From positions 1,116,001-1,180,000 of the forward strand of contig NZ_CP014213.1 in assembly GCF_003268005.1 (NCBI RefSeq): a stretch of DNA of 64,000 bases, written 5' to 3'. How positions within the stretch are numbered: the first letter of the stretch is position 1; the number at the start of each line of letters is the position of its first letter. The notes below the pieces were generated by a model. The model ran no database searches and was not told where the DNA came from. It worked only from the letters and a program-made list of their open reading frames with translations. Of the stretch, positions 1-64,000 are shown in pieces. The translations under genes and the position numbers were made by a program. The DNA is from Methanosphaera sp. BMS (lineage in GTDB: Archaea > Methanobacteriota > Methanobacteria > Methanobacteriales > Methanobacteriaceae).

Positions 1-574
1 TTGATTGGCCTGTTCCATATCTGTTGTCAAATAGGTATTTCATGTATGAATCGTTTACTGCCATGACTGGTATTTTAAGTGCTTTGTCCTGGTGCATTGC
101 TTTAAGTCTGTGTATACCTGTGGTTGTTTCTTCACATCCTCCCCGTAGTTTTTCGAGTAGTTCAGGTCTTTCTTTGTGTATTAGGAATATTAGGTCTGCA
201 CCGTCATCTATGACAATGTCCGGTTCATAGTCCAATACCTTGTTCAGGTGTTCATAGTATTCCTCGTTTGTTTGGCCGGTCCAGCCGTACATGTTCAGTC
301 CGAGTTTTGCACCCGCCGCGGTTGCATCATCTTGTGTTGAAAGTGGATTACATCCTGTCATCACGACTTCTGCTCCACCTGCCTGTAGAGTCAGACCGAG
401 ATTTATCGTTTTTGGTTCCAGGTGTAGACATGATCCTATTGTTATTCCCTCAAATGGTTTAGTTTCTTCAAAGTCTTTTTTGATACTTTCAAGTATGGGC
501 ATGTGTCTTTGTACCCATTTAATCTTTTTTTCTCCCAATGGAGCTAAATTAATATCTTTAATATCATAGGCCAT
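1..574 (-). CDS. ahcY: Adenosylhomocysteinase (SAHH/SIHH), N-terminal part, cut by the window edge
   Basis: Reading the minus strand from ATG at 574 gives 191 codons open to the window edge. The start is [18 protein letters not shown] and the visible part includes [18 protein letters not shown], a DDGADLIF segment and [19 protein letters not shown], all typical of the N-terminal catalytic domain of S-adenosylhomocysteine hydrolase. The C-terminal NAD-binding part lies outside. The enzyme clears the SAM-methylation by-product SAH; in several methanogens the real substrate is S-inosylhomocysteine, which cannot be decided here. The gene starts 13 bases after the stop of mat, and its ribosome site GAGGGAG overlaps that stop, so the two are almost certainly co-transcribed as a SAM-cycle operon. 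Confidence 0.95.
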
Positions 575-587
575 AATTATGTCTCCC

Positions 588-1811
588 TCAAAATGTTCTT
601 AGTTTTCCTTCAAGCATGAAATCTTTGATATCTGTGATGTTTTTTAACCATTTGTCAATGATTATTGCTACATCTTCTTCCACATCTTCGATTTCATATC
701 CTTCTTTTGTTTGTATGTGTGCTGTTGCGGTTCTTGGTTGGTCGATTGGTTTTCCTATTTGACTTAAGATTATCATGTCAATGTCCTGTACACCTTCTAT
801 CTCACTTACTACTTCTTTTGTTATTTCGTTTGATAATAGGTTGTATATTTTTCCTACGTGGTTGATTGGATTTTTACCACTGGTTGCTTCCATAGACATT
901 GGTCTATTTGGTGTTATTAATCCATTTGCACGATTTCCACGACCTACTGATCCATCATCCCCCATTTCTGCACTTGTACCTGTTACTGTTAAGTAGTAAC
1001 CTGATTCATCTTTCTTACTTTCATCATCAGCTGTGTTGATGAGTGTGTCTACAGAGTAATTTGTTGTTTTTGCTGCTAAATCCTTAATTATTTCATTTAA
1101 TTCCGCTTTCATGTTTAGGTATGCATCTACGTCATCAACATATTTTGAAACGAATGCTGCCGCAATTGTAAGTGTTATGTTATCTTTTTCACGTAAACCC
1201 ATTACCTTGATATCTTCTCCTATATGAGGATATTGCTTTTTAAAGTCCCTACTGTTGAGTAATTCCTCTGTTTTAAGAACAAGATTTTCTGTCTGTGATA
1301 ATGGTGCAAATCCTACACCAAATGATGTATCATTTGATGATGGTATTTGGTTCGTTCTTTGGAATACATCACGTAAGTCAGCGGATCCCTGTCCTATTTT
1401 ACATTCCACTACTGTTCCATGTTCAACATCCAAGTTTATTATTGTATCTTTTAAAAAACCCTTCGCGGCTTCTATTGCTATGGTATCTACACCTACTTTG
1501 TGTGTTTCCCCATCTGGTAGTGTAAATTCTTTTGCTGCCCTACCTGTAAGTAATATTTCAATAGGTTTTATAATCTGGCCACCACCAAATTTTGGATCCG
1601 ATTCACCCGCCGTAATCTGTACTTCATCAGTGTTATGGTGTAACACATGCCCGGCCTTTTTTTTGTATGTTTGTGATAGTATGCGGCTAACTGACTCTGC
1701 TATACCATCACTAATACTATCAGGATGTCCTATTCCTTTTCTTTCAACAATTTCAATTTCATTTTGTTCAATTGGTTTTTGAATTGCTTTTTCTATTTTA
1801 ATATTACGCAT
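588..1811 (-). CDS. mat: Archaeal-type S-adenosylmethionine synthetase (methionine adenosyltransferase)
   Basis: The 407-residue product makes S-adenosylmethionine from methionine and ATP in the cytoplasm. It belongs to the archaeal MAT family, which is only distantly related to bacterial MetK. Visible signatures are [18 protein letters not shown] near residue 24, [17 protein letters not shown] near residue 75 and the Gly/Asn-rich stretch [19 protein letters not shown] around residues 290-308. Length is normal for archaeal MAT. The start at 1811 follows a weak GGGG motif. It is the first gene of a minus-strand pair with ahcY 13 bases downstream, which fits a SAM-use/SAH-recycling unit. Confidence 0.97.
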
Positions 1812-2199
1812 TAATACAGCCCCATTTTTTGAAAAAAAAAGTTATATTAATATTTCTTGAATTAAAAAAAAATATTATAATATGTTATAATTATCTTTAA
1901 ATAAAAAAATATTTAAATTCTTTGGAAAACATATCGACAAAATTATTTTAGTAAGATATTCTTCTTTTTTTCAAAATCAAATATAATAGTTATTTCTTGA
2001 AAATATCCATATTAGATTAAAAAATTAATTTATACATCTGAAAAAAAATTCCCTAAGAAAGATTATCTTAAATAAATAAGATTTTGTATAATTATATTTA
2101 ATAATAAATTTAACTAATAAGTCAATGTATTTATTTTATAACAGACAAAAATAATAATAGATAAGTTCTTTGAAACAAATACGATAAACAGATGATTTT
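1812..2199. other. AT-rich divergent intergenic region
   Basis: This 388-base gap separates the divergently transcribed mat gene and the giant glycosyltransferase gene at 2200. It is extremely AT-rich with several TATA-like runs (for example around 1875-1890 and 2085-2110) and presumably holds both promoters. No hairpin, RNA gene or convincing small ORF was seen. Confidence 0.5.
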
Positions 2200-5100
2200 A
2201 TGGTCAACGTGAATATTTCAATAATAATTTATGTACTGAATAATAAAGAAAAACTATTAGAATGCTTAAATAGTATTTTAATCCAAGAGTATAATAATTT
2301 AGAAGTTATTTGTGTAGTTAAAGATTTAAATTTAGTATCTCCAGAAATAAAAAATTTTTTATCAAACAATGAATCATTTAAGTTAGTTTATAATCCTTCT
2401 TGTGACAGCAAAGATTCTTTGAAAAAAGAAGGTTTTAAATATTCTAAAGGTGAATATGTGATGTTTATAGAACCTAATGAATGGTTAAGTAAAAATTCAT
2501 TAGATACTTTTCATAACATATCCAAGGACAATCATGTTGATTTAATATTATGTGATTGTTTTTTTTATAATGAAAATCATGGATTATTTGATTCAAATAC
2601 ACAGAAAATTCCATACAATAAACTTTTTAATTATTCAGAAGTTAATCATAAATTCATTTTTGAAAACATATCTTACTGTGGAAAATTTATTAAAAAAAGC
2701 ATTATCACCAAATTTCTTAAAATGGGAACTGCCACATTTTCAGAGGTATTTTTAACTTTAGTTGGTTTTTTTGAATCAGAAAACATGTATTATCTGGATA
2801 ATTCCTATTATAATAAACATTTGAATTTAATCAATGAAAATGATATGAGTATATCTTGTGAAAATATTAAAACTGTTCAATATTTAATTGAATACTTTTT
2901 GGATAATACCACAATATTAAAAAGTTATGCGAAAAATATCTTTCAATTAATATTTGAAATAATTAAAAATAGTTTTTTGAAAACTAACGATAGAAAAAAA
3001 ACTTTTGAAGAAATAAAGAATTTATTTGACTATATGCTATCAGTAAACTTAATGGATACATTTAAAGTAAACATCAACAGTGAAAATTTAAAATTCATAT
3101 CTTTTATTGAACACTCATCTAATTATGATAATTACAAAGAAAACATAACTAAACAGGAACATCTCTTAGGTAAAAACTATTTGTTTTCCATAATTGTTAC
3201 AGCACATAATTCTGAAAAAGAAAACATAATCCGATTGTTTAACTCAATTAAAAATCAAAACATCAATTTTGAGAATATTGAATTGATTTTCATAGATGAT
3301 TGTTCTGATTATAAAGAGGGAATATATTTAATTGAATATTTATCAGATATCTATCCAAATGTTAAATATGTTCATTTAGAAAAAAATGGTGGAGTAGGAA
3401 ATGCAAGAAACATCGGAATACGCAAATCAACATCACCTTACATAATGTTTTTAGATGATGATGACTATTATTATAATGATAAATCATGTTCTTTATTATA
3501 TAATATGATTATTAAAGAAGATGTAGATATCGTTGGAGGAAATTATTATGATTTGAATAATAACTCCGACAGAAAAAATAAATGGAAAGCAATTGGTTTA
3601 GAAGATAAAGTAAATAAAATTAATTCGATAAAAGAGAATATGGCTTTTTTTAAAGTAGGTCCTTCCATATGGAGTAGAATATATAAAAAGAACTTTTTGT
3701 TAAAAAATAATCTGAACTTTACAAAATTTGCAGTAGGTGAAGATTATTTATTTTTCCATAAAAGTTTAATTAAAGCAGATGGAATAATATTCATCAATGA
3801 ACCCATAATCTATTATGAAATAAATAATAATAAGAATAGTTTATTCAAATCTATTTCTTTGAATAATTCATATAAAAATTTAAAAGAGTTAATCGAAGTT
3901 TATTCCATATCTTACAACATTTTCAAAGATAATTATCCAGATTATATTCATATTCCTATTTCAAGTATTGGTTACTGGAGTAATAGATTATTTTCATCAA
4001 TGTTGACAGAAGAAGAACTGAAATCATTATGTGAATGTTCAAGAGAATTAGTGAAACTTTTCCTAAATAATAAAAATATCCGACCAAGAAAAGATTATCT
4101 TCCATTTTACAGGTATATTACAAAGAATAAATACAATAAAGCATATGAAGAATATCTTAAATATAACAAGAACAAACCATTGGCTGATTATATCGAAGAT
4201 GAACTATTAAAAAAATCCGACATATTTGACGAAAATAAAGGAACATTCTTATTTTCAATCATAATTCCATTTTTCAATTCAGAAAATTATATCAAAACAT
4301 CAATAATGTCTATAATTAACCAATCATTAAACTTTAAAGAAAATACTGAAATAATTTTAATAAATGATGGCAGTACAGACTTATCTAAAAAAATAGTTGA
4401 AACATTTGTAATCAAATTCCCAAACAATATTAAACTGTTGGAACAGAATCATTCTGGACAGTCCATAGCAAGAAATTATGGGCTTAAATATGCACATGGC
4501 AAATACATAACATTCTTAGATAGTGATGATTATCTATCAAACAATACATTAAAGGAAGTCGATAAATTCTTTAATGAACATGAAACGAATATTATATCGA
4601 TACCTATACATTATTTCGGGAATAAAACTGGAGAACACGAATTAAATTATAAATTTAAAGAAAATAAAGTAATCGATTTAAAAAATAGTTATGATTACCC
4701 TCAATTATCAATACCTTCAACATTTATTCGAAAAGAAGCTTTAAAAGGACATGAATTTTCGGAAAAATTAATGGTTTCTGAAGATTCATTATTCATTAAT
4801 CAAATGTTGATAAACAATCAAAATATTGGATTATTAAATATTCCTACTTATTACTTTAGAATTAAAGAAAATGAGGAAAACAAAGAAATTTCCAATAATT
4901 TCCCATTAGACAAATACTACTTTACTGATAGATTAAATAATTTCCACATATATTTAATTAAGTCTATTCTGGAGAAAGAAAATACTATCCCCTTATTTAT
5001 TCAAAATTCATTGTTGATAGATTTACTAACAATCCTTAAGAAGGAAAAAATAGAATATTTCGAAACTACGAATGACTTGAATTTATTTGAAGAAAAAATA

Positions 5101-8100
5101 AGATATATCTTAAATTACATTGACAGCAACATTATAAAAAACAATAAATTAATAAAAGCAACTAGTTTAAAAAAGTTTTTATTGAAGTTGAAATTCGGTT
5201 CAACATACAACTTTACTAATGATTATTTGATACATGAAACAAATGAAGAAAACATACTGTTAGATAAAATTACTTATCATAAAATCTGGATTGATAACCT
5301 AGAAACAAACTCTGATAATATCATAATTTCATGTTTTTTAAATTCTTCATTTGAAAAAGATTTAATAACATTAGATGCTATTTATATAGACGAAAATGAA
5401 TCTATTAAAACTGTTAAAGGAATTAAATCATATTCCAAATATCCAAATAACAAATATATTTACAAAACATTTGAATACATAAATAGTTTTATTATCACTA
5501 TACCAATAAAAAATATCAAAGATAAGAAGGTTTCAATAGTTGCAAATTATCATAAAGATCGAAATACTGATAATTATGATGAAAACAATACCGTTTCTTA
5601 TAATTTAGAATGCTGTTTACATAAAGATGCAAATATATCTAATGAAAATAACATTTATATAAATAATTCATTGAAAATCAAGTTTGAAGATAATTGTTTT
5701 AAAATTTCAAATGGCTATCTGTTCTCGATAATTATGACTGTTTACAATACAGAAAAATACTTGGAAAAATCCATCGAATCTGTAATAAATCAATCGTTAG
5801 ACTTTGAAAAAAATGTTCAATTAATTTTAGTAAATGATGGAAGTATCGATAACAGTTTAGATATCTTGAAAAGATATAAAGAAGAATATCCTGAGAACAT
5901 CATCGTTTTAGATTTAAGTCATTCAGGACAATCTTTAGCAAGAAATTATGGTCTTAAATTTGCAAAAGGAAAATATATAAACTTTTTAGATAGTGATGAT
6001 TATTTATCAGAGGATACATTAAAAGAAGTTAATAAATTCTTTGATGAACATGAACGTGAAACGGATATCGTCTCTATACCAATCGAATATTTTGAAGCTA
6101 AAACCGGTTCCCATGAATTAAATTATAAATTCAAAGAAAACAAAATAGTTAATTTACTAGAAAATCCCAATTATATACAAAATTCAGTGTCTTCAATATT
6201 TATTAATATAAATTCATTGAAAAACTTAAAATTTAATGAAAAACTAAAATCATCAGAGGATATAAGTTTAATTTATAATATCTTATTAAATAAAAAACAA
6301 TATGGATTACTGAATACTGTTACTTATTATTATAGAAAACGAAATGATAAAAGTGCCATAACCGATAAGTTGATATTTGATAAAAATTATTATTTGGAAC
6401 ATGTGAATAATCTACATTTGAAAATGATTAATCAATGCTTAGAAAAATATAATAGAGTACCTGCATTCATCCAATATGTTATTTTAGATGATATGAAAAA
6501 TCTCATTCGTAACTATGACATGAAAATATTTGATACTGAAAAAAACTATGAAGATTATATAAAAAGTATTAAAACAGTTATGAAAAACATTAATGATAAA
6601 ATTATCAATTATGATGAGGACAATGAAGATCACCTGCTAAGAACTTTTTTACTATTCTTGAAATATGATGAAAAAGTTATTAACACCACTCCTACCACAA
6701 ACAATATTTATTTAAAATGTGGAAATCATACAATTGACAATATTAAAAGACATAAAATATGGATTACTGAGTTAAAATCCATGGAGGATACCCTATTAAT
6801 ATCAGGATTTTTCAATAGCATATTCGATCCAGAGTTTTTCACTGTAGATATTAAAAAAACAAATAAAATAGATGACAGTTGTACTGACATCCACAGTAAT
6901 GGTTATGAAAATAACTTTATTGTTCAAGATACTCATTATTTATCTATTGCATGGCAAAAAATGATTAATTTCAAATATGAAATACCGATTGAAACAAATG
7001 AGAATTCAGAAATAAAGATAAATGTTAACTATCATAAAAATGGTGATTTAAAAGATTATTCACATTCAAATATTATTTCTAACAATATTCAATTGAAAAT
7101 TAAAAATAAACAATATGAAAAATTAATTTATGGTGATTCTTTATATGATAACAATAAAGAAATCAAACTAAACAACAATATAATTTCCATAACACGCAGT
7201 TATAAATTTTCAATAATTATAGCCGTTTATAATACTGAAAAATATCTAGAAGATACCATCTTATCAATTATAAATCAGACAATGGACTTTGAAAAGAATA
7301 TTCAATTAATTTTAGTCAATGATGGCAGTACTGATGATTCTGAAAAAATTCTATTAGAATACCAGAAAAAATATCCTGATAACATAATCGTCATTAGCCA
7401 AGAAAATCAAGGTCAAGCAAATGCACGTAATAATGGACTAAACCATGCAAAAGGAATTTTTATAAACTTCCTAGACAGTGATGATATTTTATCTGAAAAT
7501 ACCTTGAGTGATGTGTATAAATTTTTCATTGAAAATTATTCAAAAACAGATATCGTATCTATCCCAATATATTACTTTGAACGTTTTAGCGGTTCACATG
7601 CATTAAACGATAAATTTGAAAAAACTCGAGTAATAAATTTAAATAAAGAACCGAATGTTTTACAACTTAGTATGTCTTCATCTTTTGTCAAAAAAGAAAG
7701 CATGCTTTCATTCAAATTTCCAACCAATATTGCCGGTTCAGAAGATACTAATGTGTTAAATAAAATATTGCAAAACAAAAAAACATTAGGTGTAGTAAAT
7801 TCAGCAGAATATCAATATAGAAAACGTTTTGATGAAAGTTCATCTTTAGATAACAATAAGTTTAAAAAAGAGTATTATACCCCTCGTTTAAAATATCATT
7901 TCATGGATTTAATAGATTTTTATCTTACAAAAGAGGATAAAATACCAATTTTTATACAATATATGTTAGCATATAATATACAATGGCTATTAAAAGAACC
8001 TGATTTATATCCCTACGAAACTCAAAGTGAAATAAATGAATTTTGGTTCTACCTGAAAAACGTTATTAGATACATTTCACCAAATGCAATAATACACAAT

Positions 8101-9861
8101 AAACATATTAAATCCAAAGAGGTAAAATCTTTCTTCTTACATCTTAAGAACAATAAAATTACTCCAATTATTAAAGAGGATAATGTAATCTTAAAAATCA
8201 ACAAGCTTATCATGGATAACTTTGAAAAACATAAAATGTGGATAGATATTGTAGAAATAAGAAATAATTATTTAAACATTTCTGGTTCATTTACCAGCTT
8301 ATTCAATTATGATTACATTACAATCACTGGTTTAAAAGAATACGACAACGATTATACGGAACTGATTAAAACTAAAAAGGTCAAATATACTGCACGTCCA
8401 GGAATTAGATATTTATCAAATCAATGGCAGTACAGTAACAATTTTGATATGAAAATTCCTTTAAAGCAAAAAGAATCATTTAAACTTAATATATTTGTAA
8501 ATTATCATATTGACGGTAATCCTGAAAACTATGATGAATCCAACTTAATTTCTATTAAACATAAAATAGACTTCAGAAAACATACAAAATTATCAAAAAT
8601 AAGTAATTATAGAATAAATGAAAACTATATAATATATTTTAATGACGATATCTTTTATGTAACCCCATATTCCTATATTGATATGATTAAAAAAGAATTC
8701 AATGTTATTAAAAGACTGAACAAAAATAAATATGAAGGATGTGGCACTGCAACAATTATTAGATTAATCCATTTAATCATGTATCCTATGATGAAACGTT
8801 CAAAACCAATTTATTTATTCATGGACAGAAAAAACCATGCTGATGATAACGCAGAACATTTATTTAAATATGCATTAAAACAAAAAGACAATATTAAAAA
8901 ATATTATATCATAGATAAAAAATCAAATGAAGGAAAAAGAATTTCCAAAATAGGTAAGACTATTCAAATTAATTCTTTTAAGCATAAACTGATATATACA
9001 TTTGCAGACAAAATTATCTCTTCACAACCGGATCACATAAGTATTAATCCATTCTTTATTAAAAAGAATGAAATTGAATTATACGCTGGTTTAGATCAAA
9101 CGAACACTTATTATATCAGACATGGAGTGACAAAAGATAATTTATCCCTTTGGATTAAAAAATTTTCATTAAATTTATCATTAGTGTTAACATCATCCGA
9201 CTTAGAAAGAAATTCATTCCTTGAAGAAGGTTATAACTTCGACGAACATAACGTTCAAGCATTAGGACTTCCTAGGTTTGATAATTTGACAAACAGTACT
9301 CCGAAAAAACAGATATTATTCGCACCTACATGGAGATCAAAATTAAACAATGATGAAAAACTTTTTGTTCATTCAGAGTATTATAATGATTTAAACAATA
9401 TATTAAATGATGATAAATTCCACAAATACCTAAAAGATAACGGATTTAAGTTTATATTTAGACCACATCCTGAATTGATTAAATATATAGAATTAATGAA
9501 AATTAATGAGAACATATATGTTTCTACAGAAGAATCATATCAACAGTTATTCAAAGAAGCTTCCATACTAATAACTGATTATTCTTCGGTATTCTTTGAT
9601 TTTGCATATCTCAAGAAACCAGTAATATATTACCAACCTACTGAAGATTATCATTTTAAAAAAGGATATTTTGATTATGTAACCATGGGTTTTGGACTTG
9701 TTACCAGAAATAAAGAAAAACTATTTGATAAAGTGAAGTTTTATATAAATCATGATTGCAATATGGAATTGGAATATAAGGAAAATGTAGATAAGTTCTT
9801 CAAATACAATGATTCAAATAACTGTCAAAGGGTATATGATTGGATAAAAAATAATAAATAA
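2200..9861 (+). CDS. Giant modular glycosyltransferase: five GT2-like units plus a C-terminal CDP-glycerol glycerophosphotransferase (TagF-like) domain
   Basis: The 2553-residue protein has no signal peptide or obvious membrane segment. GT2-type folds start near residues 3, 328, 683, 1173 and 1667. Units 2-5 keep the GT2 signatures (I(D/N)DGSTD-type strand and FLDSDDYLS, or FLDDDDY in unit 2); unit 1 has lost them (EPNEWLS in place of DSDD). Units 3-5 are each followed by a helical segment and a beta-rich module marked by HK(I/M)W and a short ISGF-like strand, giving a tandem period of about 490 residues. Residues about 2195-2553 form a GPT domain with RHGV (about 2306), APTWRS (2375), RPHPEL (2421) and TDYSSVFFDF (2458), as in teichoic-acid glycerol- or ribitol-phosphate transferases. 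It probably transfers sugars and polyol phosphates to a surface polymer. Donors and acceptor are unknown. Confidence 0.9.
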   Translation: MVNVNISIIIYVLNNKEKLLECLNSILIQEYNNLEVICVVKDLNLVSPEIKNFLSNNESFKLVYNPSCDSKDSLKKEGFKYSKGEYVMFIEPNEWLSKNSLDTFHNISKDNHVDLILCDCFFYNENHGLFDSNTQKIPYNKLFNYSEVNHKFIFENISYCGKFIKKSIITKFLKMGTATFSEVFLTLVGFFESENMYYLDNSYYNKHLNLINENDMSISCENIKTVQYLIEYFLDNTTILKSYAKNIFQLIFEIIKNSFLKTNDRKKTFEEIKNLFDYMLSVNLMDTFKVNINSENLKFISFIEHSSNYDNYKENITKQEHLLGKNYLFSIIVTAHNSEKENIIRLFNSIKNQNINFENIELIFIDDCSDYKEGIYLIEYLSDIYPNVKYVHLEKNGGVGNARNIGIRKSTSPYIMFLDDDDYYYNDKSCSLLYNMIIKEDVDIVGGNYYDLNNNSDRKNKWKAIGLEDKVNKINSIKENMAFFKVGPSIWSRIYKKNFLLKNNLNFTKFAVGEDYLFFHKSLIKADGIIFINEPIIYYEINNNKNSLFKSISLNNSYKNLKELIEVYSISYNIFKDNYPDYIHIPISSIGYWSNRLFSSMLTEEELKSLCECSRELVKLFLNNKNIRPRKDYLPFYRYITKNKYNKAYEEYLKYNKNKPLADYIEDELLKKSDIFDENKGTFLFSIIIPFFNSENYIKTSIMSIINQSLNFKENTEIILINDGSTDLSKKIVETFVIKFPNNIKLLEQNHSGQSIARNYGLKYAHGKYITFLDSDDYLSNNTLKEVDKFFNEHETNIISIPIHYFGNKTGEHELNYKFKENKVIDLKNSYDYPQLSIPSTFIRKEALKGHEFSEKLMVSEDSLFINQMLINNQNIGLLNIPTYYFRIKENEENKEISNNFPLDKYYFTDRLNNFHIYLIKSILEKENTIPLFIQNSLLIDLLTILKKEKIEYFETTNDLNLFEEKIRYILNYIDSNIIKNNKLIKATSLKKFLLKLKFGSTYNFTNDYLIHETNEENILLDKITYHKIWIDNLETNSDNIIISCFLNSSFEKDLITLDAIYIDENESIKTVKGIKSYSKYPNNKYIYKTFEYINSFIITIPIKNIKDKKVSIVANYHKDRNTDNYDENNTVSYNLECCLHKDANISNENNIYINNSLKIKFEDNCFKISNGYLFSIIMTVYNTEKYLEKSIESVINQSLDFEKNVQLILVNDGSIDNSLDILKRYKEEYPENIIVLDLSHSGQSLARNYGLKFAKGKYINFLDSDDYLSEDTLKEVNKFFDEHERETDIVSIPIEYFEAKTGSHELNYKFKENKIVNLLENPNYIQNSVSSIFININSLKNLKFNEKLKSSEDISLIYNILLNKKQYGLLNTVTYYYRKRNDKSAITDKLIFDKNYYLEHVNNLHLKMINQCLEKYNRVPAFIQYVILDDMKNLIRNYDMKIFDTEKNYEDYIKSIKTVMKNINDKIINYDEDNEDHLLRTFLLFLKYDEKVINTTPTTNNIYLKCGNHTIDNIKRHKIWITELKSMEDTLLISGFFNSIFDPEFFTVDIKKTNKIDDSCTDIHSNGYENNFIVQDTHYLSIAWQKMINFKYEIPIETNENSEIKINVNYHKNGDLKDYSHSNIISNNIQLKIKNKQYEKLIYGDSLYDNNKEIKLNNNIISITRSYKFSIIIAVYNTEKYLEDTILSIINQTMDFEKNIQLILVNDGSTDDSEKILLEYQKKYPDNIIVISQENQGQANARNNGLNHAKGIFINFLDSDDILSENTLSDVYKFFIENYSKTDIVSIPIYYFERFSGSHALNDKFEKTRVINLNKEPNVLQLSMSSSFVKKESMLSFKFPTNIAGSEDTNVLNKILQNKKTLGVVNSAEYQYRKRFDESSSLDNNKFKKEYYTPRLKYHFMDLIDFYLTKEDKIPIFIQYMLAYNIQWLLKEPDLYPYETQSEINEFWFYLKNVIRYISPNAIIHNKHIKSKEVKSFFLHLKNNKITPIIKEDNVILKINKLIMDNFEKHKMWIDIVEIRNNYLNISGSFTSLFNYDYITITGLKEYDNDYTELIKTKKVKYTARPGIRYLSNQWQYSNNFDMKIPLKQKESFKLNIFVNYHIDGNPENYDESNLISIKHKIDFRKHTKLSKISNYRINENYIIYFNDDIFYVTPYSYIDMIKKEFNVIKRLNKNKYEGCGTATIIRLIHLIMYPMMKRSKPIYLFMDRKNHADDNAEHLFKYALKQKDNIKKYYIIDKKSNEGKRISKIGKTIQINSFKHKLIYTFADKIISSQPDHISINPFFIKKNEIELYAGLDQTNTYYIRHGVTKDNLSLWIKKFSLNLSLVLTSSDLERNSFLEEGYNFDEHNVQALGLPRFDNLTNSTPKKQILFAPTWRSKLNNDEKLFVHSEYYNDLNNILNDDKFHKYLKDNGFKFIFRPHPELIKYIELMKINENIYVSTEESYQQLFKEASILITDYSSVFFDFAYLKKPVIYYQPTEDYHFKKGYFDYVTMGFGLVTRNKEKLFDKVKFYINHDCNMELEYKENVDKFFKYNDSNNCQRVYDWIKNNK

Positions 9862-9872
9862 AGAGAACATGC

Positions 9873-9930
9873 AACAATTCCATTTAATTGTTCTTTAGTA
9901 TGATTTTATTAATACTATGTTCATAGTATT
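9873..9930 (+). terminator. Tandem hairpins between convergent genes
   Basis: Two perfect inverted repeats follow the giant GT gene: AACAATT/AATTGTT with a 6-base loop (9873-9892) and AATACTATG/CATAGTATT (9911-9930). They sit between convergent genes and are flanked by short T runs, so a bidirectional terminator is plausible. Confidence 0.45.
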
Positions 9931-10040
9931 ATAACTTATATTGTTCTTTTGTTTAGAATATGTAGTTATACTATGTATAATTAACATGCAAAATAATTCT
10001 TGCACGCCCTCATAAATCATTAAAAAAATAATAATGTAGA

Positions 10041-11102
10041 CTATTTAGTTAACATTTCACAAATTTTATTGGCTACTTTAAACATACCATAATCAGTATA
10101 ATGAGCTGAATCAACCGCCACTAAATCATATTCATCATCATCAAACAATTCCCTTTGATTTAATAATTTAGTATTATCCCCATTTTCAATGGCCTTGTTA
10201 AATGTATTTAAAACAATTTTATCAAATTCATCACACATTGGCCAATAGTTATAACAAGAAGAAGTCATTAAAATAATTAATTTATTTGGATGATATTTTC
10301 TCAATAATTTATAAAATCTTTCATATGACTTATCAAACATTTCTTTATCTGTAGCATTTCGGGTATAATCTATGATAATTGCTTCACAATTCAGTTTTCC
10401 AATCATTCTTGCCATACCAAGTAACCCTTTACAACAATTAGTTACTGATAGATTAATTATGTCTTTATTTAGAGTTCTACTAACTATATTCGGAAAACAA
10501 TTACCTGAACGTGAAGCAGCAGACCCCTGAGTAACACTATTACCATAAAAAATTATGGGCAATTGAGGTTCCGGATATTCTAATGGCTGTATCTGTGAAT
10601 TATTTTCAAAACCTAAAAATATCTGTTCGACAGTATTGTAACTTGGTAAAAAAATACATATTTTTCCATTTGAAGGAACATGTATTTTTTCAGCAAAAGT
10701 AGAATAACCATCTTTTGGTCCAAAAACGGTTTTATGAACATATTTTCCATCTTCAGTAACATGATAAATATCAAAGCCTAAACCGTTCCAATTTAATATC
10801 TTTATAAAACCCCATTTTCTTCTGAGTTTAATTTTTAAGATTACTATTTTTGAATTTGTCTCAAATCTTAAACGATTTCCCATAGATGCATGATGAAAAT
10901 CATTCATTGACTTGGTAACATTTTTTCCATATATTGTTATATCTTCTCGAGTTTTTTTGGGTACTTTACTAAAATTTACAAGAGTATCAGAAAAATTAAC
11001 ATTACCATAAAAGAATTCAGGATGTTCCATCAAATTGATATAAGTTACATTTTCTTCATTAATCTTTTTTAATTTATCATTAATATTTTTAAGATATTCC
11101 AT
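10041..11102 (-). CDS. SGNH/GDSL-family esterase with N-terminal GxDLY-type domain
   Basis: The 353-residue product resembles two-domain SGNH esterases. The N-terminal beta-sandwich carries GLGFDIYHV (about residues 102-110), matching the GxDLY domain. The C-terminal domain has the nucleophile block FYGNSVTQGS (Ser about 188) and the DxxH block AVDSAHYTDYG (Asp about 330, His about 333), so the catalytic triad appears complete. No signal peptide is seen, so it may act inside the cell or leave by a non-classical route. Members of this family remove acyl groups from carbohydrates. The next gene upstream stops one base before this start, so they form an operon with the GT gene starting at 15650. 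Editing acyl substituents on a surface glycan is a reasonable inference. Confidence 0.8.
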   Translation of the reverse strand: MEYLKNINDKLKKINEENVTYINLMEHPEFFYGNVNFSDTLVNFSKVPKKTREDITIYGKNVTKSMNDFHHASMGNRLRFETNSKIVILKIKLRRKWGFIKILNWNGLGFDIYHVTEDGKYVHKTVFGPKDGYSTFAEKIHVPSNGKICIFLPSYNTVEQIFLGFENNSQIQPLEYPEPQLPIIFYGNSVTQGSAASRSGNCFPNIVSRTLNKDIINLSVTNCCKGLLGMARMIGKLNCEAIIIDYTRNATDKEMFDKSYERFYKLLRKYHPNKLIILMTSSCYNYWPMCDEFDKIVLNTFNKAIENGDNTKLLNQRELFDDDEYDLVAVDSAHYTDYGMFKVANKICEMLTK

Positions 11103-11978
11103 TTAATACTCCCCAATTATCTTAATTAATTTTTTATAAATCATGATATTTCCAGTATCATTTATGAAATAGTCATTCAAGGTACACATATCTTTATAAG
11201 GTTCTTCGTATAAAAAAGACATGTCAATCAAAACTATTTCTTTGTTATCAATTTCATTTTTAAGAATCTCATATATTTGATGTTTTTTGTAAATGCTTTT
11301 TTCAGGAATCGAAAACCAACAAATTATATGTTCAAACTTAGATTTCATTAATTTTACCGTTTCATATAAATATTTCTGAACAATTTCATCATCTTGATAA
11401 TGATAATCTACTTCAATTATCCCAATAAAACCTCTGACATCAGAATTAAATAACTTAAAAAACACATCTTTTAAATAATTTTTATTGTTAAATGAAATAT
11501 GATTAACTTTAGCATTTATCCTTCTGGAAATAATATTTGAAAACATTAATCCTACTGTTGTGCAACCAATACCAAATGAATGTAATCCACCAATTACAGA
11601 GATTTCCATGGAATAATCTGATTTATATTCTACTAGTTTATCTGCATCAGAACAGCGGACAGTAAGTGTTTTTAATGAACTAAGTATAGGACCATAAATC
11701 ATCAAATCATATTCCTCATTTTTTTCAATGTAATTAAACATAGGGACATGAACATTCGAATGTCGTGCATATTGTTCAACATTTAACCAATTAGAATGTT
11801 TTTTTGTTTTATACATTACATGAATACCTTCTCGGACACTAATACCCAAATGAGGAAAATTACCATTAATTTTCTCGGAAATTACATATTCAATCGATAA
11901 TTTTGGTGAATTTGAATGTAAAAAATATACTGCATTTTTCTTATTTTCTTCATCTTCCTTTAAAAAATCTATTTTCAT
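11103..11978 (-). CDS. SGNH-like protein with apparently degraded catalytic site
   Basis: The 291-residue protein shows the same layout as its downstream neighbour: an N-terminal beta-rich half, then a flavodoxin-like half. Where the neighbour has YGNSVTQGS, this one has GGLHSFGIGCTTVG (about residues 130-143), which keeps a serine but not the SGNH motif. Where the neighbour has DSAHYTDYG, this one has NDYFINDTG, so the catalytic histidine appears replaced by phenylalanine. It is therefore best read as a diverged SGNH paralogue, perhaps a non-catalytic binding partner. It lies between the DUF6270-GT2 gene (16 bases upstream) and the SGNH esterase gene (directly adjacent). The family call rests on my by-eye alignment with the neighbour. 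Confidence 0.6.
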   Translation of the reverse strand: MKIDFLKEDEENKKNAVYFLHSNSPKLSIEYVISEKINGNFPHLGISVREGIHVMYKTKKHSNWLNVEQYARHSNVHVPMFNYIEKNEEYDLMIYGPILSSLKTLTVRCSDADKLVEYKSDYSMEISVIGGLHSFGIGCTTVGLMFSNIISRRINAKVNHISFNNKNYLKDVFFKLFNSDVRGFIGIIEVDYHYQDDEIVQKYLYETVKLMKSKFEHIICWFSIPEKSIYKKHQIYEILKNEIDNKEIVLIDMSFLYEEPYKDMCTLNDYFINDTGNIMIYKKLIKIIGEY

Positions 11979-11993
11979 AATTGAACTCCTAAT

Positions 11994-14900
11994 TTAATAT
12001 ATTTTTAGCTTTTGTTTATATAACTTATTTTTATTTTTAGATATTAAAAACATATTTTTTTCAAATGTAATTGAAATACCTTGATTGTTATATTTTGTTA
12101 TAAAATGATTCAGACAATCATCCTTAAATTTTATTTCAGGATAGAACTTTTTCAAGTTATATCTATTCATATCCCCATTGTCTTTATTAATATGATAATT
12201 AACATTTAATCCTATTGAAACAACCTTCTTTAAATCCAAATCAAATCGCACTGTTTTAATATATTGCCATGGTATATTTAATAATTTCTTATCCTGAAGT
12301 TCACTATCTTCATAATCAAATCCTGTAACTTCATCATGATACTTATTGGAATAATGTTTTATCGCTTGTATAGATAAGTATGAAGAATCAAACAACGTAT
12401 TGATAAAACATTCCAATTTAAGATTATTACCCTCAATATCCATATGTTTTATCCATAAGGTATGCTGTTTTAGATTATCCAATATACTATTTTTTGACTT
12501 TAATAAAACATTATTCTCTTCCATCTTATACTCCATACTATCATTTCTTAAGTATAATAAAAACATTTTATTTATTTTAGATTTAATATTGAAATTGTTC
12601 ATTATCACATCTTCATCAATAAAACTCAAAATATATTTTAGATAAATCCAAAATTCTTTTAATTCATAATCATTCAATGGAATGAAAGTTTTTGAAGTCA
12701 TCCATTGTAAATCATATATTATTACATATTGAATGAATAAGGGTACCTTATTATTATTCATAGAAAATTCTATCAGATATATATAATAATTCTTTAAATT
12801 TTTAAGGTAGAATGATTTATTTTCATGAATCAAATCAATTGTAGAGGTATTATCCATACGTTTTCTGTAATAATAACTACAATTAGATAATACACCATAC
12901 TTTTCTCTCTTTAATAAAATTTTATTTATCAAAATAGAATCTTCTGCAGATACTACGTCCGTTGAGAAAAACAAATTATTAAAGAGATTACTTTTTATAA
13001 AACAACTGGATGCTGATAATTGTGGATTGTTAGGTTCCTTATTTAAATCAATTATTTTATTCGAATCATATTTATAGTTTAAATGATGCGTCCTTGTATC
13101 CCTTTCAACAAGAACCAACGGTATTGACAATAAATCAACTTCGTCACGGTGTTTTTCAAAGAAATTGTATGCCATTTCAAGTGCATTTTCTGATAGGTAG
13201 TCATCACTATCCAAGAAGTTTACGTATCTTCCCATTACATAGTTTAATCCGATATTTCTGGCAAATGCCTGACCATGATTCTCTTCTAAAGGGACATATA
13301 CAATGTTTTTGGGATATGATTTTTTATAGTTATTAATTATTTTCTCGGAATTATCTGTACTACCATCATTTACAATGATTAATTGTACATTTTCAGTGAA
13401 ATTAATTGTCTGTTGAATTAAAGAATCAATAGATTCTTCCAAATACTTTTCAGTATTGTAAACAGCCATAACTATAGAAAATTTAAAAATTCGTGAAACC
13501 GTAAATGTATTTTGATTAAATGTTATATCATAAGAATCTAGAATTAGATTATTCTTACCTCTAAAATAATTATTTTTAAATCTAATATTTAAAAATGAAA
13601 AAATAGTTTTACTATTTTCCGTAGAATATTTAGATCTGATTTTTATTGAAGATTTACTTGAACTTAAAGGAATATTCAAAATGAATGAATTTATTTTTTG
13701 CCATTTATTTGACAAATAATAAATATCACTATATTTACTTTGTGAATAAAAAGTACTGTTTATAACAGTGGTATTATTTAATATTGCATCGAAAGTTATA
13801 TGTTCCGATCCAAATAAACTATTTAAAAAGCCTTTGATTATTAAATGGTTATCATTTACATATATATCTTCAATCCACAATTTATGATTTTTTAAATTAT
13901 CAATTGTCCGATTGTCAGTTTTTAACAATAGATTATCTTCTTTATAATCGAAGTACATGTCCCCATCCTTGAGATATAATAAGAATTTTTTAAAAGTGTT
14001 ATTTAATAATTGATCTCTTAAGATAACCTTTTCATCAATACCTTGAAGAATATATCTAATTTTTTCTTCAATTAAATCAGTAGAAGCCCACCAATAATTA
14101 TTTTTAGTATTTTCATCAATAATCTCTTTGATTGAATAAACAATTAAATGTTGAATTAAAATAGAACTTTTTTCATCATCTTGTTCTGTAACAAAAAATT
14201 TAATCTCATCCAATAGTTGTAGAGAAAAATCTTGATTAAATGAGTTATGATTAATTAATTGATTATTTAATGTACAATTATGGAAATAGGTTGAATCAAT
14301 CACAATACCCATGTCAAGAGTATTATTTATCATGTTAGCAATATAACCTAAGTCAGAAATTACATTTTCATCAAAATTTTTTACATGCCCCGATTTAATA
14401 AAATAGGAAAACAAATCTTTTTGTAATATATACTCTTTATTTAAATTAATTAATTGATTTTTATTAAATTGACTTTTCAATAAATTATTATCTCCATTTT
14501 TTTCAATATAATGTACTGGAATAGACAATACATCTACTTCCCTTTCTTGCTCTTCTATAAAATTTAACATGGATTCAAACGTTTTTTCAGAAAAATAATC
14601 ACCACATTCCATAAAATTTACATATCTTCCAGAAACAGATTTTAGACCTTCATTTCTAGCCATATTTATAGTGTATCCTGATTTATTTAAATATTTGATA
14701 TTATATGGATATCTTTCAAGATACTTCTCAATCATGACATTAGTTGTTCTTTTTTGTAAATCAACAAGTATTAACTCAGCATAATCTTCAAAGGATACTG
14801 ATTGATTAATTAATGATTCCAGAGTTTTATCAAGGAAATTTACATTATTTGTCAATGGAATAATGATTGAAAAATCATATGGAATATAAGGACAATTTAA

Positions 14901-15650
14901 TTTATCAAGTAATTGTTTAAATACGTCAACATAATATGGTTTTATATAATGTACTGGCGATTTGCCCCAAATATGATTAGAATCACCTAATATATTTTCA
15001 GTAGAATCAATGACATCAACTTTATGATTTTCAATTATATAATTCTCTAATTCCTCTAAAAAATCATTATAGATTTGAGCTTTTTCTGTTAAATCATTAT
15101 CTACAATAACAGAATCATTCATAAAAAATTTATCTGTCAATCGAACTCTATTTAATATTATTTTAAGATTAGGTTTTTTTTCATACAGATACTCAAAAAA
15201 TTTATCACAATTATCTTTCCATAAAGATAAAAACTCTTCACGATTGTTTTTCATATTGATAAATTCTTTATTTTTTATATTAGGATAAAATTTTCCATGA
15301 GGGTAATCCCATGTGTTATTTGTCAAGTAAATATCATTAAACTTGAAAACACCAAATAATGCTTCAAAATATAAATCAATAACGAAAATATCAATATCAG
15401 TATCTAATTCATCCAATAAAGATTTTGTTAAATCATTTTTCATGTTTCTTTTTCTATATCTGTTATCTGCATTATCAGGTAAAACAGTTATATCAAAATC
15501 ATTATATGGAACAGGTTTTTGCATTAAACTTATTAATGATAAACGAACTTGTGAAAATTTTACTTCAAAAAAATTTTTGTATGGATTATGTACACTTCTA
15601 AAAACATCTCTAGAAACACAAGACCCTAAAATACCTATTTTATATTTCAT
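11994..15650 (-). CDS. DUF6270-like domain fused to two GT2 glycosyltransferase units
   Basis: The 1218-residue protein begins with KIGILGSCVSRDVF and about 250 residues resembling DUF6270, a domain found with polysaccharide genes whose GSCxSRD start recalls an SGNH-like nucleophile loop. GT2 unit 1 (about residues 257-480) is degenerate: the expected NDGS strand reads LVDLQKR and the DxD site reads NFMECGDYFS. GT2 unit 2 (about 723-950) has intact VNDGSTDNS and FLDSDDYLS. Each unit is followed by a helical segment and a beta-rich module (HKLW near 583, HTLW near 1060), as in the GT-GPT proteins of this locus, but there is no GPT domain. It heads a minus-strand operon with the two SGNH-type genes. 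One active sugar transferase plus a possible acyl-handling domain is inferred. Confidence 0.8.
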   Translation of the reverse strand: MKYKIGILGSCVSRDVFRSVHNPYKNFFEVKFSQVRLSLISLMQKPVPYNDFDITVLPDNADNRYRKRNMKNDLTKSLLDELDTDIDIFVIDLYFEALFGVFKFNDIYLTNNTWDYPHGKFYPNIKNKEFINMKNNREEFLSLWKDNCDKFFEYLYEKKPNLKIILNRVRLTDKFFMNDSVIVDNDLTEKAQIYNDFLEELENYIIENHKVDVIDSTENILGDSNHIWGKSPVHYIKPYYVDVFKQLLDKLNCPYIPYDFSIIIPLTNNVNFLDKTLESLINQSVSFEDYAELILVDLQKRTTNVMIEKYLERYPYNIKYLNKSGYTINMARNEGLKSVSGRYVNFMECGDYFSEKTFESMLNFIEEQEREVDVLSIPVHYIEKNGDNNLLKSQFNKNQLINLNKEYILQKDLFSYFIKSGHVKNFDENVISDLGYIANMINNTLDMGIVIDSTYFHNCTLNNQLINHNSFNQDFSLQLLDEIKFFVTEQDDEKSSILIQHLIVYSIKEIIDENTKNNYWWASTDLIEEKIRYILQGIDEKVILRDQLLNNTFKKFLLYLKDGDMYFDYKEDNLLLKTDNRTIDNLKNHKLWIEDIYVNDNHLIIKGFLNSLFGSEHITFDAILNNTTVINSTFYSQSKYSDIYYLSNKWQKINSFILNIPLSSSKSSIKIRSKYSTENSKTIFSFLNIRFKNNYFRGKNNLILDSYDITFNQNTFTVSRIFKFSIVMAVYNTEKYLEESIDSLIQQTINFTENVQLIIVNDGSTDNSEKIINNYKKSYPKNIVYVPLEENHGQAFARNIGLNYVMGRYVNFLDSDDYLSENALEMAYNFFEKHRDEVDLLSIPLVLVERDTRTHHLNYKYDSNKIIDLNKEPNNPQLSASSCFIKSNLFNNLFFSTDVVSAEDSILINKILLKREKYGVLSNCSYYYRKRMDNTSTIDLIHENKSFYLKNLKNYYIYLIEFSMNNNKVPLFIQYVIIYDLQWMTSKTFIPLNDYELKEFWIYLKYILSFIDEDVIMNNFNIKSKINKMFLLYLRNDSMEYKMEENNVLLKSKNSILDNLKQHTLWIKHMDIEGNNLKLECFINTLFDSSYLSIQAIKHYSNKYHDEVTGFDYEDSELQDKKLLNIPWQYIKTVRFDLDLKKVVSIGLNVNYHINKDNGDMNRYNLKKFYPEIKFKDDCLNHFITKYNNQGISITFEKNMFLISKNKNKLYKQKLKIY

Positions 15651-16238
15651 TTAATCACCAAAATTTGAAAAATATTATTATGGAACTCGTAAAAAATTAT
15701 AATATAATAAAGAAAGCTTAATAAAAATATTCATCTATGTCTTTATTTATAAATTTAATATGGTATAAATTTTATTATTATTTAAGCCTGTGATATCCAT
15801 AATAGGGTACTATCTAAATGGAATTTGTAGATAGTATAAAACATATCTTTAATTATTGTTTCTTTTTTTGTAATCATCTTAGTTTACTCTTTAAATTCCG
15901 ATTGTTTCCATTTTACTATGCTATAATGTAATTCTACTTATTTTATTATTTGCATGATTGTGGACGGAATATTATTCATCATTTTACATCTGCATATTAC
16001 TGTTTATGTATTGTTTTTGATGAATTTAGAGTAATCACATTGTTCATTTTACTATTCTCTTATTTGATTGGTTTTGTATCATATGAATATTCTTCCAACG
16101 AGATTTTTGGTTTACACTATTTATTACTCTTATAACAGATATTACTAAGTTTGTTCATATTTGATTTTTTTATAACTTAATGTATTCTATTAAGATGAAT
16201 TCTCAAGATAACTGTTATATGTTTTTTCAATATGTTTT
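15651..16238. other. AT-rich region between the GT2 operon and the IS element
   Basis: This 588-base stretch is the left part of a divergent intergenic region later split by the IS element. It should carry the promoter of the minus-strand operon. A 9-bp perfect inverted repeat TACTATCTA/TAGATAGTA occurs at 15808-15836. Short open frames here look random, being T-rich with no ribosome site. Confidence 0.4.
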
Positions 16239-17906
16239 CAATGCTGTCAAGTTAAGATTTTTACTTATTTTTATACCTTAGTTTACTTATTCTAACCAAT
16301 ATTTACTTTAATTTTACTTAATTCCATAGCATATTTAATTATATTAAATATTATAAGTGTTTATTTTATTTGAGCTTATTTTAAGAATAAATTATAGTTT
16401 AATTTATATATTACTTATTATATATTATTATTTAGTAAATTCACATTGTGTTTATATTTGTTTTTTATTATTGTTTTGTGTGGATTTGAGTAATAGTATT
16501 TTGGTGGTAATTATGTTTTTATGTAATCATTTGTTGGATAATTTAGGAAATTTTAATAATTATGTTTGTGAAAAATATATATTAGGAGAAAATAATTTTG
16601 TTCGTAATCGTAAGTTGCCTCAGGAATGTATTATGAAATATGTTCCATGGAATCGTGGACGTACAACTGCATTAGAGGCCTTGTATTTTATGGAAGAATT
16701 TTGGGGTGAAATGGATATGGATGTGTCTAAACAGGCTATTTCTGAAAGAAGGATGATTATTGACCCACAGGCATATATTGATATGAATGGTGATTTATTA
16801 AAAAGAATATATACGGAACCCGAATTAAAAACATTTAAAGGTTATTATTTAGCAGCTCATGATGGTTCTATATTTGATTTGCCGAATTATCCTACTATCC
16901 GTGAAGATTTTGGTATTGAAGATAATATTGATCATTCCAAACATACGGCTACTGCCAGAGTATCTACAATGGTTGATGTACTAAATGAATTTATTTTAAG
17001 TTCTACCATTACCAGCAGAAAGTCCAGTGAACCTGATCTTGCCATTGACCATTTAGAAGATGTTAAAAATAAGATTAACCTTCAAAAAACAATATCAATA
17101 TGTGATAGAGGTTATGGTTCAAAAAAACTAATGTTAAAAATAATGCAACTAAATTCATATTTCGTAATACGGCTAAAAAAAGACACATTCATAGATCAAA
17201 GATATAAAATGACTACTGATGATGAAATAATTGAAGTACCACTAACTAAATCATTCATAAAAACAATACAAGACGAAAAATTAAGAAACTATGCAAACAA
17301 AGAACAAAAACTCAAAATAAGAATAATAAACATAAAATTACCAACCGGAGAAATAGAAACACTAGCAACCAATGTATTCGATAAAACAATGACAATACAA
17401 GATTTTAAAGAAATATACAACAAAAGATGGACAATAGAAACCAACTACGACAAACTAAAAAACAAATTAGAAACAGAAAACTTCTCGGGCCGCAGAAAAA
17501 TAATCATAGAACAAGACTTCTACTCAGACGTATACGTATTTAACATAGCAACAGTAATCAAACACGACGCAAACCAACAAATAACACGACAACCCCAAAA
17601 AAACAACAAACACCAATACAAAGAATACTCAACAAACTTCAACATAGCAGTAGGACTAGTAAAAAAAGAATTACTCAACTTACTAACTCCTGATGAAGAA
17701 AAACAACAACAAGCAATACAAAAAATATTCAAAATACTACAAAAAAACCTAATACCCATAAAAGAAGAAACAAAAACAACAACCCGAGAACCAGTAGACT
17801 ACGGACACAAATTCAACGACAACAACAAAAGATCATTCTAAAAAAAACACACTACAAAAAAATTTCACATAAAAACTATCTTAACTTGACAGCATTGATA
17901 TGTTTT
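16230..17906 (+). mobile_element. Intact IS4-family insertion sequence with 9-bp target-site duplication
   Basis: The element spans 16239-17897 (1659 bases). Its ends are perfect inverted repeats, CAATGCTGTCAAGTTAAG at left (16239-16256) and the reverse complement at right (17880-17897), extending by two more matching bases inward. It is flanked by the direct repeat ATATGTTTT at 16230-16238 and 17898-17906, as expected for a 9-bp target duplication. It encodes one DDE transposase with the IS4 YREK signature. It landed in the divergent promoter region between the DUF6270-GT2 operon and the GT-GPT gene at 18315. Ends, target duplication and open reading frame are all intact, so insertion appears recent and the element may be active. 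Confidence 0.93.
16513..17841 (+). CDS. IS4-family DDE transposase
   Basis: The frame is open from 16357, but the first ~50 codons encode only a T-rich hydrophobic stretch. ATG at 16513 follows GGTGG and starts MFLCNHLLDNLG, giving 442 residues. Catalytic residues are visible as D117 in AAHDGSIFD, D198 in ICDRGYGS and E309 in YNKRWTIETNYDKLK; the last fits the IS4 pattern Y-x2-R-x3-E-x6-K exactly. The enzyme cuts and joins the element's ends. The C-terminal quarter is unusually rich in Asn, Gln and Lys because the coding strand there has very few T bases. No frameshift or stop is present. Confidence 0.92.
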   Translation: MFLCNHLLDNLGNFNNYVCEKYILGENNFVRNRKLPQECIMKYVPWNRGRTTALEALYFMEEFWGEMDMDVSKQAISERRMIIDPQAYIDMNGDLLKRIYTEPELKTFKGYYLAAHDGSIFDLPNYPTIREDFGIEDNIDHSKHTATARVSTMVDVLNEFILSSTITSRKSSEPDLAIDHLEDVKNKINLQKTISICDRGYGSKKLMLKIMQLNSYFVIRLKKDTFIDQRYKMTTDDEIIEVPLTKSFIKTIQDEKLRNYANKEQKLKIRIINIKLPTGEIETLATNVFDKTMTIQDFKEIYNKRWTIETNYDKLKNKLETENFSGRRKIIIEQDFYSDVYVFNIATVIKHDANQQITRQPQKNNKHQYKEYSTNFNIAVGLVKKELLNLLTPDEEKQQQAIQKIFKILQKNLIPIKEETKTTTREPVDYGHKFNDNNKRSF

Positions 17907-18314
17907 TAATCAAATTTATTAAATTTATATGAAAATAAGAATTTAATGTAAAAATTTTTACAAAATAGAATAAAAATATATGATTTCTACAGAAATCATT
18001 AAATTAAACAATAATTATAATTATAAAAAAAATTGAATTGCATCATTTAAAAAAATTATTTTTAATCAAAGATATTTTAGAGATTAAATACTTTCTATAT
18101 AGTATATAATCTAATTTGAACAGATATTTCAAATATTTACTATAATAAACTATATATAATTTCAAGTAGAAACAATTAATATATATTTATATATAGCTAC
18201 ATATTTAAATCAAAAAATGAATAATACAAATTTTCATTTTTAAATGTTACAATGATATATTCCATTATATATCCAATGTCAATTTAAATTAGTTATCATT
18301 GGGGAGAGATACAG
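17907..18314 (+). promoter_or_regulatory. AT-rich upstream region and strong ribosome site of the 18315 gene
   Basis: This 408-base stretch to the right of the IS is nearly all A/T, with TATA-like runs around 18150-18200 that could serve as the promoter. GGGGAG at 18301-18306 is a strong ribosome-binding site placed correctly for the TTG start at 18315 and decides that start. No other gene was seen. Confidence 0.5.
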
Positions 18315-21300
18315 TTGTATAAAAAGTTTAAGTTTTCAATCATAATTATTTTTAACAATAATGAACAACATTTAAAAAAGGCAATTACTTCCATACTAAA
18401 TCAATCAATGAATTTCAAGAGAAACATTCAATTAATTTTATTTAATAACAACAGTACAGATAATTCTAAGATTATAGCTCTAGATTTTTATGAAAAATAT
18501 CCGAATAATATTCAATATATTGAACAAAATGAATTTGACGAAAAAAAAGCCAAAATATCTGCTTTAAGTTATGTAGACGGTGAATATATAAATTTCTTAA
18601 ACGCAGATGATTTTATCTCCAGAAATTCCCTAGAAAATATATACAATTTATTTAAACAAAATGAAAAAGTGGATATCATATCATTACCTATTACATGTAT
18701 AGGAATAAAAATGGATTTCTCATTATTAAACTATTTTAAAGGAAATTTTATAGACTTAACAGAAACACCCAATATCCCATATTTACATTTTAATTCTTTA
18801 TTTATCAAATCAAATATTATTGAAAAAAGAAATTTACGCAGTGATTTAAATAGTTTCCAAGAGGAGATAATTATTTCAAATTTATTTTTAAATAAACCAT
18901 TAATTGGTTTTGGAAATGGAATTTATTATTTAAGAATTAATTATGACTTAATTAGCAATTGTAAAATGAAATACTTAAATAAATCTTTTTATTATGAAAA
19001 ATTAAATCAATACGAGTCAATTATTAATCATTGCTTATTTACAAAAAATGAGATTCCTCCATTCCTTCAATATATGGTATTATACCACTTACAATACTTA
19101 ATAAAGAAATATAACAATAATCTTTTTGATTCTGAAGATGGATTAAATCAATTCACGAATAAAATAACGTCAATATTAACAAATTTCTCTCAAAAATTAA
19201 TATCAGAAGATGAATACTTAGAGAATAATATCAAAAACTTTTTAATATATCTGAAAAATGATAAAAAATTGGAATATCAACCAATTCAAAACAATGTTTT
19301 AATCAAATCCAACGAATATATCATTGATAAATTGAATAACCACAGAATATGCTTAAATGACTTACAAATTAACAAAGAAGAATTGATTATTAACGGATTT
19401 TTCACTTCAAATTTTCCAAACAATGATATAAACATTTATACAATTATTGATAATGAACGTTATATGATTAAAAAAATAGGTAATTATATCTATAATAATA
19501 ATTCATTAAACGGCAATATTAATTATCTATCTCAAGAATGGAGTTATACCTATGATTTTCAAGCAAATATTCCCATAAAAAAAATTCGTGAATCAGAAGT
19601 ATTTTTCGAACTAGTCTACGATAACCACATTGAATCAGCTGTAATTCCAGAAATAAGTGCTGATAATCAGATTATCAAATCTTTAAATGAAAATACTAAG
19701 GATAAATTAGATTTATATATGTATCTTGATAAAAAGAAACTCTTAGTTTTACCATATACATCAGTTTTAAATAAGAATAAATCATTTAAATTTTCTATTG
19801 TTATGGCCATCAATACAGAAAAATATATTAAAGAAGCATTAAATTCAGTTATTAATCAAAATATTGGCTTTGAAGAAAATGTCCAACTTATTTTGGTAAA
19901 TGATTGCAAAAATAGACTACTTGATTCAATTTTATCCAGTTATAAAAATCAATATCCTGAAAACATTATAACTCTTTCAACTGACAACAAAGGGGTTAGT
20001 TTTGCACGTAATGCTGGATTAATATATGCTGAGGGAGAATACATTAATTTCCTAGATAGTGATGATTATTTATCTGAAAATTGTTTGAATGATGTATACA
20101 AATTTTTTGAAAATAAAAAAACAGAAATAGATGTTATTAGTATCCCCATGGAATATTTTGATCGAGAAGAAAAACCACATGAATTAAATTACAAATATTC
20201 TAAAACAAGAGTTATTAATCTAGATAAAACTCCTAACAATATACAACAATCCATAGCGTCATCATTTATAAAAAAAGAGGTATTAAAAAAGTATTCCTTT
20301 GATGATGAACTCGTTACCTCTGAAGATGCATTAATGATTAACCTGATTCTATTAGAAAAAAGGAAATATGGTGTTGTGGATAATGCAACCTATTATTTTA
20401 GAAGAAGGTTTAGTGAAGATGCAATTACTGATATTGTTAAAGATGATAAAAGATTCTATACTCCTCGACTGGAACATTTCCATAAATATCTGATTGATTA
20501 TTGTACACAGAAATACAAAAAAGTACCCGAGTTCATACAGTTTATGTTGGTTAGTGATTTGGAAGGCATATTCAGCATACCTGAATTTGACATATTTGAT
20601 GATGAAACTGAAAAAGAGGAATTCTGGAGTTATTTTGATTCTCAAGGGTATAACCTTTTCAATTACATATCCGATAAAGCAATTTCAAAAAACAGAAATA
20701 TCAACAGGAATATCAAATCATATTTCAGATACTTAAAACAAGGATCATATGAAATAATAAAAAATAAAAATGACATCGTTGTCATGAAAACAGGAAAGTA
20801 TACCATCGATACACTTAACAAACATAAGATATGGTTTGATATAATTGACTTTAGGAAGGAAAAACTGATAATGTCCGGCCATATGGTTTCAAATTTTGCA
20901 AGTGATTCAATTAAAATCCGATTAGTTAAAGATGGGGTGGATTATCAATATTATGATTGTGAATTTATTGAGTATTCCCAGCCGGATCGTATGAATGTCA
21001 AATATTTAGGTATTGATTGGGTTTATGACTATAATTTTAATGTAACCGTACCTTTAAAAGATATTTATAACGTGAATTTACATTATGAAGTAATATATGA
21101 TGAAAATGATGTTGAAACGATATTCACGCCGGGAATTGGTTTCAGAGTGCCTTCTGGTTTAACGGAATTTAACACGTATTTTGTTAAAGGTTCTAGAATT
21201 ATATTTTATCGATATAAAACAATATTCATTAGACCATATTCCTATAGTAGCATGTTGAAACATGAAAAATATGATATGCGTTTAATTAAGGAAAGTAAAC

Positions 21301-22433
21301 TGGATGGATATTTATATATCTTGTTCATCCGTATGTTATATATGGTTTTATATCCATTCATGAAGAATAAACGCATATGGACGGTTAACGATCGTATAGA
21401 TAATGTGGATGAAAATGGAATGCACCTGTTTAGATATTTGAATAAACAGGATGACGGTATTAAAAAATATTACATTATCAGCAAAGATTGTGAACAGTAC
21501 GATGAACTAAGTAAGGAATTTGACAATCTGTTAATTCACAGATCATTCAAACACAAAATAGTATATCTATTTTCAGAAAAAACAATATCTGCCTTCTTAA
21601 ATGAATCATTCTTTAATCCATTTTGGATTGATGATAATTATGATTACAGAAAACTATATTGTAACCTGATTACTACAGACAGATATTTCTTACAACACGG
21701 CGTAATTTCATGTGACTTGACAAACCATATAAAAAGGTATAAATATAATTTGGCATTGATTGTAACTTCTGCCGATGCCGAACGTCAATCATTCTTTGAT
21801 TTGAAATATAATTATCCTGAAACGGTAGTGCAAGCACTTGGTTTACCTAGATATGATAATTTAACCAGTGATGAAACAAAAAAACAATTAGTCTTTTTAC
21901 CAACTTGGAGATCATATCTAGATAAGGATGAATCATTATTTATTCACTCTGACTATTATCATACAATAAACAGTCTGATTAACAATGATAAGTTACATGA
22001 AATACTGGAAAAATATGATTACGAATTCATATTTAAACCACACCCAGAGCTTATCAAGCACATGGACAAATTTGACAATAAAGGATATTATAAAGATGCA
22101 TCCGAAGTCTCTTTCCAGGACATATTCCGTGAATCATCATTATTAATCAGTGATTTTTCATCGGTAGTATTTGATTTTGTATACTTGAAAAAACCAATAA
22201 TATACTATCAACCTAATGATGATTATCATTTCGATGAAGCCTACTTCGATTATGAAAGCATGGGATTTGGTGAAGTAATTAAAGATGAAAATGAGTTAAT
22301 TGAATTAATAGAACGTTACTTTAAGAAAAACTGTGAAATGGACGTTAAATATAAAGAAAGAGTAGATACCTTCTTCAAATATAACGATAAAAATAATTGT
22401 AAAAGAGTATATGAATGGATTAGGGACAATTAA
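18315..22433 (+). CDS. Two-unit GT2 glycosyltransferase fused to a TagF-like glycerophosphotransferase
   Basis: The start is TTG at 18315, supported by GGGGAG eight bases upstream; the product has 1372 residues. GT2 unit 1 (about residues 5-230) has lost key sites (LFNNNSTDNS, NFLNADDFIS). Unit 2 (about 490-720) keeps FLDSDDYLS, but its first acidic strand reads VNDCKNR, so its activity is uncertain. Beta-rich modules follow each unit (HRIC near 340, HKIW near 835). The C-terminal GPT domain (about 1010-1372) has QHGVISCDL, PTWRSYL, FKPHPEL and SDFSSVVFDF. No membrane segment is seen. It is a close paralogue of the proteins at 22445 and 27136, and lies 11 bases before the former in the same orientation. 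A polyol-phosphate polymerase or linkage enzyme is the likeliest role. Confidence 0.88.
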   Translation: MYKKFKFSIIIIFNNNEQHLKKAITSILNQSMNFKRNIQLILFNNNSTDNSKIIALDFYEKYPNNIQYIEQNEFDEKKAKISALSYVDGEYINFLNADDFISRNSLENIYNLFKQNEKVDIISLPITCIGIKMDFSLLNYFKGNFIDLTETPNIPYLHFNSLFIKSNIIEKRNLRSDLNSFQEEIIISNLFLNKPLIGFGNGIYYLRINYDLISNCKMKYLNKSFYYEKLNQYESIINHCLFTKNEIPPFLQYMVLYHLQYLIKKYNNNLFDSEDGLNQFTNKITSILTNFSQKLISEDEYLENNIKNFLIYLKNDKKLEYQPIQNNVLIKSNEYIIDKLNNHRICLNDLQINKEELIINGFFTSNFPNNDINIYTIIDNERYMIKKIGNYIYNNNSLNGNINYLSQEWSYTYDFQANIPIKKIRESEVFFELVYDNHIESAVIPEISADNQIIKSLNENTKDKLDLYMYLDKKKLLVLPYTSVLNKNKSFKFSIVMAINTEKYIKEALNSVINQNIGFEENVQLILVNDCKNRLLDSILSSYKNQYPENIITLSTDNKGVSFARNAGLIYAEGEYINFLDSDDYLSENCLNDVYKFFENKKTEIDVISIPMEYFDREEKPHELNYKYSKTRVINLDKTPNNIQQSIASSFIKKEVLKKYSFDDELVTSEDALMINLILLEKRKYGVVDNATYYFRRRFSEDAITDIVKDDKRFYTPRLEHFHKYLIDYCTQKYKKVPEFIQFMLVSDLEGIFSIPEFDIFDDETEKEEFWSYFDSQGYNLFNYISDKAISKNRNINRNIKSYFRYLKQGSYEIIKNKNDIVVMKTGKYTIDTLNKHKIWFDIIDFRKEKLIMSGHMVSNFASDSIKIRLVKDGVDYQYYDCEFIEYSQPDRMNVKYLGIDWVYDYNFNVTVPLKDIYNVNLHYEVIYDENDVETIFTPGIGFRVPSGLTEFNTYFVKGSRIIFYRYKTIFIRPYSYSSMLKHEKYDMRLIKESKLDGYLYILFIRMLYMVLYPFMKNKRIWTVNDRIDNVDENGMHLFRYLNKQDDGIKKYYIISKDCEQYDELSKEFDNLLIHRSFKHKIVYLFSEKTISAFLNESFFNPFWIDDNYDYRKLYCNLITTDRYFLQHGVISCDLTNHIKRYKYNLALIVTSADAERQSFFDLKYNYPETVVQALGLPRYDNLTSDETKKQLVFLPTWRSYLDKDESLFIHSDYYHTINSLINNDKLHEILEKYDYEFIFKPHPELIKHMDKFDNKGYYKDASEVSFQDIFRESSLLISDFSSVVFDFVYLKKPIIYYQPNDDYHFDEAYFDYESMGFGEVIKDENELIELIERYFKKNCEMDVKYKERVDTFFKYNDKNNCKRVYEWIRDN

Positions 22434-22444
22434 CAGGTGTTAAT

Positions 22445-25080
22445 ATGGATAATGATAATTATAATGTAATGAATGATTTTAAATTTACGGTTTTCTTACA
22501 GATTAAAACAAATGCAAATTTAAAATATTCCCTTGAATCCATCTTAAATCAAACATTGCCCTTTGAAAAAAATATCCAGATTATAATATTAAATCAGTCA
22601 AACGATAAGAATACTGACAAAACAATATTAGAATATTATAATAGATATCCTTCAAATATTTTATTATATTCGGATACAACATCCCCCATATATGACCTTT
22701 ACAAAAAAACTTCAAACTTATCGAAGGAAAATATTGTGTTTTTATTAATTCAAACGATTACATAGATAAATCAACATTAGAAAATGTATATGATTTTTAT
22801 AAAAAAAATGGAAAATCAATCAATATCGTTACAATCCCATATGTTTACTTTGGTAAATTTAACAAAGATCATGAATTAAATTATAAATTTACAGAAAATA
22901 CAGTATTGGATTTAAAAGAATCACCTAATAATCCCTTATTTTCATTGAATTCCACAATTATACTATCGGAAATATTTAAAAAATTCATTGATTCAAAAAG
23001 TATTGACAACGATTTTATATTGTTAAATTCAATCTTATCCATTGATGAACGATACGGCCTTGTTTCATGTGATAATTATTATAAAAGAAAATCGTATGAT
23101 GATGAAAAAACAATAGACGCTAATAACATTATCAAAGAACTAAATAATATTCAAGAATTTACTACTAAAGAGGATAATAAATCATACAGCTTCTTAAAAT
23201 ATTCATTAATTTATTATATAATGGATTTGATTAGAAATGAAGAGTTAAATAATCTGAAAATAAATGAAACAAATAAAATTTCCAGTGAAATTCAGAATAT
23301 TTTACAAAACATTGACGAGGATTACATTGCAACAAATCCAAATGTTAATTTCCGTTATAAAAGTTTTATCATGTACCTGAAAAATTCTAATCGACAATTA
23401 GAATTATCTGATTCGGAGAATAAATTATATTTAAAAACCGGAACTTTCCAGATAGATGAACTTTCAAATCATAGAATCTGGTTAGACATAGTTGAAATTA
23501 ACAATGATACTCTAAATATTTCCGGCTTATTTAATACCCATTATGATTCAAAATTTATTGAAATACGAGCTATTATTGAGAGTCATGACAAAAAAACCGT
23601 TAATACTTGCAGACAAATATTCTATCCTCAAAATGAACGAAAAGATGTGCACTATTTATCCATCCCTTGGATGTATAGATATAATTTTAACGTAGATATT
23701 CCTATTGAAAATTTACATAAAACAAGAATATCCTTCGAAATTCTTTATTCGGATAATGAAGTTGAATATTCCTTTAACCCATTAATCGAGTTTAGATTAA
23801 CTACTTATTTATCTGAATTAGGTATTTATTATGTAAAAGAACCTTACATATTGTTGCATGATAGTAAATCCATTTCAATAATAAAATATTCTTTCTTTAA
23901 GATGTTCAAATTAGAACTTAGAAATATTCTTAGAATATTTAGGTCTAATGAAAAACATAAAATTAACGCTTGTTTAATGAGAACATTTTATTTGATGATA
24001 TATCCCTTTATGAAAAAGAAAGAAATATGGCTAATAAATGATCGTATTGATAACGCTGATGATAATGCAAAACACTTATTCAAATACGCTTGTAAACAAA
24101 AAGATGCTATCGATAAATATTTTATAATCGATAAAGATACTGATGATTATAATGAACTAAAAAAAATAAGTCCAAATATCCTTAAATACAGATCTTTCAA
24201 ACATAAAATATTATATCTGTTTTCATCAAAAAGAATTTCTTCATTTTTAAATGAAGCCTTTTTCAATCCTTACTATAATCAAAAGGAATATGATGATAGA
24301 AAATTATATAATAACTTAGTCGTCTCACCACGTTATTTCTTACAACATGGCGTGATTTCATGTGATTTAACAAAGCATGTTAAACGATATAATCATAATT
24401 TACGATTGATAGTTACATCTGCAGACCCTGAAAGACAATCATTTTATGATTTGGATTATAACTATCCTCCAGGTGTTGTTCAAGCGTTGGGTCTTCCTCG
24501 GTATGATAATTTGAAGCTCTTGGATAAGAAGAGAATAGTGTTGTTTATTCCTTCTTGGAGGTCTTATTTGGATAAGAATGAGGAGTTATTGATTAACTCG
24601 GATTATTTTAAATCTATTGTTTCTTTAATAGAAAATAAAGAATTCCGGGAATTATTGGATAAAACGGGGTATAAATTTGTTTTCAAGCCCCATCCTGAAT
24701 TGGTTAAACACGTCAGTTTGTTTGAAAATGAATCGGTAATAATAGATGTGGACTCTTCGTTCCAACAGTTATTCGGTGAATCAAGCATTTTAATCAGTGA
24801 TTTTTCATCAGTAATATTTGATTTTGCGTATCTGAAAAAGCCAGTGATTTATTATCAACCTAATGATGATTATCATTATGAAAAAGGTTACTTTGATTAT
24901 GAGACTATGGGATTTGGTAAAGTAGTAACAGACGAAAATAAATTAATAGAATTAATAAGCAATTATATTGACAATGACTGTGAAATGGAAACTGAATATC
25001 AAAATAGAGTAGATAAATTTTTCAAGTACCATGATCAAGATAATTCAAAAAGAGTCTACAAATGGATTAAAGATAATTGA
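22445..25080 (+). pseudogene. GT2-glycerophosphotransferase gene with a frameshift in the GT2 part
   Basis: The reading frame opens at 22445 (AGGTG ribosome site), runs 106 codons and stops at 22765. The homologous sequence continues in another frame from about 22745 to 25080. The break is at a run of five T at 22739-22743; adding one T restores an INSNDYIDKSTLEN segment and gives 878 residues, the same length as the paralogue at 27136-29772. The GT2 domain also lacks its acidic motifs (ILNQSNDKN, INSNDY), so it was probably inactive already. The beta module and the GPT domain (about residues 525-878, with QHGVISCDL, PSWRSYL, FKPHPEL, SDFSSVIFDF) look intact. The frameshift could be real decay, phase variation at the T run, or a base-calling error. 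Confidence 0.75.
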
Positions 25081-25242
25081 AGATAGATATTATAAATAAA
25101 TTAACATAAAATGGTTTAATCATTATCAAAAAAAGAATATAATATAAAGTAATATCATTTTTTTCTGTCCAAATAAATAGTATAAATGAAATAATATAAA
25201 TAGAATATTGTTGAAAAATATATTATAATGGGAGGAATTGAT

Positions 25243-25683
25243 TTGAATAAAAAAATATTAGCTATTATAGCTGCAATAGTTATTATTGCATTATTGATAT
25301 TTGGATATACAACATATAATAACTTAGAAAAGACCAAATTTGCTTCTTCATCAGTCACAGTACCAAATGGTTATAAAGTAGCAAATACTACTGATAATTC
25401 AATCATCTTAAAAAATAATAAAACAAAAATTGTTATTGAAGAAACTAAAGATAGTGCGAATGGATTAACAGAAAAATATAAAGCCCAACATGAAAATCAG
25501 ACTGTCGAAATTAAAGACATAAAAATTAATAATACACCAGTGAAAGCAGTATATTTAAAAAATTCCGAAAATAAAACAGTGAAAAAGATATGTTACTATA
25601 CAAATAAGGATAAAACATATATAATACAATTTAATAATTATGATAGACCAGCTATTTACACAATACTAAGAACACTGGGATAA
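25243..25683 (+). CDS. Small membrane-anchored exported protein, unknown function
   Basis: An ATG exists at 25228, but GGGAGG at 25230-25235 is best placed for the TTG at 25243, giving about 146 residues starting MNKKILAIIAAIV. Residues about 4-24 form one hydrophobic segment, followed by an outside domain with ASSSVTVPNGYKVAN. The same layout, with a hydrophobic N-terminus followed by SSV-x-(V/I)P-(N/D)-G-(Y/F), appears in the protein at 61416-61880 and, less clearly, at 62019-62534, suggesting one family of small surface proteins. It stands alone on the plus strand after the GT-GPT pair. Function unknown. Confidence 0.75.
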   Translation: MNKKILAIIAAIVIIALLIFGYTTYNNLEKTKFASSSVTVPNGYKVANTTDNSIILKNNKTKIVIEETKDSANGLTEKYKAQHENQTVEIKDIKINNTPVKAVYLKNSENKTVKKICYYTNKDKTYIIQFNNYDRPAIYTILRTLG

Positions 25684-25995
25684 CACATAAAATAATTAAT
25701 TATCCCTTAATTTACTTTTTTTATTAATTTTGGTTTATTAAAACTTTTTTTGTTTTTTGGATGAATAAAATAATCATTAATATTATTCCCTTGAAATTTT
25801 GTTATGTCTAATGTGTGAAATACATTCATTAAAACAGTTAATATAAACATGATTCCACCCCTTAGATTACTAAAAAAAACTAAAACTGACTTTTTTTCTA
25901 CTTATCCATTAATAAACATTTCGAATACTGATAATTATATTAATTATGAAGAATAAACATCTGCTATATAATACTTTTATGTAGAGGTTTTTCTC
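25684..25995. other. Intergenic region with one small-ORF candidate
   Basis: This 312-base gap separates two plus-strand genes. It contains the candidate minus-strand small gene at 25707-25850 and, near 25975, the GAGG ribosome site of the acyltransferase gene. Nothing else is seen. Confidence 0.4.
25707..25850 (-). CDS. Candidate 47-residue small protein
   Basis: An ATG at 25850 is preceded by a strong ribosome site, GGGGTGG (25855-25861), four bases away, and opens 47 codons to TAA at 25707. The product starts MFILTVLMNVFHTLDITK and ends in a Lys/Asn-rich tail. No family is recognised. The good ribosome site is the main support; the short length makes chance occurrence possible. Confidence 0.3.
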   Translation of the reverse strand: MFILTVLMNVFHTLDITKFQGNNINDYFIHPKNKKSFNKPKLIKKVN

Positions 25996-26781
25996 ATGGA
26001 TATAGTAAAAAAAGATAATGATAACAACTTAATAATAGGTGAAGAACCAGAATTGATAAAAAGTTCAATCACATTCAACGGTAAAAATAATCGTTTAATC
26101 TGTGAAGAAGGAGTTGCTTTAAAAAATTCCAAAATAAAATTTTCAGGTGATAATTCCATAATTTATTTAGGTAAACCTAGAGGTAATTTACAATTACACG
26201 TCCCCATATATAGTAATTCCGTTTTATTTATTGATAAATTTACAAAAACTAATGGATTATTACATTTACTTTTATCTGAAGGAAAAAATATCATAATGGG
26301 AAAACATTGTTTGTTCTCATTTGACATATGGTTTAGATTAGCAGATCCTCATTTAATCTACAGTTCCAATAACAAAAAGAGAATAAACTTTAGTAAGAGT
26401 ATATACTTTGGAGATCATATATGGGTAGGTCAGGATGTATTAATTATGAAAGGAACAAAAGTAGGTTCAGGAAGTATTATTGGAGCTAAATCTCTCATAT
26501 CAAACAAAGAAATTAAATCAAATAGTATTTGGGCAGGAAATCCAGCTAAAGAAATTAACAGCGATATTTTTTGGGACATAGAACATGTACATAACTATAA
26601 AAAGGAAGATACGGAAAAATCATTATATTTTGATGATGACCATTGGATTTATGAAGAAGATGGTTTTACCTTAAATATGGATGATATTGAAAACAATTTA
26701 CAAAATATGAATGTTGATGAAAAAGTAGATTACTTAATTAAACTAAGTAACATTAATATTAAAAATCGTTTTTATATATAA
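25996..26781 (+). CDS. Hexapeptide-repeat (left-handed beta-helix) acyltransferase
   Basis: The 261-residue protein shows a turn-rich region ending in a clear hexapeptide block, GDHIWVGQDVLIMKGTKVG, followed by SGSIIGAKSLISN and WAGNPAKEI (about residues 140-190), typical of acetyl- and succinyltransferases that modify sugars. The His of GDHIWVG is in the position expected for the catalytic base. Residues 195-261 are an acidic helical tail. Ribosome site GAGG is at 25984. In this island it probably O-acylates a surface-glycan sugar, complementing the SGNH esterase gene at 10041. The substrate is unknown. Confidence 0.82.
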   Translation: MDIVKKDNDNNLIIGEEPELIKSSITFNGKNNRLICEEGVALKNSKIKFSGDNSIIYLGKPRGNLQLHVPIYSNSVLFIDKFTKTNGLLHLLLSEGKNIIMGKHCLFSFDIWFRLADPHLIYSSNNKKRINFSKSIYFGDHIWVGQDVLIMKGTKVGSGSIIGAKSLISNKEIKSNSIWAGNPAKEINSDIFWDIEHVHNYKKEDTEKSLYFDDDHWIYEEDGFTLNMDDIENNLQNMNVDEKVDYLIKLSNINIKNRFYI

Positions 26782-27135
26782 ATAAGTATTTTAAATTATC
26801 TCCTTAAATTATTTTAAAATATTAATATTTTTTGTAAAGCTCTTTCAAATGTTTGAAGACATTTGTTTGCTAAATAACATCAAATCCATAGAAAAAAATT
26901 ATTGGATAGTTCTTGATAACAACAGTACATTTTTAAAAGTATTCCCTCCATTATTCCTATTTTTTGTTTAAGATGCTGATTAAATACCAAATAACTAATT
27001 TTTTCCCTGCACAAAATAAATTATGAGTTAAATCTGCTAACAAGAAATATAGAACATAAAACAAGATAACGAAAAAAAATTAATAAATCTATTAAATACA
27101 ATGAAAATATTTAATAATGTATAAATTATTGGAAA
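26782..27135. terminator. Intergenic region between convergent genes, with a hairpin
   Basis: This 354-base gap lies between convergent genes. CAAATGT/ACATTTG with a 6-base loop (26846-26865) followed by TTTG is a possible terminator for the acyltransferase gene. A 40-codon frame starts inside that hairpin at 26849 but has no ribosome site and is not called as a gene. Confidence 0.35.
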
Positions 27136-29772
27136 TTAGCTATCATTTAATATCCACTCATATACTCTTTTACAATTGTTTTTATCAGTATATTTAAAAA
27201 ATATATCTACCCTTTTTATATACTTTTCATCCATTTGACAGTTTCTATCGATTATTTCCTGAATTTCAACAATCAATTTATCTTCACTCTTTATGACTGA
27301 ACCAAATCCATGTACCTCATATTTAAAGTATCCTTCCTTATAATGGTAGTCATCATCTTTTTGATAGTATATTACTGGTTTTTTAAGATATGCGAAATCA
27401 AAGTATACTGATGAGTAATCGGTAATTAAAATTGATGAATCTCTGAACAATTCTTGATAAGATTCGTTTTTAGATATTTTAACATTTTCAGGTACTTCAA
27501 GTAAGTTGATATAATCATTCAGTTCAGGATGTGGCTTAAACACTAAATTATATCCACTTGATTCAAGTAAGTTACCTAATTTTTCACTATTTAAGAAGCT
27601 TTTAAGTGTTTGATAATACTGTGACTGCAAGAATTTTTCCTCGTTAGTTAGTTCAAGTCTCCATGTGGGTGCAAATAGAATTTGTTTTTTTGTATCATTA
27701 GAAGTTAGATTATCAAATCGACAGAACCCTAATGCTTGGATTACATGACTGTCAAAATTATATCCCTCAGCTAAAAATGATTCTCTCTCCATATCAGATA
27801 CACAATCAATTAATGATAAATTCTTATCGTATTTTTTTATAAACTCCGATACATCATCCTTTGTTACTCCATGTTGTAAGAAGTATCTGTATGAAGTTAT
27901 AAGTCCACTGTAAAGTGATGGTGTGAAGTAATGGAATGGATTTATGAAGTTTTCATTTACATAAGATGATATGACCTTTTCAGCAAACAGGTAAAGTATT
28001 TCATGTTTAAATGATCCGAATGCCACTATATTTTTATTTATTTTTTTCATCTGATTATAACTTGGACTATCCTTATTTACAATGAAATATTTCTTTACTC
28101 CATCATCAATATCACAGGAGTATTCAAAGAGTGCCTTTGCATTGTCATCAGCAAAATCAGGCCTATCTGAGTATAGCCATATTCTTTTATTTTTCATGAA
28201 TAGGTAAAGTAAAAAATAAATTATGTGAGTAAATATTGCAATACGATAATATGGTTCCTTGTCGTAGTTTATTCGTTTAATGTTACTTATTTCGTAGCGT
28301 AACATTGATTTAAATGAATATGGTAATACATTAAATTGATTGTTTTTAAATAGTATGATTTTCGAATCTTTTACAAAATATGCACTTGATGTAGATAAGC
28401 CACAACTTTCTCTAAAACTTATATGAGGTATTGATGTAAATTGATTTTGTCCATCATCATATTCAATTTTAAATGATAACTTATCATTTAATGAAACGGA
28501 AATATTGATATCGAAGTTGTAGTTGTACTTCCAGTTTATTCCTAGGTATTTTAGTGTCTGACGTTTAGGATTATTGTACTCAACATACTTTGCATCATAC
28601 TCCTTAACTTCACCATTGGATTCACAAATCACCTTTACTTTCATATTCTTGTTTTCAAAAGATAAATCTATATTACCACTGAAATTTATACACCCTTTTC
28701 TATATTCGACTATATCTAACCATAAAACAACTTCAGAGAAGTCTTCAATATTATAATTCCCAGATTTAACTATTAATGAATTTTCAGATTTGACTGTTGT
28801 AATATCACGATTATTTTTTAGATATACAAAAAATGGCAGAACATGTTCGTCGATGTATTTGTTATCTGTGATACAATCCATGTTTATATAAGTAAGTACT
28901 TTATTTAGTACATTCCAGAATTCATCTAACTCTTCATCATTATCAAAGACTTCAAGAGTGTCCAATTTTAATAACCATTGTAAATCATAAGCAAATAGGT
29001 ATTGGATAAACTTCGGAATATTTCCTTCTTTTTTATTGCAGTAATCAGCCAATTCAATGTAGAAATTCTTTAAACGATTCGTGAAATACTTTTTGTTTTC
29101 CTTCATCATGTCAACCGTACTGCTACCATTTAATCTCTGCCGGTAAAAGTATTCTGCATCATTTACGACACCATACCTCTTTTTATCCAAAAATATTTTA
29201 TTGATAACTAAAGCATCTTCTAGATTAACCAGTTTAGTACTGAATTCATAGTCTTTAATCGAATCATATTTAATAAATGCTGAAGAAGAAGATAATTGAG
29301 GCATATTAGGTTCAATTTCTAAATCTATAACTCTTGTAGTTTTAAATTTATCATTTAATCTGTGTGGTAGGTTAACCCTTTCAAATAAGGTCATTGGAAT
29401 AGCAACCACATCCACTTCATTGAAATGATTTTCAAAAAAGTCATATACTACTTCCAAAGTATTGGTCGATATGTAATCATCACTATCCAAGAAATTTACA
29501 TATTTTCCCTTAGCATACTTGAGTCCATAGTTTCGTGCTGTAGATTGTCCCTGATTTGATTGTGATAGTAATATAATATTTTCAGGATATTTTTCTTGAT
29601 AATCTTTTGCAATATTTAATGAATTATCATTACTTCCATCATCAACAAGTATTAACTGAACATTCTCCTTAAAATTTAATGATTGATTTAAGACTGAGTC
29701 TATGCATTCTGAAAGATAATCTTCAACATTATATACCGCTATTATTATAGAAAATTTATACTGATACTCCAT
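27136..29772 (-). CDS. GT2 glycosyltransferase fused to a TagF-like glycerophosphotransferase
   Basis: The 878-residue protein is the smallest intact example of the locus architecture. Its GT2 domain (about residues 5-230) has intact VDDGSNDNS and FLDSDDYIS. Then come a helical segment (PKFIQYLFAYDLQWLLK), a beta-rich module (about 340-480) and a GPT domain (about 529-878) with QHGVTKDDVS, APTWRLEL, FKPHPEL and TDYSSVYFDF. Both activities look intact. It is transcribed opposite to its two paralogues at 18315 and 22445 and divergently from the GT2 gene at 29885. Expected role: cytoplasmic sugar plus polyol-phosphate transfer in assembly of a surface polymer; the donor is not shown by the sequence. 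Confidence 0.9.
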   Translation of the reverse strand: MEYQYKFSIIIAVYNVEDYLSECIDSVLNQSLNFKENVQLILVDDGSNDNSLNIAKDYQEKYPENIILLSQSNQGQSTARNYGLKYAKGKYVNFLDSDDYISTNTLEVVYDFFENHFNEVDVVAIPMTLFERVNLPHRLNDKFKTTRVIDLEIEPNMPQLSSSSAFIKYDSIKDYEFSTKLVNLEDALVINKIFLDKKRYGVVNDAEYFYRQRLNGSSTVDMMKENKKYFTNRLKNFYIELADYCNKKEGNIPKFIQYLFAYDLQWLLKLDTLEVFDNDEELDEFWNVLNKVLTYINMDCITDNKYIDEHVLPFFVYLKNNRDITTVKSENSLIVKSGNYNIEDFSEVVLWLDIVEYRKGCINFSGNIDLSFENKNMKVKVICESNGEVKEYDAKYVEYNNPKRQTLKYLGINWKYNYNFDINISVSLNDKLSFKIEYDDGQNQFTSIPHISFRESCGLSTSSAYFVKDSKIILFKNNQFNVLPYSFKSMLRYEISNIKRINYDKEPYYRIAIFTHIIYFLLYLFMKNKRIWLYSDRPDFADDNAKALFEYSCDIDDGVKKYFIVNKDSPSYNQMKKINKNIVAFGSFKHEILYLFAEKVISSYVNENFINPFHYFTPSLYSGLITSYRYFLQHGVTKDDVSEFIKKYDKNLSLIDCVSDMERESFLAEGYNFDSHVIQALGFCRFDNLTSNDTKKQILFAPTWRLELTNEEKFLQSQYYQTLKSFLNSEKLGNLLESSGYNLVFKPHPELNDYINLLEVPENVKISKNESYQELFRDSSILITDYSSVYFDFAYLKKPVIYYQKDDDYHYKEGYFKYEVHGFGSVIKSEDKLIVEIQEIIDRNCQMDEKYIKRVDIFFKYTDKNNCKRVYEWILNDS

Positions 29773-29884
29773 TCATTACACACCTGAAAATATTTTAACA
29801 ATAATTATTTATCTATTTTTTCAAAGATATTAAATTTTAAGTATAACAAAAATAATATCATAATGAAATTAATTAAGTGTAAAC

Positions 29885-30928
29885 ATGAATGAATGTAAAA
29901 TATCAATTATCATACCCATTTATAACAAAGAAAAATACTTGGATAAATGCTTGCAATCCATTTTATCACAATCATTTAAGGATTACGAAGTAATATGTGT
30001 AGATGATGGATCAACAGATTTATCCTTAACCATATTAAATGAATATGCTGATGAAAACAGCAAATTCAAAGTTTTCTCCAAAACCAACGAAGGACCAGGA
30101 TCTACTAGAAATTATGGATTAAAAAAGGCTAATGGTGAATATGTATTATTTTTAGATGCTGATGATTATATTAACAATGATACCCTTGATAGTTTGTATA
30201 ATACAGCACATAACAATAATTCAGATTTAGTGTTATTCAACGCAACCGAACATTATAAAAATAAAACCAATGATAGGATTTATCATATACACGTGGATGA
30301 AAATACTGACTTAGAAAACTTCACATTTGACTATAATAATAACATTAACCTTGTGATGAACGGATATCATATTGTATGTACAAAACTTCATCGATTAGAC
30401 TTTATTAAAGAACATAAGCTAAAATTTTCAAATAGTGGGGAGTTTGAGGATGTGCTCTTCCATATTAAGAGCATGATTTATGCTAAGCGAGTTTCATATA
30501 ATCCTAAAAAATTTTACCAATACAACAGAAAAAATGAGGACAGCCGCCAGAACAACTCTATAAAAACAGACAAAAGCTTTGTATTATTTGACATCTATGA
30601 AGAAGTATATAAATTCCTACAAAAAGAGAACTTATTCAACAAATTAGAAATAAATTATTATAAATTTGTTATAAATGAATCACTCAACATTTACAATAGC
30701 ATTAAAGAGGAATATAAAGAGGAGTTATTTAATAAAATTAAAAATAAATTCACACAGATGAACTTGGATGATAACAGGATTAATAGACTTCCTATAACTC
30801 AACAAACATTCTATACAAGCATACTCAAATCAGAAAATACTGATTTTATGAAAAGAAATATTTTATTCGAGAAAACAAAAAGAAATTCTAAACTATTTCT
30901 ACTTAAACTTAAAAATAAAATAATATAA
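29885..30928 (+). CDS. Single-domain GT2 glycosyltransferase
   Basis: The 347-residue product is an ordinary GT2 (GT-A fold) enzyme: ISIIIPIYNKEKYLDKCL at residues 7-24, CVDDGSTD at about 39 and the metal-binding FLDADDYIN at about 94, all intact. It lacks the beta modules and GPT domain of its neighbours and has no membrane helix. It is divergent from the gene at 29772 (112 bases apart). It probably adds one sugar to a surface glycan from a nucleotide-sugar donor. Confidence 0.88.
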   Translation: MNECKISIIIPIYNKEKYLDKCLQSILSQSFKDYEVICVDDGSTDLSLTILNEYADENSKFKVFSKTNEGPGSTRNYGLKKANGEYVLFLDADDYINNDTLDSLYNTAHNNNSDLVLFNATEHYKNKTNDRIYHIHVDENTDLENFTFDYNNNINLVMNGYHIVCTKLHRLDFIKEHKLKFSNSGEFEDVLFHIKSMIYAKRVSYNPKKFYQYNRKNEDSRQNNSIKTDKSFVLFDIYEEVYKFLQKENLFNKLEINYYKFVINESLNIYNSIKEEYKEELFNKIKNKFTQMNLDDNRINRLPITQQTFYTSILKSENTDFMKRNILFEKTKRNSKLFLLKLKNKII

Positions 30929-31103
30929 AGTTAAAACTTAACTGTTGAAGCCTGATCAATTCTAAAGGAGAAAATTACTAGTTTAGTTAAATTGATTAGA
31001 TTAACAAATAAAAAGATAACTATTAATTATTAATTAAACAAAGATATTATTATAAAAATAATGTGTGAAATTACTTCTTTAAAAAGATGGATGTTAGAAA
31101 AAA

Positions 31104-32564
31104 ATGTCTTCAAATGAAAATAAACCAAAAATGGGTATTAAAAAGAAAATATTCGATATTAGATATTATCTTTATACGAATAGAGAATATCGTAGAATAT
31201 TGAAGGATATTATATTTGAAAATAAGGATATCAATACATTCAAAAGAGACACTATCATAACCATTGAAGACAATCCAAAATTAAATCTTGACTTAAGTGA
31301 GGATTACATTGAAGAAGCAATACTTCCCAAACACTTCCAACATAACACAACACATCTTCCTTCAGGACTAAAGAAATTATCATTTGAAAACAACTTATAC
31401 AAAGAGATTATCATAGATTTATTCAGCAATAAAATATACTTTGATGCATACAAAAAAATTACTGAATTAAACCTTTTTGACACTGTGTACTACGAAAAAG
31501 AATACAAATATAATTTAAGTGTACCTGCAATCTTCCACTACCTTTACAGGGGCCATGATGAGGGTAAAAATCCTAGTTCTTACTTTGACGGGAATTTTTA
31601 TGAAGACTTCAATCCTAACTGTCGAAAGTCCAATTTAAATCCATTAGTCTATTTTGTATTAAAAGGTATGGAGGAAGGACTTATTAAGATAAATAAAGAA
31701 TTTTACCAACCAAAATCCATCAACAGATTGAAACTTAATGATAATATCAAAACTTTTGACAAATATGGATTAAATAAAGAAGAACGTAACAGAAAAATAA
31801 TAATCTCATTAACATCATACCCCCTACGTATGGATGAAATAGCCTATACCATTTATTCACTTTTAAATCAAAAATTAAAACCGGATAAAATCATATTATG
31901 GCTTGCCAAAGAGGAATTTCCTAACTTAGAAGAGGATATTCCTGAAACAATATTGAAATTCAAAAAGAATGGCCTTTCGATTCATTGGTATCATAATGTT
32001 TACTCATATAAAAAGTTGATTCCTACTTTAAAAAAGTATCCCAATGATTTGATTGTAACTGTCGATGATGACATATATTATCCACAGAATTGGCTTGAAA
32101 AACTTTACAACACACATTTATCAAACCCTAATGACATTATAATTCATAGAGCCCGCCATATGATTATGAAAAATAATAAGGAATTTACAGATTATACAAC
32201 ATGGAAACTTATTAAAGAAGAAACAGAAGCATCCTACTTAAACTTTATGACTGGTGCCGGTGGAATATTATATCCACCCCATACATTATATCAAGATGTA
32301 TTTAATGAGGAAAGATTCTTGGAGTTATGTAAATATGGTGATGATATATGGTTTTGGGCAATGGCAGTACTTAAACATACCAAGTTTAAGGTAGTTGACA
32401 ATTGTTTCTATGATTTAATATATGTTAATCCAGCTCGTGAAGTAAACTTACTAAATGAAGAGACACTATGGTTAAATAATCGAAAAGGCAGTAATGACCG
32501 CCAAATAAAAGCTGTTGTAAAGTATTACCCAGAAATAACTGACATAATCCAGGATAACATTTAA
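31104..32564 (+). CDS. Glycosyltransferase with N-terminal polysaccharide-locus repeats
   Basis: The 486-residue protein has two N-terminal copies of a motif common in large bacterial polysaccharide glycosyltransferases: HYLYRGHDEGKNPSSYFDG and NPLVYFVLKGMEEGL (about residues 140-195). The C-terminal half starts IISLTSYPLRMDEIAYTI and has VTVDDDIYYPQNWLEKLY (metal-binding DDD), GAGGILYPP and GDDIWFWAMAV, as in GT-A enzymes. No membrane segment is visible. It follows the GT2 gene by 175 bases in the same direction and closes the polysaccharide island. Substrate unknown. Confidence 0.78.
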   Translation: MSSNENKPKMGIKKKIFDIRYYLYTNREYRRILKDIIFENKDINTFKRDTIITIEDNPKLNLDLSEDYIEEAILPKHFQHNTTHLPSGLKKLSFENNLYKEIIIDLFSNKIYFDAYKKITELNLFDTVYYEKEYKYNLSVPAIFHYLYRGHDEGKNPSSYFDGNFYEDFNPNCRKSNLNPLVYFVLKGMEEGLIKINKEFYQPKSINRLKLNDNIKTFDKYGLNKEERNRKIIISLTSYPLRMDEIAYTIYSLLNQKLKPDKIILWLAKEEFPNLEEDIPETILKFKKNGLSIHWYHNVYSYKKLIPTLKKYPNDLIVTVDDDIYYPQNWLEKLYNTHLSNPNDIIIHRARHMIMKNNKEFTDYTTWKLIKEETEASYLNFMTGAGGILYPPHTLYQDVFNEERFLELCKYGDDIWFWAMAVLKHTKFKVVDNCFYDLIYVNPAREVNLLNEETLWLNNRKGSNDRQIKAVVKYYPEITDIIQDNI

Positions 32565-32568
32565 TTAA

Positions 32569-32590
32569 AATATTTATTTAAGTAAATATT
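32569..32590 (+). terminator. Hairpin after the glycosyltransferase gene
   Basis: AATATTTA/TAAATATT is a perfect 8-bp stem with a 6-base loop starting five bases after the stop codon. The T run that follows is poor, so its role as a terminator is uncertain. Confidence 0.35.
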
Positions 32591-33119
32591 ATCGTTTCTT
32601 GAGCGTAATCAATTATTATCATAAACCAATAATAAACTAAATGATTTAATTACAAATATGATTATATATATTAATAAACAAACAATATAATGAGGAAGGT
32701 TATAATTGAATTTATTATTAATTTAATATATATTGCTATTTACACATTCTATATTTATAATACTTCCTCAATTTAAAAAAAATAACAAAATTATATATCT
32801 TTTTTTATAAAAAATAGTTATTACCCTTAAACATTTTTAATAAAAAAAATCATTTTCTTAGTTTAAATATTTATTCAAAAACCTTTTACAAACATATATT
32901 TTGAAGAAAAGTTTACATAAATAATATATTAGAGATGAACTCACCAACCACTAGGATACCCTCACATTATTCCATCCCAAAAAATTTTATTAAAATTATA
33001 TCCCCAACGTTTACATAAAATACATTTAATACTTCTACCACCATAATCTAAATTCAATATATCACAAATTATTTCAATAGACGAATTACATAAATTATAT
33101 TAATATATACAAAAATTGG
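32591..33119. other. Long AT-rich intergenic region with an inverted repeat and a possible gene remnant
   Basis: TGAGGAAG (32691-32698) and CTTCCTCA (32763-32770) form an 8-bp perfect inverted repeat 80 bases across. On the minus strand, 33098-32962 reads as about 45 codons without a start, including CDILNLDYGGRS and KCILCKRWGYNF, and ends at TGA; this may be a fragment of a zinc-ribbon protein. The rest is AT-rich and must hold the tgtA promoter. Confidence 0.35.
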
Positions 33120-35141
33120 ATGTGTATTTTTTTGGATTTTGAGATTAAATATAAAGATGCTATGGCACGTATTGGAAAGTTTAAAACACCACATGGAAGT
33201 GTTACAACACCAAACCTTATGCCTGTGGTTCATCCGGGCAAGCAGACTCTTGATGTTAAGCAGTTTGGTGCGGAGATTGTTATTACTAATTCATATATCA
33301 TTTATAAAAATGAGAAGCTTAAACAAAAGGCACTCACTGATGGTGTTCATAGTCTTATAGATTTCCCTGGTACTATTGAAACCGATAGTGGATCGTTCCA
33401 GTTATCTGTCTATGGTGATATTGACATTACAAACGAGGAAGTCATTAAGTTTCAGGAGGATATTGGTACTGATATTGGTACTTCATTGGATATTCCGACG
33501 GCTCCTTATGTTAAGCGTGAAGAGGCCGAGGCCGACTTGGAGGTTACGTTGGAAAGGGCTGAGGAGGCAATTAACGTACGTGACAAGTTGCTCTTAAATA
33601 GTGTTGTGCAGGGTTCTACTTTCTGTGATTTAAGAGAGTACTGTGCTAGGGAAATCAGCAAGTTTGATGCGGATATTTATCCTATCGGTGCGGTTGTTCC
33701 TCTTATGGAGATGTATCGTTATAGTGACCTGGTTGATGTTGTCATGTACTCGATGAGGGGTCTTCCTGAGGATACTCCACGTCACTTGATGGGTGCCGGT
33801 CATCCGATGGTGTTTGCTCTTACCGTTGCTATGGGCTGTGACCTCTTTGACAGTGCCGCTTATATATTGTATGCAAATAAGGATAGGTTTATGATGCCTG
33901 ATGGTACTTTGAAGCTGGAGGATATGGTTGAAATGCCTTGTAGTTGTCGTGTGTGCTGTGAATATACTGTTGATGATTTACGTCAAATGAAGCAGGAAGA
34001 TCGTGCCAAGTTAATTGCAGAGCATAATCTTCATATTAGTTTTGCCGAGATTAGACGTATCAGGCAGGCTATTGTTGATGGAGAGCTTATGAAGTTAGTA
34101 GAATTACGTTGCAGATCTCATCCATTCTTACTTGACGGGCTTAGAAGACTTAAGGAATACACTGAGGATATGGAGCACTTGAATCCTAGCAGTAAACGTT
34201 CAGCATTCTTTTACACCGGTTATGAATCATTATATAGACCTGAAGTTAAAAGACATCTTGAGAAGTTAGCTAATCTCACCCCTAATAGCAAAAATCTGAT
34301 TGTAATGCCACATACCAATAAGCCATACACGAGATATGTCTTTAAGGAACATATAAAGAAATACACTGATAAGCTGGTGCAGTACTATACGAATAGTCAA
34401 AACTTGGATACTGACTTTTCTGATAGTGATGTTGTCGTGTGTGACGTGCCTTTTGGTATCATACCTCTTGGATTGGATGAGTTTTATCCGCTTGCACAGA
34501 ATGAATCACCATCTATTATGGATGATGATGCCAAAAAGTTCATCAAACAACAACTGGAAGAATACATCAAAGGATATGATAATGTAATTATTCATAAAAA
34601 TCTGGTTGAAAAGCTTGACTTGACCGGATTATATGAGGTTAACGATACGCTCAGTCTACCTGACAAGTCAATATCCGACTTTGACAGATTAAAGGATATA
34701 GCCGATTATCAATTTGGAAGTGGTGCAGGTGAAGCACTGTTTGGAAATAATCAAAACAACATTAAGATAGAAAAAAGCAGAAAGACAGGTAAAATCAGAC
34801 ATGTGTATGAGGATGGAAAGATTATCGTCAATATGCGTGCTAATGACGGATTTTTGATATTGAGTGATCTTGGTGCCATAAGATTACATGAAAAGTTCAA
34901 CTATCCTATGCATCGGGTTGTCGTATCGGAGGATGTTGAGGAATTTGCCGTTGCGGGCAAGAGTGTGTTTAACAAGTTTGTAGTTGAATGTGATGAATCA
35001 ATACGACGTAATGATGAAGTGTTGATTGTTAACAGGAATGATGAATTGCTGGCATATGGTAAGGCATTACTGTCAAGCTATGAGATTAATGACTTTGACA
35101 ATGGCCAGGCGATAAAAACTAGAAAGATGAAGAACAGGTGA
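33120..35141 (+). CDS. tgtA: tRNA-guanine(15) transglycosylase, archaeosine pathway
   Basis: The 673-residue enzyme replaces guanine-15 in the tRNA D-loop with preQ0, the first tRNA-bound step toward archaeosine. The N-terminal TGT barrel has [30 protein letters not shown] (the Asp region of the active site) and LDIPTAPY. The zinc site CSCRVC is at about residues 274-279. Linker domains follow, and the last ~75 residues form the tRNA-binding PUA domain ([18 protein letters not shown] onward). Length is normal for archaeal full-length ArcTGT. Start ATG at 33120 lacks a clear ribosome site. The stop overlaps the GTG start of pyrI by three bases, indicating coupling. Confidence 0.97.
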
Positions 35142-35611
35142 TTAAAGTGACAGAGAAAAAACATTTGAAAGTTAAATCTATTAAAAATGGTACTGTTATA
35201 GATCATATAACTGCCAATCGTGCATTAAGTGTACTTAACATATTAAACCTGCCTGATGAGGATACTTCCCTTACTGTGGCTATGAATGTGGAAAGTCCTG
35301 ATATGTCACGTAAGGATATTGTTAAAATTGAAAATAGGGAATTATCACAGGATGAAGTTGATAAATTGGTACTTATCGCACCTAATGCTACTATCAACAT
35401 TATCCGTGACTATGAGATTACCCGTAAGGCAAGACTTGAGCTTAAGGATGAAATCAGTGATGTCATTACCTGCAGTAATCCTAACTGTATCTCCAACTCA
35501 AATGAGCCTATCAAGACCAAGTTTTACGTTCAAAGCAAAAAGCCTGTGATTTTAAGATGTCATTTTTGTGAACGTACCATGGACTTGGATGATATTGAAG
35601 AACAATTCTAA
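35138..35611 (+). CDS. pyrI: Aspartate carbamoyltransferase regulatory subunit
   Basis: The 157-residue product is the zinc-containing allosteric chain of ATCase (pyrimidine synthesis). The nucleotide-binding N-terminal half contains [11 protein letters not shown], and the C-terminal zinc domain carries CSNPNC and CHFC (about residues 111-143), the four expected cysteines. GTG at 35138 overlaps the tgtA stop. A second GTG three codons on is also possible. The catalytic-subunit gene pyrB is not in the window, so pyrI is separated from its partner here. Confidence 0.96.
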
Positions 35612-35621
35612 CTGATTAGAT

Positions 35622-36026
35622 ATGATAATCGAATCAATAACCATTGATAGTGCCGAAAAATGTGAATTGATTAATATTACATCGAATATCAATGAGATTA
35701 TCGGTAAAAACAACGTTGAAAGTGGACTTGTAAACATTTCAACCAGGCATACGACAAGTGGCATTATCATTAATGAGGATGAAAGTGGATTGAAGGAGGA
35801 TATTGTTAATGTTCTTGAGGAAATTATCCCCTATAAGAACTATCTTCATGACAGAATAGACAACAATGCCCGTAGTCACTTGATGGCGACAATTACAACG
35901 CCGACACAGACTTTGCCGATTGTCGATGGCCGATTGTCATTAGGTACTTGGCAGAGTATATTCTTTTTGGAGTTGGATGGACCCCGGTTAAATAGAAAAG
36001 TTACAATATCTATTTTAAGGGACTGA
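35622..36026 (+). CDS. yjbQ: YjbQ/UPF0047 family protein
   Basis: The 134-residue protein carries all hallmarks of the YjbQ (UPF0047) family: VNISTRHTTSGIIINED, a DNNARSHLMA segment and LGTWQSIFFLELDGPR. Bacterial members have been reported to have low thiamine-phosphate-synthase activity; the true role is unsettled. It starts ten bases after pyrI in the same direction, and is likely the last gene of tgtA-pyrI-yjbQ. A T7 run at 36036-36042 just after the stop may terminate transcription. Confidence 0.93.
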   Translation: MIIESITIDSAEKCELINITSNINEIIGKNNVESGLVNISTRHTTSGIIINEDESGLKEDIVNVLEEIIPYKNYLHDRIDNNARSHLMATITTPTQTLPIVDGRLSLGTWQSIFFLELDGPRLNRKVTISILRD

Positions 36027-36608
36027 TCCCACATCTTTTTTTAAAACCAATCGCTGGATTATGAGTTATACTCCCTAAACCCAAATAAATATTATAGCAT
36101 TTTTAAACCTTTTTGAATAATATTTTGAAAATCAAATATGCTTTTGCACATATCCATCCAAACAGACGAAATATATACAAAAAAGTTAAATCATATTTTT
36201 CTTTTTTTAATAATAAAACTATTTTTATCCAACAATCAAACTAGAATAATTCTTCAAAAGAGCGTGGTTTAAATTGGTAGTTCAAATAAATATTGGTTGA
36301 AATATTAATCACAACTATATTTTACTTAGATGTTAAATTGTTTTTTCAATTTATTAAATCCATCATGTATATGAATCGATTGAATATGTTTAATTTCTCC
36401 CACGATTGTATAGCATAGTCAGAGCTTGCATGCTTGCATACAAAAAAAACTCTTTAATAGGTTTGTGAAGCAATCATAATAAGTTTGCCTGATTATATAA
36501 AAAGACCAAAATACGTTTTAATTAGAAGCAATTTAATCGTTTCTATGCATACACAATCAATACACATTCCATTAACTACAAATTTTAAAAAAAAAGAAAA
36601 AATGAAGG
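36027..36608. other. Intergenic region, no gene recognised
   Basis: This 582-base AT-rich stretch contains a T7 run at 36036-36042 (possible archaeal oligo-T terminator). A short minus-strand frame around 36430-36350 reads SDYAIQSWEKLNIF, faintly like a transposase fragment, but too short to call. No RNA gene is seen. Confidence 0.35.
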
Positions 36609-37387
36609 TTATTTTATTGTAATATTTTCAGCATAATTTTTGGTATCATTATCAACCGTATATTCTACTTTTAGTTCATGATTGCCGAGTAGGCCATCGA
36701 TAATTTCGAAGATAATAGTGAATATATCATCGCCGACTGTAGCATTGAATACCACTTTACCATCTAAATATACTATTAAATGTCCAATTGTAAAATTTTG
36801 GCCAAATATCTCATTCAATGACTGGATGGTAAAGTATCTTCCCTTAAATACAACGTTATCCTTAACCATTACCTTATAGGTTTTGTTTAATAGAATTAGA
36901 AATTCCTGAATTTTCAAAATTAACATTTGATGTTGTTAAATTGGAACTTTCAACAAAATTGCAGTAGCCCTGGTATTTTTAATGTTTAAGTTACTGATAT
37001 TCATATTTGAATTTATAACATTAAATAAAAATCCCAAACCATTCATATTAAGGGTAGGATTATTTCCCTCTATGACTATATTTGAATAAGCAATAGGAAT
37101 TCCATTAATTGTATAATCATAATCATAGTTCATATCAAAAGCATAATCCAGCTTTAAAGTCAAATTAGATTCGCCATCTTCTAAATCTTTCTTGAAATCA
37201 ATTATGGACCTGTTTTGACTTCATTGTCGTTGTAGTTGTTGTATCATCATCAATTGTGTTTGACAAATCACCAGCAGCATTTTCCGTTGTGGAATTATCT
37301 GTGGCTGATACGATGGATGTTGATAATAAACACACAATAATTGGACTTATAAATATATAAACTATTTTATTACTCGTTTTTTCACCT
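36609..37387 (-). pseudogene. Decayed adhesin-like secreted protein gene
   Basis: The minus strand carries pieces of one secreted protein in different frames. Near 37387-37210 are a GTG start and, after a frameshift at an A6 run, a signal peptide (IVYIFISPIIVCLLSTSIVS) with a Thr-rich stretch ending at a stop. At 37200-36936 is a parallel-beta-helix style segment (SNIVIEGNNPTLNMNGLGF). At 36926-36609 is an Ig-like tail (GHLIVYLDGKVVFNATVGDD). At least two frameshifts or stops separate the pieces, and the repeat domain is far shorter than in the intact adhesin-like protein at 52954. It is a remnant with a large internal deletion. Confidence 0.8.
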
Positions 37388-37604
37388 ACTTAAAGTATAT
37401 TATATATTGGAACATGTTAATATTTTTTTTAAGTCCCTATGAGGATATGCTTTAGGGAATTATTTTTAAATCATGAAAATATTAATTTTTTCAAGTCCCG
37501 ATTCAAATTATCTCATGGACCATCATACAAAGATACTGCAAAAAAGAGTAAGTTAAATTAATACTTCCAACAAACACCATTAATAATATTAAGTAAAGCT
37601 TGAA

Positions 37605-37803
37605 TTTACTTACATGCCGAAGTGTTTTTCAACTTTTTTAAGCTCATCAGATATATACAAAGTGACTGCAGACATACACTTTCACACTTTCTGCAGGATG
37701 TACAGTTATGTGCCTGTCGGTCCTCATACAAATGAAACTTGTATTGGACAGAATTTACAGACTCATCCTGCAGCATGTCCATATTGTACTCCCTGAAACA
37801 CTT
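37605..37803 (-). repeat. Duplicated 3' end of the aldo/keto reductase gene (copy A)
   Basis: This 199-base segment matches 39219-39415 in the same orientation with about five substitutions and one 2-base indel. Copy B is the true 3' end of the ferredoxin-domain aldo/keto reductase gene (39224-40372), starting at its stop codon and covering its last cysteine cluster. Copy A is a truncated non-functional duplicate. The pair brackets the rhuM-like gene as direct repeats. Confidence 0.93.
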
Positions 37804-38030
37804 GTTAATATCACATAAAATTTATAGGTATCCTTTAATCGAAATCATAATATCATTCAAAAATTAAACAATGATTAATATTTATAAAATAATATCCATA
37901 AATAATAATAAATAATAATAAATAATCAAATATGTTCATCATAATTATAAATAAATTTAAAATTTATTAAAAGAAAAATTTAAATATAAATGATATCTTA
38001 AAAATATAATTAATTAGGAGTTTATTAAAT

Positions 38031-39074
38031 ATGTCCAACTTTAAATTAATGGAAACATTACAGTATAAAAGTGAAAATAGCAATATTGAAGGTGATTTTT
38101 TAATTGGTGAAGACACACTATGGGCTTCACAAAGAGTAGTTGCAGAGATTTTTGGAACAACAACTCAAAACATATCCAAACATTTTAACAAAATTATAGA
38201 AAATGAAGAGCTTATAGAAAATGAAGTTAGTATAAGTTCTAAAAAACTATTTGGAGAGAATTCCGAGTTTATCAACTCAGAGTTGAAAAACTATAAAAAA
38301 GGTGGAAGACCTCAAAAATGGTACAATTTAGATGCAATAATATCCATATGATATAGAATTAACAGTAAAGAAGCAACACAATTTAGAAAATGGTCAAATA
38401 AAATTTTAAAGGAATATATGGTCAAAGGTTATGTTCTTGATAAAGAATTACTTAAGAAAGGTGGAAGATTTACAAAAGATTATTTCGATGAACTATTAGA
38501 AGAAATTAAAGAAATAAGAATATCGGAAAGAAGATTTAATCAAAAATTAACAGACTTATATGCAACAAGTTACGATTACGATAAAAATGCAGACATTACT
38601 AAGGAATTCTTCGCAACAGTTCAAAACAAAGTAATTTATGCCGTAACACAACAGACCGCCGCCGAAATAATAGATTCCAGAAGTGATGAAAATGAGACAA
38701 ATATGGGATTAACAACATGGAACAAAGCACCTAATGGAAAAATACTTCTTAATGATATAGTCATATCCAAAAATTATTTAAATCAAAAGGAATTAAAAAG
38801 ATTGAATAACCTGGTTGATGGATTCCTTAATTTAGCCGAATCAAGAACAATAGATATGATTCCTATGAGCATGAAAGATTGGAAATCATTGCTAGATGAT
38901 TATATCAAATTATCAAGATTGCCAATACTGGTCGATAAATGAAAAATATCCTCAAAAACAGCAATAAAACACGTGAAAGAAAAATATGAAAAATTCCGTG
39001 TAAATCAAGATAAAAAATTCGAATCAGACTTTGATAAAATGATTGAAGAAATTAAACGTATCGAAGGGAAATAA
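38031..39074 (+). pseudogene. rhuM: RhuM-family (virulence RhuM) gene with two in-frame TGA codons
   Basis: One continuous reading frame of 347 codons begins MSNFKLMETLQYKSENSNIE after an AGGAG ribosome site and ends at TAA 39072. It is broken only by TGA at codon 107 (38349) and codon 304 (38940). The sequence matches RhuM: a DNA-binding-like N-terminus (LWASQRVVAEIFGTTTQNIS), YRINSKEATQFRKW, then YEKFRVNQDKKFESDFDK. Both TGA codons fall where RhuM proteins usually have glycine (VGYR and GKIS contexts), consistent with GGA to TGA changes. RhuM genes often travel on islands and beside restriction systems; function is poorly known. It lies between direct repeats of the aldo/keto reductase 3' end. 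It may be a pseudogene or, less likely, read through. Confidence 0.82.
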
Positions 39075-39218
39075 TCAATATTTCCCCTCCCCATTCTTCT
39101 ATTGTATAAACCGATTAAAGAAGAAACAATTACACGATTTTAAACCAAGATAATGAATTAGAACAAAGTAAATAAATATTTCCATAAACATTACTGGAAA
39201 TATCATCAAAAGTTTGAT

Positions 39219-39415
39219 TTTACTTACATGCCGAAGTGTTTTTCCACTTTTTTAAGCTCATCAGATATACAAATTGACTGCGGACATACACTTTCACACT
39301 TTCTGCAGGATGTACAGTTATGTGCCTGTCGGTCCTCATTCAAATGAAACTTGTATTGGACAGAATTTACAGATTCATCCTGCAGCATGTCCATATTGTA
39401 CTCCCTGAAACACTT
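39219..39415 (-). repeat. Duplicated 3' end of the aldo/keto reductase gene (copy B, in the intact gene)
   Basis: This is the partner of copy A at 37605-37803. It includes the stop codon and the last ~63 codons of the intact reductase gene. The two copies are in the same orientation, about 1.4 kb apart, with the rhuM-like gene between them. Confidence 0.93.
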
Positions 39416-40372
39416 AGGTATGTTTACACCGAATGGACATGGCATGCAATAGTTACAACCCGTGCATGGAATGCTGTTTAATTTTTCATATTCGGTTTTT
39501 ACCTCAAACAACAATTGTTTATCCTCATCCGAGAGCATTCCAGTTTGTGCATTATCCACCAGTGCAATATTTTCCTTTACCTGTTTGAAATTACTCATTC
39601 CACTTAGTACGCAGTTTACCTCTTTTTTGTCCCATAGGTAATTGAATGCCCATTCACGGTAATTATATTGCCGATCTGATTTTTTAAAGATGTCTTCCAC
39701 ACTTTTTGGGTGGTTGCCGGCAAGTTGTCCTCCACGTAGCGGCTCCATTATCACTGTACCGATATTCAGGTCATGTAATTTACGTATACCCTCAAGTCCC
39801 GGGTTTTCATCATAGTCCAGGTAGTTTAGTTGTGTGAGTGCACACTCCCACTTGTCATAGTCCTCGAGTATCTGACTTAAAAGTTCATATGATCCGTGTG
39901 TTGAGAAGCATGCATGTTTTATTCTTCCATCACTTAAGGCTCTGTCTACAAATTCATATAATCCAGCTTCCCTAATATCCTCATAGTAGGAATCCTTTAT
40001 GGAATGAACGTAGAACAACTCTATTGAGTCTCGTTGTAGTCTTTCTAATTGTTTGTCCAGTGTCGCGTCAAAGTATTCCCAGGAGGTTATCTCCCATGAG
40101 GGCATCTTGGTTGATATGTGTATATTGCTATATCCGTTTAGCAGTTCTCCGATTATGCTTTCGCTTACACCCGGTTTTGATCTGTCGATGGTGTGATATA
40201 CCCATGCCGTGTCAAAGATGTTTACTCCCTTTTCTACTGCATATTCAATCATCTTTTCTGTTTCTTTAATATCCACGTGTTCCGGGTGTTCATCAATAAG
40301 TGGTAGTCTCATTGCCCCAAAACCCAGTATTGATGCTTTTATACCTGTTTTTCCCAAAGTCCTATATTTCAT
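39224..40372 (-). CDS. Aldo/keto reductase with C-terminal ferredoxin-like 4Fe-4S domain
   Basis: The 382-residue oxidoreductase has the aldo/keto reductase barrel: YRTLGKTGIKASILGFGAMR at the start, NIFDTAWVYH (catalytic Asp/Tyr region, about 51-60) and YVHSIKD. The C-terminus carries CTGCNYCMPCPFGV (about 300) and CTSCRKCESVCPQ (about 357), two cysteine clusters expected to bind Fe-S clusters, typical of predicted oxidoreductases in methanogens and clostridia. The substrate is unknown. It is monocistronic on the minus strand; its 3' end is duplicated at 37605-37803. Confidence 0.93.
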   Translation of the reverse strand: MKYRTLGKTGIKASILGFGAMRLPLIDEHPEHVDIKETEKMIEYAVEKGVNIFDTAWVYHTIDRSKPGVSESIIGELLNGYSNIHISTKMPSWEITSWEYFDATLDKQLERLQRDSIELFYVHSIKDSYYEDIREAGLYEFVDRALSDGRIKHACFSTHGSYELLSQILEDYDKWECALTQLNYLDYDENPGLEGIRKLHDLNIGTVIMEPLRGGQLAGNHPKSVEDIFKKSDRQYNYREWAFNYLWDKKEVNCVLSGMSNFKQVKENIALVDNAQTGMLSDEDKQLLFEVKTEYEKLNSIPCTGCNYCMPCPFGVNIPKCFREYNMDMLQDESVNSVQYKFHLNEDRQAHNCTSCRKCESVCPQSICISDELKKVEKHFGM

Positions 40373-40614
40373 ATGTATATATTTGTAAAAAGAGATTATT
40401 AAATGTGATAAGATTAGGTATCTTCTACCATTATTATTGGAGTTTCATACAAAAATAGATCCAATTAAAAAAAAAAAGATATAAAAATAGTAAAAAAAGA
40501 ATTATGAATTATTTATATAATTCATGTTTTTATTTAACGCACTGATAGCATAAGCATCATTTACTATGCTTCTAAGATCATCAAAGCCGACATTTTTTCA
40601 AAAAAGATATCCGA

Positions 40615-42294
40615 TTATTCTTTTTGGCCAAATTCGACTTCAAACAAGACTACCGGATATTCCAAATCAAAGTTTGTGATTACTTCAGGATGTACTTCAC
40701 CATAGAAACCAGTGAATGTAAACGGTAGTTTATCATCCAAGGCGACTGCTTTGAAGTCTGCACATCGGCCGGGGATAAATATTGAATTGTCACTTTCTGA
40801 TATGTTCATTTCAAAGCCCATGTTTGATACGAATGATTCGACTATGGCCTTTATGTCGGTATAGTTGGCATTTGAGGATACCATTGCGGCGGCCATTTTT
40901 TTAACTGTTCTCATTTTGACCTCGGCGGATTCATCAATGTAGCCTACATCACCTATTTCAAATATCTTCTGTGGAAGTTCCTCGTGTTTGTTGTCCTCGA
41001 GGAATTCAAGAAGGCTGTTTACCAAGCTTTTTCTTATCATCGTACGGTCCTGTGTTATTGGCTGGGCAACTGTGATTCTGTCTTCTTCTACCTCTTTGTT
41101 GAGTTTTGTGTAGTGTTGGTCTTCACTGGTTAGCATTAGGCTTTTTATCTCGGTAAATCCCAGTCCTATCATTACCTGTTCAAGGATTTGATCAAACTGT
41201 CTTTTAGGGTCCGGGTTGGCTATTGTGGAAAATGTTGGCAGTTCAGCAGGCAGATCATTGAATCCGTAACCTAATGCTATGTTTTCTATTATGTCAACTT
41301 CGTGGAGTATGTCTATACGATATCTTGGCACCGTTACGCGGACAGTATTGTCATCCACCTTTTCTGCGTTGAATCTGGTTTTTTCCAGTGTTTGGATGAT
41401 TTTTTCCGCGGTCAGTTCCATTCCAATGTATTCGGATGCTGTGTCCACGTGTACATCAAGTACTTTGGCATCAAACTGTGGGTATGTTATGTTGTCATGG
41501 TATGGGTATACTACTTCAACTTCCTCTATTGAATCAGCGTTTTCCGATAGGTTTGATGCGATTATGTTTAGTGCATTGGTTACTGCAGTTAGGTCTGTTC
41601 CGGTCACGTCAATAAATAGGTTTTTGGTATCTGTTGTTAGTTTGGTTAGGTCACTGTTTATTATCGGTGGCATGGACATGATATTGTCGTTGGAGTCAAC
41701 TATCAGTGGATATTTGTCATAGTCACTTATTAGCTTGGAGTATTTTTCTCCCTTGTCATGCGTTTTTAGTATTTGGTTTAAGGTTTCCTCATTTTCACAG
41801 TCCAGTGCTACAAACTTATCCTCATCCGGTGTTCCTGCCTTGTAGTAGAATGGCCCTGTTACCGTATCGTAGTCATGTATTCCTATTGCGACCTTTTTTC
41901 TGTCCCTTCCTATTACCCAGTGGAGATGTTCCTGAAATTCCATGATATTTTTTAGTTCATCATCATTTATTTCCACACCTTTTATTATACAGGAGGCTAC
42001 ATATGGACGTATGTCCTCCAAGTCGGCATCCACTGTCAGGGTTATGTCGGTTGGAACTACTTCATATTCGGGCATTCCAACTTCTATATCCAGGTATCCT
42101 TTAAGTGCCCTTACTATTCCCTCGATACTATAATAATCCGGTCGGTTAGGGAAAAACTCTGCTTTTACTTCCTCTTCATCGTATGATTCAACATCACTTG
42201 ATATCATCGGCAGTATATCTATAAGCTCTTTTTTATCTAACGTACAACCTAATTGTTTGAATAATTCATCATATGTAAAGTTTATAACAGGCAT
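40615..42294 (-). CDS. pheT: Phenylalanyl-tRNA synthetase beta subunit, archaeal type
   Basis: The 559-residue product is the non-catalytic chain of the PheRS heterotetramer that charges tRNA-Phe. It starts MPVINFTYDELFKQLGC, shows FFPNRPDYYSIEGIVRALKG typical of archaeal/eukaryotic PheT, a B3/4 editing-like region and a B5 domain around residues 275-345, and ends in the catalytic-like module (LTSEDQHYTKLN, RKSLVNSLLEFLEDNKHEELPQ in two parts). It lacks the N-terminal tRNA-binding extension of bacterial PheT, as expected. A ribosome site AAAGGA lies before ATG 42294. pheS is not nearby. The upstream small membrane protein gene ends 32 bases away and may be co-transcribed. Confidence 0.97.
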   Translation of the reverse strand: MPVINFTYDELFKQLGCTLDKKELIDILPMISSDVESYDEEEVKAEFFPNRPDYYSIEGIVRALKGYLDIEVGMPEYEVVPTDITLTVDADLEDIRPYVASCIIKGVEINDDELKNIMEFQEHLHWVIGRDRKKVAIGIHDYDTVTGPFYYKAGTPDEDKFVALDCENEETLNQILKTHDKGEKYSKLISDYDKYPLIVDSNDNIMSMPPIINSDLTKLTTDTKNLFIDVTGTDLTAVTNALNIIASNLSENADSIEEVEVVYPYHDNITYPQFDAKVLDVHVDTASEYIGMELTAEKIIQTLEKTRFNAEKVDDNTVRVTVPRYRIDILHEVDIIENIALGYGFNDLPAELPTFSTIANPDPKRQFDQILEQVMIGLGFTEIKSLMLTSEDQHYTKLNKEVEEDRITVAQPITQDRTMIRKSLVNSLLEFLEDNKHEELPQKIFEIGDVGYIDESAEVKMRTVKKMAAAMVSSNANYTDIKAIVESFVSNMGFEMNISESDNSIFIPGRCADFKAVALDDKLPFTFTGFYGEVHPEVITNFDLEYPVVLFEVEFGQKE

Positions 42295-42326
42295 TCTATC
42301 AATCCTTTAGTTTTTTGTTTTTATTT

Positions 42327-42680
42327 CTATAATGCTAATATTATCATGAAAAATATAGATTCTACTGTAAAGTGCAGACATCTATGCTGTAATGGTGTCA
42401 TCTTCCATTCATAGAAATTATGTGTTAAATCTATTATCAAATGAATGGATCCTGCCAGTACTCCAATGGTAAATGACTGGAATACCAACGCCAATACTAT
42501 AAAATGGAATATTGCCTCAAGCACTTCATGTACTATCCATGCTACAAATGCAGAGTTTACCATGTGGTATATCATTTCACCGAATATAATGTAGAAATCA
42601 CTGAATGTATGCCATAGGATTCCATGCAATATATCAGAACATGCCAGTACAACTGCAATATAAAACCATAATATGCTCAT
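42327..42680 (-). CDS. Small multi-pass membrane protein, His-rich, unknown function
   Basis: A GTG at 42689 is possible, but GGGGTGAT, which matches the 16S anti-SD tail, is best placed for ATG at 42680, giving 117 residues starting MSILWFYIAVV. Three to four hydrophobic helices are visible with histidines near their ends (HGILWHTFSDF, HEVLEAIFH, HLIIDLTHNFYEW, HRCLHF). The repeated His suggest metal binding or an intramembrane enzyme, but no family is recognised. The gene precedes pheT by 32 bases. Confidence 0.8.
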   Translation of the reverse strand: MSILWFYIAVVLACSDILHGILWHTFSDFYIIFGEMIYHMVNSAFVAWIVHEVLEAIFHFIVLALVFQSFTIGVLAGSIHLIIDLTHNFYEWKMTPLQHRCLHFTVESIFFMIILAL

Positions 42681-43133
42681 AAGTATCACCCCATTGAAAT
42701 TGGAGTTGAATTTCTATTTTTTTTAAATTTTTCAAATATATTACTATACTTATGTTAATATATATAATTTATATTTAATTAATGTTGGCAATTAAATGTA
42801 TATATTGCTTTGTTAGAGGATATAAGAAATGGCGGATACCCCCATAGCATAACGGGTAAAAATGCACATGTGAAATGATTCGATAATTTAATAATTAAAG
42901 AAGCTTTATTATGTAATTTTTATATGACAAGAAGCATAATAAGTATTTATTTGCAAAAAAGTCGTTGTATCTTTAACTTGTTTTATTCAACAATGACCGT
43001 ATTTTCCAACATGTTTTTTATTCAAAAAGTTGACCATGAAAAAATTACATAACATTGTGAAGTTTTAAATATTATCGTTTTTATAACATATATTATATAG
43101 TAATTTTCAAAAATCAACTAAGGAGGGGTTTAG
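42681..43133. promoter_or_regulatory. Divergent intergenic region with promoter of the HTH regulator gene
   Basis: This 453-base region is AT-rich. TTTATAACATATATTATATA at about 43080-43099 is a good TATA-type element, followed by AAGGAGGGG at 43121-43129, an unusually complete ribosome site for ATG 43134. No RNA gene is seen. Confidence 0.5.
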
Positions 43134-43520
43134 ATGAAACCACCATGTGAAATAGTTGTATGGTATGTTATCCCATCCATTAGATCAAAGCTTGCAAAAG
43201 AGTTATTTGAACTTGGCATGAAACAGAAGGATATTTCAGAGCAATTAGACATCACACAGCCCGCCGTAAGCCAATACCTAAGAGATAAACGTGGACATGA
43301 AATGGAATTCAACCCAGTGGTAAATCAATACATCAAGAATATGGCCCGTGACATGATGGATGGAAAACTGGAACCGATGGATTTGATACCAAGATTCTGC
43401 CATATCTGTAAGACAATCAAGACACAGGAAGTACTCTGTCAACTGCACAAAGAAAAGGTAAATATTCCAGAGTATTGTAGTGCATGTATGGGCAGTGAAT
43501 CCGAAAACTGTCTAAACTAA
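43134..43520 (+). CDS. HTH transcriptional regulator with C-terminal cysteine-rich zinc-binding region
   Basis: The 128-residue protein begins MKPPCEIVVWYVIPSIRSKL, followed by a helix-turn-helix (ELGMKQKDISEQLDITQPAV, about residues 25-44, with SQYLRDKRG). Its C-terminal third has seven cysteines (CHIC, CQLHKE, CSACMGSESENC), probably a zinc site. This is the layout of a small family of predicted archaeal regulators. The effector and targets are unknown. It has a near-perfect AAGGAGGGG ribosome site. A T run after the stop (about 43544) may terminate it. Confidence 0.85.
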   Translation: MKPPCEIVVWYVIPSIRSKLAKELFELGMKQKDISEQLDITQPAVSQYLRDKRGHEMEFNPVVNQYIKNMARDMMDGKLEPMDLIPRFCHICKTIKTQEVLCQLHKEKVNIPEYCSACMGSESENCLN

Positions 43521-43578
43521 AAAATCTATTTAATCTCCCTTTTTTTAAACATATTTTTTTGCATTAATTTAATTATTG

Positions 43579-43588
43579 ACGTTAACGT
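43579..43588. promoter_or_regulatory. Perfect palindrome ACGTTAACGT upstream of the TetR gene
   Basis: A 10-bp perfect palindrome lies about 100 bases before the TetR-family gene and 60 bases after the HTH gene. It could be a regulator site; no further evidence. Confidence 0.25.
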
Positions 43589-43640
43589 TAAATTGTACTG
43601 TTTTGGATTTGATTTTTGAACTGGGATATACTGATTACAT

Positions 43641-43690
43641 TTATATATCATGACATACATAATATACCTAACTAACGGTAGGTAGTTTAT
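43641..43690 (+). promoter_or_regulatory. Promoter and likely operator of the TetR-radical SAM operon
   Basis: TTATATATCA at 43641-43650 is a TATA-type box. About 25 bases downstream, at the expected transcription start, lies the inverted repeat TACCTA-N8-TAGGTA (43665-43684), which also overlaps the GGTAGG ribosome site of ATG 43691. Placement over start site and ribosome site fits autorepression by the TetR-family product. Confidence 0.5.
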
Positions 43691-44317
43691 ATGAATACTA
43701 AAGAAAAGATTTTTGATGTAGCCCTTGATTTATTTTCAAAAAAAGGATATGATTCAGTTTCCCTTAGAGAAATTGCTGAAGAAGTGGGAATTAAAAAAAG
43801 TTCAATATATAGTCATTACCCATCCAAAGAAGCAATACTTATGGACATATTTGACTATTTAACCAATCTTTTTGAATATGATGAATTGCTCAATAGTAAA
43901 GATTTGGATTTGAATGCAAACAATGAAATACTGCTTCAAAATCCGGAAAAATTTTATCATAAAGGTTCCGAAGCCATGAAGCAGATGTTTTCACAGGAAA
44001 AAAACCTTAAAATCTGGAAACTGTTATTCATTCAGATGCACCATAACGATGTAATCAGGAAATATTTCCAAGATGAAATTCTTGCCAAACCACTGATGTT
44101 CTGGGAGGGATTTTTCACTATTTTAAAAGAAAATAGTATAATTCGCCAGGAATGCAATCCAAAACTATTGGCAAAGGAATACTACAGTTTTCCGATTTAC
44201 CTGATTTTGGAAATCTGTATGAAATATGATGACATTCCCCCAAGTTCGCTGGAAGATTTCTTTAACCAAGCAGAAGAGCATGCCAATTTCCTACTTGATT
44301 GTGTGAAGGTGAATTAA
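43691..44317 (+). CDS. TetR/AcrR-family transcriptional regulator
   Basis: The 208-residue protein has the TetR N-terminal DNA-binding domain: TKEKIFDVALDLFSKKGYDS, SLREIAEEVGIKKSSIYSHY and PSKEAILMDIF (residues 3-55). The C-terminal ligand domain is helical and not assignable. It directly abuts the radical SAM gene (stop at 44317, next start at 44318), so it probably controls that gene and itself through the inverted repeat at 43665-43684. The inducer is unknown. Confidence 0.93.
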   Translation: MNTKEKIFDVALDLFSKKGYDSVSLREIAEEVGIKKSSIYSHYPSKEAILMDIFDYLTNLFEYDELLNSKDLDLNANNEILLQNPEKFYHKGSEAMKQMFSQEKNLKIWKLLFIQMHHNDVIRKYFQDEILAKPLMFWEGFFTILKENSIIRQECNPKLLAKEYYSFPIYLILEICMKYDDIPPSSLEDFFNQAEEHANFLLDCVKVN

Positions 44318-45409
44318 ATGGATTTTGATATTCAAGATTATCTGGCAGGCGGTGTTGAAATCATCCTGAAGGATGCAATGCGTGCAACACTAAAAAATCC
44401 CAAGGAAAGCTTGTTTTTGCTTAAATTTTCAAAACATGCTAAAAAAGCTACTAAAATCAGACGAAAGTATGCTAAAAAAGGTAAAAATATTCCGGCTTTC
44501 CTGATAGCAAGCATTACAAGCAGTTGCAACCTGCACTGCACAGGATGCTATTCACGCGCACATGATGCATGTAATGATGACAAGCCACAAAAACAACTTA
44601 CTGACGATGAATGGGAAGACATATTCAGGCAGGCAAAGGAACTTGGAATAAGTTTCATTGTTCTTGGCGGTGGTGAGCCGATGCTTAGAAGAGATGTCAT
44701 ACTAAAAGCAAGCAGACATCATGAAATTCTGTTTCCCATATTTACAAATGGTACCATGTTGGATGAAGAGTATTATGATTTGTTAGATAAAAATAGAAAT
44801 CTGGTTCCGGTTTTATCAATAGAAGGAAATGAGGATGTGACAGATTTTAGAAGAGGAAAGGGTGTTTATAGGCAATTGATTGATTCAATGAAATATATGA
44901 GAAAAAATAATATTATCTTTGGGGCTTCACTCACATTTACTAAAGAGAATTTGCCAACACTACTTTCAGATGAATATATCAGTCAATTGCATGATTTAGG
45001 ATGCAAAGTATTATTTTTCATTGAATATGTCCCTGTTGATGCCGATACTGTAAATCTTGCTCCCGGTAATGAGGAGAGGGAACTGTTATTGAATGAGATT
45101 AACTGTTTGCGTCAGGAATATTCCGACATGATATTTCTATCATTCCCGGGAGATGAAAAGACATCCGGGGGTTGTCTTGCAGCAGGTAGGGGATTTTTCC
45201 ATATTAACTCACATGGCGGTGCCGAACCATGTCCTGCTTCACCATATTCCGATGTTAATGTCAATGATGCATCCCTTATTGAAGCTTTGAATTCAAACTT
45301 GTTTAAGTCCTTAAGGGATGGAGGCATTCTTATGGATGATCATGGTGGCGGTTGTGTGTTGTTTGAGCATAAGGATGATGTTGAAAGGATTTTGAAAGAT
45401 GAAAGATAA
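44318..45409 (+). CDS. Radical SAM protein with SPASM-like C-terminal cysteines
   Basis: The 363-residue product has the radical SAM cluster motif CNLHCTGC (about residues 70-77) in SITSSCNLHCTGCYSRAHD, then ILGGGEPMLRRD and IFTNGTMLDEEYYDLL. Its C-terminal part CLAAGRGFFHINSHGGAEPC, plus CVLFEHKDD, resembles a SPASM/twitch region holding a second cluster. It likely modifies a peptide or small molecule; the substrate is not evident and no precursor peptide gene is seen beside it. It is translated directly after the TetR gene. Confidence 0.88.
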   Translation: MDFDIQDYLAGGVEIILKDAMRATLKNPKESLFLLKFSKHAKKATKIRRKYAKKGKNIPAFLIASITSSCNLHCTGCYSRAHDACNDDKPQKQLTDDEWEDIFRQAKELGISFIVLGGGEPMLRRDVILKASRHHEILFPIFTNGTMLDEEYYDLLDKNRNLVPVLSIEGNEDVTDFRRGKGVYRQLIDSMKYMRKNNIIFGASLTFTKENLPTLLSDEYISQLHDLGCKVLFFIEYVPVDADTVNLAPGNEERELLLNEINCLRQEYSDMIFLSFPGDEKTSGGCLAAGRGFFHINSHGGAEPCPASPYSDVNVNDASLIEALNSNLFKSLRDGGILMDDHGGGCVLFEHKDDVERILKDER

Positions 45410-45587
45410 TTGGCAAGTGGTCACTTATATCCAACCATTTACCGGCATCCCCCCATTGTAAACTTTTAACTTTACCTGATGCTAAAAAAATATAATCCAA
45501 ATGAAAGTACTGTTTAAATCCTCATTCCAATAAATTGTCAGTATTGATTCATCAGTTGTTGTTTTCAGGTTAAATAAGGAGATGTAT
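45402..45587 (-). pseudogene. C-terminal remnant of an exonuclease III/EEP-family gene
   Basis: The minus strand downstream of the DUF1848 gene reads SLFNLKTTTDESILTIYWNE in one frame and, after a frameshift, YFHLDYIFLASGKVKSLQW then GDAGKWLDISDHLPIIFHL. The LDYIF...SDHLP combination is the C-terminal signature of endonuclease/exonuclease/phosphatase-family proteins. No start is present and the piece is about 60 codons, so only a 3' fragment survives. Its end overlaps the 3' end of the radical SAM gene in antisense. Confidence 0.55.
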
Positions 45588-46526
45588 CTAAAAATCAAAT
45601 AATGTTGTTTGCTTTGGTTCAATATATCTTATTACTTCCGTATCAATTAGATTGTCATTTTCTTTAAGATGTCCAAGAAGTAATGGTGATTTCTCATCAT
45701 GCAATTTAATAACATTTTTAGGAATATCGGGTTTTCGATTTGCATAGCAGTATTTGCACTCGTTTAAACAGGAGTTATATGCCCCTATATCCCTTGATGG
45801 AATACAGTGACAGTTTTTCCTAATTCCACTGGCTTTAACATCTTTATAGACTACTCCATGTGCCTGTTCCAATATTTCACGGGTGGTGCAACCTGCCGGA
45901 TGAATACCATATTTCTCATAACTCTCATTTGTTGCACATGTTTGAGTGTAAAGATTATACTTCTCGGATATCTCTCCAATCCCCTTCAATAGCCTCACTT
46001 TATCTTCTTGAGTAAGCGGGATTATTTCTGGCATGTTCTGTTCAACTTTCTTATACATGTCAACAAAGCTGAAGATGCATCTGTAAACCAATGGTGAAAT
46101 CCTTTCGGCCATATGTTCAAATGTTTCCAAGTGTTTTTCAACCGTGTATTTTTCAGTTAGAAGTATAGGATCGTATCTCCAAAGAATTTTATTCCTGCCA
46201 ACAATACCTGATAAGCTTTCCAATGTTTTGATTGACCGGTCTATTGTTGGAACTTTAGGTTCTATATCATTTCCATATGCAGTAATCGTATAATTGCAGA
46301 GTATATTGTATTTTTCATCTATCTTGCCTATATGTTTCAATATTGGCTGGTAGTTTTTAGAGCAGAAGAGAAGACAATCCACATCTTCAGGCTTTAAACT
46401 TAACTTGTATACATTCTCTCTTGCAAATGGATTTCTTGAATATGCATATCCCTCACGAAGTCTGTTGAGTAGCCATGGAGTATAATAGTTTACTATATCT
46501 GTTCTTCCGCCAACATTTATTATCAT
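45588..46526 (-). CDS. DUF1848 family protein
   Basis: The 312-residue product starts INVGGRTDIVNYYTPWLLNR and contains CNYTITAYGNDIEP and ILWRYDPILLTEKYT, matching DUF1848, a family of predicted radical-SAM-barrel proteins. C-terminal cysteines CHCIPSRDIGAYNSCLNECK and YCYANRKP (about residues 243-272) probably bind an Fe-S cluster. The biochemical role of the family is unknown. It is monocistronic on the minus strand, followed by a decayed EEP-family fragment. Confidence 0.88.
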   Translation of the reverse strand: MIINVGGRTDIVNYYTPWLLNRLREGYAYSRNPFARENVYKLSLKPEDVDCLLFCSKNYQPILKHIGKIDEKYNILCNYTITAYGNDIEPKVPTIDRSIKTLESLSGIVGRNKILWRYDPILLTEKYTVEKHLETFEHMAERISPLVYRCIFSFVDMYKKVEQNMPEIIPLTQEDKVRLLKGIGEISEKYNLYTQTCATNESYEKYGIHPAGCTTREILEQAHGVVYKDVKASGIRKNCHCIPSRDIGAYNSCLNECKYCYANRKPDIPKNVIKLHDEKSPLLLGHLKENDNLIDTEVIRYIEPKQTTLFDF

Positions 46527-46748
46527 ATATCACACTACCGGTATATTTATCTGATTTAATTATTGGACGGGAAAATATTTAATGATAACTAAAAATTTCA
46601 TGAAAAAATGATATGATGGAATTGATGAGAATACCTGCAGTATCATGACAAGAAAATGTATGGATAAAACTAGTCTTATTATTAACCTATATTACTTTTT
46701 TAAAAACTTTTTGAAAATAAAATGATTGAAAAAAAAATTAAAAGAAAT

Positions 46749-47306
46749 TTAGAAGTCGGTTTCAGTTTCACTGAGCGGTAACCACTTCTTGTCCTTATCG
46801 GATAGGATGATTTCATCCAAATCATCGATTGGCCAGTTGATGGCAATTTCCTCATCATCCCATTTGATTCCGCCTTCATCATCTGCCTTGTAGTAATCGG
46901 TACATTTATATGTAAACTCCGCAGTATCTGATAAGACCACAAATCCATGTGCAAATCCGGGTGGTATGTAGAACTGTTTCTTGTTATCCTCGGAGAGTAT
47001 TACACCCTCCCATTTGGCATATGTGGGTGAGTCTTTACGTAAATCCACGGCCACGTCAAAGACTTCTCCCCTGATTACACGTACAAGTTTTCCCTGTGGC
47101 TGTGTGTACTGGAAGTGAAGTCCACGGAGAACTCCCCTCTTGGATTTGGACTGATTGTCCTGTACAAATTCCTCATCTATGCCTGCTTCGGCAAATTCTT
47201 CCTTTTGGTATGTTTCCATGAAGTATCCTCGTTCATCACCGAATACCGTTGGTTCTATAACGTACACTCCCTCGATGGATGTTTCATTAAATTTGAACTT
47301 TCCCAT
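46749..47306 (-). CDS. rfbC: dTDP-4-dehydrorhamnose 3,5-epimerase-like protein (RmlC/RfbC)
   Basis: The 185-residue cupin epimerase has GKFKFNETSIEGVYVIEPTV, DERGYFMETYQKEEFAEAG, QDNQSKSKRGVLRGLHFQ (catalytic His in GLHFQ), a VRVIRGEVFDVAVDLR segment and PPGFAHGFVVLSD, all standard for RmlC. It acts on a 4-keto-6-deoxy nucleotide sugar, changing stereochemistry at C3 and C5. Ribosome site AGGTGA overlaps the end of the upstream dehydratase gene (10 bases apart), so the two are co-expressed. RmlA, RmlB and RmlD are not seen here. Confidence 0.94.
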   Translation of the reverse strand: MGKFKFNETSIEGVYVIEPTVFGDERGYFMETYQKEEFAEAGIDEEFVQDNQSKSKRGVLRGLHFQYTQPQGKLVRVIRGEVFDVAVDLRKDSPTYAKWEGVILSEDNKKQFYIPPGFAHGFVVLSDTAEFTYKCTDYYKADDEGGIKWDDEEIAINWPIDDLDEIILSDKDKKWLPLSETETDF

Positions 47307-47316
47307 ATCCAGTCAC

Positions 47317-48549
47317 CTACTGATTTTCAACATTTGAGTAGTAATCCAATTGGTCATCTATAATGTCACTAACTGTATGTTTAACCTCTACTCCCAGTTT
47401 CTGGATTTTCTCGGTGTTTGAAAATAGTATTGGCACCTCTGCAGGCCTGAATCTTGCAGGGTTAAACTCTACCTTAACTACTCCTTTATCGGTTTTTACG
47501 TTTATTCCCTTATCCTTGATTGTGTATTCGAGTTTGTTATCCAGCAGCATTGAGTCTACCTTGGTTTTCTCAAATGATACTCCATAGTATTTGTCCGTGT
47601 TGATTTCAGTCGGATTGTTAACCTGTTTGTCACCATTGAATGTCTCGATTGATTCGACGTTATAGCCTGCCTGATTCAAGCTTAGGAGGATGTATGTGAT
47701 AATTGAGTTTGTTCTCATTGATCCCTGATTGTATACGTTTCCGCTTTTTGCCTTCTGTGCCAGTGCAATGTATCCTTCCACTATATCGTTTACGTGTGTC
47801 CAGTCACGGAAAGCGTTCACATTACCTATTACTATTTTATCGGTTAATCCCATCTTAAGCTGCATTACCTGATTTGTTACCACGCTTGTTACGAACATGT
47901 TTCCACGTCCGGCTCCTTCATGGTTGAATGCACGGCTGACTACAGTATCCACATCATAGGAGTGATAGTAGTTACGTGAGAGGTAGTCTCCGTATACCTT
48001 ACTTACAGCATATGGACTCATTGGCCTGAGTGGGTTTGTCTCTGATATAGGCAGTTCATCTATTTTTCCATCTACTATATCCGGAAATATTGAACCGTAT
48101 TGTTTTATGATTGAATCATATTGTTGTTTTGATGAAAATACCAATCCGTATTCTTCACTTGAACCTGCAAATACCATACGGGCATCTGTATCGGCTAGTC
48201 TCATTGCTTCAAGTAGGTTGTTTGTACCTTTTGAGTTGTTATCCTCGGTATCTGTTGGGTTGTCAAATGATTGTGGTACGAATGACTGTGCTGCAAGGTG
48301 GAATATGTAGTCAGGTTCGGATTCCTTTAATGCCTTGCTGACAGCAGTATAGTCTGTTAAGTCCCCTGTTAATGGTGTGAATTTACCGTTTAAGTCATGG
48401 TTTTTAATATTTTTTGGTATTGAACCGTCTGATCTTCTACGTACTAGTCCATATACGTTTGAACCTTCATTTATTAATTTTTCTGCGAGATAAGCTCCTA
48501 CAAATCCACTGATTCCTGTTATTAGTATGTTTTTGTTTTTTAGTGACAT
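47317..48549 (-). CDS. NAD-dependent sugar-nucleotide 4,6-dehydratase/epimerase (GDP-mannose dehydratase-like SDR)
   Basis: The 410-residue extended short-chain dehydrogenase has the Rossmann motif GISGFVGAYLAE at residues 11-22, HLAAQSFVPQSF, AGSSEEYG and YAVSKVYGDYLSR (catalytic Tyr/Lys). It is longer than typical RmlB or GMD (about 320-370) because of an insertion around residues 290-345. It makes a 4-keto-6-deoxy sugar nucleotide, presumably passed to the RmlC-like enzyme encoded next. Good GGAGG ribosome site. Whether the donor is GDP-, dTDP- or UDP-sugar cannot be decided. Confidence 0.88.
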   Translation of the reverse strand: MSLKNKNILITGISGFVGAYLAEKLINEGSNVYGLVRRRSDGSIPKNIKNHDLNGKFTPLTGDLTDYTAVSKALKESEPDYIFHLAAQSFVPQSFDNPTDTEDNNSKGTNNLLEAMRLADTDARMVFAGSSEEYGLVFSSKQQYDSIIKQYGSIFPDIVDGKIDELPISETNPLRPMSPYAVSKVYGDYLSRNYYHSYDVDTVVSRAFNHEGAGRGNMFVTSVVTNQVMQLKMGLTDKIVIGNVNAFRDWTHVNDIVEGYIALAQKAKSGNVYNQGSMRTNSIITYILLSLNQAGYNVESIETFNGDKQVNNPTEINTDKYYGVSFEKTKVDSMLLDNKLEYTIKDKGINVKTDKGVVKVEFNPARFRPAEVPILFSNTEKIQKLGVEVKHTVSDIIDDQLDYYSNVENQ

Positions 48550-48645
48550 GTTAATTATTTCCTCCAGAGAGTGTGTTCTTGAATCTATTGTTATATTATG
48601 ATTTACTATGTTACTATATATGTTTCAAATGATAATTATAATCTG

Positions 48646-49779
48646 TTATTTTTTTATCATGGACTGTGCCAAGTCGACATATTCATCCACTATTTTATCC
48701 CAGTCAAAGTATTCTTCAACACGGGTTCTGCCATTGAATCCTATCTGTTTTTGAAGCTGTTTATCATTCAACAACAGTTCAATTTTTTCCTTTAATGCCT
48801 CCTTATCCCTTGGCTTTACAAGATATCCACTATATCCATCATCTATTACATTTACGGTTCCGCCTGATGCATATGCAATTACCGGTTTATTGCAGCAGTT
48901 TGCCTCCGCCAGTACAAGGCCAAATCCTTCACGTGTGGATGGAAGTACCAGCATTGCAGATTCTTTGATTTCACGTATCAATTCCTCATCCGTCAAGTCC
49001 TGCTTGAATGTTATGGAGTCGTTAAGGTGGTAATCGTCAACCATCTTCACAAGGTTTTCCTTTTCCTTTCCACGTCCCACTATAGTGCAGTTGACCTGGG
49101 GGTTTGTTTCTTTTATTTGTTTGACTACTTCTATAAGGTCATCCGCGTGCTTATGTGTGGCCAGTCTTGCAACGAAGATTATCCGATTGTCATCATATGA
49201 GTCCACATGTACCTTGTCAAACTTTTTAATGTCAACACCACAGTACAAAAGTTCGATGTTATCTTCACTTACGTTGAAGTCCTCAATCAGTGATTTCTGT
49301 GTTGCGGGACTTATTGTTAATATCTTATTATATGGCAGTTTAAGAAGTACTTTTTCCATCAAACTGGCAGTATTCTTGGATTGCAGCCATTGATCATTAT
49401 TTGTTGTACTTGTATCATATACCACCCCTATTATTGGTGTTCTCTTGATTTTTGCCATCAATGATGAGGACAATAGTGGTGAATATGCCTGTGCATCTAT
49501 CAGGTCATATTTGTGTGTCAATAACCACCTTGATACGGCAAAGAAGTATTTTATAAACGCTCCACCGCTTCTGAATGGGATATTCTCAATTTTTGGTCCG
49601 ATGTGATATATGTTTATTCCATCCATCTGTTCATATTCCAAGTCTCCGGCTATCTTCATTGTGAGCAGGTCCACCTCGTGACCCAATTCCACCAGTCTCT
49701 TAGCCATATCATAGTATCTGTGTTCTCCTCCACCATTATAGTAGGGTACACAGAACTCTGCAACCATACATATCTTCAT
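48646..49779 (-). CDS. GT4-family glycosyltransferase
   Basis: ATG at 49779 (AAGGATG ribosome region) is preferred over ATG 49791, giving 377 residues. It starts MKICMVAEFCVPYYNGGGEH, a GT-B fold with the Gly-rich loop, then IIFVARLATHKHADDLIEVV and STREGFGLVLAEANCCNKPV with the E-x7-E motif of GT4 enzymes. Retaining sugar transfer from a nucleotide donor at the membrane face is expected. The gene lies 97 bases upstream of the dehydratase-epimerase pair in the same direction and probably uses the deoxy-sugar they make (inference). Confidence 0.9.
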   Translation of the reverse strand: MKICMVAEFCVPYYNGGGEHRYYDMAKRLVELGHEVDLLTMKIAGDLEYEQMDGINIYHIGPKIENIPFRSGGAFIKYFFAVSRWLLTHKYDLIDAQAYSPLLSSSLMAKIKRTPIIGVVYDTSTTNNDQWLQSKNTASLMEKVLLKLPYNKILTISPATQKSLIEDFNVSEDNIELLYCGVDIKKFDKVHVDSYDDNRIIFVARLATHKHADDLIEVVKQIKETNPQVNCTIVGRGKEKENLVKMVDDYHLNDSITFKQDLTDEELIREIKESAMLVLPSTREGFGLVLAEANCCNKPVIAYASGGTVNVIDDGYSGYLVKPRDKEALKEKIELLLNDKQLQKQIGFNGRTRVEEYFDWDKIVDEYVDLAQSMIKK

Positions 49780-50039
49780 ATTTTTTAACATCCTTAATCT
49801 GCTTTTGACATATTTTCTAAAAAAAAATATTTACTGTCTGATATATTTATCCGCTTTTTAATATTTTAAATGATTATAATTAAATATCTAATTATCATTA
49901 TTGTTAAATATTTATCTGATTGAGGATATATAAGAAATTAGAAGTGGATATGAAATAGAAGTTATTGGATGTCCAATAGATATCTGCTAAAAAAATGATT
50001 ACTATGCAAGTTTAAATAAGGGAAAATAAGGTGTTTTTT

Positions 50040-50612
50040 ATGTTAAAAGTAGTTGGTATTGTAGGAAGCCCTAGAAAAGATGGAAATACTGAGTATATGG
50101 TTAGAAAATGTTTGGAGTATATTTCACAGGAGGATATTGAGGTGGAACTTGTAACGCTTCATGATAAGAATATAAGTTTCTGTGTAGGCTGTGATTCATG
50201 TAAAGCTACAAACAAGTGCGTGATAGATGATGACATGCAGATGCTGACAGACAAAGTCAGGGATGCCGATGGAGTGATAATGTCAAGTCCAGTATACTTC
50301 GGTGACATGACAGGCCTTGCAAAGACGTTTATTGACAGGTTAAGACCATTACGTAATGTTCATGCATTCAAATACAAGGTATGTGGTGCCGTCAGTACCG
50401 GAGGATTTCGTAACGGCGGACAAGAAAGTACCATCGCATCAATTCATGACTTCTTCCTGATTCAGGGAGGTATTGTTGTGGGTGATGATAGGCCAACGGC
50501 ACACTACGGTGCTACGGGAGTAGGGGATACGTCGGATGATGACACTGCAGATATTACCTGTCAAAATCTGGCAAGAAGAATGGTGGACGTGCTTAAAAAG
50601 ATTAATGACTAA
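50040..50612 (+). CDS. Iron-sulfur flavoprotein (NADPH-dependent FMN reductase family)
   Basis: ATG at 50040 (AAGGTG six bases upstream) is preferred to GTG at 50031, giving 190 residues. It has the FMN phosphate loop GSPRKDGNTEYM (about 9-20), the compact cluster motif CVGCDSCKATNKC (C-x2-C-x2-C-x5-C) and SSPVYFGDMTGLAKTFIDR. The Cys pattern is that of methanogen iron-sulfur flavoproteins carrying FMN and a 4Fe-4S cluster, which pass electrons from ferredoxin and may reduce O2 or peroxide. It precedes a small unknown gene by 51 bases. Confidence 0.93.
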   Translation: MLKVVGIVGSPRKDGNTEYMVRKCLEYISQEDIEVELVTLHDKNISFCVGCDSCKATNKCVIDDDMQMLTDKVRDADGVIMSSPVYFGDMTGLAKTFIDRLRPLRNVHAFKYKVCGAVSTGGFRNGGQESTIASIHDFFLIQGGIVVGDDRPTAHYGATGVGDTSDDDTADITCQNLARRMVDVLKKIND

Positions 50613-50663
50613 CAAGCATTACCTAAAAAAGATTTACAAAAAGATTATTAATGGAGTGTTATA

Positions 50664-51032
50664 ATGGACGTGTTTGACAGATTTCTAATAGGAGATACCC
50701 ATGACATTGAATGGTGCTTCGACAATACCCACTTCATCAAAAGACTGAATCAGAATAGAATATCAAGAAGTTTCATAGTGGATACCGTGTTTAATGAAGA
50801 ACCCCTACGATATGAAGTAAACGGTAATGGAAAATATGAGGTATTCTTCAAGGCACCGGACAACAAGGATTACAAGGAGATTAAAGTGGTATTTGCATGT
50901 GCTGACAATAGAATAGACCTTGTAACCATTATGCCATTGGGAAGTACCGAAAGACAAAAGAACAGATACAAATCAGATAGCTATAAAAACTTGGAGAAAA
51001 AAAGGCTGCAAGCCATCAGAAAAAGAAAATAA
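50664..51032 (+). CDS. Small basic protein of unknown function
   Basis: The 122-residue protein has a good GGAG ribosome site before ATG 50664. The middle, RISRSFIVDTVFNEEPLRYE and YEVFFKAPDNKDYKEIKVVF, followed by DLVTIMPLGS, resembles the fold order of DUF4258/RelE-like small proteins (helix, then strands), but I cannot assign it firmly. The last 25 residues are Lys/Arg-rich, suggesting nucleic-acid binding. No antitoxin partner is evident. It follows the flavoprotein gene in the same direction. Confidence 0.7.
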   Translation: MDVFDRFLIGDTHDIEWCFDNTHFIKRLNQNRISRSFIVDTVFNEEPLRYEVNGNGKYEVFFKAPDNKDYKEIKVVFACADNRIDLVTIMPLGSTERQKNRYKSDSYKNLEKKRLQAIRKRK

Positions 51033-51232
51033 GAGCGTATCCCATGATGTTAAAAAATGTAATGGTGGTTGTATGGATAATTATCTAATCGTAACACGAA
51101 GCACTGATTATGTAAAAGTGAAAGGATAATTGAAATATCACCGGACTTTGAGTTTTAGTTATTATTTTTCAAATCTTCGTCCAAAAAAAAGAAGTTGAGG
51201 AAAATGGGGATGGTTGTCCCCATAAATTATTT

Positions 51233-51913
51233 TTATTGATGTTCTACCTTTAATTTGTCACCAGGCACATCCACATTTAGAATATAACAATACTTATCAT
51301 TAGATAATTTGATTACTACTTTTGCACTTTTTATCGTATTGGTTTTGGTAGCGTTTCCTGCAATTATAGGAGTTTTCACAGTACTGCCATCCGTAATCTC
51401 TGTTACATAATCCTTCTGATAGTCTTTAGACAAATCAACCTTTAATTTATTTGAGTCCAATGACATATTGTTAGCAATAGGATCCTGTTCAACACTATAA
51501 TCCACTACATCCACTACAGATTTATTTTCATCATAATATGTGATGTTAACTTCTTTTTTCAAGGTATTGAAGTCTTTGGTTATATCCTCAACAAAATGTT
51601 CTTTAGCATAATCCGCATCACTTTTTGCTGATTGATTTGTCGGCGTGTAGTTAGCATCCCACGAAATCCTGTCCAAGTCAAGTGTTAAACTACCGTTCAA
51701 TGTCTTATTATCATAATAGGCAGAGTCAGATCCACCCTTACCATAATCCATGAAAAAACTGGATGAATAATCATTATTGTACTTGAATGTTAACGTTGAA
51801 TCATCGGGCGTTAAATTACCGCTATTTTCACTATGGCTATTTCCCAACAGCAACACCACAATACCGATAACTGCCAAAAGTGCAATAATAACCAGTATTG
51901 ATTTCTTATTCAT
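51233..51913 (-). CDS. Membrane-anchored extracellular protein, unknown function
   Basis: The 226-residue product has one N-terminal membrane segment (SILVIIALLAVIGIVVLLLG, residues 4-23), then a hydrophilic outside domain rich in Asn, Asp, Ser and Lys with many N-x-S/T sites. No family is recognised. ATG 51913 follows GTGGGAT. The upstream gene ends 11 bases away and has the same topology, so both form a small operon for surface proteins. Confidence 0.8.
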   Translation of the reverse strand: MNKKSILVIIALLAVIGIVVLLLGNSHSENSGNLTPDDSTLTFKYNNDYSSSFFMDYGKGGSDSAYYDNKTLNGSLTLDLDRISWDANYTPTNQSAKSDADYAKEHFVEDITKDFNTLKKEVNITYYDENKSVVDVVDYSVEQDPIANNMSLDSNKLKVDLSKDYQKDYVTEITDGSTVKTPIIAGNATKTNTIKSAKVVIKLSNDKYCYILNVDVPGDKLKVEHQ

Positions 51914-51924
51914 TATAATCCCAC

Positions 51925-52533
51925 TTATGCTGTTGTTGTATTGTTGGTTGTGTCATTAGCATATACTTGACCTAATGACGTACCATTGGTATAACTTAAC
52001 AGGAACGGATAATCATTTTCCATTTTAGTGATTTTATTTACGGTTTGATTCATATCCTTATCTTTTTTCTCAAATTTTGGTGCTATTTGAGTTATTTTAT
52101 TAAATGCTTCAGATTGACCGATTTTACCGGATTTATAATCTTTAAATGCATTGAATACTTCTTTATAATCATCAATTCCAGACTGGGTTTGGTTAAAGTA
52201 CTCAAGAATTGCTCCTATATATTCTTTACGTGTTTGATTTTTAACAGAATTATTTAAATCAACCAATATTTCCGTATCATTTTTAATTACTTCAGACATA
52301 TTATCTGCTAAGGAAATCATTTGATCACATTGTTCAACTGTTGGTTCAGCACTTTCATTAATATTTAATGCTTTCGTTTGATTTTCAATTGTTTCCATAT
52401 CTATTGACACTTGTGCCATCTTTTCATTGTATACTGTTTCTTCATCAGGGAATAATACCATAAATGCCACCAATGCAAGTGCCAGTACAACTATTATTCC
52501 AACGATTCCGAGAATTAATTTCTTCTGATCCAT
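51925..52533 (-). CDS. Membrane-anchored helical protein, unknown function
   Basis: GGAG, seven bases upstream, favours ATG 52533 over 52548, giving 202 residues. Residues about 5-28 (LILGIVGIIVVLALALVAFM) form a membrane anchor. The remainder is mostly helical and acidic, with coiled-coil-like spacing (QMISLADNMSEVIKNDTEI, EYIGAILEYFNQTQSGIDDY) and a Thr/Asn-rich end. It is likely displayed outside the membrane. No family recognised; operon partner of the gene at 51233. Confidence 0.8.
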   Translation of the reverse strand: MDQKKLILGIVGIIVVLALALVAFMVLFPDEETVYNEKMAQVSIDMETIENQTKALNINESAEPTVEQCDQMISLADNMSEVIKNDTEILVDLNNSVKNQTRKEYIGAILEYFNQTQSGIDDYKEVFNAFKDYKSGKIGQSEAFNKITQIAPKFEKKDKDMNQTVNKITKMENDYPFLLSYTNGTSLGQVYANDTTNNTTTA

Positions 52534-52953
52534 AATTATAAACTCCAAACTTTATTTATAATAAATCCAAAAACAAGCAATGACCCATTTTATGATTAGT
52601 ATGCCACTTAGAATAATGGATAGTTAAGTAAATAACAACCAACCGTCATGTGCCTATTTAAAAATTTATTATATAATTATACTTTATTTTAATTAGAATA
52701 TAAATCAAGTAAAGAATTTGGTTTATCCAGACATTTAAGTTTAACAAATGGAAATAAATAATATTGGTTAGAATAAAATAGGCAATATTAATTTAAATTT
52801 AATGAAAATACAATAATACTACAAAAAAAGCACTTGATTGAGTTGTCATGACAGTAGAAAATGAACATATTATGGATTAAATAATTAAATATAGATTATG
52901 AGCAAAATAATTAAAAAAGGCACCATCAATAAAAAAAAAAGAAGAATGGAGGA
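52534..52953 (-). other. Intergenic region with oligo-T terminator of the adhesin-like gene
   Basis: On the minus strand, shortly after the stop of the large adhesin-like gene (52954), lies T10 (52931-52940), then T6 (52913-52918): a typical archaeal oligo-T termination region. The rest of this 420-base AT-rich gap holds the promoter for the two membrane-anchored proteins; no other gene is seen. Confidence 0.5.
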
Positions 52954-55900
52954 TTATGTTTTAATTAAAACAGTATTTGCACGGCTTGAAACATACTTAC
53001 CGTTTTCTCCGGCTATGATAGTCACCTGATGCAATCCTTTGGACAACGTTGCATTAACCTTATAATTAATGGTTCCAGTTGTAGTGTTGAAAGAATAACT
53101 CTTACCGTCAACCTTTATAACAACGGAAGTTTCCTTATTGAGTAGCTGATTGTTATCATCAAGAATTTTTGCCTTAATATAACTGGTAGCACTACTTGTA
53201 AACATAGGTTCTGCTTCAATGTGTGTGTTTAAGCGGTTCATCGTAAGCTGTGCTGTAAGTTCTACCCTTCCATACTTTTTGGAAGAGTATACTGCAGTCA
53301 GGTTGTGTGTTCTTGCGCCTAAGGAATCAGGTATCTTATAGTCAAGTATACCAAGACCTTTGGTTATATTAACAACAACTGCATTACCCTTAGCGTCTTT
53401 GAGTGAAACGCCATTTAATTTGAATACAAGCTGACCGCCATTGATATCCGCACCATCCTCCGATAGGTGTGCTATTAACTTAAGCCTATCACCAGGCTTA
53501 ACGGTACTTGCACCCGTAAGTATACTCATGATATTATTACTTTTTGTATCACCACTCTTGGATGTTGACTTTGTATTTAATGTATTGTTGATGTAATTGG
53601 TAGTAATCATAGCAGATGACTTGATAAGTACCGTTTTAACAGTTGCACCCATATATTTACCGTTTTCACCGGAGATGATGGTCATATTGTAATAACCGTT
53701 TCCAAGTGTTTGTGTGATTTTGTAGTTTATTGTTCCGGTTGTTGTGTTTAATGTGTAGCTTTTACCGTTTAGTTTTATACTAATCGTTGTTTGTTTGTTT
53801 AGTGCATGATTGTTTTGATCTACTATCTGGGCTTTAACTTGTATTGTATTTGTTGTCGTGTATAATGGGTTTACATCGATGTGTGTGATGTATTTGGATA
53901 TTGTCATTGGAGTTGTTAGTTCCACCCTTCCATAGCTATTAGATGCATATACCGCCGTTAAGTTATGTGTACGAGCACCCAATGTATCGGGAATCTTATA
54001 TTCCAGTATTGCAAGTCCTTTCTTGATATTTACCACCACTGCATTGCCATTAGCGTCTTTAAGTGATACGCCATTTAATTTGAATACTAGCTGACCTCCA
54101 TCAATATCCACTCCATTGTCCTTGATGTGAGCGATAAGTTTTACAGTATCCCCCGGTTTTGTATCAAATGATCCCGTTAAGAGTTCCATATCCGCCTTGT
54201 ATGTTCTGTTTACTGTCAGGTTGCTTCTTGAAGCCTGTTGGGTCATATTTCCAAGGTAATTTGCAGTTATATTTATTGACTTGTCATTTTTGTTTATGGT
54301 ATAGTTTGTTATGGCTATTCCACTGTTGTTTGTTTTTAGTGTACTTGTTTTACCGTTGATGTTTACTGTTATGTCCTGATTTTTAAGTGCCTTGCCGTTT
54401 CCATCCTTTAAGGTTATTGTTATTTTTACGTTATCATTTACTCTTGGCTTGGTATTATTTGTTTTTATTGTTATGCTGCTTTGTAGTACTTTTTGACTGA
54501 TGAATGTGTTGTTTTTCTTGAAGTTATCCATCTGTGTACTTGGAACCATGTTACTGTAATCGGTATCATAGTATATCACATTACCTGTTGCGGTCGTGTT
54601 TTCTGTTATGCTTAATTGTGTGTCACTTCTATCGGTACTGTTTATGAATATGTTTTTGGTGATTTTGTTTTGTTGACCGTCATCATCTACTGCTGATCCG
54701 GCATTAGAAGCGTAGTTGTCTATGAAGATATTCTGGGTTATCGTTGCATTGTTTGCATATGTTTTTATTGCTCCACCATAAGGACTTGTGTTATTGACAA
54801 AGGTATTGTTTTTGATGAGTGTTTTTTGACCGGCATCATATATTGCTCCTCCATAGAGTTCATTTCTTTCCCACCAGTAATTGCTTGGCTGGAATATGGA
54901 TGATCCTTGGACTTTGTTGCTGTCAAATAGGTTATTTGTTATTGATACATTTGTTCCGTTATTGTATATGGCTCCTCCATGGAATTCTAAGGCATAGTTT
55001 ATACTTGAAAATTGTGAAGGTAGAACTGGTGTTACCTGATAATTACGTGTGAAGTTACTGTTTGTTATTATGGTATTGTTTCCTGTATTGTATATTGCAG
55101 CATTATAATGGGCTACATCAGCTATTATAATATTGAAAGCAGTTCTCATTTGATCTGCTGAACTCAGTGGAAGACCGGCAAATGATTTGATGATATCATG
55201 TTTAAATGTACAGTTATCCACTTTTAATGCTCCGTCAAGGTTTTCTATACTGCATTCACCTGCATCTCCCATGAAGTTAATATTTTTAAATGTTATGTTC
55301 TTATTTTCTATGGTAATTTTATCTTTGAATGTTATTGTCTTATTTTCCTGACCCATAATTGTAAATTTATTCGTTCCACTTTTTACAGTCTGGTTATTTA
55401 TGATGTATTCATCATTATATGTGTCGCTGTTATTTTTAGTTACAAGGTATAATATTTCATTATCTTTTACTATGCTTAAGGCATATGTTAAGTTTGTTGG
55501 AGTGTTTATTGTTTTTCCATTACCTTTGGCGTTGCTTGATACGTAAATGTAACCTTGTATAGGTTTTGGTGCTTCTTTTACAGTTATCTTTGTGGTGTTT
55601 GTGCTTGCATTGTATATGTTGTTTCCGGAATATTGAATTGTTATTGTCTGATTTCCCTTGGTTGATGGAGTGTATGTTTTTGTTGCAATTCCATTGGCGT
55701 TTGTCTTGACTGTGGATTTTGTACCGTTGATATTGAAGATGATGTTTTGATTGTTTAGTTTATTATTGGATGTATCTGTCAGTGCTGCTGTTAGTGTTAT
55801 GGCATTATATGCATAAGGTGATTTGTTTGATATGTTGAGCGTTAATTTAGTGTTTACTTTTGGCTTTGAGGTTATTTTTACTGTTGCATTACTCATGTTA

Positions 55901-58338
55901 TAGACCGTATTTCCCTTGTATTTGGCTGTTATATTTATTGTAGCTGTTTTGGTTGGAGCATAGTTTTGTGTGACCAGTCCATTGGCATTTGTTTTGAGCG
56001 TGTAACTTTTACCGTCTATTGTGAGGGTAATGTTCTCATTTGCCAGTTTATAATTGTTCACATCACTAAGTGTTGCATTTATTGTCACATTGTTTGTTAT
56101 TATTGGAGTGGTGTTTGATACTTTGAGAGTTACTTTAGTAGCTACCTTTGAGTTTGCACCGGACTTGCTGCGTACAGCAATTTTAACAGACAAACTGCTG
56201 GCATTATATGTTGTATTGCCATTGTATTTGGCCGTTATTGTTACTGTACCTATATTTGTTACTTTATGTGATTGTGTGATGGTTCCGTTAGCATTGGTTT
56301 TTAGGGTGTAATTTTTACTATCGGTTATGAGCTGGACATTTTGATTTGCCAGTTTTTTATTGTTTTCATCTGTTAATATAGCACTTATGGTTATGGTAGT
56401 GTTTACTATAGGTGTGGTGTTTGATACCGATAATGTCAATTTGGTAGCGTATTTTCCTTTGACTGTTATCTTGGTTGAATTAGTGCTAGAGTTATAGGCG
56501 GCAGTACCGTTAAATTTAGCGGATATTGTCAATGTTTTAATTGCATTTGTAGTGTATGTTCGGGTTGCTTGACCATTAGCATTGGTTTTAACCGTATATG
56601 CTTTACCGTCAATGGCAAATGTTATGTCCTGGTTTGATAGTTTGTTATTGTTTGAATCTGTTAATGTAGCCGTAAATGTCACGTTTTTTCCCAATTCAGG
56701 TGTAGCGTTAGATGCTTTGAGTGTCAGTTGGGTATATAACTTGGTATATTGATTATCGGCAATGTTTGTATCTTCACCTTCATCCACAATCATATTATTA
56801 TCTTTTGATGGATTGTTTATCAATGTGTTATTAGTGATGTTTACTTTATTTGCCTGGTTATATATTGCCCCTGCATTTGTAGCATTGTTATTTGTGAATG
56901 TATTTTTGGTTATTGTGATTTTTGATGAATCATAATCCTCATCCCCATAATAACCTATTGCTCCACCATTATTATCTGCAGAGTTATAGTCAAATATATT
57001 ATTTGAGATTGTGGTTTTATTTCCTATTTCTACAAGTACTGCTCCCCCATCGATATCGGCATGATTGCCTGTTAGGAGGTTATTTGTTATGACAAGTCCG
57101 TTGTTATTTGTTTCAACATCATCATAATCCTCTTCAAGGGTTACATAACTTGATATTGCACCACCATAATCGGCCGTGTTGTTTTTGAATGTATTGTTGT
57201 TTATTTTAGTATTTCCCAGATAAATTGATGGATCTGATTCTGAAAATACAAGACCGACGTTTTCTATGGCACCACCATATGTTGCGGTATTTTTGATAAA
57301 GGTATTTCCGGTAACGTTCAAGTCACCATAATAATTGCATATTGCCCCACCATCGGCTTGAGCACTGTTATTGGTAAATGATGAGTTTGTTACATCAGCA
57401 TCTCCACAATATAATGATATTGCTCCGCCATTATATCCCGTATTGTTGATGAAGTTACTTTTTGTTACTTTTATATAGCCCTCTTCATTTACAATGGCCC
57501 CACCGTTTGTATCGAAATATCCATTGTTTTTAAAGGTACAATTATTAACAGTGATATTTCCACCATAGTTTCCTATAGCACCTCCACCACCACCATCATC
57601 GATTAAAGTATTAGAGATAAACGTGGAATTGCTTATTTTTATATCCGCGTAGTAGCTGTGGATAGCTCCCCCATAATATGAAGCAGTGTTGTTTGTAAAT
57701 GTTGAATCAGTTACATTCAACTGACCATGTACATAAATTGCTCCACCATTATTTTGTGCTATGTTATTTTTGAATGTACTATTTGTTACCGTGATTGATG
57801 AGTAATCATCACCAAATATCACAGCTCCTCCTTCATCAGTGCTGAAGTTAGTTAATATTGCGTTTTTTAATATGAATGTATATCCTTCACCAACTTTCAT
57901 GAATTGATATGTGTTTTTTCCATTAAATGTTGATCCGTTGGCATTGATTGTTAATTTATATGCCCTGCCTGTTTGATTCCATGTCATGGTTTGGGTTGTA
58001 TCGTAACTTCCTTTTTTTAAGTTAATGGTATACTCATCATAATCGGATGATTTAGCATTATTGACTTTATTAACTAAATCATCATAACTTGATGCGGTTG
58101 TTGTATATGTTTGCAAAGGACCTTCCATATTCTTAGTATTCTTAGTATCGGTTTGTATTTTATTATTAGCAATTTTATTGTCCTGAACATCCACGTCATG
58201 TGATGTTGTTATGACCCTATCATCCGATTGTGAATCAGGAGTGATTGGATTATCTGATATGTTATCAGCAGCAACAAATGTCACTGATAACATTATAAGT
58301 GCGAACAATAATATTAGCTTTAACTTCTTGTTTTTCAT
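52954..58338 (-). CDS. Large adhesin-like surface protein: two beta-helix regions and several Ig-like repeats
   Basis: ATG 58338 starts MKNKKLKLILLFALIMLSVT, a clear signal peptide; upstream codons to 58377 are unlikely coding. The product has 1794 residues. Residues about 90-530 are a right-handed beta-helix with recurrent GGAI and N-N-T-F turns. About 533-920 hold four Ig-like repeats (KLTLSVSNTTPIV and TVKTNANG-type blocks). About 926-1260 form a second beta-helix, about 1287-1386 another Ig-like repeat, and 1383-1794 two ~220-residue near-identical repeats beginning TKPGDTVKLIAHI and VKPGDRLKLIAHL. No C-terminal anchor is obvious. Such adhesin-like proteins are abundant in gut Methanobacteriales and are thought to mediate contact with host or bacteria. 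Confidence 0.92.
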   Translation of the reverse strand: MKNKKLKLILLFALIMLSVTFVAADNISDNPITPDSQSDDRVITTSHDVDVQDNKIANNKIQTDTKNTKNMEGPLQTYTTTASSYDDLVNKVNNAKSSDYDEYTINLKKGSYDTTQTMTWNQTGRAYKLTINANGSTFNGKNTYQFMKVGEGYTFILKNAILTNFSTDEGGAVIFGDDYSSITVTNSTFKNNIAQNNGGAIYVHGQLNVTDSTFTNNTASYYGGAIHSYYADIKISNSTFISNTLIDDGGGGGAIGNYGGNITVNNCTFKNNGYFDTNGGAIVNEEGYIKVTKSNFINNTGYNGGAISLYCGDADVTNSSFTNNSAQADGGAICNYYGDLNVTGNTFIKNTATYGGAIENVGLVFSESDPSIYLGNTKINNNTFKNNTADYGGAISSYVTLEEDYDDVETNNNGLVITNNLLTGNHADIDGGAVLVEIGNKTTISNNIFDYNSADNNGGAIGYYGDEDYDSSKITITKNTFTNNNATNAGAIYNQANKVNITNNTLINNPSKDNNMIVDEGEDTNIADNQYTKLYTQLTLKASNATPELGKNVTFTATLTDSNNNKLSNQDITFAIDGKAYTVKTNANGQATRTYTTNAIKTLTISAKFNGTAAYNSSTNSTKITVKGKYATKLTLSVSNTTPIVNTTITISAILTDENNKKLANQNVQLITDSKNYTLKTNANGTITQSHKVTNIGTVTITAKYNGNTTYNASSLSVKIAVRSKSGANSKVATKVTLKVSNTTPIITNNVTINATLSDVNNYKLANENITLTIDGKSYTLKTNANGLVTQNYAPTKTATINITAKYKGNTVYNMSNATVKITSKPKVNTKLTLNISNKSPYAYNAITLTAALTDTSNNKLNNQNIIFNINGTKSTVKTNANGIATKTYTPSTKGNQTITIQYSGNNIYNASTNTTKITVKEAPKPIQGYIYVSSNAKGNGKTINTPTNLTYALSIVKDNEILYLVTKNNSDTYNDEYIINNQTVKSGTNKFTIMGQENKTITFKDKITIENKNITFKNINFMGDAGECSIENLDGALKVDNCTFKHDIIKSFAGLPLSSADQMRTAFNIIIADVAHYNAAIYNTGNNTIITNSNFTRNYQVTPVLPSQFSSINYALEFHGGAIYNNGTNVSITNNLFDSNKVQGSSIFQPSNYWWERNELYGGAIYDAGQKTLIKNNTFVNNTSPYGGAIKTYANNATITQNIFIDNYASNAGSAVDDDGQQNKITKNIFINSTDRSDTQLSITENTTATGNVIYYDTDYSNMVPSTQMDNFKKNNTFISQKVLQSSITIKTNNTKPRVNDNVKITITLKDGNGKALKNQDITVNINGKTSTLKTNNSGIAITNYTINKNDKSINITANYLGNMTQQASRSNLTVNRTYKADMELLTGSFDTKPGDTVKLIAHIKDNGVDIDGGQLVFKLNGVSLKDANGNAVVVNIKKGLAILEYKIPDTLGARTHNLTAVYASNSYGRVELTTPMTISKYITHIDVNPLYTTTNTIQVKAQIVDQNNHALNKQTTISIKLNGKSYTLNTTTGTINYKITQTLGNGYYNMTIISGENGKYMGATVKTVLIKSSAMITTNYINNTLNTKSTSKSGDTKSNNIMSILTGASTVKPGDRLKLIAHLSEDGADINGGQLVFKLNGVSLKDAKGNAVVVNITKGLGILDYKIPDSLGARTHNLTAVYSSKKYGRVELTAQLTMNRLNTHIEAEPMFTSSATSYIKAKILDDNNQLLNKETSVVIKVDGKSYSFNTTTGTINYKVNATLSKGLHQVTIIAGENGKYVSSRANTVLIKT
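53536..54190 (-). repeat. Tandem ~660-bp repeat in the 3' part of the adhesin-like gene
   Basis: The segment at about 53536-54190 and that at about 52954-53535 are diverged tandem copies (period about 660 bases). Each holds an Ig-like block with GGQLVFKLNGVSLKDA and a following block ending GENGKY. The core around 53360-53450 versus 54015-54110 is nearly identical at DNA level. Confidence 0.75.
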
Positions 58339-58935
58339 AATATCACGATATTCTTTATTTACATAACAAAATCCCAATAAATCATTAATTATTAGTTATT
58401 TGGCAATTATATTTTGAAATAACAATAAAATAACCTATAATATGATAATAAAATGATTTAAAAGCTTTTATTATATAAGTAATGTTTTATCATTACAATT
58501 ATTTATAATTAAATAATAACATTTGAAAGTTATTTGTTGAAAATGAACTTGAAGGAAGAAATGACTAAAAAATCCAGTTATCTTAAGGAGGATGTAAAAA
58601 AAGACACATACTGTAAAAAAAATAAAAAAAAGGGATTTCAATTATGAAATTGTATTATGACCAATTTGCCCAACACTCTCATCAGATGTTGATTCACCAT
58701 AATTATTAATCATGTTTAAAATATTACTACACTTGTTAGTTTGATAAAAATAGTATATATAACAAGAAAAGCTTTTGATAACAAAATAAAACGTTTCAAA
58801 GCAAAATATTTAATCAAAAAAGGCGGCATAAGACATGTGGTTTTACTGAGAACTATTTACATACGATAAAAAAATATCTTAATATATTTAATAGAATAGA
58901 TATTTTAATATATAATAATTGTTCCAGGTCAAATT
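58339..58935. other. Intergenic region with possible small ORFs
   Basis: This ~600-base divergent region contains two tiny plus-strand frames (58561-58647 and 58644-58709) that overlap by ATGA. In antisense (about 58740-58635) a start-less frame ends GQIGHNTIS. None is convincing alone. TATA-like runs near 58880-58915 probably serve the GT2 gene at 58936. Confidence 0.35.
58561..58647 (+). CDS. Candidate 28-residue basic small protein
   Basis: ATG at 58561 follows AAGGAAG, and the frame encodes a lysine-rich peptide starting MTKKSSYLKEDVKKDTYC. A second 21-codon frame begins at its stop (ATGA overlap at 58644). Spacing from the ribosome site is short and length is at the limit of chance, so support is weak. 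Confidence 0.2.
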   Translation: MTKKSSYLKEDVKKDTYCKKNKKKGFQL

Positions 58936-59895
58936 ATGAAAAATGTCAGCATCATAGTTCCATGTTATAATGAGGAAGAATCGGTAAATATTTTTTATGA
59001 GAGAATCAAAGAGGTCATAGATAGCCTTTCAAACTCTTACTCCTTCGAAGTTATTTTTGTTAATGATGGTTCAAAGGATGATACATTAACCAATATTAAA
59101 ACTTTAGCAGACAGTGACCCGATAATCAGGTATATCTCATTCAGCAGAAACTTCGGTAAGGAATCAGCACTGTATGCTGGTTTGGAAAAGTCAACGGGTG
59201 ATTATGTTGTTGTAATCGATGTTGACCTGCAGGATCCGCCGGAATTAATTGTTGACATGCTTGATATTGTTGAATGTGAGGATTATGATATCGTTGCAAC
59301 CAGACGAAGCACACGTGAGGGTGAACCGATAATCAGGTCTTTTTTTGCACGGATGTTCTATAGGTTAATTAACAGAATCAGTGACGTTCAACTCGTTGAC
59401 GGTGCACGTGATTATCGTTTGATGACAAGACAGGTGGTTGATTCCATTCTCAGATTATGTGAATACAATCGTTTCTCCAAGGGATTGTTTAATTGGGTGG
59501 GCTTTAATACGAAGTGGCTTGAATTTGAAAATATTCAAAGAACCGCCGGAGAAAGCAGCTGGTCATTCTGGTCATTGTTTAATTATTCGATAGAGGGCAT
59601 TGTTGCTTTTACCACCGTTCCCTTATCCATTTCAACACTCCTGGGTGTGATATTTTCCATCATATCATTTATCATGATTATAGTGATAGTGTTAAGAAAG
59701 ATACTCTTTTCAAATCCAGTCGAGGGATGGACTTCAACTGTAAGTATAATACTGCTTCTTGGTGGTATTCAGCTGTTGTCTATCGGTGTACTGGGCAAGT
59801 ACCTGGAAAAGACTTACATAGAAACCAAAAACAGGCCCATCTATATCATTAAGGAAAGCAACTTGGATGACAACAAGAATCAAAAAATAGAATAA
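58936..59895 (+). CDS. Polyprenyl-phosphate GT2 glycosyltransferase with two C-terminal membrane helices (GtrB/ArnC-like)
   Basis: The 319-residue protein has the DPM1-like GT2 domain (VSIIVPCYNEEESVNIFYER, VNDGSKDDT, VVVIDVDLQDPPELI with metal-binding DVD), followed by two membrane helices (about residues 230-255 and 268-292). The layout matches enzymes that load a sugar from a nucleotide donor onto a polyprenyl phosphate (here probably an archaeal dolichol-type lipid) for transfer outside the membrane. It is monocistronic, ending at the hairpin terminator at 59917-59942. Confidence 0.93.
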   Translation: MKNVSIIVPCYNEEESVNIFYERIKEVIDSLSNSYSFEVIFVNDGSKDDTLTNIKTLADSDPIIRYISFSRNFGKESALYAGLEKSTGDYVVVIDVDLQDPPELIVDMLDIVECEDYDIVATRRSTREGEPIIRSFFARMFYRLINRISDVQLVDGARDYRLMTRQVVDSILRLCEYNRFSKGLFNWVGFNTKWLEFENIQRTAGESSWSFWSLFNYSIEGIVAFTTVPLSISTLLGVIFSIISFIMIIVIVLRKILFSNPVEGWTSTVSIILLLGGIQLLSIGVLGKYLEKTYIETKNRPIYIIKESNLDDNKNQKIE

Positions 59896-59916
59896 ATTTT
59901 TTTTAAAAATGAAAAA

Positions 59917-59942
59917 AGAAGCCCTGTTAAAAGGGCTTTTTT
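59917..59942 (+). terminator. Hairpin-plus-T-run terminator
   Basis: AAGCCC and GGGCTT form a 6-bp GC-containing stem with an 8-base loop followed by TTTTTT, 22 bases after the GT2 stop, and with an A run on the other side. It can terminate transcription from both the plus-strand GT2 gene and the convergent minus-strand symporter gene. Confidence 0.8.
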
Positions 59943-59977
59943 AGCAATCTTTCCCCAATAATTAAACACAACATCTT

Positions 59978-61191
59978 TTAAATGCTTTTTCCGTTATACT
60001 TATCGAGATTTAATGCATTATTTTTAAATGAAACTATGAGTGTGCATATAGCATCTCCAGTGATATTTACTGCAGTTCTGAACATGTCAAGGATATGGTC
60101 AATTCCCATTATCATAGCGATTGCATCCGTTGGGAGACCGACCGAGTTAAACACCATATTCAATGTAATAAGTCCTACGGAAGGTACGCCTGCAGTACCG
60201 ATTGATGCCATTACAGCCGTGAATATAACGGTTAGAAGTGCGGATAATCCCAGATCAATACCATATGCCTGAGCTGCGAACATTATGGCACATCCCTGCA
60301 TGATTGCGGTACCGTCCATGTTGATTGTAGCTCCCAATGGAATTGTAAATGAGGACATTTCCCTTGAAACACCCATTTCTGATAGTTTTTCCATATTTAA
60401 TGGTATTGTTGCATTGGATGTTGAAGATGAAAATGCAAAAAACATGACTGAGAAAAATCTCCTGAAAAACTTTATCGGATTTAGTCTCGTGAATATCACC
60501 AACAATACAGGATATACTACAAATGCATGAATTATCAGTCCCACTATTACGCAAATGAAATATTTCATCAATGGAAATAATCCATCGAAGCCCAGTCCTG
60601 CGATGTCCTGGCCATCAGACAGAAAACACCTATAGGTGCAAATTTCATTACGATACTTGTCATTTCCATCATGACTGTATTTGACTCTGTAAATAACTTA
60701 TTAAGAGTTTCCGTTTCATCCTTTAATTTGGCCAGTATTAACCCAAAGAGTACTCCGAATATAATTACGGGTAACATGTCCCCATTAGCCAGTGAATTTA
60801 TTGGATTGTCGGGGATAATGTTTAATATGGTATCGGTCATTGTGACGTTGGTCGTTACGGTTGTATTGGCTGTGATATTCATCATGTTCAGTCCGACACC
60901 AGGCTTGATTATCATGGCTATCATCAAGGATATTGTGATTGCCAATGCCGTTGTTATCAGATAGATGAGTATTGTTCTTCCACCGATTTTTCCTATCTTA
61001 CTTATATCAGAGATTGATGCTGTTCCCACTACTATTGAAAAGAATACCAGCGGTACAACCAACATTTTCATTAACTTAATAAACCCATTACCTCCAAGAT
61101 AGAATACATTGTTTATTAGAATTATGTCTTTTATGAATGGATTCTTTACATAGAAGTTCAATATTAACCCCAGTATAAAACCGAGAATCAT
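59978..61191 (-). pseudogene. Na+/H+:dicarboxylate (glutamate) symporter, SDF family, with frameshift
   Basis: The minus strand encodes a dicarboxylate/amino-acid:cation symporter in two frames: 61191-60568 and 60571-59978. The N-terminal part has KLMKMLVVPLVFFSIVVGTA. The C-terminal part has the serine-rich reentrant loop SSSTSNATIP and GATINMDGTAIMQG, the hallmark ion/substrate site. Loss of one base near 60603 (ACATCG where ACATTCG would be expected) explains the break; restoring it gives about 404 residues, near family length. In-frame hydrophobic sequence (NINLNNWILIG) continues upstream of 61191 with no usable start codon, a second sign of decay. A base-calling error is also possible at the first site. 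Confidence 0.82.
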
Positions 61192-61415
61192 TCCTATTAA
61201 TATCCAATTGTTAAGGTTTATATTTTTTATCCTATTTAATATTTAAAAGCCCCCTGTTTAATGATTTAAAATATTTAATGAAGTATTTATTATTTTAAAG
61301 AGAAATCTATGATAAATTGATGATTTAATAATGATTATCCTAATTATAATATGTGATTAGTAAAATGTGATAATTTTTTAACTATAAAAAAAGTAATACA
61401 ATAGTCATTCGACTA

Positions 61416-61880
61416 TTATATAAATGGTACGGGATTTATTGTAGTTGTATTTACAAGTGTTTGCATGGCTGTCTTATTGTATTTACCTTTTACGTCCATT
61501 TTATATACTTTTTCATTTTTCTCGTAGTAATAAAAGGTATCCACTGAGTTATCGTTTTGTTTTACCGTTACACTTGTTAAGTTCACAGTACCTAGAGGAT
61601 ATGTTTTACTGTCTATTGTGTAGTTTCCCCCGGCTAAATGATACTGTTCAATGAGAGAATCCAACGTGCTTTGTTTATCCAATTCGTATAATGTATATTC
61701 CGTCTCGTTATTTGATATTACTGTACCGTTGTCTCTATGTTCTGATGTGAATCCGTCGGGTATGGATACAGATGATGCTCCTATCTTCGCATTATAAGTG
61801 GAATTATATGCCAGTACCGCATATATTGTAAACATAACAAGGAGTATTACCACTACAATACCTACTATTTTTCTATCCAT
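61416..61880 (-). CDS. Small membrane-anchored exported protein
   Basis: The 154-residue protein has an N-terminal membrane segment (KIVGIVVVILLVMFTIYAVL, residues 3-22) and an outside domain beginning KIGASSVSIPDGFTSEH. The SSV-x-(V/I)P-(D/N)-G-(F/Y) block and the later YYYEKNEKVYKMDVKG (compare CYYTNKDKTYIIQF) align it with the protein at 25243-25683, suggesting one family. Function unknown. Monocistronic, minus strand. Confidence 0.82.
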   Translation of the reverse strand: MDRKIVGIVVVILLVMFTIYAVLAYNSTYNAKIGASSVSIPDGFTSEHRDNGTVISNNETEYTLYELDKQSTLDSLIEQYHLAGGNYTIDSKTYPLGTVNLTSVTVKQNDNSVDTFYYYEKNEKVYKMDVKGKYNKTAMQTLVNTTTINPVPFI

Positions 61881-62018
61881 ATATAAAACGCCTCTTTCAT
61901 TATTAATAATGTTTATATTTTTTATATTAAATATACTTTTGTATTATGAGAATATCATTCAATGCGGTTAATTTATAGTACAAATATAAAAATAGAAAAA
62001 AGCTATGAAAAAATGAGT

Positions 62019-62534
62019 TTATATGATGGCATGACTAATCAAATCCTCCTTGTTGGATAACAGCTGCACATAACCGTTTTCTGTCTTATATAGGAATGCA
62101 TATTCCCCGTTTTCTTCCGAAAAAATCCCGTCTTTGTTGGCTATTGTCTTATGAATGCCCTCACTTTCTTCAAGAAGATCCACCTGACTAAGCAGGGAGT
62201 CGGATGTCAGAGAGTACCCAACCATATATGTTATATGGTCATCTCCATTATTAAAGACGCAACGTGATCCCCTTATTCCCTCAAGTGATGGATCATCACT
62301 GTAGAAATCCAATTGTGTGCTTTTCTTATCCTCCTTGAATCCGTCGGGAATGTTGAACGTCACGTTTTCCAATACAAGTTTGCCATCAGTCATGTTCATA
62401 TGGCTTGAATCATTGGTAAATTTAAGCTTATCCGACATGACATTTGCAAGGTTTGTTCCATCCACGCTGTAAACTGCCGATAATGATAATGTCAGCATCA
62501 GCAATACCAAAATTATTTCCAGTTTATTTTTCAT
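62019..62534 (-). CDS. Small secreted protein
   Basis: GTGAT upstream favours ATG 62534 over 62546, giving 171 residues beginning MKNKLEIILVLLMLTLSLSA, a signal peptide likely cleaved near AVYS. The mature part has VTFNIPDGFKEDKKS, resembling the IPDGF block of the protein at 61416, and a later segment suggesting a small alpha/beta domain. No catalytic motif is seen. Probably a surface or secreted protein of the same loose family. Confidence 0.78.
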   Translation of the reverse strand: MKNKLEIILVLLMLTLSLSAVYSVDGTNLANVMSDKLKFTNDSSHMNMTDGKLVLENVTFNIPDGFKEDKKSTQLDFYSDDPSLEGIRGSRCVFNNGDDHITYMVGYSLTSDSLLSQVDLLEESEGIHKTIANKDGIFSEENGEYAFLYKTENGYVQLLSNKEDLISHAII

Positions 62535-62798
62535 TTTTTTTATCACTAAAAAAGATTGTCATATTACTATATTTAAATGACAGTAAATATATTATTGCAT
62601 GAAATCAGTTTTTTATGACAAATCTATCTGGTATCCTATTGGTTGAATGGAATACCCAATGTATTAACCTATATCATTTCATTATTGTTCATCCCCGACA
62701 ATAGTGACATTCATGATAATCATTATTATCTACTTTTTACATAAATAGTATTAAATGAAAATTGAATAAATTAAACAAATTCTAGTTGAGGTCAAAAG

Positions 62799-63509
62799 AT
62801 GAACAAAGAAGATATTCCACCAATTACATCGGATATATACATTATTTTATCCAGTTATAACGAAGAAGATACATTGGAAGAAGTTGTTGATGGCCTAGTA
62901 GAACGTGGATTTAAGGTTTTGATTATTGACGATGGTTCCAAGGACAATACTCCTGCAATAGCAAAAAACCTTGTTAGAAAATATAATCCTATGGTATTTT
63001 ACTACAGACATAGGATAAACGTTGGCCTTGGAGGTGCCATAAAAACGGGTATCAAGGCCGCCCTAAAAAGAGGTGCGGATATAATGATAACCTTTGACGC
63101 CGACGGCCAGCATAACCCTGATGACTTGTATAACATGTATCCTCCCCTACAGGAGGGCAAGGCAGATATTGTAATAGCCAGCAGGGACTTTAGTGACATG
63201 CCTACCGGCCGTAGATTCGGTAATACCGTGATGAACTACATTACATATATATTCCAGGGAAAGATGGTTACCGATTCACAGTCCGGCCTCAGAGCCTTTA
63301 CAAGTGAAACGGCAAGAAAGTTAGATTTGAAAAGTCCACAGTATGGTATTTCATCGGAGATTATTGGTGAGATTAAGAGGAAGAACTTACGATTTATGGA
63401 AGTGCCCATGACTACCATTTATGATGAACGTACAATCCAGAAGGGTACCAACACCACTGTCGGTATAAAGATTGTATTGGAGTTTATCAATGAAACACTT
63501 AAAAGGTAG
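62799..63509 (+). CDS. GT2 glycosyltransferase, dolichol-phosphate mannose/glucose synthase-like
   Basis: The 236-residue enzyme shows IYIILSSYNEEDTLEEVVDG, LIIDDGSKDNTPAIAKNL, the metal-binding ITFDADGQHNPDDLYN and SQSGLRAFTSETARKLDL, as in soluble DPM1-like synthases. It has no membrane helices itself; the next gene, which abuts it, encodes a DUF2304 membrane protein, a common partner. Together they probably make a polyprenyl-phosphate-linked sugar for surface glycans. Ribosome region GAGGTC precedes ATG 62799. Confidence 0.92.
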   Translation: MNKEDIPPITSDIYIILSSYNEEDTLEEVVDGLVERGFKVLIIDDGSKDNTPAIAKNLVRKYNPMVFYYRHRINVGLGGAIKTGIKAALKRGADIMITFDADGQHNPDDLYNMYPPLQEGKADIVIASRDFSDMPTGRRFGNTVMNYITYIFQGKMVTDSQSGLRAFTSETARKLDLKSPQYGISSEIIGEIKRKNLRFMEVPMTTIYDERTIQKGTNTTVGIKIVLEFINETLKR

Positions 63510-63860
63510 GTGTTGGATGTGTTTACTTATCAGATAATAATTATAATAATCAGTATTTTAGCAATATCCTTTTCGATTAAAAAGTATTATGAAAATAACT
63601 TTAGCCTGGCTACCTTTGTGGCATGGATTCTCATATGGATATTGGTCATTGTAATATCGCTATTTCCATCCATAACCACCCATATTGCATCACTGTTCGG
63701 ATTGGGTAGAGGATTGGATGCATTATATATTGCAGCCATCATCCTATCCTATTATGCCATGTTCAAGTTATACAACAAGATGGACAATCAACGTAAACGT
63801 ATTGATGAATTGGTTAGTGAAATAGCCATCTACAACAATGAACAAGAAGATGACGATTGA
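63510..63860 (+). CDS. DUF2304 membrane protein paired with the GT2 enzyme
   Basis: The start is ambiguous: GTG 63510 directly after the GT2 stop, TTG 63513, or GTG 63519, the last best spaced from AGGTAGG. The product is about 113-116 residues with three membrane helices (YQIIIIIISILAISFSI, TFVAWILIWILVIVISLF, DALYIAAIILSYYAMF) and a charged helical tail, YNKMDNQRKRIDELVSEIAI. This is the DUF2304 family, usually encoded beside DPM1-like GT2 genes and thought to anchor or assist them. Confidence 0.9.
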   Translation: MLDVFTYQIIIIIISILAISFSIKKYYENNFSLATFVAWILIWILVIVISLFPSITTHIASLFGLGRGLDALYIAAIILSYYAMFKLYNKMDNQRKRIDELVSEIAIYNNEQEDDD

Positions 63861-64000
63861 ACATAATTATAAATGAGCCTAACCTCCCCCTTTTTTAACA
63901 TTTTTTGGCAATTATTTATTGAATTTATTAATTAATGTCCCACATTATGCATTTATACAAATTAATCATTTAATGATGGATTTTAAAATAAAATAATAAT

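What the first reader, a model, noticed from the sequence alone, without database searches (positions are those of the whole stretch)
2200..29772. Locus of modular GT2 + beta-module + TagF-like megaproteins in an archaeon
Four paralogous genes (2553, 1372, ~878 frameshifted and 878 codons) each end in a CDP-glycerol glycerophosphotransferase-like domain with HG, (A/P)(T/S)WR, (R/K)PHPEL and (T/S)D(Y/F)SSV motifs, and begin with one to five GT2-like units. TagF-type domains define teichoic-acid synthesis in Gram-positive bacteria. A cluster of such fusions beside SGNH and acyltransferase genes in a methanogen suggests a phosphodiester-linked, teichoic-acid-like surface polymer. The motifs are seen; the polymer is inferred.
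Basis: partly seen in the sequence, partly recalled or inferred. Interest (0 to 1): 0.8.

Follow-up and report, generated by a model that had tools for sequence, protein, structure and literature searches.

The report
Archaeal wall phosphopolymer polymerase gene cluster
A gut methanogen carries four long enzymes of a type bacteria use to build phosphate-linked surface sugars; the genes are real and common in this archaeal family, but sequence clues point to a sugar-phosphate chain rather than a true teichoic acid.

Summary
Four genes each end in a full PF04464 (TagF-type) domain, and these are the only four in this complete 2.87 Mb genome. An AlphaFold model of the 878-residue protein (pLDDT 93.5) matches the wall-teichoic-acid glycosyltransferases TarS, RmlT and TarP over the GT2 and beta-module part, and TarL and the capsule polymerase Cps3D at the C-terminus. 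GT2+TagF fusion is not new: the crystallised S. epidermidis TagF has it. Leahy et al. 2010 already proposed teichoic-acid-like wall polymers in M. ruminantium, citing high wall phosphate. The full-length family occurs in about half of sampled Methanobacteriaceae and in none of 13 other genomes of the phylum.

The polyol reading is weakened. The catalytic motif is QHG or RHG, never WHG, and QHG is reported for hexose-phosphate transferases. The genome has no TagD, TarI or TagA. Against this, 20 of 75 related loci carry a CDP-polyol synthase nearby. Best reading: modular polymerases for a phosphodiester-linked surface glycan, more likely sugar-1-phosphate than glycerol or ribitol phosphate. First GT2 units are degenerate, and gene 3 is frameshifted with a decayed GT2. 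A phosphonate gene cluster lies about 10 kb upstream of the window.

The parts
2200..9861 (+). 2553-aa polymerase A: five GT2-like units (unit 1 degenerate), beta-modules after units 3, 4 and 5, TagF-type domain at about 8788-9846 (motif RHG)
11994..15650 (-). 1218-aa DUF6270 + GT2 (degenerate) + beta + GT2 (intact) + beta protein without a TagF domain; same GT2/beta cassettes
11103..11978 (-). 291-aa protein, no Pfam hit; AlphaFold model (pLDDT 80.9) is a jelly-roll + GDSL/SGNH (family 2 carbohydrate esterase-like) fold
10041..11102 (-). 353-aa GxDLY + Lipase_GDSL_3 (SGNH) hydrolase, probable O-acyl esterase or transferase of the glycan; adjacent to the 291-aa gene in relatives too
18315..22433 (+). 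1372-aa polymerase B: GT2 unit 1 degenerate, GT2 unit 2 intact, two beta-modules, TagF-type domain at about 21345-22421 (QHG)
22445..25080 (+). Polymerase C, frameshifted near 22735-22750 inside its GT2 unit, whose DXD and donor-site residues are also degenerate; TagF-type domain intact at about 24004-25068 (QHG)
25996..26781 (+). 261-aa hexapeptide-repeat acyltransferase-like protein (weak Pfam match, below cut-off)
27136..29772 (-). 878-aa polymerase D: one intact GT2 unit (about residues 1-320), beta-module (about 325-484), TagF-type domain at about 27148-28209 (QHG); AlphaFold pLDDT 93.5
29885..30928 (+). 347-aa stand-alone GT2, motifs intact; divergently placed next to the 878-aa gene, as in a related Methanosphaera genome
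31104..32564 (+). 486-aa weak GT2-like protein, conserved next to these genes in related genomes

Best explanation
The locus encodes cytoplasmic, single-chain modular polymerases for a phosphodiester-linked surface glycan. In each chain the intact GT2 (inverting GT-A) unit or units add sugars from nucleotide sugars, helped by TarS-like carbohydrate-binding beta-modules. The C-terminal TagF-type GT-B domain then joins the repeat to the growing chain by transferring a phosphorylated residue from a nucleotide donor: the first His acts as base and the HPEL His binds the pyrophosphate. The transferred residue is more likely a hexose-1-phosphate (UDP-sugar donor), giving a poly(oligosaccharide phosphate) as in the CslB, Cps12B, Cps1B and Ccs2 capsule polymerases, than glycerol- or ribitol-phosphate as in teichoic acid. 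The adjacent SGNH and hexapeptide proteins would tune O-acylation. Shown here: domain identity, fold, conserved catalytic residues, distribution, absence of known CDP-polyol synthases. Inferred: activity, donor, acceptor, export and attachment.
For: PF04464 at 143-170 bits in all four and nowhere else in the genome. Both catalytic-site histidines are invariant across 62 full-length relatives (H634 and H748). AF2 model pLDDT 93.5 with Foldseek matches to TarS over 542 columns, RmlT, TarP, TarL and Cps3D. TarS's extra domain is described as stacked carbohydrate-binding modules (PMC5156392). The S. epidermidis TagF chain matches the family profile over both its GT2 N-terminus and its TagF C-terminus. 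QHG/RHG/GHG/KHG in 118 of 118 domains, while two separate TagF-type proteins in a TagD-bearing archaeal genome have WHG. QHG is reported for hexose-phosphate transferases and WHG for Gro3P polymerases (PMC11666461). GT-A/TagF capsule polymerases make sugar-phosphate polymers (PMC5974469). No TagD, TarI/IspD or TagA in this 99.96% complete genome. In the 120-genome family sample, 10 of 55 carriers lack both TagD-like and TarI-like enzymes.
Against: In 75 named related loci, 10 have a TagD-like and 10 a TarI-like gene within about 10 kb. In two archaeal loci (L043, L045) a TagD-like fusion gene directly follows the GT2-TagF gene, and only about half of the 20 loci show a WHG-type TagF or LicD that would otherwise use the CDP-polyol. 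The WHG/QHG rule rests on one paper's figure legend and few enzymes, all bacterial. S. epidermidis TagF also has a GT2 N-terminus yet uses CDP-glycerol. I found no biochemical data for any archaeal member.
Confidence: 0.5

Rival explanations
1. True teichoic-acid-like polymer: the TagF domain transfers glycerol- or ribitol-phosphate from a CDP-polyol and the GT2 units decorate or alternate with it. The CDP-polyol comes from an enzyme not recognised here.
For: The closest solved structure to the C-terminus by sequence is TarL, a ribitol-phosphate polymerase. The GT2+beta part is closest in fold to poly-ribitol-phosphate decorators. TagD-like or TarI-like genes lie near 20 of 75 related genes, and in four Methanosphaera genomes a TarI-like gene is on the same contig within about 10 kb. 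Family-wide, carriers more often have TarI-like (44 of 55 vs 29 of 65) and TagD-like genes (25 of 55 vs 14 of 65), though relatedness is not controlled. M. ruminantium walls have high phosphate (PMC2812497).
Against: No TagD, TarI or TagA in this complete genome; the motif is QHG/RHG, not WHG.
Confidence: 0.3
2. The TagF-type domain uses a CMP-activated phosphonate, CMP-2-hydroxyethylphosphonate made by the PepM cluster upstream, so the polymer is phosphonate-linked. The free hydroxyl of hydroxyethylphosphonate could be extended like glycerol.
For: PepM fused to a cytidylyltransferase-like domain, phosphonopyruvate decarboxylase, an iron alcohol dehydrogenase and an NTP transferase, with galU alongside, sit at genome 1,102,007-1,107,324, about 10 kb upstream of the window. 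It is the only apparently non-housekeeping cytidylyltransferase found in the genome by PF01467.
Against: PepM is in only 3 of 12 genus carriers and shows no association with the polymerases (p = 0.62 in the genus, 0.35 in the family). Housekeeping genes (ValRS, SAHase, SAM synthetase) lie between. The genome has a LicD gene elsewhere that is a more usual user of such donors.
Confidence: 0.05
3. The proteins are decorating enzymes or degenerate relics rather than polymerases: some members modify an existing glycan (for example pseudomurein-linked or glycoprotein glycans) with a single sugar or sugar-phosphate.
For: Degenerate first GT2 units and a frameshifted gene 3 show loss of some modules. 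No dedicated exporter or initiating enzyme was seen among the annotated genes of the window.
Against: All four TagF domains, and at least one GT2 in three of the four genes, keep catalytic motifs. Multi-copy clusters with counterparts are conserved in related genomes.
Confidence: 0.15

Closest known systems
TagF-like capsule polymerases of GT-A/TagF architecture (CslB, Cps12B, Cps1B, Ccs2; PMC5974469)
   Same: N-terminal GT-A glycosyltransferase joined to a C-terminal TagF-type phosphotransferase, DXD and two-His active sites, very long ORFs; QHG is the motif reported for TagF-like hexose-phosphate transferases (PMC11666461).
   Different: Those are bacterial and often carry TPR domains; here there are TarS-like beta-modules, up to five GT2 units, several paralogues in one locus, and an archaeal host. 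Sequence identity was not measured against them here.
Staphylococcus epidermidis TagF (PDB 3L7I-3L7M)
   Same: The same order of a GT2 domain followed by a TagF domain, matched by one profile over both parts.
   Different: The profile match leaves out most of the beta-module, the motif is WHG according to PMC11666461, and it uses CDP-glycerol.
TarS / RmlT / TarP wall-teichoic-acid glycosyltransferases
   Same: GT-A catalytic domain; in TarS a linker and beta carbohydrate-binding modules as well.
   Different: They are stand-alone decorators and are not fused to a phosphotransferase.
Methanobrevibacter ruminantium teichoic-acid homologues (e.g. mru_1079; PMC2812497, PMC5816558)
   Same: Same archaeal family and same annotated function class; the organism's wall phosphate was reported as high.
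   Different: Different genus; in the passages read, domain structure, motif class and donor supply were not analysed.

Membership tests
TagF/TarL (PF04464) superfamily domain | PF04464 match above the curated cut-off | tested here: met
   143-170 bits vs 22.1
TagF/TarL (PF04464) superfamily domain | Two catalytic histidines (TagF H444 and H584 equivalents) | tested here: met
   HG and (K/R)PHPEL His invariant in the four domains and in 62 full-length relatives. The H584 equivalent is aligned directly to 3L7J; the H444 equivalence is by motif order.
TagF/TarL (PF04464) superfamily domain | GT-B fold related to TagF/TarL | tested here: met
   AF2 model pLDDT 93.5; Foldseek hits TarL 8va1 E 5.8e-19 and Cps3D 8qoy E 1.7e-14
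CDP-glycerol (Gro3P) polymerase in the strict sense | WHG motif at the catalytic base | tested here: not met
   QHG in three and RHG in one; 0 of 118 domains have WHG; rule from PMC11666461
Wall teichoic acid biosynthesis pathway | CDP-glycerol or CDP-ribitol synthase (TagD / TarI) | tested here: not met
   PF01467 hits are RibL-, NadM- and CoaD-like proteins (by sequence and gene context, names from memory) and a PepM fusion; the PF01128 hit is weak and CobY-like; no TIGR01518 hit over cut-off
Wall teichoic acid biosynthesis pathway | TagA/TarA committed-step glycosyltransferase (PF03808) | tested here: not met
   no match in the genome
Wall teichoic acid biosynthesis pathway | Polymer of polyol phosphates in the cell wall | not testable with these tools
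   needs wall chemistry
TagF-like capsule polymerase, GT-A/TagF architecture | N-terminal GT-A with DXD plus C-terminal TagF-type domain in one chain | tested here: met
TagF-like capsule polymerase, GT-A/TagF architecture | Hexose-1-phosphate transfer from a UDP-sugar and polymer formation | not testable with these tools
   motif class is consistent only
TarS/TarP-type GT2 | GT-A fold with DXD and catalytic Asp, plus C-terminal carbohydrate-binding beta-modules | tested here: met
   fold match over 542 columns to 5tz8; DSDD and ED motifs in intact units

The most novel reading that the evidence does not exclude
In this organism the TagF-type domains polymerise a phosphonate-containing surface glycan, using CMP-2-hydroxyethylphosphonate from the nearby PepM cluster as chain-linking donor: a carbon-phosphorus analogue of teichoic acid in an archaeon.
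Probability: 0.05. Interest if true: 0.85.

Novelty: new member of a known kind. Interest (0 to 1): 0.42.

Why it matters
A pseudomurein-walled rumen methanogen has long been reported to hold high, unexplained wall phosphate. This family gives specific enzymes to test for it, narrows the chemistry to two main alternatives (sugar-1-phosphate or polyol-phosphate) that a single purified enzyme could settle, and shows a bacterial-type wall-polymer machine confined, within the sampled Methanobacteriota, to the family Methanobacteriaceae. Surface polymers of rumen methanogens bear on vaccine and phage-lysin approaches to methane control.

Tried and rejected
1) PepM/phosphonate as the general donor: rejected as a rule because PepM is absent from 9 of 12 genus carriers; kept as a low-probability rival for this genome.
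2) PF01467 hits as hidden TagD: read as RibL-, NadM- and CoaD-like housekeeping enzymes and a PepM fusion.
3) PF01128 hit as TarI: weak, and the sequence looks like CobY.
4) Recent local duplication: rejected, because the four TagF domains fall in at least three separate lineages, each with its own counterparts in other Methanosphaera genomes (quick tree).
5) Co-occurrence of CDP-polyol synthases as proof of donor: the family-level association is significant, but it is confounded by relatedness and by WHG-type TagF enzymes in the same genomes, so it was not taken as decisive. In the genus alone it is not significant.
6) GT2+TagF fusion as novel: rejected after the profile matched both halves of S. 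epidermidis TagF.
8) Literature searches for phosphonate biosynthesis in Methanobrevibacter found nothing, and for teichoic acid with Methanosphaera stadtmanae nothing relevant beyond PMC2812497.
Full report
**What is there.** The window is G000:C1:1116001-1180000 of a one-contig, 2.87 Mb, 99.96% complete genome. The host is therefore most likely a Methanosphaera; a match to the strain Methanosphaera sp. BMS is from memory only. PF04464 is found four times in the genome, all here. The region also holds a fifth GT2/beta cassette protein (11994-15650, -) with a DUF6270 head, a GxDLY/GDSL hydrolase, a 291-aa protein whose model is a GDSL/CE2-like fold, a hexapeptide protein, a stand-alone GT2 and a 486-aa GT2-like protein.

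**Catalytic state.** Aligning all GT2 units shows DXD, donor-site and ED residues intact or nearly so in units 2-5 of the 2553-aa protein, unit 2 of the 1372-aa protein, the 878-aa protein, unit 2 of the 1218-aa protein and the 347-aa protein. They are lost in the first unit of the 2553-, 1372- and 1218-aa proteins and in gene 3 (unit 4 was partly clipped in that alignment, and its missing residues were read from the translation). Gene 3 also has a frameshift near 22735-22750 in a T-run. An intact relative with 64% identity in the TagF domain exists in Methanosphaera sp. RGIG2546 (L017). All four TagF domains keep both active-site histidines.

**Fold.** With 62 full-length relatives (A2), AlphaFold2 gives pLDDT 93.5 for the 878-aa protein. 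Foldseek's best matches are TarS (E 2.8e-23, 542 columns), RmlT and TarP, with TarL and the A. pleuropneumoniae serotype 3 capsule polymerase among the others. TarS has a GT-A domain, a linker and stacked carbohydrate-binding modules (PMC5156392), which offers an explanation of the 'beta-module'. A profile search shows that crystallised S. epidermidis TagF matches the family over its GT2 N-terminus and its TagF C-terminus, so the fusion order itself is known.

**Distribution and origin.** Full-length matches (E <= 1e-200) occur in 68 of 137 Methanobacteriaceae genomes by my count of rows, and in 0 of 13 other genomes of the phylum. Named relatives are Methanobrevibacter, Methanosphaera and mostly gut Bacillota. 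In a quick tree of 118 TagF domains the archaeal sequences form one clade (SH-aLRT 99), which also holds one 'Bacillales' MAG contig (L008) nearly identical to an archaeal one and probably misbinned. The other rows are Bacillota. This fits one transfer from Bacillota followed by expansion, but the rows were chosen by similarity to archaeal queries and the root is a midpoint, so direction is inferred. The four window domains lie in at least three lineages with counterparts in other Methanosphaera genomes.

**Donor.** Two lines argue against a polyol. First, the catalytic motif is QHG in 106, RHG in 7, GHG in 4 and KHG in 1 of 118 domains, and never WHG; two other TagF-type proteins from a TagD-bearing archaeal genome do have WHG. 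[quoted passage not shown] Second, the genome has no TagD, TarI or TagA, and 7 of 12 genus carriers, including near-complete genomes G002 and G029, lack both TagD and TarI. Architecture adds weak support: characterised GT-A/TagF capsule polymerases make poly(oligosaccharide phosphate) (PMC5974469), but S. epidermidis TagF shares the order and uses CDP-glycerol. The main counter-evidence is neighbourhood: 10 TagD-like and 10 TarI-like genes within about 10 kb of 75 related genes, two of them directly downstream in archaeal loci. About half of these loci also hold a WHG-type TagF or LicD that could be the true user. I therefore put sugar-1-phosphate ahead of polyol-phosphate, without excluding the latter.

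**Prior knowledge.** Leahy et al. 2010 (PMC2812497) reported that M. ruminantium walls have phosphate at levels comparable to teichoic-acid-bearing walls, noted teichoic-acid gene homologues and suggested unidentified wall glycopolymers. A later transcriptome lists mru_1079 under teichoic acid biosynthesis (PMC5816558). What is added here is the TarS-like/TagF composition, the decayed units, the QHG class, the missing CDP-polyol supply and the distribution.

**Upstream phosphonate cluster.** About 10 kb before the window lie PepM fused to a cytidylyltransferase-like domain (425 bits, cut-off 320), phosphonopyruvate decarboxylase (466 bits, cut-off 312), an Fe-ADH related to the phosphonate PsrA family (below cut-off) and an NTP transferase. 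This predicts a hydroxyethylphosphonate-type product. It is not correlated with the polymerases across genomes, so a shared function is only a low-probability idea.

Noticed in passing
L086:4926-9324 (genome 1,102,926-1,107,324), about 10 kb upstream of the window: Phosphonate biosynthesis cluster (Fe-ADH, phosphonopyruvate decarboxylase, cytidylyltransferase-PepM fusion, NTP transferase), with galU alongside. PepM is above cut-off in 22 of 120 sampled Methanobacteriaceae; a search for papers on it found none.
   Followed up: partly
window 16357-17841 and L086:12262-13746: Two near-identical DDE transposase genes about 22 kb apart bracket the SAM synthetase gene, the 2553-aa gene and the DUF6270-GT2 gene.
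   Followed up: no
window 59978-61191 (-): A sodium:dicarboxylate symporter (PF00375) is split into two adjacent ORFs, matching profile positions 5-193 and 204-385, as if frameshifted.
   Followed up: no
several Methanobacteriaceae genomes, e.g. G064:C4, G070:C14, G100:C2, G115:C9: PepM lies 2-6 kb from an IspD/TarI-like cytidylyltransferase gene in about a dozen genomes, so those IspD-like enzymes may activate phosphonates rather than ribitol.
   Followed up: no
L097:656-1981, L043, L045: TagD-like cytidylyltransferase fused to a GFO_IDH_MocA oxidoreductase in Methanobrevibacter relatives; in L097 and L099 LicD-like genes lie beside it.
   Followed up: partly
L106:452-2760, L108:17284-19001: NTP transferase-choline kinase fusion plus TarI-like gene beside the GT2-TagF cluster in Methanosphaera relatives, recalling the pneumococcal lic/tarI arrangement (the comparison is from memory).
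   Followed up: no
L008 (CAMOWA010000022.1, labelled Bacillales): Its TagF domain is nearly identical to that of an archaeal contig (L005), so the contig is probably misbinned.
   Followed up: no
window 46749-58377 (-): 1807-aa adhesin-like protein (52954-58377) with Big_3_5 and beta-helix matches, and sugar-nucleotide genes at 46749-49791 (dTDP-sugar epimerase, sugar-nucleotide dehydratase, GT4).
   Followed up: no
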